The notes beneath the pieces were generated by a model that worked only from the letters and a program-made list of their open reading frames with translations, did not search any database and was not told the origin of the DNA. From NCBI RefSeq assembly GCF_026210795.1, contig NC_089446.1, positions 2,509,001 to 2,573,000 on the forward strand: DNA of 64,000 nt. The letters are read 5' to 3'. The position numbers and the translations under genes are program-made. Source of the DNA: Rhizophagus irregularis (Eukaryota; Glomeromycota; Glomeromycetes; Glomerales; Glomeraceae). Below, piece after piece: positions 1 through 64,000 of the stretch; within the stretch, counting starts at the first letter, position 1, and each line of letters opens with the position of its first letter.

Positions 1-1422
1 CTTATATCACACAAAATATATTAATACTTATGTGATCATAAATTGTAATGACTTGTAGATTCTGGTGAGAGATTTTAATTGATACATTTAAATACATTTA
101 AATACATTACAAACAAAAAAAAAAATATTTATTAACTTAATTAAGAACTAACGATACGGGTTTAATTGGTTTTAAATTTCATATATAGAAATTAATAATC
201 GGACAATGGTGAAAAAGGGATCATTCTGATATTAAAATATAATTATTAACAGTGCATTGCTTTTTGACTCAGTGAAGACTCGGTTTTTTCCATTGTCAAT
301 ACAAATATTTCGGTAAATTAAAATGTTTATGTTTGTTTTTCATTTTCCCCCACATTCTTCTAATTTATGGTTTGTCTTTTTAGCATAACAGCTTTACCAT
401 TTATAGTTGAATAAAAAAAAATATACTGTAATTAATTATGTAGTGATATCATTTTATCAAATATCACAACCCCCAGAATATGAAATTTTTTTTTAGAGGT
501 ACTGAATTTTCTTCCAAGCGACTTAAACCATTATGAAGGCTAAAGCTGTTAAAAATTTATCAATATTTTTGTTTAGATTTCCTTTCGAGACATTCCTTCC
601 AAACTGATAAAAGATTATCGCGGAAATCATTTTCCAAAAATTAGTATACCCGTAAATATATAAGAATGTTATTTATTTTAAGATATTGCTATATTTCATC
701 ACTTTTATTTTAAAATTGAAATATATATATACTGTATATACACAAATAAATAATATACAGTAATATACACTACTGCTAACTGAAATTACTTTAAGATATA
801 GAATTATAAACACTAACGAAATCTGCGAAGACGATGTCCTCACGATGAAATCCGAAATTTCTTTAAAAATGAACGAAACAGTTTGAAAATAATCTTAAAC
901 AACATACGTAAGACGGACATTTATTACATACTCCAGTTACTCCACGATAGTGGGAAATTTATTTCCGTATTAATAAAACAACGGCTCGGGTTTTACCGTC
1001 GATCGACTCGATCGTGACTAAGCGTTGTGCACGTGTTCAGGAGTTGGATATACAATGTACACCCGTTTATTGGGGTAACATATTTTGTATAAATAAGATA
1101 AATAATTCTCTATTACTAAATGCTAATCTGAATAATAAACATAGCATTCGCAATTTATGGACCATGTTTTTTTAGAAAGCTAATAGCAATGCTATTAAAT
1201 TTGTAGGTAAATACGATAAATTTTCATCATTTCATTATTTTTCTTGTGGGAATAGCAGATGTGATCATGTTCTGATTCACGAGAGTGACGAGACTTATCT
1301 GCACATGGTTTCGCGGATTCGAGTAAAGCGTGAGTAATTTTTAGCATACTATATACATGTATATATATGTATAGTAACTACTCATAATAATAAATTTATT
1401 AAAATGTAGAAATTTAACACTT

Positions 1423-1579
1423 GGGGACTGGTCCAGCAAAACAAGGGGTTGGGTCCAAAAAATTTTTTTTTGAAATTTTATTATATTTGTAATTTTTAGT
1501 GGAATTGACATATAATTGTCATATAAACTTAAAAAGTTTTTTTTAAGACCAAACCCCTTGTTTTGCTAGACCAGTCCCC
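1423..1579. mobile_element. 157-bp MITE with ~40-bp terminal inverted repeats
   Basis: The left end begins GGGGACTGGTCCAGCAAAAC and the right end is its near-perfect reverse complement, ending in AGTCCCC. Pairing continues for about 40 bp with a few mismatches. ACTT occurs directly outside both ends (1419-1422 and 1580-1583) and looks like a 4-bp target-site duplication. The short A+T-rich interior has no coding frame, so this is a non-autonomous element. The superfamily is not assignable from the sequence alone. Confidence 0.75.
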
Positions 1580-2179
1580 ACTTGCGTTCAATATTTTAAC
1601 TCAAAGTCGAAGTCGAGTTAAAGCTCTTTTATCAATCATATTCGTTAACTAATGTGCTTCATGAAGTATTATTTCTTTAACGTTTACCTATCTAAGATGC
1701 AATTATTTTTGCAAAAATCACGATTGAGGGGGTAAGATTTTATTTGTTAATTAATAGAACATTTTTTGTAACGTATAATAAACACCACAAAAAATTTTTA
1801 GAAAATTGCATATCGGAGTTTTTTTTGGAATGAAAACTAAAAAAATGATCATTTATCGGAATTTTCCCTATTATTTTTGTGTTAAAATACTTTGTAAATG
1901 AATTCAAAATTAATCGCATTTATTTATTAAATGAAAATAACATTATGCATAGATTCGTCTACTTATAAACTATTACTAAATTTAGCTTAGAAATTACTTA
2001 TTTGTATTTACCAAATTAATTTTTACCGTACGAACTTCAATACTAAAACATATTTCGTGTTACTGTTTGCATTTGGATATTTTTGGAGTTTATAATTGTC
2101 TAATATCTGTTAGAACTCTTAAGAATTGTTCTTTTTTACTTTGTCTATCTCGAAATTATTTATGCCAGTTCGTCTTAAA

Positions 2180-2957
2180 CCCTATAAAAAATTTTTTAGA
2201 AAATTGATCCATGTTTGGAATAAAAACTAGTTTTTCTAGGGCTTCGATCCGTTATCCGAATTAGAATCGGGATTGAAATCCTAAATTATTTAATAATTAT
2301 ATTATATATTATATAAAGTTTTTTTTTTATTCTTTTAATAATATTAGTATGCAATATAAATTTATTACACTTATATTTCTAATACGCTTCATCTTCTAAG
2401 TTATTCCAATCTGGCGCGAAAACTTCCATAACTTTCATATTTCGTTTTAAAAAGTGCATTTTAGTCACTATTCCCTTTCATCCAAGAATGTACGTATGCA
2501 TAGTTCTCCATTAACATCAAAACATTTTATGTGCGATACTTGTATATTTTCTTTTAGCACTGCCCTCTTTTATAAATATTAATTAAAAAAAGATAAATTT
2601 TTATTCTTTTTAATAAAAAGAATTATTTTACAACCTTTTCTTCTAATTTCATGGGCAGTAGTCGCTAAATTTGTAATTCTTTGAACTTAAAGGGCTTTGT
2701 AAACTTTTATTAGGAAATTCTTCATTATCCAAATCAATTTCAATATTATTATTTTCTATTGTTTACAATAACTTAAGTGAGACGTAAAGAATTTTGTTTA
2801 CAAGTAAAAAGTGATTATTAAACTATTTATATACTAATCCGGATTACACAATCCGTCGTAAGGATCATCCTAATTAAAGCTCGGATAACGGATTTATCCG
2901 GATAGCTTAAAAAAGGATCGAAACCTTAGACTTTTTTCCAAAAAATTTTTTATAGGG
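2180..2957. mobile_element. Degenerate element with terminal inverted repeats
   Basis: The left end CCCTATAAAAAATTTTTT is matched in inverse by AAAAAATTTTTTATAGGG at the right end. Further inside, TTCGATCCGTTATCCGA (left) is matched by TCGGATAACGGATTTATCC and GGATCGAAACC (right). The arms carry small indels and I find no clear target-site duplication. The interior has no recognisable coding sequence. Related ATCCGGAT/TTATCCGA motifs recur near 16850-16915 and 58365-58580, so this is probably a dispersed family. Confidence 0.5.
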
Positions 2958-3635
2958 AAAGTTGCATAGTTTCATTAAACTTGAATGCTGTCCTTTAGTT
3001 AGACGCTCTTTATGACAAATTTTGATATTAATGAATTATTTAATACAACGGATTTTTCTGTTTATCATATGGTATAAAGAAGAAATCACAATGAAATAAT
3101 AAAATTTTGCAAAATTTGTCTTGAAATTTGGATGATGACAAATATTATCTATCGGCTGCTGAAAGATAAAATGTTCAACAGTTTAATTCTTATTTATATT
3201 CAAAATTTTATTCACAAATAACAAATCCTTCTTTTATAAGTTGCATATGATCCGCTTATAACCCAATTTTTTAATGGGTCTTTCCTTCGTTTAAATACAG
3301 TATATAATGGATAAAAATGATACTACTTCCGTTAACGACAATGTCGCTTGAATATTTCAATATTTTTGAGTACGATTTTTACTTCCAACAAATCGGAATA
3401 GATCAATTTTACCGATATATTTAAAATTAATTTACCAAAAAAAAAAATTTCAAATTTGGGAAAGCGCCTAAATTACCATTAATTATTTTAGGAAAAATAA
3501 TTAATTTATGTGAAAATATTTTGGTTATTAAAAGTATTTTATTTATTTATAATACAATGTTACAATGTTTTACATACTGTTTTACAATTGAAACCTCGAT
3601 TTTTGATTTCTAGTCACGTGACTTAGATTTTTCCA

Positions 3636-3751
3636 GAAAATTTTGGGTCTGGGTCATTTCACCGACACATGCACGTACACGTGACCATCACGGGGTGAAA
3701 AAATGTCGGTGAAACGTCTGTCGGTGAAATGAACGGTTCCCGAAAATTTGA
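3636..3751. repeat. Short inverted-repeat (foldback) element
   Basis: TCATTTCACCGAC on the left is matched by GTCGGTGAAATGA on the right. Outer arms AAATTTTGGG / CCCGAAAATTT also pair imperfectly. The centre contains ACGTACACGTGACC and a further GTCGGTGAAACG copy. At this size it could fold as a hairpin, and it looks like a decayed MITE. Confidence 0.5.
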
Positions 3752-4457
3752 AACAATTTTGAGTATAGATTTCCGGCACCATATTATAACTAATAGATAA
3801 TACAAACATGACACTTCATAATTTATGCTTAAATTTTAATTTTTACATAATTATCAATTTATTTACTATAAAATATTCGATGTAAAATATTCATATATAT
3901 ATGATACAAGAAAATTATACCGAATTTTTCCAGAAAAGAGCAAGTGATAATTACAATTTTCTCGTAAGCATTCCACTCTTCTGTTATGTTTACATGTGGT
4001 TCATTTATTCGTATTGATATAAGAAGAAAGACGAAGTTCGCGAGAGGAAAAGGTAATATAATTACTTGTTTTAAATATCACGTATATCACGTATATCACA
4101 TATGTGAAATGATTAGTATCCCTCTCCCTTATAGTATCTCTACTGCATTTGAAATTCACTCATTGTCTAAATCAAGTCCAGATTTTTTTCCAGAAGCTAT
4201 ACGGTACTGAAATCAATCAAATAGTATGTATGTATACATACTTTTTTTTTTTATAAACTATTTTAAATAACTATGCCGATCGGGTCTGATTGTTATGTTT
4301 CCTTTTTTTGTTAACATTCAAAATTCATCTTCAATGATCATTCATGGGGAATCATGGCTATCATCTAATCAGTTTTTTTAATTATAAAAAGGCACTACAT
4401 TTTTTACCGGAAAAATTAACTATCAATACTATTCAGTAAATAAATAAATAAATAAAA

Positions 4458-5762
4458 ATGCCCTATCAATTTATTTCAAGAGAAACAAAAGGTTGTCCGG
4501 ACTGTAAAAAACCTTGGATCTCTTTTAGATGGTGTAAAGATTGCGAAACCAATTCTATGAAGGGAAACTTTGATTATTGGACATCAGGAAATAAAGAGAT
4601 TGATGAGCTGATCCGTCATACTCAATTAAGTACCTCCCAAGCCTGTGATTACTTAGAATGGTTCCCATTTGATAATTTTGAATTTGTTAAATATAATGGG
4701 AGTGGTGAATTTAATAGTATTTATTCTGCTATTTGGATGGAAGGACCGAGGTCTAATTGGAATAATACATTTAAAGAATGGACTCGAACTGGTCCAATCA
4801 AAGTTGCATTGAAACGCCTCGGTAATTCATTAAACATGTCGAGTTCTTACGTTGATCGGGTAATTATACTTATGTTAAATGATTCTTATTTTTATAGTAA
4901 AATAATATCTTACTACAATTAAATTTTGGCGTCATTTATTTTTTTATATTCCCTATAATAGATCAAAATGTTTCATAAATATATTAAGTCAGCTTCATTG
5001 GCTGAAACGTTTGGAATTACAAGAGATCCAACATCAAATTATATGATCGTTATGAAATATTATGAAAATGGTAACTTGTACCAATACCTTGATCGTCACG
5101 GTGGAGTTCTTTCTTGGAAAGTTATAATAGATTTGTTACGAGAAATCACCAGTAGACTTGAAAAAATTCATTTTGAAAACAAAATTCATGGAAATCTTCA
5201 TGGAGGAAATTTACTTGTTGAGGATGAAATGATCGTTCGTATTGGTGACTTGGGCATTTATGGGCCAAGTTATATTAATTTTGAAAATAGAAATTTAAAT
5301 CAAATTTATGGAGTTTTGCCATATATTGCACCGGAAATGTTACGTGGAGAAAACATTACTATTGCTTCTGATATATATTCGTTTGGTATTATCATGTATA
5401 CTTTTGCAGCCGGAAAAAGACCTTGGTATAATAGAGCACATAATATTAGTTTAGCAAAAGATATTTGTGATGGTAAAAGGCTTGAAATTCCGGGGGATAC
5501 ACCAGATTTTTACGCCAAATTAATGAAACAATGTTGGGATAACGATCCAGATAAACGTCCAAATGCAACTGAGTTATATGGCGGGCTAAACTGGATCAAT
5601 TTAATTCGTCATAATCCAAGTCCATTTGATGATAATTATTACATTTCTGAAGAAAACAGATGTAAATCGTTCAAACCATATACTCATCCAGAAATACATC
5701 CCGAAGCATATTATACAAGTAAATTTTTTCATTTTCCTGAATTAATCAAACATGATCACTGA
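4458..5762 (+). CDS. Protein kinase-like protein, predicted pseudokinase (two exons)
   Basis: Exons 4458-4859 and 4962-5762 join in phase 0 to give 400 residues. Visible features in order: a CxxC pair (C13/C16, C26/C29); a 'WTSGNKEID' phrase (41-49) typical of Rhizophagus TKL-like kinases; a glycine loop (G81-S-G83); the VALK lysine (K119); HGN in place of HRD (210-212); N217; DLG (230-232); APE (257-259); DIYSFG (271-276); and the subdomain XI Arg (about R333). The catalytic Asp is therefore Asn (N212). By position, the alpha-C Glu also seems to be Arg (R134), which is inference. Phosphotransfer is unlikely or weak, so a scaffold or allosteric role is more probable. The chosen ATG gives the family's full N-terminus. 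The gene stands alone, unlike the HMG array. I am confident of the fold and moderately confident of inactivity. Confidence 0.88.
4860..4961 (+). other. Intron of the kinase-like gene
   Basis: The donor is GTAATT directly after the codon for R134 and the acceptor is CTATAATAG directly before ATCAAAATG. A branch-like TTACTAC lies inside. Removing these 102 bp joins the glycine-loop lobe to the rest of the kinase domain in phase 0. Without splicing the frame stops at 4920, in the middle of the domain. Confidence 0.85.
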
Positions 5763-8191
5763 TTTTACATAGAATTTTTGAAATAATTATTTTTGGAATT
5801 TTAACTGTTGATATATTTAGTTTTGAGTAATATTTATTATTATTATTATTAAATTAATATTATTATGGGGAAGGCGCTACCGCTAGATACAACACTAATA
5901 CATACTGAACTAGACTAGTTGATTTTATATAATTTGTCACAATGGATATAGACGACATAGACGGAATTCAATTTAACGAACTCCGGTCTAATATAAGGGC
6001 AGACATATATTACGTAATATCTTACGAAATGTGTACCGTATGATTTTTCCCAACATATGCAGTCAAAGCAAGCAAATTTACTAAAATTTTACTAATTAAA
6101 CCTCTTCAACCATTTTTTGTGTGTATGCGGTGCGGTGTATGTGATTAATAATTAATTTTCTTAATTCAGTCTGTATATACAGTATATATATATAATATAT
6201 TTTTTTTTTCCATTTTTACTTTAAAAATTGTATCGGCGGTGTGAATATTAATTAATAAATTTACTTAGCGAAAAAAAATTATATTTTTTTTTTTTGTCAA
6301 TAATCTCTAATAATAAAAATTTTAATTTTATAAACGATTCTAAAAAATTTTCACAAATTTTTAAATTTTGAAGTTAAAAAATTTTTATTATGCATTTATT
6401 ATGAATTTTAAAAAAAAATTATTTTTATTACGTTGAGAAAATTAAAAATTTCGTTTCGTTTCACCAATTTTTTTAAAAAGTAATTTTTTTTCAAAAACAA
6501 AAGATAATAAATGTAAATTTTTTTGTTGATCATTTTTTAGAGCGAAAGGTCACTAAAGGTTCACCGATTTTAAAAAAAAGTTTTTTTGTCAATCTTTTTT
6601 TTAAAAAAAAATTACTTTTTTTGGGAAACATATTCCCTGCTATGTTTAGTTTCACATAATAACATAACATTTATAAACATGGTTAAAATTTTATGAATTT
6701 TTTTTTATTTTATTACTTTTTAGGCAACCAACTTTTTTCAAGAAAAAACAGGCAATAATCTATAAGTTGTATTATTGATTTTTTTTTTTTAAAAAAAAAA
6801 AACAAAATTTGATCGTCGTGGAACGGGGCGGGGAACGGAAGGTGGGAAATGGAAAATCGGATACTTTTTTAAGAGTTGATATTATTTTAATTTTTTGGTC
6901 ATTGTATAACAAGGGTTAATAAAAATAAACCTGTTTAATACTGTAAATAATCGTAATCAGCAAAAAAAAATTTTTTTGATAAATCTAAATTTATCGTAGG
7001 TTAAAAAAAAAAAAATCTAAAGATAAAAAAGTTACTTTATATAAAAAGACGTTAACTAAAAATTATTATATTCGGGAAAATAAATATCCAAAAATATTTT
7101 TTTCTAAAATCCAACTAAAAAAAAAAATACAATGAATAAGGAATAAAAACGAAAAAGTAAACAACGAAAATACGAAAATAAATTTATATATTTTAATAAA
7201 TAAATTTTTTTTGTCGGTTTTTTTTTTATTTACTAAAATTTGTTGTTTCCTACATTTCATTTATTTGATTATAATGATTATGAATTATTCTACTCTGACA
7301 TATTAAACACATGTAAAAAGAATTAATGTAATTTCCTAGAGGAAATTTATGGAAAACACATGGAAAGAAAAAGAATAAGAAAAGGAAAATGAAAGATTAT
7401 TCTTTTTCTCTAAAGAATAATAACTGTAACAAATTGTTTAGATACCATTTAAGGATACTCATTTTACATATTCTTAGGTAAATGGTTCTTTTTGTTTATC
7501 ATGCATATACTATTTCTTTGTTTTAAAAACAATGAGAATTTTTCTTCGAATCAGAGTAAGAGTTATGGAATTGTGAATTAAAAAATGAATGTTTGAAAAG
7601 GAAATTACATAATCAAATTGACAATAAAGAAACCTTCTAGAAGGGTTACCTTAAACACTTATTCCACTTATTCAGGCTTCATACCTTTTACAAAAAGGAA
7701 AATAACATTCCATCTTTGGTAAAAAGTATAACTGTAGCCCATTTTCATGAGTTCTCAAGGATTGTTCGATTTTTGGTAATATACGGCGTAAAGAAGCATG
7801 ACGACGATTAAATTCGCTTTTTTGAAATTACCAATAATGGAAATTTTATTTAACACATGGACATTTTGCTTTATCTTACCTTCCTATAATGGATGAAAAA
7901 TTTTTTATTCGTTACAATTTTTTTTAAAAAAAACTGCCTGTTTTATAAAATAAGTAAAAAAAATGTCTCATATTTACTATTATGGTAATTTTTATATTTT
8001 TTATTTTATGATTACTCTTTTTCATTATTTTCATTATTTTTTAATGTTTTCATTATTAAATTTTTTATAAATACGACCTAATCAGTTCATTAAATTTTTG
8101 AAAAATTGAAATTGATCTTGTAAATTAAAGATCTAACAGATCAATTTAATATATTTCTACGTCAAATAAAATATATAAAAAAAAAATTACA
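5763..8191. other. Intergenic region
   Basis: A+T-rich and dominated by T-run/A-run junctions between 6200 and 7050. The only GC-richer patch is near 5865-6060 and holds a very short ATG frame (listed separately). Nothing else recognisable. Confidence 0.6.
5942..6043 (+). CDS. Possible 33-residue hypothetical peptide or gene remnant
   Basis: An ATG frame begins MDIDDIDGIQF and ends at TGA. It lies in a short patch with higher GC than its surroundings. The composition (acidic start, no homopolymer residues) is more protein-like than neighbouring random frames. There is no family resemblance, and I could not define a splice partner. It could be a leftover exon or chance. Confidence 0.15.
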   Translation: MDIDDIDGIQFNELRSNIRADIYYVISYEMCTV

Positions 8192-9157
8192 ATGCCGGTT
8201 ACGTTTTCAAAACCCATTCAAGACATTCAAGGCGACTTGTCTGCAAGAGTCCTTACAGAAAAAGAGGACGAGTTGGAAACTCTTATACTCTTATTTGAAA
8301 GCAAAATTGATAATAATAAAATGCCTACAGCTAATGAAATAGTAAAGCATCAAGATTCGAAGAAAAAAATCAAACGTCCGCCAAATTCCAATATAATCTA
8401 CACAAACCAGCTCGGAAAGTGCGGGCTATTAGATATTATCAGGAATTTTTGTGATCATCATGGTATAAATAAGCAAAAATTAGTCCCCATTTCCAAAAAA
8501 GTAAGCAAAACATTATGGGAAAGACTATCACCAGTTCACCAAGGATTTTTTGAGGAATTGGCTTTAAAAGTCAGTAAGGAACATAAATTAAAACATCCAA
8601 ATTATAAGTATCAACCCGAAAGAAAAAAAAAGAAAACACCCACATACAAACATTATGATCCTGAGAAAAAGTTAAAACATAATACCGATTCAAATCATCA
8701 CGTGGAAAATCCTTCCGCCGATAATGAAGTAAATGAGCAACAATATGAAGAATCAAATACATCAACCGATAATGAAGTAAATGAACAACAATATGAAGAA
8801 TCAAATACATCAACCGATAATGAAGTAAATGAACAACAATATGAAGAATCAAATACATCAACCGATAATGAAGTAAATGAACAACAATATGAAGAATCAA
8901 ATACATCAACCGATAATGAAGTAAATGAACAACAATATGAAGAATCAAATACATCAACCGATAATGAAGTAAATGAACAACAATATGAAGAATCAAATAC
9001 ATCAACCTCATCTGCAAATTCTTCACCAACTTTTTCAGATTTATATTATTCATACGAATTGGATCCACCTACTTTTGTTGATTATGACTTATCGGAATAT
9101 TTTGGTGAAGGTCTACTAAATAATTTAAGTACTAATTATGATCCAAACGCCTTTTAA
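8192..9157 (+). CDS. MATA-HMG-like HMG-box protein with acidic 16-residue repeats
   Basis: 321 residues. The HMG box spans about 61-142: K-R-P-P-N-S at the start, core W109, and a terminal H-P-N-Y-K-Y (136-141), followed by the basic run RKKKK (144-148), a likely nuclear localisation signal. HMG boxes bend DNA in the minor groove; here the role is presumably as a nuclear transcription regulator, target unknown. Residues 177-272 are six tandem copies of DNEVNEQQYEESNTST, each with five acidic residues, giving a long acidic tail after the DNA-binding domain. The ATG at 8192 follows an A-rich leader and is the only start giving the full N-terminal region. The box is type A, closest to the genes at 34181 and 41121. 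There is no intron. Confidence 0.85.
   Translation: MPVTFSKPIQDIQGDLSARVLTEKEDELETLILLFESKIDNNKMPTANEIVKHQDSKKKIKRPPNSNIIYTNQLGKCGLLDIIRNFCDHHGINKQKLVPISKKVSKTLWERLSPVHQGFFEELALKVSKEHKLKHPNYKYQPERKKKKTPTYKHYDPEKKLKHNTDSNHHVENPSADNEVNEQQYEESNTSTDNEVNEQQYEESNTSTDNEVNEQQYEESNTSTDNEVNEQQYEESNTSTDNEVNEQQYEESNTSTDNEVNEQQYEESNTSTSSANSSPTFSDLYYSYELDPPTFVDYDLSEYFGEGLLNNLSTNYDPNAF
8720..9007 (+). repeat. Six in-frame 48-bp tandem repeats in the HMG gene
   Basis: Each unit begins GATAATGAAGTAAATGA and encodes 16 residues. Copies 2-6 read as identical. Copy 1 differs by one silent base (GAG for GAA). Near identity at synonymous sites points to recent expansion by slippage or unequal exchange, so copy number is likely to vary between strains or nuclei. 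The antisense strand is also open across the array, which is a by-product of the periodicity. Confidence 0.95.
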
Positions 9158-11179
9158 ATATTTTATTTATTAGTACCTATTCATTATATATATATTTATT
9201 ATAATAGTAAGCCTATGTATGAACAATTTAACAAATATAGAATTAAGATTTTTTTTTAAAAAAAAAGTGTTTTATTTAAGGAAATTTACTTACTTTAAAA
9301 AATCAAAAAAATCAAAAAAAAAAAAAAAAAATTTAGATTTTTTTTCTTCCTGTAATTAGAATTATTATTATAAATAAAATAGGAAATTTTTTTTTTAAAA
9401 AAAAAAAAAAAAAAAGTAAAATATGATATCATATCTTATTTTTTCAATGTTATTTAAAGTCTTTACTTACTTGTTTGCTTCAGTTGTTTGTTTTCTTATT
9501 CAAAATGGGTTGCATAATATGGAATCTTATTTTTTTAAATCTTTACTAACTTGCTTCAATTGTTTGTTTTCTTATCAAAATGAGTTGCATAATATAGAAT
9601 CTTAAAATTAGTTATTTAAAATCTTTACTTACTTGCTTCAGTTAATTGTTTGTTTTTCTGCATATTAAATATAGAATCTTATTTTTTTTTTAAAAAAAGT
9701 TATTTAAAATCTTTACTTACTTGCTTCAGTTCATTGTTTGTTTTCTGCATAATATAGAATCTTGTTTTTTTTTAAAGTTATTTAAAATCTTTATTTGCCT
9801 TAGTTTATCAAAATCAGCTGCACTAGTTTCAAAATTGCGAATTATTCGTTATTAGTTGTAATGTGAGACGAAAATTCGAATATATAAAAAATAAAATGAA
9901 ACTAAACTTTGTGAGCCTACTCGCTAGGAATAATTAGAAAAACTATAATGAAACTAATGAAATTAATGAAACGAAACGTTTGTACAATAATCCATCGGTT
10001 ACGTGACTATTTTTATTGTAGTATATTTAGATGAAACTATAAATAATCAGAAAATTTTTTAATTGTAAATAATCGACAAATATCTACAATATCGTACCAA
10101 TTAAAGTAATAAATAATGAAAATAACTTACAAAAAAAATCGAAACATGCCAAGAAACGCTTTCTCATTTCTCAATAGAATAATTAGAAAAGTTGTAAGTG
10201 AAAGAAAGAAGGAATGAACCTCCGTCATAAAATCAAATATTAATACGGTAAAAATACAAACAAAATAACCGGATGACGGAAAATTTTATAATTGAGTCTG
10301 TTTAATTCCTTATAAAGTAAATAGTAATACTAAAATAACAAATAATAATATCAGTATTTTTGTGAAACATTATGAAATATTATTTACACATTTAAGATAA
10401 TATTGTTTATTTCTTCTTGTACGAAAATGTATCTGATTAAATGTTCTTTGTGATGAATAAGAATGTATTAAAAATCTGATATGCAATGATCTACAAGTTT
10501 TGAAAGAGATAGATTCAAGAAAGTTACTATTTATAATTTGTATTGAACAAATTAAATTATTTTGTTTTAGGTTAAATTTTTAGGAAAAGAAAAGAAATAA
10601 AAGAAATAAATAAAAAAGAAGAGAAAGAAAGAAAAAAAAAAGTGTAAGAATAGAAAAGAAGAGAAAGTTTTTGTAAATAATAATTTTCAACCTGAAGCCG
10701 TGTAACGAAATTGTAATACATCAGTCATTTGCATTATTTCTTTTTTAAATCTATCACCAAAAAGCCTCAGAACATAATTAGTTGTTTTTTACTTTGACTT
10801 AACATTCGGGATTATTCTTATATTATATTGGGTTAGTTAGATATTTGGCTGTATCGGATTCCGGAGATTTTGTCCTATTAATATTTTTTTTTTTTCATAT
10901 TTATAATCAAAAACTAAATTTATCTTGTTGTTGTTGATTTTTATAGTATTTAAATGCATTGTTTCATCCTTTTTTTTTTTTTATGTATATAATATTATAA
11001 TATTATTTTAGTTATAATATTTATTATTGTTGTTATTTTATTTTATAAATAAATAAATAAATAAATATACATATATATATAATATATATTGTTAATTTTT
11101 TAAATATGTTGGTACTTTAAATTTTCCAATAAATACTTTGCATTTTTTGTAATGACAATCCCTCACCCACGTTCTAATT
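9158..11179. other. Intergenic region between HMG genes
   Basis: Holds the 80-bp tandem array at 9451-9825 and T/A homopolymer blocks (9250-9420, 10860-11100). The stretch 9830-10750 has moderate composition but only short frames without resemblance to anything. Confidence 0.6.
9451..9825 (+). repeat. Five degenerate ~80-bp tandem repeats
   Basis: Copies start near 9451, 9534, 9613, 9701 and 9779. The shared core reads TATTTAAAATCTTTACTTAC, then TTGCTTCAGTT, TTGTTTG, and GCATAATATAGAATCTTA. The last copy is partial. Spacers vary because of T-run length. The array lies about 300 bp downstream of the HMG stop codon. Confidence 0.85.
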
Positions 11180-11812
11180 ATGACCAGAGCTATAAAGAAA
11201 GCTTGTAGTAACGAAAGTAACGAAGACCTCATTAAGAAATATGGAAAGGTCCTCGATGAAGTTCAAGATACTTTAACGATCACGATCTCAAATGGGCAAA
11301 CCCCAACCGCTAACGAATTATTAATCAAGGGAGATTTGAAGAAACCCACTAATTCCAGTATGTTATGCATCAATCACCTTATCAAGACTTGCGGATTGAT
11401 GGATGAAGTTCGAAAAGTTGAAGGAACTTCAAAAAGAACTATGCAGATTACCAGGAGGCTAGGGGGGATACTATGGAAACGCATGGACTGTCACGGTCCA
11501 AACAAATTATTTTTTATCAAGCTCGCACAGGAGCTTAGACAAATCCATAAATCGAAATTTCCTAATTACAAACCAACTTCAAAGAAATCGGCAATACGAC
11601 AATTCAAATTTAAGCAATTTAAGCACGTTAATGATCACATACATATTATGAATGATCATCAGATTCAACCCAATATAACTAATCCTCAAAATTATTTACC
11701 TCAACAACAACAAATTTCACCACAATTAACACAGCAAGATTTTTCATATTCATCACCATATCAGCATGAAATCCTTTGTTATTCCGACGGAAACAACCTT
11801 TATATTTTTTAA
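11180..11812 (+). CDS. Divergent MATA-HMG-like HMG-box protein
   Basis: 210 residues. The box spans about 54-132: K-K-P-T-N-S (54-59), core W99, and F-P-N-Y-K-P at the end (127-132). It aligns with the type A boxes in layout: the N-terminal segment contains TPTANELL, like MPTANEI in the gene at 8192, followed by N-S and a C-G-L motif (71-73). The first box position, usually Arg in R-P, is Lys, and the second Pro is Thr, so it is the most diverged type A member. The tail is short, Gln/Asn-rich and ends in aromatic residues; there is no acidic repeat. Likely a nuclear DNA-binding protein with unknown target. ATG start, no intron. Confidence 0.75.
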   Translation: MTRAIKKACSNESNEDLIKKYGKVLDEVQDTLTITISNGQTPTANELLIKGDLKKPTNSSMLCINHLIKTCGLMDEVRKVEGTSKRTMQITRRLGGILWKRMDCHGPNKLFFIKLAQELRQIHKSKFPNYKPTSKKSAIRQFKFKQFKHVNDHIHIMNDHQIQPNITNPQNYLPQQQQISPQLTQQDFSYSSPYQHEILCYSDGNNLYIF

Positions 11813-12932
11813 ATTTATAAGAATTCCTTTTTTTATCTAAAAAATGTCATCAAAAAAAAATTTTATGATATTTTCCTAAGGAGTATATTTGCACCCGATT
11901 TCTTATGGAAATTTTACTATTCGGAATAATTCGTTTTTACAATTGACTTATTTAAATTATAGTACAACGGAAATGTTATTCACCTTTTTTATGATTGTAG
12001 TACTACGAAAATATTATTCACGTTTTTATTTATACTCACGTTTTATAGATCGACAAATTCAAAAATCTCAATTTATTTTAAATTTTATTCGCGTTTTTTA
12101 TTTCAAAATCACAATTTTTCTTCTTTTTTCTACGAAATTTTTCTTCGCGTTTTTATTGATTTACAAATTCAAAAATCACAAATTCATTTTTAATGGAAAT
12201 GGTATATATGTACAGTAAAAAATATATATTTTTTTCTTTCTTTTTAAATAAAATTCGTCCCCCGATAAATTCTATCGTGAAAATTTTTTTAAGATATTTG
12301 TCATATTTGTCACGTTTTTTTCAAATTATTTTGTCACATGACATGTATTATCACATGATAGACTAGAAGAGGTACGCGAGACGCAGCAACAATTAACCAA
12401 TAAAGTACTAAAAGTATTCGCCAACGACATCATTTTTTTACAGATATTTTTTTTTCTTTTTTTCTTTTTTTTCTTTAACATAGATACATCAATTAAATTT
12501 ATTGTAATTATTTTTATTTTTAAAAGAAATAAATTCAAAGAGTCAGTCACATTAATGCAATTTTATGCAGAATTTCATTAAAGAAAAAAAGAAGTTATGA
12601 ATAAATGATTATCTCTTATTACATTTTTCTATCTAGAAAGGTATTTATTAGATATACTTAGTGATAATTCTTTTTATGGTAAAAAGAAAATTAATTTTTA
12701 ATCAGTTTGAAAAATAATAATTTATTATTTCCTTTACAATGTGACCAATGAATTTCTATAGAGCGAACAAATCCCATTATTGTATGACATCATAAGCAAG
12801 AAGAAATTTATTTCTTAATACAGTAATCAAGATATATATTAACTAGAAGGATATTGAAAATTTATTATTTGAATACTCGTGAAATATTAAAAAATCAATT
12901 TATTGGTTTAAAAAATATGAAACATTATAAAA

Positions 12933-12959
<27 letters not shown>
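12933..12959. repeat. (AT)n microsatellite
   Basis: An uninterrupted AT dinucleotide run of about 13 units. Confidence 0.95.
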
Positions 12960-12965
<6 letters not shown>

Positions 12966-13580
12966 TAGAATGGCGTAAGTTTCTCCTAAAAATAACATTC
13001 CTTTTATGAGGAAGAAGTTTTTTTGAGAGATCGACATTAATTTTGCAATTTTTCATTATATTTATTAAAATGATGAAAATCGACGTAACACAACAATAAT
13101 GAAAATAATAAGCCTACAAAAAGAAAAAAAAGAAATTATTATTTATTAAAAAACATTTATATAATTAAGAGAACGTATACAAGAAATCACCAATTGAGGG
13201 AGTTACGTTACTCCCGTTTCGATAAAGATTAATTATTGGTGTTGTTTAATAAAATCAACGTCAAATAACGTGTATATATTGAGTTACGAAAACTTTTTAA
13301 AAAAATACATTACACAATTAGCACAGCCCGATTCTAAATTTTTTTTTTTTTATTAATATTATTATTATAATAATTAATTTAAAAATTTCTTTTTTTATTT
13401 GTAAAATGTTTTCATGATTTATTTTACTATTGAAGGATATGAAGGATATTTTAAATAAATAAAAATAAAATTTTAATATAATACCGATTTAATTAAAATT
13501 AAAATGAAATATCACAAATCTTTTTATACAAGGGATACAGGAAGTGATATAATAAAATATATAAAATATATACACATTAT

Positions 13581-13612
13581 ATACATACATACATACATAT
13601 ATATATATATAT
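13581..13612. repeat. (ATAC)n/(AT)n compound microsatellite
   Basis: ATAC/ACAT tetranucleotide units pass directly into AT dinucleotide units. Confidence 0.9.
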
Positions 13613-14057
13613 TATATAAATTTATGTACTTTTTATTTATTTATTTATTTTATACCGTTACTTAATATATTAAAAAATTTTTTTTTTTTTTATCATAGAT
13701 TAGTAATTTATTTTATTTTATTTTTTTTTAAATCGTAAATAATAAAAAAAAAATTTTTTTTTATATTTTTTTTATATATATATATGCATTAAAAAATCAC
13801 GAATTACGCGTATTTTATTTTTTATTTTATTTTTTCCAAATCTCTTTCACGAGATAAGATATTATTATACAACTGATAACAAAAATATATATATATATAT
13901 ATATATCATTTTAAAAAGAGTTGATTTCCCCCATTTTTTATTTCTAAAAAATAATTATTTTTTTTTTCACAAATTTTGAACTTTCCCTTTCTTTTTTTTT
14001 TTTAAAAAAAAATAAATCTTGTTTTTTAAAAAAAATAAAATCTTTGCTTTTAAAAAT

Positions 14058-14891
14058 ATGAGTTCTCTAGTAAATTCTAATTCTTGGCAAAACAAACTTA
14101 AATCATGTAAAGGAGACTATCCAACATTAAAACAACAAAAAACAATTGAAGAAAATTTTCAACGAGATGATATCTTTGGACACAAATATAACGTTAATGA
14201 TCTATTTAAACAGTTCTACAAAGTTTGGCCTGAAGAATCTCAAAGAGTAAAACCAAAAAGACAACCAAATTCTTTCATGATATTAAGAGCCGTCTTAGGA
14301 TTAGTGGCAAATGATAAAAATATTAAGTCCAAAATTGGAGATGGAACAGAACAGAGTAGGCTTGCATCGTTTATTTGGGGCGGAGCGAGTGAAAATGAAA
14401 AAAATAAATTTGAACAATTATGCTCTGAATTTAAAACATTACACCGCCAACTCTACCCTCAATACGTTTACAAACCAACTCCCAGAAATACAAAAGTTGG
14501 TTCCGTCGTGGAGATAAAAACGGCAGAATCATACCAGTCTCTTGGTATTTCAACAAGTATATCCGCTCCCATGGGTCACATAGGGCATTCTTTCCAAACA
14601 GAGATAAATGACACTTACCAACACCAAGAAGAAATGGAGATGGAAATAAATACAAGTGAATTAGATCAGCACACATTCTTTGATGGTTATTTCCCCTATG
14701 TACAATATAATAATCAACATTATTCTTCGATTTCCGTAAATTGCCCAGATCCAAATGATGGTCAAACATCATTTAGTGGCAACGTCGATCTACTCACACC
14801 ATATTTCACCACAGTCCGTCATCCTTTTGGAAGTTATCAGGATCTACAATTTCCCCGTGCGGGACAAAATAATAATAAATTTTATAAATAA
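14058..14891 (+). CDS. MATA-HMG-like HMG-box protein, type B
   Basis: 277 residues from the ATG at 14058; the open frame runs 13 codons further upstream but without an ATG. The box spans about 67-139: P-K-R-Q-P-N-S-F-M-I at the start, core W107, and Y-P-Q-Y-V-Y-K-P at the end. A G-D-G-T-x-Q-S motif (94-100) is shared with the gene at 44854 and absent from types A and C, so these two form a subfamily. The N-terminal 60 residues are not recognised. The tail is rich in Gln, Tyr and Asn, with a short Met/Glu patch (EEMEMEIN). Likely a nuclear DNA-binding regulator. It sits 2.2 kb downstream of the gene at 11180 on the same strand, but separate long A+T-rich spacers argue for individual promoters. 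No intron. Confidence 0.82.
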   Translation: MSSLVNSNSWQNKLKSCKGDYPTLKQQKTIEENFQRDDIFGHKYNVNDLFKQFYKVWPEESQRVKPKRQPNSFMILRAVLGLVANDKNIKSKIGDGTEQSRLASFIWGGASENEKNKFEQLCSEFKTLHRQLYPQYVYKPTPRNTKVGSVVEIKTAESYQSLGISTSISAPMGHIGHSFQTEINDTYQHQEEMEMEINTSELDQHTFFDGYFPYVQYNNQHYSSISVNCPDPNDGQTSFSGNVDLLTPYFTTVRHPFGSYQDLQFPRAGQNNNKFYK

Positions 14892-16139
14892 ATAAAATAA
14901 ATAAATATAAAATTTTCCTTATTTCTTTAAAAAGAGAGAAAAAAAAAAAAAAAAAAAAGAGAGCCTCTAAAGAATAATATTTTAAGCAGATTTTATTAAG
15001 CATTCAATATACGATATAATTATAATTATATATATTTAAATATGTTTTTAATTTTTTCTGCATCTCTTTAGTTGAGAGAACAAGTAAGGGTAGTAGTATT
15101 CTTCTTTAAAATTTTTAAGGTCAAAAAATATGTTTTGTAGGGAATTTTTTTTTAAAAAAAAATAAAATAAAAAAAAAAAAATGTATATTAGATATATATT
15201 TTAATGTGTGTTTTTATTAAATTTTAATATTTTAATAAAAGAAAAATAAAAATTTTTAAAAAAAGAGAAAATTTAAAAAACTCCTTTAAAAAAATGTATA
15301 TGCAGTGTAATATTAATTCCTAGAATTAAGTTTTGTACGTTTGTATCATCACACAAATTACAAATTTAGACATGATTATCAACTGAACTTTTTGCTTTGT
15401 ATTTTTTAACAAATTTGAGAAAACCTTTTATTTCTAAATTGCTTTAAAATGAGATCATAATTACGTTCTTGGTTGCATATTTATTTATAGTTCGGCCGAA
15501 GTCCGAAGGGTAATTATTGTTTGTGTTAATGTTTCATTTTTTTTCTCTTTCAAAACATTCCAAATCAAACTCACCAAAAAAATTCTGATAAATATTTTGC
15601 GGCCCGGAACGCATAAATATAATATAAATGTGTATAACGTTATGCGCAGTTAATTATAATTAATTATTTACACAAAAAATTACATAAATTTTTTTTTCTT
15701 TTTTTTTAAAAAAAAAAACTTGAGCGAAATTTTTTTTTTTTTTAAAAAAAAAGAGATTAATTATTAAGAAAATTCTATTAATATAAATGGATAATATGAA
15801 ATTTTATGTACTATATAATGCCATATTTTTTTTAAGGTTACATTTATATTTGTTCGGAACTTAATTATTGTTTAAAACTTAAAAAAAAAATAAAAATTTT
15901 TTTTTTTCGGAATAAATTTTATCCGTATGTTTTTTTAATTAGGCAATTGCGTTTTATTTTTTATCAGTTGTACAAATATAACACTGTTCTATATACATAG
16001 TAATCTTAATGATAATTTTGGGAAAGAATTTGTCAGTTTCAGTGTCGAAGAGAATGGAAAACGAATCATATAATTGGTATTTAAGGATAATATCATTCAC
16101 TCCGAGGTGCAATGGAATTATTATAAGAATAGTTCCGAT

Positions 16140-16310
16140 TCATATTGTTATAAAATATGAAAAAAGTAATAAAAAAAATATTATTATAATTTATATAAAA
16201 TATGAAAAAGTAATAAAAAATAGTTTTATAATTACAGTAATTCGAATAATCTTTATAAAATATAAAAAAAGTAATTTTATAATTACGGTAATTCGAATAA
16301 ATCATTTGTA
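16140..16310. repeat. Short degenerate tandem repeat
   Basis: Blocks of TATAAAATATGAAAAA-type sequence followed by AGTAATAAAAAA occur repeatedly. TTTTATAATTAC(A/G)GTAATTCGAATAA appears twice, about 55 bp apart. Confidence 0.6.
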
Positions 16311-17923
16311 AAATCTTTAGTATATTGTATAAACTGTGGCCGAATATTAAATCGAGTGATTAATGAATTTTCTAATCTTTTTAATCTTTTAATATTTCTT
16401 TTTGTTTCCTCATTTTAAATTTTTTTTAAAGTTTATTTTAAAAAGGCAAATCTGAATTGTAATGGTTGACTCAGAGTATTTTCATCATTTTGGATAAGAA
16501 AGCAATGGCACATGTTAATCCTTTCATTACTATCTATTTTCTACGGAAATCATGAACTCTAAATGGTTTACAAGAAGGAAAATGTATTATACTTTCATAT
16601 GATTTGATATTTTCACCTCTCCTTCTTCAAGACAAAAAAGATCTTATCTTTTATCAAAAAAAAATTATTCATTGTTAAAAAAGAAAACAAAAACAGGTCA
16701 TGAGGTCAAAAAATAACAAAATAATTATGCAATAAACATTATGCGAGTCATAATCAAAGTAATAAAATAAATATTGTTCTAAAACTTTCTGACTGATAAG
16801 ATTAAAAAAAATGAATTTTATTATATTGCTATATTAGGATTAGTTCCGGGCAATGCAGTTGCCGGGTTATCGGCAAATCTTTTATCCGATTTATTCCGAT
16901 TTATCCGATATTAAAAAAAAAAGAAATTTGTATTTTACTTTTACAAGTTCTTTTATTATTATTATTATAATAAACATATGACGCGTATTTTCTTCTTTTC
17001 TTCTAGAATATCAAATTTAGTAAAAATTAATCAATCGCGTAAGGAAATTTATTGTGAGTATGAGTTATAATTATTTCATGACTCAGAACTGACTCTGATA
17101 TTTCTGTATTTTATCATTGAATCGCGTGAATAAAAAAACTATTTAAAATAACCTGCATGTCAGATGTTCATTATCGTAAATATAATCATTTTATTAATGC
17201 ATAAATGCGGCGAAGTAAACAATATTTATTATCATTGTTTGACAAAATATACCAATCATTTATTATTAATCGATCGGTGTAATTTAATAGTACATTTTAC
17301 TTTCTCATAAAATAAATTTATAAATATCACATACTCTTGTAGTATGCCGAAATTTGCCCGCTTAAATAATTGACATATCGAACCTATGTTCTAGATTTCA
17401 TGCACTGTGGAATTAAGAACATCCGTTATAATGTTCTAAGCTAAATTTAGAAAATTGTCATTAAATCAGGTGAAATTATATAATGGGCGTTACTAATTAC
17501 CATTAAACGCGATTTTCCAAGTTAATATAAAAAAACTAATTGATTTCAATATATCCCAGTATAGGTCATCTGGTCATCTGCCCTTTTGTAATGTTATACG
17601 AAATAAAATGAATGAAAAAAAAAATCTTGTTTAATCTAGTATAATAATTATTTGACTCGGTGAAAATAATGAAAATAACTAAATATTCGGATATAAATTA
17701 AATTAATTAAAAAAGGCGTCACAATTAAATTGATGCAATATAATTTATTTATTTGTAATATAACAGGTTTTTTCACGGAAAACGGGGTCCGATAGATTTT
17801 AAGTTTGAATTTTTTTATTAAAAAAAAAAAAAAAAATTTAAAATAATAATATAATAGTAAGCAATCTGATTTGCCACAATGACGCACATGATGTGGCGTT
17901 AAATATCTTTTTTTTGGAAATCA

Positions 17924-17967
17924 TTTGTCTCCAGTCTTGTTTTAAACAGGTTTTAGCCGGAGACAAA
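17924..17967. repeat. Short inverted repeat (hairpin)
   Basis: The 9-bp arm TTTGTCTCC (17924-17932) pairs with GGAGACAAA (17959-17967) around a 26-nt loop. It is probably the remnant of a small foldback element. There is no gene nearby to regulate. Confidence 0.5.
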
Positions 17968-20900
17968 CTGCGATGATTTTTTAGCCACTGTTATTTTGTT
18001 TATACATTTTAAGCCCATTAAACCGCCACAAATGGTTAGGTACTAATAAATAATATTCAATTGCATATTTTTTCTTTCAAAATTTCTTAAAGAGAAATAT
18101 GTTATTGATAGTATTGTCTGTACTCACAAATTAAACAGGTTGTTCATATTCAATTACGGGACAAGATAGTTGATGGATGTTCTCAGTTATAACTCGGCAA
18201 CCCTCAGGGGGATTGTTTCAAATAATGGGATAGTATTTGTGGCGCATTTATAGCATTTATATGTGACAACACAGTTATCATTTCCTTTTTAAGTTTTCAT
18301 TGAAAAAATTATTTTAGTTTAAGGAGCTGCGCTAATTCTGTGTAATCATCTGGGCTGGGAATTTTTTAATCAAAAAAAAAAATCGTTTTTTTTTTAAAAA
18401 AAAAATTGATGTGCATGATTATCGTTTGATTTTTTGATCGTTATTGTTTTAATTTTTAATCGTACAACATTTAATTAAAAAAAAAATGCTGTGTTCAATG
18501 GAATTTACGAAACTTTATTTTAAAAATGGAAAGCAAATATTTTTTTTTAATCAACCCCTTTGGCTAAAATGACTCATACTATTCATATATGAAGAAATTT
18601 CCATTGAAATAATGATTATTGATGAAATATTGTTTAGATAGAATAATAATATAGAATGATTTAAATCATGAAACGTTGAACAAAAATATAAATTTATACA
18701 AGACGGACAATAATAAGACGGAACTTTTTATATAATTAGCTATTCTTTATCAAAACAAAATTAGATAAATTATATATGCATGATGCACTTTAGTGCTTTT
18801 TTTGATGATGTATATCTTCAAACAATAAACCCTTACTAGGACGCAAATCGGAATCGAAATAACGATTTGATACAATACATCAAACATAAATTATAAATTT
18901 ATCCATTACCATAAATTTCTTGATGAATGCAATCCTCCTTTATTAAGAAACAGGTCAACAAAGATTTTACATCTTAATTTGGATTTATATTATTTATATT
19001 ACAAATTTATAACCCCAAAACTTGGTCTTTTTTTTTTTGAAATTGTAATATTGTAAAAATATTGTATAATATTGTACAAAATTTTCTTCTCCATACAAAT
19101 AATCGGCGTATGAAAATTCCCCGATATAAAACTAGTTTTATTTATTTATGATTTTGCATACAATAACAAAAAATCATCATAGAAATCAGGTGTCATGTAT
19201 AGCTAGAACGCACAGATTTTGTTTCATATGCAAAATTATATTATTTTCAACCAAATTAAAAAAAAAAAGATTGATTAATTATATTTGTTTGACCCGCGTC
19301 TTTTTTTATAAAGATCTACTTTTATTGGGTACTCTTAAAGGGGGTAATTTTTTATAGAATATTCCAATCATGCAAATTCATGCTGATCACGTCTGTATTA
19401 CGTTTCTATGGAAGGTTTGCATAACATTCGAGAAAACTGTTCCATGAAGATTAATTATTGTTTCATAAAAAAAAAATCAACAAAACAAATAATTAAATAC
19501 CAGGAATTCTATCTTTTTTTTTTCATCTCATTCACCCCGTCTTCAAACAATTCCACAAAATTAATTATTTTAATTAATAACATCAATGAACATAATAAAA
19601 CATAATAAACACAAAATAATAATAGTACCTTTTTTTTTTTAGATTTACTAAAATAAGTAATTAATTTATATTTAGCTTTTCTAGAAATTAATAAAATTGA
19701 ACAGTGCAAAGAAGCATATTAACGTCACAAGGAACGCCATATTGCATCACACATATTTCATATGAAATAATTAATTGTTTTTAATATTTTGCATTGCATT
19801 AATAATACACAAAACACAAAAAAAAAACAAATCAAAAAAAAATTTTTTTTTTGTGTATCGATTGAATAATATGAAGAGTCCAATCTCAATCTTTTCTTTA
19901 ATTTAATGAATCGCTTTCCTAATTGGTTTAGTATATGTATATGCTAATTAACTAAACCTTGTATTTTTAATCATCCATTGTATAAAGGTTAAAGTTACGA
20001 ACAATTTCACTTACTTTGATTGTTTATTAGAAACATAATACAGCAGTATACCGCATACATACAATAAATATGAAAAAAGAAAAAAATTTTTTTTTCTTTA
20101 AGAAAAAAAATAAAAAAAATAAAAAAATTTTAATATCGGAATCATTGACGTAAAAAAAAAATCAAACAATATTACGCAAAATCGATTGTATCGATAATGA
20201 ACCGAAATGAAAAAAAAAAATGTAAATGTTGTGTAAATCTTGCCTGTCAAATAAATGTCAAAAAAAAAACAAAATAAGTAATTCAAAATAAATTTAACTT
20301 TTTCTTTCACAATAACAACAATATAAAGGATATTGTTAATATACAATTATTAAGCTTTTGATTTTTTTTTTTAATAACAAATAAGCATAAATATGGTATA
20401 TCAATTAATCTAATTATAAAACAAAGATATGTTTATTTGACATATGTCCTACGTGATTAGTGAAAAAAGTGGCTTATTAAATAATATAAATGGGATATTT
20501 GAGATATTCTTCTAATAGTAAACGCGTTAACTAATAGAAAATCGCGTCGCGTTCTGTTTGCGGTGTGGCTTATGGTTAATTGGCTTAGATTTCGCGAGGC
20601 GGATCAACCCGTGGCTGATATCAAAATTTGATATTAACTTTTTACACGACACATTTGAACAATTAAAACTTCTTAGAGTAAGTTGTTCAACACATACGGA
20701 AATATCAAGAATATCAAGTCAAATTTCATCTGAAATTGAACAGTTATGACATTGAACGGTTATGATCTATTTTATTTATACAAAGGTTAATACATATAAT
20801 AAAATAAATATCGCAATATATAAATTAAAATAAGCATAGGACAGTTATTTCTAATTATTGAAATTTACCAAACTTTTAGTACTGTAAAAAGTTAGCCAAA

Positions 20901-21260
20901 TAGTACAATTCTATACTAATAATTTTAGTTTTTACATTGTGTTCCAAAATTGGTACAGTACTTCAGATTCCATACTTTTACTATATATTAATTTTGATAA
21001 ATGAATTACAAATTAAAATATAGCCAATAGTAAAATTTTATTAATTTTTTTGTTGCACCTACCTGTTCATCTATCAGTTTTTATTGTCCGGGCTCAACAT
21101 TTTTTCCATTTCAGTTTCTAGTACTATTTTAAAAATTAAAATGATCATTTAATTTACACGTTATAACTGATTGTATCAACATTAACTGTTAATATTAAAA
21201 TGAGCTGATCTACAGATCGGCCAAAATTAAGGATTTATAAATTTATTCTATTTCGATTGT

Positions 21261-24200
21261 GTTACATGATCATCACGTGTAAAAAAAAAATTTTGTACTT
21301 AGATTTAGAACCATTACTTAATTTTTTTTATATAATTTAAAAATTAAATACTTTCAAAGTTATTTTTATTTATTCCTGAATTTATAACTAAAAGAAAATG
21401 AATAAACAAAAAAATTGTATTTTATTAATTACTAATATTTGGCTATTAATTAGTTATTACAATTATTTAATATTAATTTCTATTTTTCTGAATTATTATT
21501 TTTTTATTTTTTATTTATTATACTTATTATACATTTGTATTTTTTTTTTAATATATTTTCTAAAATAACATAGAATCATAGATATGTAATAAATATAATT
21601 ATTTAATTTTTAAAATTTTTTAAATTTATTGGCAAAAAATTATTAGTAAATATAAAATATTAAGAAAATTTTATTATTTTATTTTCAAATTAAAAATTTA
21701 TTAATCAGAATTTTATTATATATATTGATTAATTTTTTTTTTTATTTAACTTTAAACTTTCTAGTATTTATATATTAAAAATTTTAAAATTTGTAAAAAT
21801 ATAATATATTGTAGTTCAATAAATTTTAAAGATTTAAATAATTTATTTAAATATAATTAAATAATATTTTTTTTTTATATTTAATATAATTTATTTTAAA
21901 TTTTATTATTATAATAAAATATAAAATTCAGAATATTATATGCAATATAATATACTAATAGTTTATATACTAATAGTTAATATTACTTATAAATTTTTTT
22001 TATTTTATTTTACAACTAATAAAAAATCTCATTATATTAATATTATATATAATTTTATAATATAATATTACTATAATATTTTTATTCTTTTACAGTAATA
22101 TATAAGAATATATACTGATATTTTGGTTATATATACTAATACTTAATTTTACTTAATATTATAAATTTAGTTAATTAAATTTTAATTTGCATTATAATTT
22201 GCAAAATATTATCAGTAGTAATTATTACTATTAGTGATTTTATTAGTTTAATTTTTTAAATTTTATAAGATTAATATTAAATTAAATAATTAAATAGTAT
22301 ATATATTATTTTATATAAAATATAAAATGAATAATAAAAAATATGTATAATAATTATTTTTTTAAAAGTCATCTTAAACTTATATTATAACAATTTTTTA
22401 TAATCAGTATCACTATATATTTAAATAAATTTTCTTATATTTTTTTTATTAATAAATTAGGGAAATTACATATATTACGTAATATTCAGTTTAATATAAA
22501 CTTACTCCCCTTCCCCCTCTTGTCAGATTTAATAACCAATCAAATTTTATTATTTATAAATCATATAATCCCCCTTTGATAATTACGTAATATATGTAAA
22601 TTCCCTTAGTAATATATTTAATATATTTATAAATTATATAAATAATTACTAATAAATATTAAAATTATTTTTTTTAAAATTTCTTATATTAAATAAATGA
22701 AAATTTTTTATAGAATTATATTATGAAATTTTATTTTAATTATTATTTTATTTCTGATTGGAATTTTCTGATTGTAATAATATAATACAATAAAATTATA
22801 AAAATCTTACTTATATAATAAAAAAAGTAGATAAAATTCTTATAGTTAATCAGTTCAGAAATTGTTATAATATAATGTAAAATTGCTTATTAAAATTAGT
22901 GAATTTTGTCATATCAAAATTGTCAAAATTATTTTTTTATTTTATTATTTGCATTTTAATTAATTTTAATAATAAAATAATTTCATTATTTTGTTATAAT
23001 ATCAAAATATCAATATTTTTAATATTTTGGCAATAACCTTTTTATTTTTGGTAAACAACTTTATGCAATACTTAGTTCTATGATTTGAATGAAAACTTAT
23101 AATTGAAAACTGTTAATTTTATGAATTTTAAAATTAAATATAAGATGATTGGATTTATTTGCTTTATAGGAAAAATTTATAAATAGTATCTTTGTATAAA
23201 AAAAAAGGTGTAATGCGTTAAGATAGACTGTTTTAATAAATTATACTTTTTGAATAAAATATACCACCTAATAGTATGTATATAAAGTACTCTTTGCATG
23301 TATAATAAGTAATATGATAATTAATAATATTAGAGTAATATAAATAGTGATTTTTATTATATATATTTTTATTTCTTTTTTTATTTTAATAAATTATCAT
23401 ATACACCATACTGGCTGCAGAAAAAAAAAAAATATAAAATCACATAATTATACAAATATTATGTAAATATATTTACTATTATTATATTATTTAATAGTTT
23501 TAAAAAGAAATAATTATAAAGAAAAATTTAAAATTATTTAATAAACAAAATTATATATGTATTAAAAAAAAAATAATAATAAAAATTAACTGTATATTAC
23601 AAAAAAAATTCATTGTATTTAAATTTTAATTTAAAATTAAATTATATAAAAAATTTAATTTAAAAATTGAATAATACTCAAAAATATATTTGTAAAATAC
23701 TAAATATATAAGAAATTAAAATATAATTATTATTAAAATAATTAAAAAATTAATAGAATTACTAAAAGAATACTAATTAAAATAAATTTTTATATTAAGT
23801 AAAATATCTGAATTTTATAAAGAAAATACTATATATAATATTAAATAATAAAAATTATAAAATGCTTGAACATTACATTATATGTTCATATATTATACTA
23901 ATCAGTTAATTATTTTTTTAATTATTTTTTAGATATGTTTATTACTGTATTTTTTTTTTGTTTTTTTTTAAATCAGTTTTTTAGATATAATTGCTTTTAA
24001 TTTTAGAATTGGATAATAAGTAAGTTTTTTTTTTATCTTTTATTAACTTATTTACTTTTTTAAAAGTGATTGTTTTGGTTTATATTTTTAATAAAGATTC
24101 AAAATAAGCCTCTTTTTTTTTCTTTTTTTTTGCTTCTATTTTTCTTTTTTTTAAATACAGCTGTTTTTAGTTTTTCTTTTAATGAAAATTTAAGATGAAT

Positions 24201-25159
24201 TTTACTTTTTTTGTTTTTTTTTTTGTTTTTCTTATTTAATTACTAACCTTTTATGTTTTTTTTAAATATATACTATTAGAATACTATTTATTTTTAATAA
24301 AGGTTTTTGAAAATATAAGGTAAAATTTATATTAAAAAAAAATTTAGGTCTCTTAATAGCTTAAGGTAAAATTATATATGCAATAGATAAAGGTCTTCAG
24401 TTTTATTATTAGATAAAGTAAAAGTAATTTTTTAGTATTATAAGATAAATTTGAATATAAGTTTTTGTAAGTTTTAATATATAATAAAGTAAATTTATAT
24501 ATAAATTTTAATATTTACCTATATAAATAGAAGAATTCTAATATAATAATACCAATATTTATATTGTTGTTATACATATATGCCAATTCGTAAAATTGGC
24601 CAAATTTAAAATTTTCATAAAATTTAACTATTGTCTATTTAACAGAAATTATATTTTATAAACATCAATTAAACTTGTGTTCATATGATCCAGTTTTATT
24701 AGAAAATAAAAAAAAAATTTCAAACTATATTCAAAACTAACAATAATAACTACTTCTTTTCTCAATCACTTTTTAATCACTTTTTCGTTAAATAAACTAA
24801 AAAAGTTTGTAAGCATATACAGTAGTTATTTCTTAACTAGTAAGTAAAAGAAAAAAAATTAATACTTTCTATTTATAGGAATAAATTGTTTTTTTTTATT
24901 TTTAACTTTAGTTCTTTTTTTTTGTAAAAATATGTATAAATATAAACGTAAGTTTAGATATAGGATTTTTTTTCTTTTTTTAAATAAGTTAATTTTATAC
25001 TACTTATCTTTCATCTTTTTAAGATTTTTTATTAGTTTTATTCTATTGATATCTTAAATAGCAAGTAAAATCTTTTAATAAAGTGAAAGGAATTTAAGAC
25101 TTTTTTATAAAATATTATTTAGTAAGAAATACAATTTTTGAAAATTTTTATAGCGAATT
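21261..25159. other. A+T desert 1
   Basis: For almost 4 kb the sequence is nearly all A and T. G and C appear mainly as isolated bases, far fewer than in flanking intergenic DNA. There is no open frame of note. The only structured feature is the MITE at 22460-22605, whose C-rich interior (CCCCTTCCCCC) stands out. From about 23930 to 25090 there are many pure T-tracts and AAGTTTTTT-type words. Confidence 0.8.
22460..22605. mobile_element. 146-bp Tourist/Harbinger-like MITE
   Basis: Terminal inverted repeats run GGGAAATTACATATATTACG on the left and the reverse complement on the right (ending GTAAATTCCC), about 24 bp with one mismatch. TTA flanks both ends (22457-22459 and 22606-22608). A 3-bp TTA duplication with a GGG-starting terminus is the pattern of PIF/Harbinger MITEs. 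It has no coding capacity. Confidence 0.75.
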
Positions 25160-25632
25160 TTATACCACTTTACTGAAACCCGTATTTTTTCAGTTTTGAA
25201 GCTACCTAGTCACTGCCTTCTTTCTTTTCATAAGCTGCGACCAAGTAACTGTAATTTATTTATTTATAAATATTTCTTTTATGTTATTTTATAAATTTTA
25301 GTTAAGTGACCTATAATCCAAAACTCAGAATAATCATAAATTTTAATTATTTAAAATTAATATATCAAGTAAAAAGGTAAAAATTAGGCCGCTTAGGTAT
25401 GAAATTGCAGTAGTAGCGAAATAAACAATGAAGATGATTATTAGAAATTTATTAATAACAGAATGATGTTAGTTATTAATATGATCATATGTACAAATAC
25501 TTAGTATCCAAATATATATTTAAAAAAGCATCATTACATCATACAATTTATTAACACGTATATTTAATAAATTATAGCAAATTATTGTAAAATATATTGT
25601 AAATAAATATATTGTAAATTTAACATAAAATA

Positions 25633-25690
25633 CAGTCAATTCGTTATAATTGGATAGCCACGGATTTTTAAGCGATCAATGTACTAAATT
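25633..25690 (+). mobile_element. Solo pogo/Tigger-like terminal repeat
   Basis: TA is followed by CAGTCAATTCGTTATAATTG and then GGATAGCCACGG. This is the kind of terminus seen in TA-inserting pogo/Tigger elements and resembles the ends of the element at 51669-52230. I could not find the partner end, so this is a remnant or chance match. Confidence 0.4.
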
Positions 25691-26962
25691 TCCGTTGACA
25701 TAGCGCCTCTGGTGACACAACTATAACTGAATTTTTAGACACGTCTCTATTTATTGTATTCTCAGTAAATGGGCTTGCTCCCCTGTAACCATTATATCAC
25801 CTATTTTCTTCCAGTTCTTACTCTTTAGTAGTGGTCTAAATACACTTCCGATTTTACTATCAATTTCGTTTACCTAACTAGAAACAATGTGAAATTTTAC
25901 AAAAAATTTCGTTTATTTTAAAAACTTTTCATTTGACCATTACACACCCAACCCGCTAAGAATTAAAAAAACTTGCCCATTTGGAAAATATAACCCAGAT
26001 GGGAAGACAGAAGATTTATTTGCATTACTCAATCATCCTCTATTCTCATTTAAATTTCTATGCACACTCTTCTCTATTTATTTACGGTCAAGTTTCTTTC
26101 TTTCTTTGTCAGTTACTTTGCATCCCCATAAGCGTTCATTTCTCTTTCACTTTCCTTCGTTTTTTTTTATTTAGACGTCAATACTATTAAAAGAATCAAA
26201 AAACTCTCTATAAAGAAACCAGAAGAAACTATCAATTAGTATAATCAGAAAAATATTATGAATTTTAAAGATTAATTGATAAAAAATATTTAAGATTACT
26301 ACCTGCTTTAGTTTTTTTCTGATAATATTTACAGAAGATTCTACTAATTCAATTGGTTGATTCATTCTGCCATGGCCACGACCATCTTTTACGTTCTTCT
26401 AATTGCAATAATGAAAAACATAAATAAAATATCGTAATATGGTGTAATTCTGTAAATAAATACAGCTTCTGTTTCATTTGGCATAGTATTTTGTTGAGAT
26501 TTTCATGTTCTCATCATTTTAATAAATATTTAAATATTTAAAGTTTAAAATGCTCGAAAATATTTAAAATTATGAAATTATGAAGTAAAACTAGCGTGAA
26601 AGTTTTTTATTTTATCGTACTAATCTATTCAGGTATTGCATATAGAAGTAGATAAAAAATAAGGTTATAAGAAAAGTCTATTTAAGCTTATTAGACGAAT
26701 AATTTAGACTTTTGTGTATACTTAACAAATAAACTTTTATGTATATTAATAAGTAAACTTTTATATATAATTTACTTTGAAATATAAAATTATTATTGTT
26801 AATAAGAAAAAAAAATTTAAGATCAGGGAAAAATAATTGTTAACAAATTTCTTTCAAACGATTTTGATTAAAATAAAGCCTTAGTTCTTATGCCTTTATT
26901 GTTACACTTATTGAAGCATCATTATTGTTAATAATATTAAGATTTTTATTTGATCAAAATAA

Positions 26963-29559
26963 TGGTTGACAGGAACTCTTTCTGATGATCTTTCATACCA
27001 ATTTTTAGCGAAAGAAATATTCAACAAAAATACAAATATTATATACAAACTATATATAAACATGTCAAAAAATACAGATATAATGTTGGGAAAACAATTT
27101 ATAATAGAGTTCTATCAAGAGTTTGACGATTTTGATTTTGAGAAGAGGTATTTGCAATATACTTACGCTATGCTGAAAACAAAGGAGTTTCAAGAGTTTA
27201 CTAAAAAGACTACAGGTACCTGGGATGTAATACCAGAAGTATTTTCACAAGATATGTGAAAGCCATTCTCAAACCAAACAATAAATATTATAAATTTTAT
27301 AATAAGGTGGAGTGCACATATCTTGAAGAAAAAATTACCACGATAATTCTTCATCTCAACTGAATGACCACAGCAATACTACAAGGTTACGTGAATTAGA
27401 AGGGACGTCAACAAAAAAGGAATTGGAATTTGCAAATAGTGTACAGAAGAGTTTCAGCAGCGAAACTCTTTCCCAAATATTCTGGAACAAAATTTTTTTC
27501 ATAATATTGGACATTTATTTCTTTAAATATAACAAAAAACGTTCATTTCCAGTTAACTAGAAAGAGTTTCTATACTCAAACAACTTTACATTTTTTTTCT
27601 TCCTGTTGCTCTTCATGCTTAAACATTAGAAACAACCTTACTTCCCTTCAGTGCTATTTTTATAGGAACCACTATCTCTTCACAACAAATCTGCGAAGTC
27701 TTCTCAGAAGATAACTATATCTGAAGATAATACCCCTCCGCCTATACAGGCATCTAATGCCATTCTTCATCTTTACCAACCTTGTAAGGTCCATTATTTC
27801 ACTCACACCACAAAATTGATCAACCCTTACACAACTTGTGATACACATGGATGCGGTACTCTTTATAATTCCAAAAAAGCAATTAAATGCCAAAAAGACG
27901 TTGAGCCTGTGGGACTCACCACCACACAAAAATCAATCAATATCATTTTTTTGGTGTTAACCATATAGTGCAAGGTCCCAATTCTAACTCGCAAAATTAC
28001 AATTCCTGGTACACCAATTGAATATGAAAATCTTTATAAAAATTGCTGGAATAAAGAGGACCAATTATCTATGAAATATTGAATAAATTTAAAAAAATGA
28101 ATGTTAGAATTGAATCAATTAAAGGTATATATTTACATAATTCTTTAATGAGAAACCTACGCGTTACTTTGTTAAATAACTTACTAATTTCTAACACATA
28201 TTTAAAATTGAAGTATTATTGTAATTATTTTTCCGTATATTATTTAAAGTAGGTACCTTACAAAGAACAACTATTGAAAAAAATGTCCTATAGCGGTCAA
28301 AATAAACAGCTGCACGTCAAAGAAGTTCACTCCAACTGTTTAGGTGTTGGTTATACTGTTACTATTAAGAGATATACTTCCTACATAGGAGAATGCAACC
28401 CTGAATTGAAAAAAGCCATGAAAAAGTCTAATATTTAAAGACAATACTCAAACAATATTCAAAATTGAAATTCGATGTCATCACTTGCCCAAACAAGTAA
28501 AATATTAGAATCGTCTCACAAAAAGCTTCTTAGCTATGAGGTCCACAGCAACACAACCAAACCTGTCATACTCAAATATTATATGACATGTCTACCTAAT
28601 CCAACAGTATTCAAACAGATCTAACACATACCTGAAAAATTTGAAATATATCTCAAATCACCACCATTTTGTTATTCTTCCATTCTCATAGATAAATAGG
28701 CTCAACAGCAGGAGAAAATTTGGTTGCGCAATATTAAAAAGTGTAACAAAAAGAAATATCTTTACCTTTTTTACTACCGGTTTATTACAGAAACACCTAT
28801 AACATCAATCTGTTTGACTACAAAATCAGACGCCATTTTAATGTCAGTTCCATTTCTCAATACAATAATGGATACAAAAAAGCTTTAGAGCTTAGACAAC
28901 AATACCAACAACACCAGAATTATTATATAGAAAATGTTACCACTAAATCCAATACTAACGCACATTATGTTATTTCTGAACAAGACCAGGTGCTTATTAA
29001 TGCTTCGGACTTATTTTTACGTAGAACACCTCCTCTGGATGTGGATTCACATACCACCATGAGTGATAACTCGTATATATCTGCTGCTGAATAGGTAGTG
29101 ACTGTCATCTACCGGCGCATGAATAATTCAACACTATAAAACACAACAATGGACTCTTTATTAAATGCAACATTCTATACCTGGCAGTATTTACGTATAA
29201 CATCTGGTAGATGAAAAAAATACAGATATATGATTTAGTTAGAAACAATTTCTTTTTTTTTATTTTTGTGTGCTTTTTCCTCTATGTCGTTTCTTACAAT
29301 GCAGGTAATGCTTAGTATTGTTTTTATAAATAATAGGCAATACGATCCTTATGAAGGTTGGGTCTATACAAAATTTTCTTCAAGCAAAAGGCGTAAAAAT
29401 CAGAAAAATTCGGATACATAAAAATATTCAAATGGAAAATTTCCAGTTAAAACAACTTCTGATAAGAATTTTCTGGATAATAATTTTGCCGAGAAATCAT
29501 GTGATATTACTTTCCGTAGTTCTGACTCATTTCAATTTGTAGAACCAAAGTTAAACTAA
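26963..29559 (+). pseudogene. Broken protein-coding relic of unrecognised family
   Basis: Several plus-strand segments with protein-like composition lie in a row in shifting frames: 26963-27259; 27327-27560; 27666-28082 (one internal TAG); 28253-28888 (four internal stops in one frame); 28747-29094 (ends SYISAAE-stop); and about 29302-29559 (one internal TAA, ends VEPKLN-stop). Only 27062 and 28283 offer plausible ATGs. Some joins could be introns (AG at 27665 and 28790), but repeated in-frame stops show decay. Around 27790-27850 the frame contains C-D-T-H-G-C-G-T-L-Y and a later K-C-Q-K, faintly like the Cys cluster that accompanies KDZ transposases; that is a guess. Position inside an island between A+T deserts fits a dead transposon gene. 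Confidence 0.6.
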
Positions 29560-30026
29560 TAAAGTCATTATCATCCCTGTATACTTTATACGTGATGAAA
29601 GTAATACAAATGGAGAGAATTATTGGTTTAAAAATCAATTTTTATTGTACGGCTATTTAGTTTATTACTTACTGTATTTATTATATTATTGCTATAATAT
29701 AGTTGCATAGCTGCCATTAGGTGGTCTAGTAATTTAATAATCACACAAATACTTAGTAACCTATAAATATTGTAAAAGCTGCTAATTAGTAAATTATTAA
29801 ACTACCTATAAGTAAATTACAAGTTGCTTATTTATAATTTAATAAGCTACCTATAACTTTTACAAACTTTTACCTAAAAGTTGCTTATCGAAAAAAGTTA
29901 AGTTACCTTAAAGGTAACCTAATTGTATTATTTAAACTTAAATTTACATCTACTAATAGACGGCATTTAGGTAATTAGTAGGTAACCTAGCAGTATTAAA
30001 TTCTTAGGTTTCAGCAAAGCAGTGAC

Positions 30027-32880
30027 TTAATTGTTAATTACTCAGCATACATGCATACTAAATAAATGATTTTATATTTATTTGAAAGTTCAGAACTTGC
30101 TCTATTTTATAAATCAAAGATCATTCATATTGAATTATTACATATAGAGATATTAATAATCAAATTCAAAAATAAAAAATAAATGTATTGAATATATTTA
30201 TTTAGCAACTAGTAATTCAAATTTTGTGATTTTGGGTTCATTAGATAAATTTTGACATTCTCTTTCAAATAAATATAAATTAATTTGTCTAGCATATATA
30301 CACGTTAAGTTATTTGCATTTTTGTTACAAGAATTCTGTTCTGATTTTTAATTTTTATATTAAAAATAAAAATATGTAACTAATTGACATTTTTTGCATT
30401 GGCTGGTATAGATATATCATTTTTATGTGATTTGGTTATAATATGGTTGGGATTTTATAATCTAAATTTGTTTATAAAATTTATTTTTTTGGCTTAAAAA
30501 CCTAATTTCAAAAATTGGCTAATATAATTGAATTTTATAATTTTTATTAAGAAAAAAAATTTTTTTTTAATTAATTAAACTGAAATTTATTTATTTATTT
30601 TTATTATTTTTATTATTTTTTTCAATTTGTTTAAACTGAAACTTTATATTTTTTTTATTTTTTCAATTTATTTAAACTGAAATTTTATATTTTTTTTTAT
30701 TTTTTCAGTTTATTTAAACTAAAATTTTACATTTTTTATTTTTTAGTTTGTTTAAAGTTTAAACTAAAATTTCTTTTTGTTTTTTTTTTATATAAATACT
30801 TTATTTATTTTTTAAATATACTTTTTTTTGTAAAACTGACAAATGAAATAACTGAATAGGTAAATGAAAATGGATAATATGTATTAATTAAGAAACATTT
30901 TTAACATTTTTTTTCTTTTATAAATATTGGACTTTTGTAATTAAAACATTTTCTAATGTTTTTTATCTTTTATTATAAAGATATCAGATTTTTGACTCTT
31001 AAGGTTGACTAGATTTTATGATATTGATGAGATAAGAAGAAGTGGTATTTTTTTAATTTATTTTATGAAATATTTTCTAATATTTTCTTTTTCTTTTATT
31101 ATAAGAATACCAATCTAAAAAAAGAAAAAACTTTGAAATTGCAAATAAAAAGTAAAAATTTCATGTTTTTATTATTTTTATATTACTTTATTTTATTTGA
31201 GAATATTATTAATACTTTTTTTAAAAAAATATTAAACTTTTTTTTTTTTTTTCTAAGGTAATGCTATTACACTCCCATGCCAAAAGTTTAAAACTACTCT
31301 ATTTTTATTATATTAAATAAAATTTTATTCTTATTTATATAAGTTTTTTTTTTAAAAAAATTCTTTATATTGTAATTTCTTGAATAAATATAAAAAATTA
31401 TCATATTGATTTTTATAAATCATATAATACAAGATTTTTTTCTCAATGATGAATTTTTAACTTTTCAATTAGAATGATTATAATAAAAATAAACACAAAA
31501 TTTAAATAGTTAAATTATATTTTCAAATTTCGTAAAGATCGAATCAGTAGTTATTGAGAAATTAACAATTAAGAATCGACAATTTATATATGAAAATCAT
31601 TATTTATTAGGTCTTATATATAAATTATCAATCCTTAATTATTAATTTCTTGATAACTACTAACCCAATTTTCATGAAATTTGGAATATAATTTTATTGT
31701 TAGCTAAATTATTAGAATTTTGTATTTATTTTACTGTAACTGCTTTAGTTAAAGAGTTAAAATTTTACTAATAAAAAAAAAACTTTATTTTACATGATTT
31801 ATAAATGCAAATATGGTAATTTTTTATGTTTATATAAATAAGAATAAAATTTTATTAATATAATTAAAAATAAGGTGGTCCTAAACTTATTGCATGGGAG
31901 TATATATGTAAAAATATAAAAGCATCTAATATGAATTTTAAAATCATAAAAAAACAAATTTCTTAGGTTTTTTTATTATTTTAGTAGTTTTTTTTTATTT
32001 AAATTGCTATTAATATTTTCTTCCTTTTTTTAAAAAGTTTACCTAAACTTTTATATGGGGTTTAAAATTACAAATATTATTATTTTAGTGTCTTTTTTAT
32101 TTGAAAACACTTTTAGAAAAGCTATTTTCAAGTTAAAAAAAAAATAAAAATAAAATAAAATAACCAAAAAGTTATATGTATTTATTTATAAATAAATAAT
32201 TAGCCAATTAAATTTTAAAAAATAAATTACATAATAAGGAATGCAGATACATTAAAATTTTAAACCCATTTATTCATTAGTAATTTGCAAAATAATAAAA
32301 TAATAAAAAATATATAATTTAAACTGATATTATAATATTAAACTAAATTTAAAAAAATTTCTAACCAATTTTTTGTAAAAAATAAACTACAAATATAAAT
32401 TTAATAGTTTATATTGAATTTTATTTTGTATAATACAGATTAAAATTAAATAATTATCATATAAAATTCTGGAAAATCTAAAAATATTTTTTAATTTATT
32501 ATGATAGTTTTAAATAAAAATTTTTATTATTTAATTTTAATATATAATTAATTAGTTTATCTTCAATAATTTTACTAAATAAAAAATAAATGTATATTCT
32601 ACTATTTTTTACTATAATCCTAAGAGGGATGTATTTAAAGAGGTGTCACCATATAAGTTTAACTGTATGTATTTTCTTTAAAAATATAATTAGTTATATA
32701 AGCTTAAGTTATATTGAATAAATATAATATTATAAATAATAGATTATAAAAATGTTTTTAATATAATGATTTTATATATTATTTTTAAAATATTATAAAA
32801 TATTACTAAATAATAATAATAAGTTATAAGTTATAGAAATAATCTTTTAAAGATTATTAATTTTTTTTCCTATAGCAATT
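30027..32880. other. A+T desert 2
   Basis: Extremely A+T-rich, with reiterated TTTAAACTGAAA-TTTTATATTTTTT blocks near 30570-30770 and the palindromic element at 31270-31902. No coding sequence. Confidence 0.75.
31270..31902. mobile_element. 633-bp full-length inverted-repeat (foldback) MITE, Tc1/mariner-like
   Basis: The whole element is an imperfect palindrome centred near 31587. The left end reads CACTCCCATGC, and the right end reads GCATGGGAGTA. Inner blocks also pair, e.g. AATAAAATTTTATTCTTATT with its inverse near 31840, and AGTAGTTATTGAGAAATTAA with its inverse near 31650. TA lies outside both ends (31268-31269 and 31903-31904). Long hairpin arms with TA duplication fit a Tc1/mariner-derived foldback element. 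There is no transposase frame. Confidence 0.75.
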
Positions 32881-34119
32881 CAATTTTGCAGAGGACTATA
32901 ATTTGGACCAAGATTAACAAATCACGTAGACGAAAAAAAAATTTAATACGGTATGCAATCACACGTTTTCTGTTAAGTGTCAACGTATTTTAAATAATCA
33001 CTCATATTATTTTGTTCCCACGTAAAAAAAAAAGTATTATTTTATTCCCAAATTTAGAATATTCGATTATAGATTGAAAGATCAGATATTCGTATAGGAA
33101 AATTAGATAATTTTTTTTTTTTTGGCGCAAATTGACATGACTCAGTAATTTCTCTCAGTTATGATGGTGGGAAGGAAGGCAATCTTTTGTATATATAAAT
33201 GTTTAGGTTCATAATATGATTGCTGTAATATAGTTAAATACGGTAATGCCAAACAATTATGATTTTTGATTTATAATTTTAAAGTGGAACTGCGCTTGTA
33301 CGAACGTTAAATTTGTCAAGCTATGATTGGTACTTAGGCCAATCCTTTCCGGCGTTACTTTAGCGCCCGTTTTTATATTTTTATATCTGTATCATATCTC
33401 TGTACGTAAAAAACAATTTATTTATTATCAATATTCTTGTGTAAATAATCACATAAGTTATGAAATCAGAGTTGGTACTGAGTTGCACTTTATGTTCTGA
33501 GTTGGAATTACCCAGGTTGTAAAGGTAGTAAATACTTTATTTTGACCCTGGCCAAATTCCTAAGTTTAGTACAAATAATAAATCAATTAACATCATTATC
33601 TTTTCACCTCAACAGAATTTTATTATTATTTACAATGTGTTAAATTCTTTCGCTTAAATTTTATTGTGTGCTTGTTCTAATTTTATATTAATAAAAATGT
33701 TGTGCAATAGTGATACTAAAAAACGTTTTTAAACATTTGAGTCATAATTACTCAAGATCATGACTCATCATGAATAATCGAGATCTTCGATAAAATCCCC
33801 AGCAAATCTGAATTTTAAAAAAAATGCGTATTTTTTTTTGCCACGCATTTTTTTTGCCAGGACGGACAATAATGGGACTTATAAATTAAAATTTTCTTTA
33901 AAAAGGAAATTCCTTCGGTCCGATCTTATTTAAGCAAATTACAAGACGTACTAATTACAGTAAGTTGGAATTAAAAATGAAATTACATAAAGGGTAATTT
34001 GTATTCACATTTAAAGTTTGTCATATGATATTTATTAATATTGATAAATATATTTATGCAATAAACTAAAATAATTAATTTATCGAGGAAATTCTCTCTC
34101 ATTTCAATTTTTTTTTTCC
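32881..34119. other. Intergenic region upstream of the truncated HMG gene
   Basis: Composition returns to the ordinary level here. No supported gene and no clear repeat were seen. Confidence 0.55.
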
Positions 34120-34180
34120 TTGTGTCCAGTTTTTTTTTTCAAAAAAAAAGAAAAAAATTTTTTCACGTTTTATTCCCGAT
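34120..34180 (+). promoter_or_regulatory. 5' leader block shared with the paralogue at 41121
   Basis: CCTTGTGTCC, a T-run, an A-run with AAGAAAAAAA, and TTCACGTTTTATTC(C/T)CGAT occur in the same order immediately before both ATGs. The match stops upstream of CCTTGTGTCC. It is either a conserved 5' untranslated/core-promoter block or simply the edge of the gene duplication. Confidence 0.6.
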
Positions 34181-34645
34181 ATGGCCGCAAAACGAAATGT
34201 ACCTAACAAACAAGATATTTTAAATCATTATGATGAACATTTAAATGAAATAAACGAAACCGTTGACAAGTTACTTAATGCGATTAAAATTGACGATATC
34301 CCGAACGCAATTAAATTCCTACCGAAATCCGAAAAAAAGAACGGTCGCGCCAAAAGACCGCCTAATTCAAATATATTATGTTCGAATCAACTCATGAATT
34401 TTGGCATCAGAAAGATTGCTGAAAATATTTGCGAAAAATATGATTATGATAAACAACGAATATTAATATTATCAAGACAATTCACGGGAAGAATCTGGAA
34501 AGAAATAATTTCCGTTGAAACAAAACAATATTTCGAAAATTTAGCTAAAGATATCGATAATCTTCATAAAGAAAAGTATCCGGATTATAAATTAAAGTCT
34601 CGCAGAAAAAAGTCAACTGTTAACTTTTCAGTTAAAATACTTTAA
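34181..34645 (+). CDS. MATA-HMG-like HMG-box protein, type A, truncated tail
   Basis: 154 residues. The box spans about 57-138: A-K-R-P-P-N-S-N-I-L at the start, core W106, and Y-P-D-Y-K-L at the end, followed by SRRKK (140-144), a basic patch. It is co-linear with the gene at 41121 from residue 1 through the box (MAAKRN, QDILNHY, INETVDKLLNAIK, FLPKSEKKNG), so the two are recent paralogues. That gene continues for about 210 residues after the box; this one stops 16 residues after it (ending FSVKIL). The loss leaves an almost bare DNA-binding domain. Such a form could compete with the longer paralogue for sites (inference). Alternatively it is in early decay. ATG start supported by the shared leader. 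No intron. Confidence 0.8.
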   Translation: MAAKRNVPNKQDILNHYDEHLNEINETVDKLLNAIKIDDIPNAIKFLPKSEKKNGRAKRPPNSNILCSNQLMNFGIRKIAENICEKYDYDKQRILILSRQFTGRIWKEIISVETKQYFENLAKDIDNLHKEKYPDYKLKSRRKKSTVNFSVKIL

Positions 34646-37600
34646 ATATTTATCATTATGATAATTTTTTTTGTGCAAATGTTTCTGTTGATCATCAAAC
34701 TTTATTTTTCTTTCTAAAAAATCATAAAAATATTAATCTCCTTTATTATTTTTTGTTATTTAAATTTAAAAAATTGAAAAATTGAAACTTTACATTTTTA
34801 TATTGCATTAAATACTAAATAATTTAGCTGAAATTATATTTTAACTAATTAACCATCTTAATTAGTTAATTAATCAATTGGTTCTAATCTTTATATTAAA
34901 AAATGCATTATAATACTTTTATATAAAATATAATTGATAAATATTAAAGTTTTTTCTATTGTATTTTTTTTTACTAATAATTGTTAAAAATATTTTTTAA
35001 TAATTATTAAAAATATAATTTTATAATACATTTTTTAGTATAATTTTATATATACAGTAGTCAATTTTCTTTAAGTATATTTTATTATACATATTGTCAA
35101 AATTCAATATAATTTGGAATTAGTAATTTTAAATTTAAATAGTATAGAAAAAAGTTAACTGTTTTTACATTTTATAATAACTAACATTTAATTTTTTTTT
35201 TTTAATAAATTTTTTTTAGATTTTTTTTTAGATTTTTTTTAAATTTTATTTTAAGTTTTTGTTTAAAATTTTTTTTTATTTAAAAAAGTTGCATATTATA
35301 ATTAAACTAATTATATAAATAATTTTTTAAAATTATATAACTTTACTTTTACATTAATTATATTATATAATTACAGAATTTTAAAAAAAATTCTACACAA
35401 ATTCTTTAATTTTTATAATATAATATAAATAAATAATAATCAATTAAATTTTATATAATACCTTGCTTAGGCATTTTTGCTAAAATGGTACATTTTATAT
35501 ATTATTTAAACAACTAATTATTTGTATAATTAAATTTTATCTTAAATTTCTATTTAAAATTTCTATTTAAATTTTTTTTTTTAATTGAAATATTTTTTTA
35601 ATTTTTTTATTTTTTTATATTTTTGTATTAAGATAATATTTTAATTTGAATTTTATTTTAATTTTAATTATTTTTTTATTTTTATTTTTCAACTTTTTTA
35701 ATTCTATACATTTTTAGTTTTAGTTTTATCTTTAATTTTATTTATTTTTAATTAATTAAAATTATATTATAAAATTATATTAAATTTATTTATATATTAC
35801 TTTTTAAATAAAAGTTAATATAAAAATCTTTATAATAATTACAAAATAATAATATTATAACAAATAAAAAGGAAATAATTTGAATTATTATAAAATATAC
35901 AAATGGATTTCTTTTATCAAAATATTAATTAGATTTAATAATACCAAATACTATATTAAAAAGATTTAAAATGTATGCAAAATTTTTTATTTTAAAAAAA
36001 AAATAAAAATATAATTATAAAAATAAATATCAGTAAATAAAAATCTCTTTTAAAAAAAGTATTACAAAAAAATATATCAATAATTAATTAGTTTATATAA
36101 TTTATTTCATATAATATAAATATACAAGTATAATTATTATAATAATAGTATATATAAAGTATAAAATAATTATTATTAATATGTTTTTATAGAACTTATT
36201 AGGCATATTGTATTAATGTTTATTATATAATATAAAAATTATACATTAAATTTATTGAAGTAAAGCTTATAATGATCATTTTGGTCCTTAATATTTTTAA
36301 AATAAATAAAATAATATTATTTATTTAGTATGCTTTATAGTATGCTTTATATAATAATATATAATTAATTAAATTAATAAGTAAAAAATTTCTATTTTTG
36401 CAAAATAAAATAAAAAAAAAATTAAAAATAGATAAACAATATAAAATAGTTTATATATTTTTTAATGATTTTTACTTTTGTATTAAAATGCTAGTAATAC
36501 ATAAAATTATATAAAAAACCAAAATATATTTTCTTGAAAATTTAGTAGAAATAACAAAAAATAAAGAATTGCACTTTATATAGTACAAGACAATGTTGTA
36601 AAAAAAAAATTTATACAAAATAAATGTATACAGTATGTATAACATAATTATTATTAACCATTATTTGCTTAGTTAATCTGGTATAACTTATTACCCTGTA
36701 ATATTATTTATAAGTTAGCTCTTGGTATTGTAAATTGAAAGTTAAATTCATATATTAAAAGATTTAAAAGACTTTGCAATAAATTTTGAGAATTTGACAT
36801 TAAAAATCATTTACAATTAATATGTTGTAAATTCCTTCTATAAAGAAAATATTAGATCTTAGGTACTTATAAAAATAATTCAACTTAATCTCCACAACTG
36901 ATTAGAATTAAGAATTAGAAGTTGATCTACCTTCTAAATCATAGGTTACTGTATATTGATTCAATGATATTTCAGGGTTTATTCCGTGATGAACCCATTC
37001 TAATTCTCAAATTTGGCGGTTTGAGTGTATCAATTTTTGTTTTTTGAAAAATTATTAGAATGATAATGATCAGTTATATACTTTCTAAAGTAATCCACGC
37101 TTGACATAATATATTTTTAGATTAGTTATATACACACCTCTCTCGGTGAACATATCAAGAATATTACCGAAGTACCAAATACACGTGGAAATATTAAATA
37201 TAAAAAAGTGACATTAAGTTTTATTAGAATAAAATCATAATATCACCAAGCCACAATCCGGAAATTCTTTTTAATTGAGCTATAAATGGTAAAGCCGAAA
37301 TTTAAGCATAAAATGAAAAAAATACAAACATGTCATTTATCCGAAATGTACATTGAGAATGTCTTTATCCTGAGTATGTACCGAGTCAACAAATCTCATT
37401 GTTAATTTAGTATTATTATTTGTTTTCCCGAAAAATGAAATTATCTTTCATTACTAATTAAGAACCTATTTATGGACTAACGTGTATTTTACAAAATCAA
37501 CATTGTTATCATTTACAATTGGCAAAATTTTTTTTTGTTGATAAATTTAAGAAGATGCACAATATCAAACGTCTAATTTGATCTAATTTATGATTATGTA

Positions 37601-38046
37601 TTAATTGCATATTTAATTGCCCTGCGTTTAATATGCACGGTTTCTTTTAAATTTCCGATTATGAGATCGCAATATGCATGATGACATCATTATTTTTATT
37701 GCAAGACGTTTTTCTTTACAATTATTTGATTTCTCTCGCGTTTATCTTTTGAGATCATAGATCATGAGAATAAAAGATTTTTAGAAGATCTATTTATTAT
37801 GTATAAACTGGTTTTTTTTAAAAAGAATTTCATGAGTCATAATCACAAAAACTTGTGTGTCCAAAAATCCTGTTAATACACTAGTAGAGTTTAAAACACA
37901 GAAGATCGTCTCATGAAAAAAAGAATTTTTTTTAGAATGCTATAGTACATGCGATTTTGTAAAATTAATTATTTATTTGCGCGCACACAAAAAAAAAAAA
38001 GATTTTTCTTTGTTACACGCCTTACGTTAAACAAGTTTGAATTACC
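34646..38046. other. A+T desert 3 and spacer behind the truncated HMG gene
   Basis: About 34750-36650 is almost pure A/T. 36650-38046 has ordinary composition with no supported gene. The segment lies between two direct copies of the same ~110-130 bp sequence (34623-34734 and 38047-38179). Confidence 0.65.
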
Positions 38047-38179
38047 ACTTTTCAGCCAAAATACTTAAAATACTTATCTAATATTTATATTTTGTAATAT
38101 GCCCAAATGTTTCATATCAATAAAAATGTTGATCATCAAATCTTATTTTTTCTTTCTAAAAAATCATGAATAAATATTT
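38047..38179 (+). pseudogene. Relic of a type A HMG gene 3' end
   Basis: ACTTTTCAG(C/T)(C/T)AAAATACTT, then CAAATGTTTC, GTTGATCATCAAA and TTTTTCTTTCTAAAAAATCA occur here in the same order as at 34623-34734, which spans the last codons and 3' flank of the gene at 34181. The matching region has small indels. No HMG box precedes it, so this is the tail of a duplicate whose body has been lost or overwritten. Confidence 0.65.
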
Positions 38180-38787
38180 ATAATACATTGATATTAGAGA
38201 TGAACCATATTTTTTTTTGTTTATATATTTTTACCGGCTGATTTCACATTTTTTTTTTGCTTATGAAATAATTGAAACAATTACGAATCATAATTTAACT
38301 ATATTTATATTTGAAATAAATATTATGTTTCATCATCAGAATGCACATGTTATAATGTTTCATAAAGACGTCACAGATCAGCAAATGGGCGTTCTTTTTG
38401 TTTTCGCTATTAAAAAACATATTTACAGCAAAAGCCGTAGTCATAAATATTAAAAAGTTTCAAACGAAATTTTACACATCTTTATTGTTTATTGTTATTA
38501 TACCGCGAAATAATATCTATTTAATCATTTTAAACTTTATAGATCAAAGGTTTTTTTTGGTATTTCCATTACTAATGATATTGTGTTCGAGCGTTCAATT
38601 AAACGAGTCGAGGTAGGAAATATTAATATAATCTACATTATTAGTGTAATCCATGAGTGAATATCACGGTTTAAAACAGTGAAGATTTTTAATTTCAATT
38701 CTGATGGGTTATTTAAAAATTCTATTAGTATTGAAAAAATGTTCATTTAATAAAATTATTAAACATTATCTATCATTATTTGTTCCC

Positions 38788-39265
38788 GTACGTTAGTTAA
38801 TAATAATAGCGAGGGAGTATGATTGGATCCGGTTCTAAACGAAAAACAGCTAATTCCATATACTGTAACTGGTTCAGAGTGCGATAACGGTTCCTTATTT
38901 TTCAAGTTTATACTACGTTAACATCGTAATAAGGTTGCAATCGTACGTTAATAAGAATAGCGAGGCCCTAACCCTAACCGCACCCTCGCTGCGAGGGTGC
39001 GGTTCTGGTGTAACTGGTTCGTGGGCGATACGCCGATACCGGTTCCTTTATTTTTACTACGTTAACGGATAATATTCATAATGAATCGTAATAAGACTGT
39101 TGTATGATAAAATAAATGATTTTATAACATTTACTTATTTCCTGTACGTTTAGTTAATAGGTGTTCTGCCGAAAAACTGGAGCATAGCTAATTCCATAGA
39201 TCCATTCCAATGGTTCGGAGTGCGATATCGGTTCCTTATTTTATTAAGTTTATATTAGGTTAACG
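38788..39265 (+). repeat. Three degenerate copies of a ~155-200 bp repeat
   Basis: Copies start at GTACGTT (38788, 38943, 39144). Shared landmarks in order: TAATAGCGAGG, CTAATTCCATA, ACTGGTTC, GTGCGAT, CGGTTCCTTATTTT, ACTACGTTAAC and GGATAATATTCATA. Not all landmarks are in all copies. GC content is clearly higher than in surrounding DNA. The middle copy carries an insertion with CCCTAA units and a perfect palindrome. Confidence 0.75.
38966..39004. repeat. Interstitial CCCTAA units fused to a GC-rich palindrome
   Basis: CCCTAACCCTAACC (38966-38979), which matches the fungal telomere repeat complement, runs straight into a 29-bp palindrome (38976-39004) with 14-bp perfect arms AACCGCACCCTCGC / GCGAGGGTGCGGTT around one central T. 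In DNA this A+T-rich, a GC palindrome of this length is striking. Confidence 0.9.
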
Positions 39266-41047
39266 GATAATATTCATAAATAAGATTGATTTATTGCTTA
39301 ATTGTTTACCCGATTATATTACTAATAAATTACAATGAGGGAATTATGCTCCAATCGAATAATAAATAAAATTATTAAGCATATACTTACTATACATATA
39401 TATTTTTTCTTTTTGTCGGGTTGGCAGTTCTGTGTTCCGGGTCACTCCTTATCTCCTATTCTCCTTATACCTTTAACCTGTTAATTAAGGATAAATTTGG
39501 TATCGGTTAACGAAATACAAAATCTAGGATGAATAAAATTTTGCATTATTTAACATCATTGACTAATTTGTTATGATTTCAACTATTTCGATTACTTTTG
39601 ATTACTTTGCACCACCTCATATGAACGCCCAGTTCCCAAATCCATAATACGCATTTTATGTAAAGATATTTTTAGCTCAACCCAAAAAAAGAAATAAATT
39701 TGCGGAAAAAAAAAGAATATTATATTTGAAAATTTTTTAATGTCTTTGGACAATTAAAATTTCTTTTTTTCACATGAATAATAAATTCTTCCCCAATTTA
39801 GTTATATGAAATTATTATAAAATATTTTCTCTAAAGAATCAGAATAGAATAACGAATTTCTTTGAGAGTATTCCATAAATTTAAAAATAGAAACCATAGA
39901 AAACATGTGTAAAAAATTTAAATATTTGTTTACTTAAGTTATTTCTGATAGGAATTGTTACTTTTCTAAGAAAAAGGGAAAAAAACAAATTCAGTTAGAA
40001 CGAACGGATGTAGTGTCCCCCTGCTGAGTTAACCAGCAGGTAAAAGAATATTCTCTAACTTTTCTAAACAATGAAGTAAATTATTTGTTCTTATGCTAAA
40101 TTTGGTGATTTATAAAAAAAAAGAGATTTTCCTAAACAATGAAATTTTAACTTAATGCGGAGTTTTGATCAAATTACAAAATGAAAATTTTTTATAGAAA
40201 GGATGTAAAATTACAGCCGTACTTATTGATCATCATAGCGCATATCGGAGTAGTTCGTTAATAATTTTTTTTCGATATTTTTCAAATAACCAAACCATCA
40301 TTTTTTGTCAAATTCTTCGATCCTTATGAAATAATTTATTAGTGTTAGTATAAGAATTGCGTATCTGTGACATAATTTAATTTAATTTTAATTTGTTCAT
40401 AAAAAAAAAAAATTTTTTTTACTTTACTTTATTTAGAATGAATTATCGAATTATCTCATTGAATCCATTCCTAAATTTGGTTAAAGCCAGATTTTTATCA
40501 CTTAATTTCATATCACATTTACTTTGAAAAAATTACCTTTTATTTTTTCGAAGTTTTTTAATATAAAAAAGGGTATATCGACTTTGTCATTATAAATAGA
40601 TTTTTATTTATATTGTTTTTTATAATACTTAGGCTCGGAATTGATATTCCAATTTAAATATATATAAATTATTATTTAATTACTTATGCCAATTTTTTAA
40701 TAAATAGTCCGTTTAATCGAATATTTTAGCCCTCTGACTTTGAAAACTTTATAAGAATTCCAAAATTGTAAATCAAGCAAATTTATTCATTGCTTTTTTT
40801 AATTATTTAATATATACATATATTTACAAATATATATATATATTTGTTTTATGTATATATGTATATATGTATATATGTAATATAATAAAAAAAAAAATTT
40901 TTTTTTTATCAAATAATTTAAATCATCACTTTGTTGAATAAATTCGAAAATTTCTATATAAAAACAGTTTTCGGTTTTTGCAAATTTTTTTTTTTTTATT
41001 GAGGACAAAAAGTTCTTCTTCATTTTAATATATTTTTTTTTCGTGTC
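39266..41047. other. Intergenic region
   Basis: No supported gene. Contains a microsatellite-like tract of TATATG/TATATA words at 40811-40879 and homopolymer runs close to the next gene. Confidence 0.6.
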
Positions 41048-41120
41048 CTTGTGTCCTTCAGTTTTTTATCAAAAAAAAAAAAAAAAAAAGAAAAAAAATT
41101 TTTTTCACGTTTTATTCTCG
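41048..41120 (+). promoter_or_regulatory. 5' leader block shared with the paralogue at 34181
   Basis: Contains CCTTGTGTCC, then T- and A-runs, then TTCACGTTTTATTCTCG directly before the ATG. The A-run is longer than in the paralogue. An open frame continues upstream through the A-run as poly-Lys but has no ATG, which supports the start at 41121. Confidence 0.6.
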
Positions 41121-42170
41121 ATGGCTGCAAAACGAAATCCTAACGAACAAGATATTTTAAATCATTACAATGAACATTTAGACGATATTAACGAAACCGT
41201 TGACAAGTTACTTAATGCGATTAAAACTGGCGGTATCTCGAACGCAAGCGAATTCCTACCGAAATCCGAAAAAAAGAACGGTCACGCCAAAAGACCGCCT
41301 AATTCAAATATATTATGTTCGAATCAACTCATGAAGCTTGGCATCAGAAAGATTGCTGAAAATATTTGCGAAACAAATCATTATAATAAACAACGAATAA
41401 TGGTTGTATCAAGACAATTCACGGGAAAAATCTGGCGAGAAATAATTCCCAATGAAACAAAAAAATATTTCGAAAATTTAGCTAAAGATGTCAATGAACT
41501 TCATAAAAAAAAATACCCGAATTATAAATTGGTAAAGTCTAAAAGAAAACTTAAGAATATTATAATTAAACAATATGATACATCAAGTAAAGTAAATAAA
41601 ACGAGACAAAGAAAAAATTCGCTTGTGAAAAATGAAGCAGAAATTTTACCTGCCATACCACTCTTATCTTCACTCCTCCCATCACTCTCACCTTCACTCC
41701 CGCCTTCACTCCCACCTTCACTCCCTTCTTCGCCCCCATCTTCACCGCGCTCAGACGAAGATGGATTAGTTAGCATGTCACTTACATCACTTACATCTGC
41801 ACAATTTTATCCCGATTTATATTCACATACTATACCACCTACAATGATTTCGAAAATACCTTCACCACAACTTTTTTCCCAATATTTTACAAATCAGACT
41901 TCGACTTCTTTCCCATTACCTCGCTTGAATAATCAATCGTCAATTCAGCCAGGTCATAACGTTCAAATGACAAATCCTCATTTTATTCCTACGACGTGGC
42001 TTACGCCAACTTATCCTAATCCAATTACTAGCGAAGTTACTCCCCCTACATTTAATATATATCCTTCACCTTCACCTTTGTCATGTGAAGATAAACTTCA
42101 CAATTTTGGAAAATATAATGATGAGATTTTATCCTCTAAGGATCAGCCATCATCATACACATATTATTAA
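41121..42170 (+). CDS. MATA-HMG-like HMG-box protein, type A, long Ser/Pro tail
   Basis: 349 residues. The box spans about 57-137: A-K-R-P-P-N-S-N-I-L, core W105, and Y-P-N-Y-K-L at the end. Basic stretches follow (KSKRK at 139-143; KTRQRK at 160-165), likely nuclear localisation signals. Residues 184-209 are a low-complexity Ser/Pro/Leu block built on a four-residue L-P-P-S unit, then an acidic SDEDG. The remaining tail is rich in Pro, Ser, Thr, Asn and Tyr, as in fungal activation domains. It is the full-length counterpart of the gene at 34181: same N-terminus, same leader, with the tail intact here. The ATG at 41121 matches the paralogue's start. Probably a nuclear transcription regulator, target unknown. 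No intron. Confidence 0.85.
   Translation: MAAKRNPNEQDILNHYNEHLDDINETVDKLLNAIKTGGISNASEFLPKSEKKNGHAKRPPNSNILCSNQLMKLGIRKIAENICETNHYNKQRIMVVSRQFTGKIWREIIPNETKKYFENLAKDVNELHKKKYPNYKLVKSKRKLKNIIIKQYDTSSKVNKTRQRKNSLVKNEAEILPAIPLLSSLLPSLSPSLPPSLPPSLPSSPPSSPRSDEDGLVSMSLTSLTSAQFYPDLYSHTIPPTMISKIPSPQLFSQYFTNQTSTSFPLPRLNNQSSIQPGHNVQMTNPHFIPTTWLTPTYPNPITSEVTPPTFNIYPSPSPLSCEDKLHNFGKYNDEILSSKDQPSSYTYY
41670..41747 (+). repeat. In-frame 12-bp repeats encoding Ser/Pro/Leu
   Basis: CCTTCACTCCC(G/A) and close variants repeat in tandem. They encode LPPS-type units at residues 184-209. Variation between copies is higher than in the 48-bp array at 8720. Confidence 0.8.
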
Positions 42171-42852
42171 TCAATTAATTATAAGCACTTTCAATTAATC
42201 TTTTTCGTATGTACACTATAGTGTATAATAGTATAATAGCGCGCATATAAATAAGTCATATATATCATTTCCGATTCTAAACCTACATTCACCTTTTTTA
42301 TATAGAGAAAAAATAAGAAATCAATATAAAAGAAAAAAAAAAAGAAAAAAAAATTCAATAAAAAAAAAAAATCTCACAGTTATTTTCTTTGACTTTCAAA
42401 TTCGATGTACTTATAATGAACGCGAAAAAAAAAATTTATTTTTTTTTCATCCCATAAATCATTCATATTTTTAAAAATAATCATTGTATCCCAAAAAATA
42501 AATAAAAATTTTATTTCAATTTCAACAAATGATCATACTTTGATGAGTTCAATTTATCGTAATCTTTTTTTTTTTTAACCATCACGTGCATTTTTTGGTA
42601 AAATTCCTTTTTACAGAGTTTCTAGTACCTTAAAGCTCTAAGAGTGTTCCAGCATATAGTGAAGTTTAATGAACAAAATGCGATTAACCACTTTCTCCTT
42701 TCTCTTTTGAACAACCACAATAACATGATACTTACAATATTAATAACCAGTGTATTAAATTTTTGTTACGCGGCAATTGCGATAATGGTAATCATTAGTC
42801 AATTATATTCTTAATTTTTACTTTATTACAGGTATCGTGGGAGAAAGCATGA
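42171..42852. other. 3' flank of the type A gene
   Basis: Homopolymer-rich with no supported feature. Confidence 0.5.
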
Positions 42853-43500
42853 AATTTTACTTGAAATAAAAAAAAAAAATAAAAGGCGAAGATTTACAGA
42901 AACATTCTACAATTATTAACGTATATATATGCTTTAGCATGTTATAAATGCGTATTGTAAATGCGTAATTAACGTATTTGTAGATGATAATATCATGAAT
43001 TTAAAAAATTTTACTTGAAATAAAAAAAAATAAAAGTAGATGATAATATCATGAATTTTAAAAATTTTTACTTGAAATAAAAAAAAAAATAAAAAGCGAA
43101 CATTTACAGAAACATTTTACAATTAACGTATTATATATATGCGTAATTAACATATTATAAATGCGTATTGTAAATGCGTAATTAACGTATTTGTAAATGA
43201 TATTAAAAAATTTTTACTTTAAATAAAAAAAATAAAAAGGCCAAGATTTACAGAAACATTCTACAATTAACGTATTATACTGTATATATGCGTAATTAAC
43301 ATATTATAAATGCATATTGATATTGTAAAATGCGTAATTAATGTATTTGTAGATGATAACATCATGAATTTTACTTTAAATAAAAAAAAAAATAAAAGGC
43401 GAAGATTTACAGAAACATTTTACAATTAACGTATTATTATACATATTATAAATGCATATTGTAAATGCGTAATAATCAACATATTTGTAGATAATAACCT
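42853..43500 (+). repeat. Four-copy degenerate tandem array (~145-210 bp units)
   Basis: The marker CGAAGATTTACAGAAACATT (with variants) occurs at about 42885, 43097, 43240 and 43398. Between markers the order AACGTATTAT, TATGCGTAATTAAC, ATAAATGCGTATTGTAAATG, GTATTTGTAGATGATAA, TTTTACTT(G/T)AAATAAAAAA recurs. The first unit contains an extra ~60-bp internal duplication around GATAATATCATGAATTT. There are no coding frames. Confidence 0.9.
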
Positions 43501-44853
43501 GTTTATCATCACGAAAAAATATTGATAATGATAGTACGCTAATTAAACTATTTAAATTTATCAATTGCTCCGCAGGATCTAAAATCGATTGATAACACAT
43601 ATGATATTTTAAAATTCGACCTTCTTCTTTTGGTCATCGCGCACGAATTATTATTATGTCGTTACCATTTATATACGGTATTATTACTGCGCTCACTATA
43701 TATATAATTAATTAATCTTGATAAAAAATCATACTAATTAACATATTTAAATTATCGCAACACTAATTGGTTCAAATCGAACAAAGAAAAAAACTTTCGA
43801 ACCAATGATTTTTTTTTTAGGATTGACACTAGGCTTATTTGAATTTCCCTTTCCTAAAAAATAACTTAACGTTTTTAAATCATGAGATTTTTTTTTTTTT
43901 TTGGAATAATAATCAATATTTATGTAATTTATTAGGTAAACATTTGTATAGATAAAATATAGATAATATTTTAACGTTTTGTGATTATTAAAAGGTCGGT
44001 ATATGCCGAACTTTTGTCAGATTGGTTTGAAGTTTTTTTTATTTATTAATTCATGTAATATATTTTATTATGATAAATTGCTAACCACAATTAGTAATAT
44101 GAACAATGTCGTCGAGTGATGATCTGATTTTTAAACACATTTGACGGATTTTATCCCACTTATTATTTATTATTATTATTATTTTTTTTATAAAAAGCCC
44201 AAGTTAATAATTATTTATTAGATTCACCATTTCTACATTTTTTTAAAATTATCGCGTTTTGGTATTACTAATTTTGATTAAATATTATTATCTTCTTGTC
44301 TCCTCATTTAAGAGTATGTGTTCAACCAACCTATTTTATTACTTATACTACCCGTTTTCTAAGTATTTATTTTAAAGTAATAAAAAAAATTTTTGATTTA
44401 ATTAAATCTTAAATGCTTATTCAAACAAAGTAAATTTATTATATAAAAGTTTACTTTAAAATTTTTTTTTTTTTATTAATATTAGGATTGAGTTAAAAAT
44501 TGTTTACTTGTTTATGTTTACATATTTTTTTGCAGATCTCATTCATTTTTGTAATAAAATATAAAAAAAAAAATTTTTTTTTTATATTTTTTATATTGAA
44601 AATCAATATCATTGTTTTTTTTATTGAAAAATTTTTTTTTTATTATACTTGACTAACCCTTTTTCTTTCAAATTTATATATCATATGTATATAATAAATC
44701 CGATAAATCTGACATGATTCGGGTATTTAAACGTGCGATTTCTCCCTTTTTTTTTTTTTTTTTTACAAGAGTTCAAATTCCCTTTTTCCTAAAAAAAAAA
44801 AATTATTTAAATTTAAAAATTGAAATTCCTTTAAAAACATCATTTCAAAAAAT
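43501..44853. other. Intergenic region before the second type B gene
   Basis: A+T-rich with T-runs close to the ATG. No supported feature. Confidence 0.55.
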
Positions 44854-45726
44854 ATGACTTTGTCGTTAAAACAAGATTGGGAAATTAGACTTAGACCTCT
44901 TTATATCAAATATGCTGAAAATGATAGAATAAATTTGTTCAATATAATCAATCAATTCGAATGTAATGAAATTTATAATCCTAATATTGACGTACATGAA
45001 ATATTCGAGCATATATACAAACAATCCTCTCATGAAGGTGGATTAACAGCAAAAAGACAACCAAACCCATTTATGATTTTCAGGACTGCCTTGGGAATAA
45101 CCGCATCACGTAAATGTGTTAAACTTCGAGACGGAACTTGTCAAAGTAAAATTGCTGGTTTATTATGGAGAGGAGCAACACAACATGAAAAAAAGAATTT
45201 TGAAACTTTATCTTTAAAGTTTAAGAATTTACACAAACAAAAGTTTCCAGGGTATGAATATAGGCCGAAAGCAAGAAATCCAGTCTCTGGCACTTTTGTT
45301 GATATGAATAATAATTTTGGAACTAGAATCGATTCTAACAACCAATCAATGTCTCAAATATCCCAACAAATCCAGCAGATTTCTAAAGATAACAATGCCA
45401 CATGGGATCAACCATCTTCATTCACGTTTACAGGTTATGCTGCTGGATTAGAAGGATTAGATTCAAATTTTATGATAGGTGGTTTGCAGTATCAACTTCA
45501 GCAAGAACAAACTCAATTTTACCAAATCCCTCAATTCCCGTTACCTGAAATGTATGTACCTCAAACATACTTACCTACGGAACTCTATCCAACAAATCCG
45601 TTGAATAATGAGATTAATATAAATAAAGTCGAATATTTCCAACAAGCACCTCCTCCATCCATCGCTGAAAATTGCCCAATTCAATGTTTTGATTTTAATA
45701 ATGGAATAGATTTTCATTTTGGATAA
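44854..45726 (+). CDS. MATA-HMG-like HMG-box protein, type B
   Basis: 290 residues. The box spans about 67-138: K-R-Q-P-N-P-F-M-I-F-R at the start, core W105, and F-P-G-Y-E-Y-R-P at the end. It shares with the gene at 14058 the R-Q-P-N start, the D-G-T-x-Q-S motif (93-98), the A-x-x-x-W-x-G-A core (101-108) and L-H-x-Q near the end, so they form a subfamily pair. N-terminal residues 1-60 are weakly similar between the two (conserved spacing to the box). The tail is Gln-rich (QQIQQ; QYQLQQEQ) and then Pro/Tyr-rich, a composition common in transcriptional activation regions. It follows the gene at 41121 by 2.7 kb on the same strand, as 14058 follows 11180. ATG start, no intron. Confidence 0.83.
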   Translation: MTLSLKQDWEIRLRPLYIKYAENDRINLFNIINQFECNEIYNPNIDVHEIFEHIYKQSSHEGGLTAKRQPNPFMIFRTALGITASRKCVKLRDGTCQSKIAGLLWRGATQHEKKNFETLSLKFKNLHKQKFPGYEYRPKARNPVSGTFVDMNNNFGTRIDSNNQSMSQISQQIQQISKDNNATWDQPSSFTFTGYAAGLEGLDSNFMIGGLQYQLQQEQTQFYQIPQFPLPEMYVPQTYLPTELYPTNPLNNEININKVEYFQQAPPPSIAENCPIQCFDFNNGIDFHFG

Positions 45727-48700
45727 GATTTTTCAAATTATCATTATTTTTATTTTTCGTGATGCATAATTATATATGTACAAAATTAAAAAAAAAAAGA
45801 AGCAGTTTGAATTTTCGTTTCATTTTCCCGTTTCCTCCATTTCCTTTCTTTATTATAGTAATTAATTCATCGGTTTTTCTATCAATTTTCTATTAATACG
45901 GTTTTCCGTTTCTTGCTCGCTTATTTTATAAATTAATCAATTGATTTTCCGTTTCTTACCCTTATTATTTTATTTTCCGGTTTCTTGCGTATTCATCGAT
46001 TTTCTTTACCCGTTAAGGTTCCCACCCCGTAATTTTATGGAATCTCTTTTAATTTTTTAGAAATTCATCAATTTTATTTTTTTCTTTTTTCAAATATATA
46101 TCATGTAAAAATTCTTAAGTAAATATATATAATTACCTGTAACAAAAAAATATCCACATATAATAAATTTTATAACATTTAATAAAAATTGTTGAAAAAA
46201 AAAATTAAAGTGGAAGGAATAAATTCTAAATAAATTATAAAAAGGAACTTGATATTAAATTTTATCGATTCTCAACGGTTTTTTTTTTTAAAAAAAAATA
46301 ATAAAGTAACTTTCGACGTTAAATAAGAAATCAATTTTCTTAATAACGGAAAGAAAATTCGATTTTTTGGTTAATATAATAATATATGATGATCATATTA
46401 ATGCAAAATGTATATAAATGGCACTCCTAACAAAGGTCTTTGTTAAAATTGTCTTTATTGTCATACGGCGACATTTTATTTCATCATTGTGAAATGTTTC
46501 ATCAATTTCTCATTCATGAAATACCAAATTTCGTTCATAAGATACTCTTTCATATGGGCGTTTTCTGTTTACTACTTCTTTGAAGATAACCCTGATTTAG
46601 TTCTATAGTAAATTAACTAATTAAAATAAATTTATTATAAAAAAAGGATTTGGAAAAAACAAGGCTAAAACTTGTTTTTACAATCAAAACCTTTTTTTTT
46701 TTTTCCTTAATTTTTTAAACTCCGTTTTTTTTAATGTTTGTTTCCAAATAAGGGATAATTCTTTCATTTAACAAATTTTATATTATTATTTTTTCTTTTT
46801 CCTTTCTTTTAAAAAAAAAAGAAAATGAAATGATTTAATTGAATTTCTTCTACATTCGGTATTAAATAAAGATAAAATTCTCTTTCTTATATGTCTAAAT
46901 TAAAAATATACATCATTTAAAAATTGAATAATTCAATGAATAATATAACAAATATGGAAATATTTAATTATTATTTTTTTTTTTAAAAATAAAAAATTTT
47001 TGTCGAATTAAAATAATTAATGGTATCATCTCAATAATGAAAACTGATAATTCGATAATTCATTTTTATTCCGGCCGAAAGGATAATCCATTTATAATAA
47101 GATAAACTTTCTTATTTTTAACTGTTAAGTTCCGTTTGAAAGCGGAGAATTTTTATTATTAATTAAAACATGTGTTCAATCATTAATTCATTATACATAT
47201 TTTTTTTTTTTGTCAAATTGCCTAAAAGTATTTTCTAAATAATAATCTATTTAATATGCCAAGCCGGAATTCCGAGATAAAATTCCGAAATGATATTCCG
47301 AAATAATATTATTATTTAAGGGGAAATATAAAAGCCAAGCGTTTATTAAGCCGTGAAAATATATATATATATATATATATTTCCACATAAATTTATCATT
47401 TTACGTTAAATTTTTCCTAGACGAAACGGAACGGATTAATATGGTCTACGTATAGCTTTTAATTTTAAAATTTTCTTCTTTTGTTTATAATTAATTAAAT
47501 TAATTACATTTGTCGTAAAGCGATATTGTGTGGTGTCTATCCTCTTATGTGTAGTATTCCCCCACCGCTAAAACTAAATGTACCAATACGAAGCATTGAA
47601 TATGTGGTCACTATGAAATTACATGTGTGCAAAATATAAAAACTCCTTAAATTTTCTCTACTAAACAAAACGGTTTGCGATAACCAATCATACGTGCAGA
47701 ATTCAATTCAAAAACTTTCTAAATTTATAATTGTGTTTAAAAAAATAAAATTTTCGAGTTTTTGTAAATATAAGAAGGTTTAATTAATTAATTATTTTTT
47801 TTTTACTCGGAAAATAATTTTTTTTTTTTTATTATTGTTAAAATAAAAATAAACATGTTAATTCTTCCACTTTGTAATATAAATGGACGACAAGAAGAAT
47901 TGAATAATAATAATTTTCATACGATCTTTGTTTTTTTTTTTTCATGATAAAAAAAAGATAAAACTTTTATTATCGGAGTCGACAAAATTATTCCAATTTT
48001 AGTTAATTTTTAATTACAATGATTATCAATGAATAATTAGCCACAACGATCATCAAACATGCTTGGCGGCGTGTTTTCTAATTGGAATTAACGGAAACAA
48101 TACACCGTTGGCGCTCGGAGTCAATTTTCCATGGCTTGTATTCAAAGAAAATGAGCCATGTTATTATAAGAATTACCCGAATATATTTTACGTGATAACA
48201 AAATCACTATCATTTGTCATAATGACATAGTAGTAATAATAAACGAAAAAGCGCTAACTAATCTAAATTTCAAATTCCGACAAGATAATGCATTTAATAA
48301 ACATTCTAAAGACGAAAACGTAGGAATACAAAACACAAGTATGTAAAGTACACACTAAACCCCAAATAGTATTGGAGGCTTGTAACAATATGCGCATTTC
48401 ATTATGTGGCTAATCCTATGCATATAATCAGGTGATTCCGCGCCAATCATCAAAGGAAGGATAAAATCCCAATAATATTAATAATATCAACTCTTTTGCT
48501 TATTAATAATTGTGTTTCTAAAATTTCATTTTCGAGCTTCGTGTTTCCATATAAAATGTTATGATAACAAAAAAATGTCCAGAGTCAAGTATCTCTGAGT
48601 TATTGCACTATCCTTTATTTCGAATGCAAATTATAATAATTATACATATACATAGATATATTATATCATTCACGAATAGATATATATGTATAATTAGTTG

Positions 48701-51509
48701 TTAACACGGGGGGACACGTTTGGTGAAACTTTTATGAAACTTTTATTATAGTAAATAGTATTTCCGTGACTATATGTTGATTTTTGGAAATGGAATTTAC
48801 TGTCACTACCCTTATACATGTGACTGTATTAGTAACGCAAATCATTTATAATGTCCGATAAACACGTGCTAAATTTTATACATAGGGTTGGCTAAACTGA
48901 AAATTTTGATTGGATAAGCAATATTTCTACCAAGAAATAAAGATCATCGAATAATTCTATCAAGAAAATCAGATCATCGAATTTTCGATTTCTTAAAAGA
49001 AAACTCAATTATTTATCATATTTTGCAAAACTCCCCTATTTTACTATTTTTATATTACATTTACATTTCCATGTCGAAGATATATTATTTCATCGCTACC
49101 GTAGTACCGTTAAAGATTTAACAGAAAACGTAAGTAAAATTAAAAAAATGATGTTTCAGAATAATTCTACTATTGTCAAACGACGCACATTTTTTCTTTC
49201 TTTCCTTTCTTTTTTTTTTTTTTTTTTTTTTTTTGAAACGTAAACATTTACATAAAACATTTACATAATTATCTATATAGAAGATGGAAACTATTTATTA
49301 TATTACCATATCTATTTATTAATTACTTATTATTATTATTATTTTTTTTTTTGATGTCACAACAATCATACTAAAAACATCTCTTCATTGATAAGCTAAT
49401 AGGATTAAGGCATATATGATCGCAAATTATGTAACGAGATACACAAACAAAACTCTATTTTTTCAATAATAGTTGTGTTATTGTGATGATAAGGCAATGT
49501 ATTGTTTTTTCTTTTAATGGGCATTTTTTTATTACTCTCCCATGATTCTACCTAAACTTTGGTCATCTATTTTCTTTGTACATCATTGTTTGATAATCCA
49601 ATCATGTTTTTTATTTCCGAAATTTACAGTATATTACATATATATAATCGGTTGAAAATATATACTAATATGTGGTCATCTGATAAAACCTATACATGTA
49701 GTAATAAATATATGATCGAAAATTAAAACTTTTTTCAGTATGTTATCGTACGTTGTGATGAATAATGAATTAATGATTAAAGTTTTTTCAGAGATTATTA
49801 TTACATCAAAAATTAATGCCAAGAGCTTTTTTTTTTCCTCATTATTTAACTAAAAATATATATGATCATACAGTACATTAAAAAGAATTCTCTAAGTGAA
49901 CGTAGGGAAATGGAAATTTTGCATTTCCTAATAGAATTCAGAAAAAAAACCTAAAGATTACATAAATGCAAATAAATAAATAAACAAATTTTACATAATC
50001 TGTTGCGCCTGGTTTGATTTTATTTTGTTTACTAGATTTCTATGAGAAATTTCTGTGGGAGATTTCTATCGAAGATTTCTCAAAATCATTGAAAAAGAAT
50101 ATGTAGATCCTATACATTTTTGGATTTTTAACCAAAATAAGCAATTCCAAAGAATTTTCTTAGACTCAATAAATACATATCGTGTTATTTTTTAGTAAAT
50201 AAAATTTATTTAAATACTCGGTATTCAATTTCTTTTTTTGTTTCTCCTTGTTTCATCTAACAATTAAATAATAATAATAATAAAACAAAAACAAAAACAA
50301 ATAATAATCACAATGTAACAGAAAATAATCAATTATTTTTTTTTTATAAAAGAAAATTATTTGTTTCCGGGTCATGGTACGTGCGAAAAAGAAGGTTCTA
50401 TGCAAAGAATGTTTCTATTATTAAATTAAATGTTCAACTAATATTCCGTAGATCAATTTTTTTAAAAAAAAAGTGTATCATCACAATCATATGTAGTTTA
50501 AAGTTGTTGTGACATACATTACTTTAATTTTTTTTTTCATGTGATATTGTGATATTAAAAAGATTTTTTCCTTTAATTAAAGACTTTTATTTAAGGGAAA
50601 TCGACATTTATCAAAAAAAAAGGAGCACGGAGAAAGAATTCGTATATGTGGAATTTAGTGCGTGGAAATAAAAAGGGATCAAATTGTAATCTGCTGCTTA
50701 TCATTTTATTCGCACTAAGAAGAAAAGAATTAATAATAAATGTGAAAATCTGCTGCTTATCTTTTTTATTAAGAAAATTACCCTATATGATAATGGATCG
50801 GATTTCATTGTTGTTTTAAGTATTTGTTGTTATATTTATTATTTCAATTTGTAATTAGCTTTGTTTATTTGATCATTTTGAATGTACACATGAATATTGT
50901 ATATGTATAAAGGTTAAAATTCATTGGTGATCTCCGAAAAATAATTTGCGATGACAAATATTAATAATCTGTTGATATTTTGGCGTGAAAAAAAAAACAA
51001 TATACAAATTTACAATGAATCTGATTAACGTAAGTCGGTAATAATCAATTTTATACTTGAACTTTATAAATGACGATATAATATTATAATAATAATTCAA
51101 AGCAAACAATGAAAGATTTTTTAGATCATCAAATAATGGTTATTATGTATGTTAAATGGCTAATTTCATACTAATCATACTAATTTTGTCCTAAAATAGA
51201 AAAAGGCATTTGTTATATGATTGTTCCAAATTAAATATAGGTACGTTCTGTTATGCAGGATAGTGAGGATACTATGACGAAACGCTCCCAAATATAATGC
51301 CGTATCGTGAGCAAAAAAGAATAATATTATTTAAATTCGAAAAAAAATTTATTTTCTCTTGAAATTTTACTTAATTCACTCTCACGTGATAAAAAGTGCG
51401 ACTTTCAGAAATTAAAATCAATTCATAATGTTGGCCGGAATTAATAATTAATTTCAAATTACAGTAGTAAAATTAAAAAAAATGCTAACTGGTATAATAC
51501 AAAATAAGA
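45727..51509. other. Long intergenic region without supported genes
   Basis: Immediately after the gene (45800-46030) TTTCCGTTTC / CGTTTCTTGC words recur loosely. Beyond that there are AT microsatellites (47359-47380), a 25-base T-run (49210-49234) and ordinary A+T-rich sequence. All frames are short and low-complexity. Confidence 0.6.
47359..47380. repeat. (AT)n microsatellite
   Basis: An uninterrupted AT dinucleotide run. Confidence 0.95.
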
Positions 51510-52536
51510 GTATCGGGACTTTTCGCCGAAACCCGTTTCGCTGAAACCATTTTGCCGAATGGACATTTCGTCGAATGGATATTTTTCTGAATGAACATTC
51601 CGCCGAAAAATTACTTATTCCATTTTGTTAATTTATTCTAAATAGAAATCTTTTCTAGATTTGAACTACAGTATACTCTCGATATACCGAAGCCACGATA
51701 TACCGAAGATCACCATATACCGAAGATTTTTGTATAACCATTTTCATTAATAATTAAAATTTTTTGATATACCGATTTTACTATAAAATTTTATATAACA
51801 TTATACCGAAGTTTTCATTTTTACCGTTTATAATAGTATATAATAAAAATAAGTTCGTTATACCGAAGATCAAAATCATATGATCAAATGATGTTTAATT
51901 TGCGTAACTTTCGCAACTTTATTCTCTCATTTTTATTTTTCAGTATTAACGTTACTTTGAAGTTAAATATTTAGCTGCTTTAGCTTCTTTAAAAGATATG
52001 AACGTTAGATAATTGGATTAGCAACAAGTGATTTGTAAAATTTGTTAAACGTAAAATATGTAACGATTTTCATAGTATAATAAAGTCACATGATTTTAAT
52101 CTTAATATAACGAAGTTTTCTAAAAAAATTATATAAACTTCGGTATATAAAAAAATTTGATATACCGAAGATCACTATATACCGAAGTTTTAGTCTTGAA
52201 CGGCGACTTCGGTATATCGAGAGTTGACTGTAGATGATTTTTATTCGTTGTTATTTATAATATATTAATCTATTTTTACTGAATAAATGTTTTCAGGAAA
52301 ATAAAGTTATTCATTTATTGCTTAACAATTAATATCAGTTACTTGAATGTTAAAGTGATAATATCCTGGAAAAAAAAAGATCACTAAAAATAATTTATTT
52401 TTTATTTTCATTGCGCGATGAATATTTTTTATAAAAAATGATGAAAAGTGGATTCGGTGAAATAGGATAAAATGCATTTTCGGTGAAACGTCCTTTCAGC
52501 AAAACATCCTTTCAGCGAAACATCTCCCTTCAGTCC
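51510..52536. mobile_element. Element with TTTCGCCGAA-type subterminal repeats, possible Mutator-like
   Basis: The left part (51514-51607) is a series of ~16-bp units such as GTTTCGCTGAAACC, TTTGCCGAATGG and ATTTCGTCGAATGG. The right part (52448-52536) carries the same units inverted: CGGTGAAACGTCC, TTTCAGCGAAAC, ending CAGTCC against GGGACT on the left. AAAATAAGA occurs directly outside both ends (51501-51509 and 52537-52545), a 9-bp direct repeat of the length Mutator-like elements make. No transposase is present. A second element is nested inside (51669-52230). Confidence 0.55.
51669..52230. mobile_element. 562-bp pogo/Tigger-like MITE, nested
   Basis: The left end is CAGTATACTCTCGATATACC and the right end the reverse complement of CAGTCAACTCTCGATATACC. 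TA lies directly outside both ends (51667-51668 and 52231-52232). The unit ATATACCGAAG is repeated four or more times inside each terminus. CAGT ends, CTCTCGATATA and a TA duplication fit the pogo/Tigger branch of Tc1/mariner. The interior has no intact transposase frame. Confidence 0.85.
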
Positions 52537-52545
52537 AAAATAAGA

Positions 52546-55500
52546 AATCTTAATTGAATTTTTAATTGGCGAAATTTGTATAAATAAATGAATAAATAAC
52601 CGGAAATCATAATTATTGGGTCGTATGACGATATTATGTATGTAACATTTATGTAACTCCCGTCGTCGTAAGTACTTTTTAAAAACTTGATTTAAAAAAA
52701 CAGTCATATTTTACTCAAACTGCTAACCAAATTAACCGATGTTAGGTAACCGATCATTAACTTAACGATCTGTTATTTCAAATTGTGCAGACCCACAACT
52801 TTGCTAATATGGGTAAAAAATTCCGAAGCTATAATATATCTTGATTATAAAATCACACCAGTAACCGTTATAAGAGTTTTTTTGTCCATCGGTATTATGT
52901 ATACACCGATGGATTTTATAAAAAAGTATAAAATCTATATAAAATCTATCGGTATACTGTACGTAATACACAATGAGAGCCTTGCATATGAGCATATCTA
53001 AGAAAAATCCCCGATATCCATGGAATAAACAAGTATTTATTAGATTCGTTATTCCAAAAAAAAAATTTCACTGTAAGCCAATGATTAAATTTTTACTAAC
53101 AATGTGCAATTTTGTGTATGTCATATCTTATTAAAATATCAAATATGATATTTATGTGAGTGAAATATGAATTTTAGTAGATTTGATAAAATTTGAACAA
53201 TTAATGTCGCCCTACAGCGTACCGGTTTATGTATACACTTGGGAAGTATACAAAGGGTTTGTTATTAAAATACTGAAACTTCGCACAATATATCTGCTGA
53301 TATATATATACCTAACAAACTTAAAAAATGCACCATTTAAAACGTATCCTCTTTGGAATTATTCTCCAGTCCTCTGGTTCAGCTTTTGCTAATGAATATG
53401 TTCCTAAACAAGATGATTTTGATCAATTAATCAATGCGCTTGTTCCTATACTGCTGATAATTTTTTGTTTAAATCAGAAAGAAAGAAATTTCGGAAAAAG
53501 AAAAGGGTATTAAAGAGAAAGAGGAATTTAAAAAAGAAAACATATAATTACAATAAATAGAATTTGTCGAATCTTCAAGTATACTAGTTTTTTAAGGATT
53601 TTGCAACGCCCGTTTGCAATTGGATTTCAATCTTTTTTTTTTTTGAATTACAGCCAGTTCTGTTTTCATTATAATTATAAATAGATATAAATAAAGGTTC
53701 AGAATTAATAATTATTTTTAATATTTGTCTCTCTCGCAATTCAAAAATATTCCTGTGAATAATTTCACGAATGTTTTTATCTACTCATATGCCGTGACTG
53801 GGGTTTTAAGCATACCATTTATGTTAAAGAAGACGTTATATCATGCACAATTTTTTATCATATCATTTTGTTTGAACGTAAGTTGTTACTGATTTTCTAG
53901 AAATAGTTTCATAGTTTCTGTAAAATTTTAAGATCTCTTTGTGTTTTAGTGATCCATCAGTGACGGAGATTTATTTAATGAACTTAACTTGTTTAACTGA
54001 GCTTTATCGATAATTCTCCGAGATCTATTTCTAAATATTTATTATAGCTCCTAGAAGTTAAGTTGTAAAAACTGCAAGTTTATAAGTAATTGCAAAAGTT
54101 ATTACTAGTTATTGTAACAGAGTAAAAAGTAAAAACTTACCTCGAATTTTATTATAAGTCTATAATATTCTAAAAATTCGAAAATTAGAATATGTTTGGT
54201 TGTTCGATCAACACCTACCTGGCCTGTATTATGATGATCTTGGCATCAGAAAAGGTGCCAATATTACATATATCACTATCTAACGAGGAGATTATTTAAT
54301 ATTTTTATGAAATAAAGATGAAAAACGAGCGTGAAGAAAAAAAAAATATCAAACTAGGTTGTTAACGTAAATTCCAATGTAATCCGTTATTAAAAATTTC
54401 AAATTTTATATGCTAATCTAAATTATTGGTTCCGTCATATTTTAGAATTTAATTATCACAGATCACGGTCTTTGTGAATTGTGATGTGGGATACGAATTT
54501 TACATAACTTTATTCAGAACCTTAGAAGGAAACAAACAATTATTTCATCGCGCACTTACACAAAATGATGTTTGTAATTTCTCAGGACTAGCTTAATAAT
54601 TAAATTTAGATTTCCTTTTAACGCTAGTTTATTTGGTATTTGTGGTGGCGTGAGAAGTAATATGTGGGAGAAATCCAGGATTATACTAAATATTCGTATC
54701 TTGTGATCATTGATCGACGATCTCATGATGGGATTTTAATAAAGCTTAACTAACTATGGCGTGACTATAAATGTATTATTATGCATGTCTCTCAATCATA
54801 CTAGATAACATACAATATTTGTCATTTTTTTTTATACATTAACGAAAAGTTTAAAAAGTTCTTTTGATTTGAAACGTTTCTCTTTTCATAATGTTTCATG
54901 CAAAGTTAACTAACTACTTGCTAAAACATGTGTTAAATCTATTCAAGGCTTCTAATACAAAATATTATCAGTTTAATTTTTAGCCAAATTTTTTTTTAAT
55001 GTGTACTATTTCGGGCTTCCACCCTTTCAAACCAATTTTAGGTTAAAAAACTTAATTTTGCTGTAAACATATCATTTAAATAACGTAGGCTGAAATTATT
55101 GCACGATTTCTCTTTTCTATGCATAGTTCTGTCCTCAAGGACTGTGATATGAATCATTTCTTTCGTAACAAAATTTGACCACTGTAGGACTTGTGCCCAT
55201 CCAAAAGGATGTTTGCCATCACAAGCTACATCGCCTGTATCATTTTTTAAATTAAAATGTTGTGCTAATATAATTTATTAAATGCAATATATCCCGAGTT
55301 TCATAACAAAATAAAATGAAATAATTCCAAAACAATCCTAACTAAAACTACTAAATCAAACTGCGATAATTTCCCCTTATTAGTAACTACAACATACCCT
55401 TAATTATAATAATTAAAGTGGCTCTTTTCATCATAAGAAAAAGGTTAAAAGAATCGACCAATTAAAAGGATAGTGTGAAAATCTAATTATTATCCGTTTC

Positions 55501-56972
55501 AAGGTATTTATACCTCCTAATGTTATACTAAGTTCTAAATAAGGGCTTCCATTAATAATACCGATTAAATAATAATTCCCCCGTTCTAATCACAAAGAAA
55601 AATCAATTAAAATGAAATAATAATTGCGGATCATTTCAATAATGCACGTAATTACCCTGACTATTACCATCATTGACCATCTTAATCCCCTATATAACCC
55701 ACTTGTTGATCATTCCGGACCGCAGCAAATAAAATACAGAGAAAATTTGTTTTTTACTTCGAATCACCGGGGGTGATCATCACCGTTGGCCAGAATTATC
55801 AATTTTTACCGGCACTATATTGTAAATTCTAAAATTAAATATAATACTGCGCCCCAAAATTAATAATTTCACGTAGCTACACCATCTAAAGATTTTCTCG
55901 TCATTTTTTAGCAAGAACCAAATCTCATTATTTACATTACTAGAAATTATTACAAATTCATTATTTTTCGCCTTTGTTTCAAGTTGTTTATGTTCGTAAA
56001 TTGCGATCACTGGGGCCGAACGTCACAGATTGCATGCAGTAAAATGTTATTCGAAAAGTTACATGCAAATTGTTTTTGTACTAAATTTTTAAAATGTACA
56101 ATACTTCAGTATTACATCAATATTATAATATCGTTATTATATTTCTTTTTTGAAATTTAAGAATAAAGTAACTTCTCAATAAAAATTCAATAATTTGGTT
56201 CTAATGTTTAAATGTACTGTACTTCTTTCAAAAGCGCTTAATATTTGACACGATCGACATCACTTTCAGGAGTTAGATGAATAAAATTTGTATTTATGGA
56301 AAGTCATAATAGGAATAAATATATAAATCGCGCTCTAGACAAATAATTCAAGAAGAAAGGCAACTTAATTATAGTCGTTACACTGAACGATTTCAAATAA
56401 TTATTATCTAATTTTGGTAACAAATTTCAAAAGCAACGCAAATACCTTATAGTTAATCTAATTTTTTAATGACTTCAAAGATTAATCCATGCATATTAAG
56501 ATATGAAATCGTGGTGCGTTTAAAGAATAAACCTTTCTCTTATTATTTAATATTTAATTATATAATGTGAAAAAATTCACGAATTCACGTACTATCTAAA
56601 CGGCTATTAATTTCAGATCTTAATTAAATTAGAATCGTTAAACAAAAAAGACAAGAAGAAATATGCAAAGGATATAGAAATAAAAGTAATATTTCAAAAA
56701 TTCTTAAATTTCAATAAAATTCAAAGACTGGAGCCACGATTATTAAATTTGGGATACAAATAACTTAATGATCAATTAGTGATCACTCGCTCGGTACGCA
56801 ATGATCATATTAAATTACAAGAAATACACGATGATCAATTGTTTAGTTACGATTGAAACAATGCAAATTTTTTTTTATTTTTTACTTGCAATAATTGCTT
56901 GTAGTAATAAAAGTAATAAATTGCATAGCTTTCATAGATGTTAAAATATGTACCATATTGCGTAATAATATA
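52546..56972. other. Intergenic region
   Basis: Near 52888-52914 CCATCGGT and ACCGATGG form a small inverted repeat. A 61-codon frame (53328-53513) is listed separately. From 55022 onward the sequence belongs to the segmental duplication. No other gene is supported. Confidence 0.55.
53328..53513 (+). CDS. Possible 61-residue hypothetical protein with signal-like N-terminus
   Basis: An ATG frame beginning MHHLKRILFGIILQSSGSAF has a basic start, a hydrophobic stretch and an S-A-F-A segment, reminiscent of a secretion signal. It continues with an acidic DDFDQL, a second hydrophobic run (LVPILLIIFCL) and a basic end (KRKGY-stop). There is no recognised family and no neighbouring partner. It could be a small secreted or membrane peptide, the first exon of something longer, or chance. 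Confidence 0.2.
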   Translation: MHHLKRILFGIILQSSGSAFANEYVPKQDDFDQLINALVPILLIIFCLNQKERNFGKRKGY

Positions 56973-57978
56973 CACAGGCGATCTCGATAACTGAAACTCA
57001 TCCGTTCATACTTCCATTAGAAAAAATACGATATATCGAAAATAAATCTATTATTGTGCTATAATACTCCGTTCCAGACCCAACTCCGGTATATTGAAGG
57101 TTCAGGTTTATCAAGATTGCCTGTGTAATTGATTTCATGAACTAAAGAAGAAAATAATAAAAAGCTTATGTATTGATAAAGAAATTTGAAAATGAGTTTT
57201 TAGTGAATATCTTAATTATCAATTCAATCTAACAAAAATGAGAAAATCGATTCTTGTAGATTGAATGTTTCATTGGGAATTGAAATTTCATATATATTAA
57301 TATCCTGCGGGCAAGTAAAGAAATTATCTAACGGATGGTGGTAATTAATATTCTGATCGGAAAATTCATAATTTGGATATATGATTCGTTCAAAGTCTAA
57401 ATTATCAATATTATATATAAGTTGTTGATTTACTTGATTCGTGGTATTTTTTTGGATAATTTTAGGTTTTCTTGGTTGTTTTCTAGTTGTACTTTTTTTT
57501 GACTTACGTTCTGTATCTCGAAAGTTGCCGTCATGCATACCAACGAAAATCGAACCAGCTGGCTTGTTTTTACAATAGATTTTATCTTTATGGTATTCAT
57601 TTTGCAGATTTTTAACTTCTGTGGCGAGCTTCTTGTATTTTTCACGATCTTCCTCCCCCAATTTTTTCCACATTTCACTAACGACTTGTGTAAAAAATAC
57701 TCCATCTTTTACTTCCTCTATGAGACCTTGTTCCAATACTTCAAGATAAACGACATGCCTAAAGACAAAAAAGCAGTTCATCGACCTTCTGGGTAGTCCT
57801 TCTTTATTCAAATCTTTGACCATTATTTTATTCGCTGAATACTCTGGTGGAAAAATTTTCGTAAGGTTAAGTTTTTCGATAAATTTGATTACTAATGTAT
57901 TATCCATCTTCTTGGGTCCGGACCCTTCTATATTTTCTGCTGAAGGCATAAGTTTACAATGTAACTCATCTACTTCAT
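55022..57978. repeat. Segmental duplication, copy 1
   Basis: Direct-orientation homologue of 59118-61708. Matching landmarks in order: CTTTCAAAC; TAATTTTGCTGTA; AACGTAGGCT; CTTTCGTAACAAAATTTGAC; CCTTTGTTTCAAG; TAGTCGTTACACTGAAC; CAAAGACTGGA(G/A)CCAC; GTACGCAATGATCAT / GTTACGCAATGATCAT; then most of the HMG coding sequence. Homology ends inside the gene's N-terminal coding region. Confidence 0.85.
56973..57125. mobile_element. 153-bp TA-flanked MITE, present in one duplicate only
   Basis: Left end CACAGGCGATCTCGATAA, right end TTATCAAGATTGCCTGTG: reverse complements with three mismatches in 18. TA lies outside both ends (56971-56972, 57126-57127). The corresponding place in the second duplicate (about 60880-60895) lacks it. 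TA duplication indicates a Tc1/mariner-type element; interior words such as CGATATATCG and CCGGTATATTGAAGG recall the pogo-like element at 51669. Confidence 0.8.
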
Positions 57979-58024
57979 TCACTATTACAGGGTCAATATT
58001 TTTGAATTGTTCAAGCTTTTCCAT
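57224..58024 (-). CDS. MATA-HMG-like HMG-box protein, type C (copy 1)
   Basis: 266 residues. The box spans about 77-145: L-P-R-R-S-M-N-C-F-F-V-F-R at the start, core W119, and E-Y-H-K-D at the end. The conserved R-x-x-N and aromatic run make this the most canonical-looking box type in the window. An upstream segment (39-75, KMDNTLVIKFIEK...) is shared only with the gene at 60960. A basic stretch (KSKKSTTRKQPRKPK, 174-188) follows the box and is a likely nuclear localisation signal. The tail is Asn/Tyr-rich. From residue 38 to 170 it differs from copy 2 at five residues by my hand alignment; the first ~15 residues are unrelated. Probably a nuclear DNA-binding regulator. No intron. The gene is reverse strand, opposite to the A and B types. 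Confidence 0.87.
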   Translation of the reverse strand: MEKLEQFKNIDPVIVNEVDELHCKLMPSAENIEGSGPKKMDNTLVIKFIEKLNLTKIFPPEYSANKIMVKDLNKEGLPRRSMNCFFVFRHVVYLEVLEQGLIEEVKDGVFFTQVVSEMWKKLGEEDREKYKKLATEVKNLQNEYHKDKIYCKNKPAGSIFVGMHDGNFRDTERKSKKSTTRKQPRKPKIIQKNTTNQVNQQLIYNIDNLDFERIIYPNYEFSDQNINYHHPLDNFFTCPQDINIYEISIPNETFNLQESIFSFLLD

Positions 58025-60959
58025 TATATTGAAAAGAAACTTTTAAAAAAGACAAGATAAAAAAATTGACACGAAGTCTATGAAAAAAAAAATTGCGGTT
58101 TAATACTATCGTTATTATTTTATACAACACTTGGGATGTCGTGTTGTAAAATCTAAACCAAAAGCTTCCTTTTTTTATATGTAATTTATCTATTTTAGTA
58201 ATAATTTATGCACATAATTAAAAATCAATGCTATATTAAACTATCACGAAATTAGTTAAAGGTAAAATGACCAAACCTTATTCTTTGAATTTATTATGAT
58301 TTTTTAGATTTTAGTAAAACTAAGGATTTTGATTTCACCCATTCCGTTGTGTAATAGTAAACAATTATCGGATACATTTTTGCATAAAAATAGTTAAAAA
58401 AAATCGGAGAAAAAACCCGTTAATGCATAATCTGAGTATCACTACTGACCAATCACTACTAAATTTATTTATTCATTTGATTCGTTTGACAAAACTAGCT
58501 TATTTTGATTATTGTGTCATTTTATCCGGATAATTATCGGATATTCGTTATCCGAGGATTGGCAGAAATCCGGATTAATTAACCGTTACGCGGAATTTTC
58601 TGAGATTTGTACAGTATTACTACTGTATTACTAATGTAAAATTTGCACAGATCCCGATAATTCCTGCAAATGCCATGGGAATCCCATCACTAGTACCATC
58701 CCTCCGGCAAGAACGGCGCAAAAATTTTCTATAGATTCGCAGTGATAAATTGTCAAATTGCAAAATTTGCTTATGATATTCTACCAAAATTTGTTCCTGC
58801 AATCCAACATATTCGTTTGTAACTATTGTACAAATACAATAAATATTATAATAATGAATTTTTTAACTAAGAGTTATAAGAAAGTCTTAAATGCAACTTC
58901 GATTGAATAAAAATTTTTATTGTACATTTATCAAATAATTCTTATTCTGTGTAACTTTTGTAACTATAACCAGAGAGGTACTAATAAACATGATATTTTC
59001 GTTGCAGTGCTTATTAAGAGTTTGTTTAAAATTTCGGTATTGATCGTTACTTTAAAAGTCTGTCTATTCAAGATTTATTCATTTTTTAGACTCATGATTT
59101 GATTTGTATAACATTACGCTTTCAAACGATTTTGGGGTCAAATGAGAATTTAATTTTGCTGTATAAACAACGTAGGCTAGAAAGTGATGATCTACGTGAT
59201 TTCTCATAATTCGTGGCCAAGGATTGTGAAATGTGAAGTGAATCGCTTCTTTCGTAACAAAATTTGACAACTAAAAACTTTCCCGTCATTTTGATTAACA
59301 AATATTCAGAGAAAATTTTACACTGACAAAAAAATTAAAAATATTGAACTATAAATAATTCTTGTATAAATATTTATAAATTATAAACATCTTTTTTTTT
59401 CTTTAACCTATTAAACAAAAAAATTTTTTTTTCCTAAATTTGTAAATTTCAAATCCCATTATTTTCATTAGTACAAGTTCCCATTTTCTTCTAATGCTTT
59501 TTTATTTATTTACTTTTTTACCTTTGTTTCAAGTTTGTTTATATTTTATAAATTGTGATCATTGAAACCAGAATGTCACTGATTACGTGCATACAAATGA
59601 TTCGAAAGTTTAAATCTTGTTTTTGTATTGTACTCAAAAAATAGAATTCCAAATTTCTTTAAAAGGATACTTTATCATATACTGTATATTATGTCAGTAT
59701 TATGTAAAAATTAATGTGTCATTATTATTGTTCTTTTTTACTTACGAAATTTTAATAAAAATAATTTCTAAATAAAGGATTTCTAAAGTTTTGTTCCCAA
59801 ATATTTAAAACACATCTTTTCTAATGTACACTTTCAATTACAAAGATTTCACAAAGAGACAAGTCTAGAATGAGACACGATCGACATGATTTACTCCACA
59901 AAATAAAATTTGTACGAAATTAAACATTGCCCAGGAAAAATCATTTCCAATAAAAAATTATATTTGTTTTTGTTTTTCTATTTCGTTTCGAGTTTTTATT
60001 TGTGAAATTGAAGAACCAACCATAATAATAATAAAGCCCAATAAATAAATTTTGGAAAATTTAAGGACTTTCCTAAGCTGCGCTTTCTGAATTTAAATTC
60101 TGTTTGGGTGCTTACATAATAATTCGTATAATTCGGTACTTTTATTATTATTATTTTTTAGTGCATACATTGACTGAGTAATTGAAATTTAAATTGTACA
60201 AATGATAAATTATAAAATTTTATTAGTGGGATAAATAGAATCAAAATAAAATTGTATTTATGGAAAATCATAATTGAAATAAATATATAAGAACGCGTTC
60301 TAGAAATCATTGTAGTCGTTACACTGAACAAATCAAATATTTCACATTTTTATTAAGAAAATGAACGTATAGTTTATTTGCAAATTTCAAAGGTTAATTC
60401 GACCATGCATATTAAGTTACGAAATTGCGGTGCATTTAATAAGTAATAAGTTTCTTATTATAATGCAATTTTTTAATTATACGTGAAGATTAAAAAAATT
60501 TACAGAATCGTTAAACGGAAAGAAAAAGAGAAATAAGCAAAGAATATAGAAATGAAAATAATTTTCCAAAAATTTTAATTATAACAAACAAACCGAAAAT
60601 CCAAAGACTGGAACCACTTGTTAAAATTTGGGATGCAAATCATTTAGTGAACAATTAATTGATTGATCACTCGGCTCGTTACGCAATGATCATTTTAAAA
60701 AATTACGTGTTATGATTAACAATGCCAATTTTTTTTTATTTGCCAATTTCATATAATTTTATTTATCTTAATACAACGTTATTTACCCATAAACAAATCC
60801 ATATGCTTAAAAATTGAATGAAATGAAAAAAAAATACATATGTAATAAATTGCATAGCTGTTAAATATGTACCATATTATGTAATAAATAAAAATCTTAT
60901 GTATTAATAAAGAAATTTGGAAATGAGTTTTTAGTGAATATCTTATTTATCGATTCAAT
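58025..60959. other. Spacer between the two type C genes
   Basis: 58025-59117 is unique to this copy and includes a patch with TTATCCGGATAATTATCGGA and GTTATCCGAGG (58365-58580), akin to the inverted-repeat element at 2180-2957. 59118 onward is the second segmental duplicate. No other gene is supported. Confidence 0.55.
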
Positions 60960-61708
60960 CTAACAAAAATCAAATGGTAAAAACGATTCTTGTAGATTGA
61001 ATGTTTCATTGGAAGTTGAAATTTCATATATATTAATATCCTGCGTAAAGAAATTATCTAACGGATGGTGGTAATTAATATTCTGATCGGAAAATCCATA
61101 ATTTGGATATATGATTCGTTCAAAGTCTAAATTATCGATATTATATATAAGTTGTTGATTTACTTGATTCGTGGTATTTTTTTGGATAATTTTAGGTTTT
61201 CTTGGTTGTTTTCTAATTGTACTTTTTTTTGACTTTCTTACTTTATGTTCTGCATCTCGAAAGTTGCCGTCATGCATATTAACGAAAATCGAACCAGCTG
61301 GCTTGTTTTTACAATAGATTTTATCTTTATGGTATTCATTTTGCAGATTTTTAATTTCTTTGGCGAGCTTCTTGTATTTTTCACGATCTTCCTCCCCCAA
61401 TTTTTTCCACATTTCACTAACGACTTGTGTAAAAAATACTCCATCTTTTACTTCCTCTATGAGTCCTTGGTCCAATACTTCAAGATAAACGACCTGCCTA
61501 AAGACAAAAAAGCAGTTCATCGACCTTCTGGGTAGTCCTTCTTTATTCAAATCTTTGACCATTATTTTATTCGCTGAATACTCTGGTGGAAAAATTTTCG
61601 TAAGGTTAAGTTTTTCGATAAATTTGATTACCAATGTATTATCCATCTTTTTGGCTTCTATATTTTCTATTGAAGGCATAGATTTATAATGTGACGCATC
61701 TACTTCAT
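59118..61708. repeat. Segmental duplication, copy 2
   Basis: Direct homologue of 55022-57978, shorter because of several deletions and the missing 153-bp MITE. Non-coding parts far from the gene show many substitutions and indels, while the coding part is almost identical. Confidence 0.85.
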
Positions 61709-61832
61709 CGTTAATGAATGGGTTGCTTTCATGTACCACTTTATTGGGTTCGATTTCCCCTCTACTTTCCGATGAATAAAGTGACATATCTCTGCTTTCT
61801 TCATAAAAATCATTATGAGGGATTGAATTCAT
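60960..61832 (-). CDS. MATA-HMG-like HMG-box protein, type C (copy 2)
   Basis: 290 residues. The box spans about 99-168 with L-P-R-R-S-M-N-C-F-F-V-F-R at the start and core W142. It is near identical to copy 1 from about residue 42 on, but the first 40 residues (MNSIPHNDFYEESRDMSLYS..., Ser/Glu-rich) and the whole upstream flank are unrelated to copy 1. Each gene is therefore probably driven by a different promoter. An extra V-R (HKVRKSKK) lies in the basic patch. The last few residues also differ because of a small indel just before the stop (LPFDFC versus FSFLLD). Likely a nuclear DNA-binding regulator. ATG start, no intron. Confidence 0.87.
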   Translation of the reverse strand: MNSIPHNDFYEESRDMSLYSSESRGEIEPNKVVHESNPFINDEVDASHYKSMPSIENIEAKKMDNTLVIKFIEKLNLTKIFPPEYSANKIMVKDLNKEGLPRRSMNCFFVFRQVVYLEVLDQGLIEEVKDGVFFTQVVSEMWKKLGEEDREKYKKLAKEIKNLQNEYHKDKIYCKNKPAGSIFVNMHDGNFRDAEHKVRKSKKSTIRKQPRKPKIIQKNTTNQVNQQLIYNIDNLDFERIIYPNYGFSDQNINYHHPLDNFFTQDINIYEISTSNETFNLQESFLPFDFC

Positions 61833-64000
61833 TATAACTATAGGTTTTATCGTAAATATTAAATGTGTAATTTTTTTTTTACTTTTTATTTTTTTATTTT
61901 TTTTATTGTTTTATTTATTATAAAGCTATATTTTACATAAAGCTAACGTTAAGCAGCTCATCTACAACATGTCTATTTATAAGAAAATTTATAATAATAA
62001 AAAAAAAATAGAATATTTTTTAATAATTCAATTAAAAAAAATGCAGGAATTAAAAAAAAATAGCGGGGAATATAATTAACCAATTGTATTTAATTGATAT
62101 ATTATTTATTTATTTATTTATCCAACTCATTTAATAAAATAGATCACAAACAATAATGGTTACATTTAAAGTTTTTTGCTGAGAGATTTTTTTCATTCTT
62201 ATTTTTTTTTTTTCTTTGAAAACTCTTCATTTATAGAAACGATAATCGAGAAGTATTATATAATTGCGTCAATTAAGTTAACCATTTTTTGTTTTTTATT
62301 TAAATCAAATGTTTCCGAATATGAAAAAATACGTCAACTTTATTTTAAGAATTAAAATTTTAGAAAAGAGGGTGAACAAAAAGGCGTTAATACATGTACA
62401 TATACACATATATATATATGTATCATTAGTTAAAATTAAGATTCTACAATCATATATTAATATATATCTGACTTTAAATCGCGAAGATAATGATGAATTA
62501 TTTATTTACGTTATGTTTTAGCCGAAACTCCGAATTTCCGGTGTGCCTAAATAGGATTTCTTTCATTCAAAACTAAATTTATCATAGTGTAAGTTACGTG
62601 TAACAGAGGTTTAAGGTTTAAATAGAACCATAAGTGATTATTTTTCAATGAAATTCAAGGAGATTAAGCCAATAAAAAATTATCAAATAAAAAATTATTA
62701 ATTATTCAATTTTTATTTTATTACAAATTAAGGCGTTTATTATAATTTATCTTTCATATATGAAAACCTGTTTTTTATTGGAATACTAAAAATGTCTCCA
62801 ATGATAAAATCGATAAATTTACACAATAGAAAAACTGTTAATTAATGAATAAAGAAAAAATTTTTTTTTTTATCAGTTAACAGAAAATATATATATATAC
62901 ATATATATATATATAAATAAAATAAAATAAATAGTATTAAAAGAACAATATGCTCTCTCTCATTGTTTACTAATAAAAAGAAAAATACATATAATACGTG
63001 AAAATCAATGATGAAATATGCGTGTAGTAAGTCTCTGAAATGCGCAATTATAATTTAAAAACTATAATTATTATTTATGTATGTTCTGACGCTAAACGGG
63101 AATCACGCGAACCTGGAAATTTGTGACACGATCGATAGGATATCATCAATATCGTTGGCGCGTGGAAATTGAATCAGAAAAAAAAAATGTACCCCAATGT
63201 TTTTAGTAGTAGATCATCAAATCTTTTCATAGCAAGCATATAAAGAATTATCTTTAAAAAAAAACGACAATATGATCAGAAATAGAAAGAAGACAAAGCT
63301 AAATTTCAACATATCAAACTTAAAAAAAATTTTTTTTTTTAATCATGAGGAAAACATACATTTATTTGTTTTATTGTGGCTTTTGATAATTAATGGCAAA
63401 GCGCGTATGTAAATCTAACTTTATTTGAAACAGAATAATGCATGAATTTTACTATAAATAATATATTTTTTTTCTTTATTACCAAATATTTTTTTTTCTA
63501 GTCTTTCATAAATGATATCATTTATTTGACCTTGGTGCATTGTTTCGTAAATTTGCATAATGTTGATTAAACAATGAGGAATTATTTTGCATTCTTTTTT
63601 CTTTTTACGAACCTTCTAAAATAATATGTTTATTATTCTTGTAATTTTCGGGATCTTTGGATTTAAAAGTTTGAAATGCATCAATAATAACCATTGTGTA
63701 ATTTAAAATACCTGGTTTGTAAAAATTTTTTTCCCTCTAGTTATACCCATTTATTTTGAATCTTTAACTAAATAGGAACCAAATGAAAGAGTAATGAAAA
63801 ATTGTTTCACAAAAATGATGATCTTCCCAAAAATCTTTAAAAGCACTCTCTATAAAGATGAAAATTGGCGTTTTTTTGTTTTTGCATAGTTTCACAATAA
63901 TTAAATACTCTTTAAATGGAATAGAATAAGGAATCATGTCATAAATAATAAATACGTATGGGGGAAATATGTTACCGTATCATAGTGATCACTTATGCTA
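61833..64000. other. Intergenic region at the window end
   Basis: A+T-rich with a microsatellite at 62886-62934. No supported gene. 62309-62521 is a Lys/Ile/Tyr-rich 70-codon frame overlapping an AT tract, and I do not accept it. Confidence 0.55.
62886..62934. repeat. (AT)n / AAATA microsatellite tract
   Basis: Two AT runs separated by ACAT pass into AAATAAAATAAAATAAATA. Confidence 0.9.

What the first reader, a model, noticed from the sequence alone, without database searches (positions are those of the whole stretch)
8192..61832. Eight intronless MATA-HMG-like genes of three box types in one 54-kb stretch
Seen: eight frames with an HMG-box layout (R/K-x-x-N start, single core Trp, Y/H-rich end) at 8192, 11180, 14058, 34181, 41121, 44854 (plus) and 57224, 60960 (minus), falling into types A, B and C by box-start motif. 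Known: arbuscular mycorrhizal fungi have a greatly expanded MATA-HMG family, in contrast to one or two mating-type HMG genes in most fungi. Inference: this is one genomic nursery where subfamilies arise by local duplication and stay clustered, with boxes kept and tails replaced.
Basis: partly seen in the sequence, partly recalled or inferred. Interest (0 to 1): 0.75.

Follow-up and report, generated by a model that had tools for sequence, protein, structure and literature searches.

The report
Clustered mating-type-like HMG-box genes
This stretch of what appears to be the root-symbiont fungus Rhizophagus irregularis really does hold eight open DNA-binding (HMG-box) genes of three kinds, part of an already known, hugely expanded and clustered family; in the two youngest pairs here the DNA-binding box is shared but one protein end no longer matches.

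Summary
All eight frames lie at the stated coordinates, each has an HMG box, and they fall into three types. Only 3 of 8 pass a curated Pfam cut-off, but the eight as a profile hit SOX/SRY/capicua in the PDB (E 2.7e-12), and the model of 8192, the one frame without a Pfam HMG hit, finds SOX17/SRY first (Foldseek E 0.03, none <= 0.001).
Clustering is real: 66 neighbouring pairs under 50 kb among 173 listed places, 9.9 expected. It is not unique: C12 has 9 in 51 kb. An HMG tandem array in this fungus is in print (PMC7490403).
The 'nursery' reading holds partly. For 7 of 8 genes the best other hit in the genome is in the window; 8192's are an array on C29. The three types did not visibly arise from each other here.
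'Boxes kept, ends changed' is supported in both recent window pairs: the shared block stops inside the coding frame, at the C-end in A, at the N-end in C. Unexpected: type A boxes mostly lack the aromatic wedge residue (2 of 8 aromatic, others 27 of 27) and have a longer first half. Function is inferred only.

The parts
8192..9157 (+). Type A HMG gene, 321 aa; box about 8360-8641; 48-bp repeat x6 in frame at 8718-9007 in the tail; best relatives on C29
11180..11812 (+). Type A HMG gene (divergent, long branch), 210 aa; box about 11330-11599
14058..14891 (+). Type B HMG gene, 277 aa; box about 14241-14501
34181..34645 (+). Type A HMG gene, 154 aa, short tail; box about 34334-34618
41121..42170 (+). 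Type A HMG gene, 349 aa; box about 41271-41561; 12/24-bp repeats in frame in the tail at 41659-41745
44854..45726 (+). Type B HMG gene, 290 aa, over the HMG_box cut-off; box about 45043-45291
57224..58024 (-). Type C HMG gene, 266 aa, over the HMG_box_2 cut-off; box about 57551-57808
60960..61832 (-). Type C HMG gene, 290 aa, over the HMG_box_2 cut-off; box about 61290-61547; first 41 or so codons lie outside the block shared with 57224
34107..34609 (+). A-pair shared block (85% to 41032-41549): from about 75-90 bp before the ATG to just after the box; background identity on both sides
41032..41549 (+). partner of the A-pair shared block
57156..57978 (-). C-pair shared block (93% to 60887-61708); 5' edge inside the coding frame; weaker 3' homology on to about 56280
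60887..61708 (-). partner of the C-pair shared block

Best explanation
A local stretch of the known AMF MATA-HMG expansion. SHOWN: eight open frames, each with one HMG box; three old subfamilies side by side; for seven of the eight the closest relative found in the genome is 4 to 31 kb away, for 8192 it is on C29. SHOWN: in the two recent window pairs the shared DNA is a block with the box, and its edge falls inside the coding frame, so sister proteins share the box and differ at one end (C-end in A, N-end in C). INFERRED (about 0.6): new members arise by partial tandem copying of a box-bearing segment whose frame then reads into neighbouring unique DNA; some tails then change by in-frame repeats. 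INFERRED (about 0.8): the proteins are single-box, sequence-specific DNA-bending regulators; older copies are held by purifying selection on the box, the newest show no significant constraint yet. INFERRED (about 0.4): type A boxes, mostly without the aromatic wedge residue and with a longer first half, bind or bend DNA differently.
For: Frames. HMG profile and fold. Groups: (A plus C29 98/97, B 99/98, C plus C18:2363k 100/99). Best other genome hit inside the window for 7 of 8 (by protein; 34181 by DNA only); 8192 on C29. Edges: in 60-base windows identity falls from about 0.87 to 0.25-0.50 (A, 3' side) and from 0.86-0.97 to 0.33-0.55 (C, 5' side) over about 60-100 bp, while silent divergence of the shared coding blocks is 0.14 and 0.06, so point change alone does not explain the unmatched ends. 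57224's N-end resembles the C18:2363k outgroup's first N-end (3 of 5000 shuffles as good), 60960's does not (4270 of 5000); against the second 2363k box neither does (2311 and 4830 of 5000). Bases 1-113 of the 124 that code 60960's N-end have no other match in the genome (that search skips simple repeats and very common words). Purifying selection on older boxes: 8192 against C29_2136, 35.7 of 214 replacement and 43.3 of 50 silent sites differ (p 2e-20); B pair box w 0.25 (p 6e-6); 60960 against C18:2363 box 2 w 0.24 (p 6e-7). Wedge position aromatic in 2 of 8 type A against 27 of 27 others; wedge residues 9, 12, 13, 43 from PMC9771472 (passages).
Against: Only two window pairs show an edge; the B pair is too old to tell. 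A third recent pair, C29_2142/2149, has a block (84%) that also ends inside its repeat-bearing tail, but weaker homology (65-70%) goes on at both sides, more like an old larger duplication. Which copy is derived in the A pair is not resolved (post-box against 8192: 98 of 3000 shuffles as good for 41121, 62 of 3000 for 34181). The C block may be gene conversion: 3' flank islands differ at 36 of 288 aligned bases, silent sites at 7 of 123 (p 0.051). The A-pair box shows no constraint (w 1.08), so 34181 may be a decaying copy. No transcript, protein or binding data.
Confidence: 0.6

Rival explanations
1. Old tandem duplicates whose box tracts are homogenised by gene conversion, while the ends outside the tract diverged long ago; the block edges are conversion-tract edges, not copying edges.
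For: C pair: homology goes on more weakly beyond the 3' edge (77-89% islands), and flank divergence is higher than silent divergence in the block (36 of 288 against 7 of 123, p 0.051). C29_2142/2149 has weaker homology on both sides of its block.
Against: A pair: outside the block only low-complexity matches, whereas conversion between homologous genes should leave diverged homologous flanks; the test for C is borderline.
Confidence: 0.25
2. The youngest copies (34181 above all) are decaying fragments without function; the ends differ because the copies are breaking down, and the cluster is mostly by-product of frequent tandem duplication.
For: No significant constraint in the young pairs (A 1-140 w 0.76, p 0.54; A box 1.08; C block 0.49, p 0.16); 34181 stops soon after the box; one C29 copy is broken by stops; other gene families lie in similar arrays nearby.
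Against: All eight frames are open; older boxes are clearly constrained; 60960 and 57224 keep full-length frames and matching tails.
Confidence: 0.2
3. The cluster was assembled by relocation: genes of old, separate subfamilies moved here from other chromosomes, with later local doubling.
For: Types are old relative to each other; 8192's kin form an array on C29.
Against: The best other hits of types B and C are on C18; the direction of any C18-C29 move is unknown.
Confidence: 0.2

Closest known systems
Expanded MATA-HMG family of Rhizophagus irregularis (Riley et al. 2014, New Phytol; not held; known from citations and title only)
   Different: At least 173 box-bearing places listed here; four type A frames of the window score below Pfam's cut-off, so domain counts would miss them
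Five-gene tandem of HMG-box genes holding GBC31594.1 in R. irregularis (PMC7490403, passages)
   Same: HMG-box genes in a local tandem in the same species; one member induced when two isolates coexist in a root of one cassava genotype
   Different: I could not tell which locus that is; the window holds eight genes of three types on both strands, with non-HMG stretches between
SexM/SexP HMG genes of Mucoromycotina MAT loci (as described in PMC7490403 and PMC3834313, passages)
   Same: HMG-box factor, proposed relatives of the AMF genes in those papers
   Different: One gene between a transporter and a helicase there; many genes in arrays here; no sequence comparison with SexM or SexP was run
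SOX/SRY and capicua single HMG boxes (PDB)
   Same: Box profile and, for 8192, predicted fold; Asn at the box start in all eight
   Different: Animal proteins; type A lacks the aromatic wedge residue in 6 of 8 boxes and has a longer first half
Tandem arrays of expanded families in R. irregularis (BTB, Sel1, Kelch, kinases; PMC8647823, passages)
   Same: Same genome habit of clustered paralogues
   Different: HMG was not among the families named in the passages seen (0 occurrences of 'HMG' in that text)

Membership tests
HMG-box domain (Pfam HMG_box / HMG_box_2) | score over a curated Pfam cut-off | tested here: inconclusive
   3 of 8 over a cut-off; 4 of 8 sub-threshold; 8192 none
HMG-box domain | box profile and three-helix fold | tested here: met
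   profile of all eight hits SRY/SOX/capicua (E 2.7e-12); fold tested on 8192 only with usable confidence; type C model poor
TCF/SOX/MATA class of single boxes | one box per protein with Asn at the box start and core Trp (class label recalled) | tested here: met
   one box in each of the eight; N and W invariant in 8 of 8
SOX/SRY-like DNA-bending box | hydrophobic wedge with aromatic at position 12 | tested here: inconclusive
   met in the four B and C window boxes, not met in the four A window boxes (N, S, N, N)
MATA_HMG subfamily | hit to the CDD MATA_HMG model | not testable with these tools
   CDD is not held
MATA_HMG / SexM-SexP | MAT-locus neighbourhood (transporter and helicase) | not tested
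   no transporter or helicase model was run on the window; no frame of 130 aa or more other than HMG, kinase and a shadow frame
MATA_HMG / SexM-SexP | role in mating | not testable with these tools
   no expression or genetic data
Tandem gene array by local duplication | neighbours are each other's closest relatives | tested here: inconclusive
   7 of 8 best other hits in the window, 8192 on C29

The most novel reading that the evidence does not exclude
The type A genes (four here, four open and one broken copy on C29) are a distinct AMF class of HMG box that has given up the DNA-bending aromatic wedge and gained a longer first half, and the cluster generates new regulators by copying the box block into neighbouring DNA, so that each new protein pairs an inherited DNA-binding box with a newly read end, possibly serving recognition between coexisting strains.
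Probability: 0.12. Interest if true: 0.75.

Novelty: new variant of a known kind. Interest (0 to 1): 0.42.

Why it matters
Why AM fungi carry so many mating-type-like HMG genes is open. If new members are made by copying a box into fresh sequence, the expansion is a source of new regulators and not mere copy number, and the window gives recent pairs on which to test it. The type A boxes also warn that Pfam-based counts of the family are too low.

Tried and rejected
Transposon carriage of the A block: not supported; the block has two long copies in the genome, the 3 other matches being 35-47 bp pieces of query bases 70-116. Retrocopying: not supported; the A block starts near the presumed 5' end and stops inside the frame (edges; no formal test). 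Donor for the odd ends: none found (60960 N-end; 41121 tail, where all 5 other matches lie beyond the stop codon); that search skips simple repeats and common words. Tail homology between types: none in the DNA held (tblastn, E 0.01); only the C pair's tails match each other. A shared pre-box module: C and ordinary boxes share a L-D-x-x-x-I-F-P-P-like stretch (C members: 0-2 of 200 shuffles as good in both trainings); type A is not shown (2-137 of 200 when trained on the 21 others, 21-182 of 200 when B and C are added); B is mixed (64 and 15, then 5 and 0 of 200). Positive selection in the A box: w 1.08, p 1, no claim. Rfam at gathering scores and tRNA: nothing. NCBIfam: no HMG or other credible hit for the eight. 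A number of mine was wrong: one search compared 13 of 155 with 45 of 191 flank differences, and the 45 counted gap columns; (36 of 288 against the 7 of 123, p 0.051) replaces it. The w printed as 0.00 for 8192/C29_2136 comes from saturated silent sites; I use the counts. The 173 places are only; brought five more (C27:1687026, C1:3765131, C2:1964949, C15:2831851, C26:655415) that are not in the counts; some places may be exons of one gene (C10:2045283-2046846) or broken copies.
Full report
WHAT IS THERE. The window is C18:2509001-2573000 of a genome of 146,748,485 bases in 32 contigs. That fits the Rhizophagus irregularis DAOM197198 assembly of 146,773,001 bp in 32 scaffolds (PMC10234402, passages seen), so I take it to be that fungus; this is an inference. 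Of 11 stop-to-stop frames of 130 aa or more in the window, 8 are these, 1 is a minus-strand shadow of 8192's repeat and 2 are kinase pieces (Pfam for the second kinase piece 1.4e-35, none for the first).

ARE THEY HMG BOXES? Pfam alone would not settle it: 3 of 8 exceed a curated cut-off, 4 are sub-threshold, 8192 has no HMG hit. As a profile the eight find solved SRY, capicua and SOX boxes at E down to 2.7e-12. An AlphaFold2 model of 8192 (residues 61-140 at pLDDT 80-96 by tens, whole protein 57.8) retrieves SOX17 and SRY first (Foldseek prob 1.00, E 0.03-0.04, none at 0.001 or below). A second model, of the type C box, was poor (pLDDT 50) and is not used. All eight have the Asn of the box start and the core Trp.

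CLUSTERING. A whole-genome HMG_box search scored 150 of 275 candidates and all 150 matched, so it is a lower bound; none of the eight is among them. With HMG_box_2 and protein searches I listed 173 places. They form 66 neighbouring pairs under 50 kb, against 9.9 in random placement (largest of 1000: 25). The extra searches centred on window genes, so C18's 22 is inflated relative to other contigs. C12:1328552-1379391 has 9 in 51 kb, more than the window's 8 in 54 kb. Groups of four or more also lie on C10, C17, C20, C27, C29 and C31.

THREE TYPES AND THEIR KIN. In a tree of 35 boxes, A (four window genes and four of C29) has support 98/97, B 99/98, and C with two boxes at C18:2363-2364k 100/99. 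The eight are not one clade (lnL 128 lower; without six long-branched rows, among them 11180, lnL 136 lower, p-AU 0.0002). In both trees the C18:2363k boxes fall within the C group so that the C pair is not exclusively together, but this cannot be told from a pair (0.05 log units). Whether 8192, 34181 and 41121 form a clade apart from C29 is not settled by trees (p-AU 0.048, 0.19), but by search score 8192 is far closer to C29 (best 194.7 bits, 67%) than to 41121 (71.4 bits, 35%). The best other hit of the remaining seven is in the window (34181 by DNA only).

ENDS. For the A pair, shared DNA covers 34107-34609 and 41032-41549 at 85%, with only low-complexity pieces outside; it runs from 75-90 bp before the ATG to just after the box, then falls to background. 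Elsewhere in the genome this block matches only three pieces of 35-47 bp. For the C pair the block 57156-57978 / 60887-61708 is 93% and ends inside the frame at its 5' side; beyond its 3' side weaker homology goes on. 57224's first residues resemble the first N-end of C18:2363k (3 of 5000 shuffles as good), 60960's do not; neither resembles the second. So 60960 seems to be the copy with the new end. 'Boxes kept' holds in both pairs (pre-box plus box 106 of 110 residues identical in C, box 70 of 90 in A); 'tails replaced' holds for A, while in C the tail stays (101 of 110) and the N-end differs. A recent pair on C29 (2142/2149) has an 84% block ending inside its tail, with weaker homology on both sides. 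Gene conversion is a live rival for C (p 0.051). Tails of 8192 and 41121 hold 48-bp and 12/24-bp repeats in frame.

SELECTION. Older pairs are constrained: 8192 with C29_2136, the B pair, and 60960 with C18:2363 box 2 have a significant excess of silent change. Young ones show no significant constraint: A pair 1-140 w 0.76 (p 0.54), its box 1.08; C block 0.49 (p 0.16); C29_2142/2149 0.72 over 1-140 (p 0.60).

A POINT NOT IN THE FINDING. Box position 12, part of the hydrophobic wedge in SRY/SOX (residues 9, 12, 13, 43; PMC9771472, passages), is aromatic in 27 of 27 non-A boxes and in 2 of 8 type A boxes; the Asn-to-Trp distance is 41-44 in type A and 32-36 in 26 of 27 others, 44 in one (C18:2665k). 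The numbering is mine, by matching the Asn. The comparison was made after seeing the alignment, and the rows are related, so the printed Fisher p (1.7e-5) is not independent evidence.

CONTEXT AND PRINT. Of 47 frames of 130 aa or more in the 264 kb read ten were scanned: one BTB-SPRY, two F-box (one just under the cut-off), FAR1 and a sub-threshold Mutator transposase, Plavaka, IBR, two without a hit and one with a sub-threshold chance hit; that more BTB and F-box frames stand beside them is by eye. Expanded families that occasionally form tandem arrays are described for this fungus (PMC8647823, passages). A large HMG family in AM fungi (PMC4771724, passages; PMC3834313, passages) and a five-gene HMG tandem with a member induced when two isolates coexist (PMC7490403, passages) are in print. 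Riley et al. 2014 and Yildirir et al. 2022 are not held, so I cannot say what they report on this cluster. The paper searches listed nothing on the type A wedge or on end replacement, but none asked for them directly, so I claim no absence from print.

VERDICT. A sound observation; a kind of cluster that is ordinary for this fungus; a partly right interpretation; and two features worth a test: block edges inside coding frames, and the altered type A box.

Noticed in passing
C18:2363627-2364721 (L003 4627-5721, +): One open frame of 365 codons with two type C boxes (halves 59% alike, w 0.28, p 1e-8): it looks like an in-frame fused tandem copy.
   Followed up: partly
C12:1328552-1379391: Nine HMG boxes in 51 kb, a denser cluster than the one given.
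   Followed up: no
window 21500-24000 and 35000-36250: G+C down to 7-10% in 500-base and 12% in 2-kb windows, the lowest in the 264 kb read (mean 25%).
   Followed up: no
window 4452-5762: Two frames in one orientation, the second a protein kinase (PK_Tyr_Ser-Thr 1.4e-35), the first without a Pfam hit; perhaps one gene with an intron.
   Followed up: no
window 8718-9007: Coding 48-bp repeat, 6 copies at 99%: could be a length-polymorphic strain marker.
   Followed up: no
C18:2344k, 2495k, 2793k, 2795k, 2799k; C1:6790k; C18:2363k and window type C: A shared stretch before the box resembling L-D-x-x-x-I-F-P-P-x(5)-E-L; no Pfam family covers it in the two window type C proteins.
   Followed up: partly
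C18:2368-2424 kb and 2480 kb (L003-L009, L015): BTB-SPRY and F-box frames, seemingly in arrays (three scanned), a FAR1/Mutator-like piece at 2393.9-2395.5 kb and Plavaka at 2480 kb.
   Followed up: partly
C29:2133821-2150569: Array of four open type A genes and one broken copy (C29:2145k), kin of window 8192 on another chromosome.
   Followed up: partly
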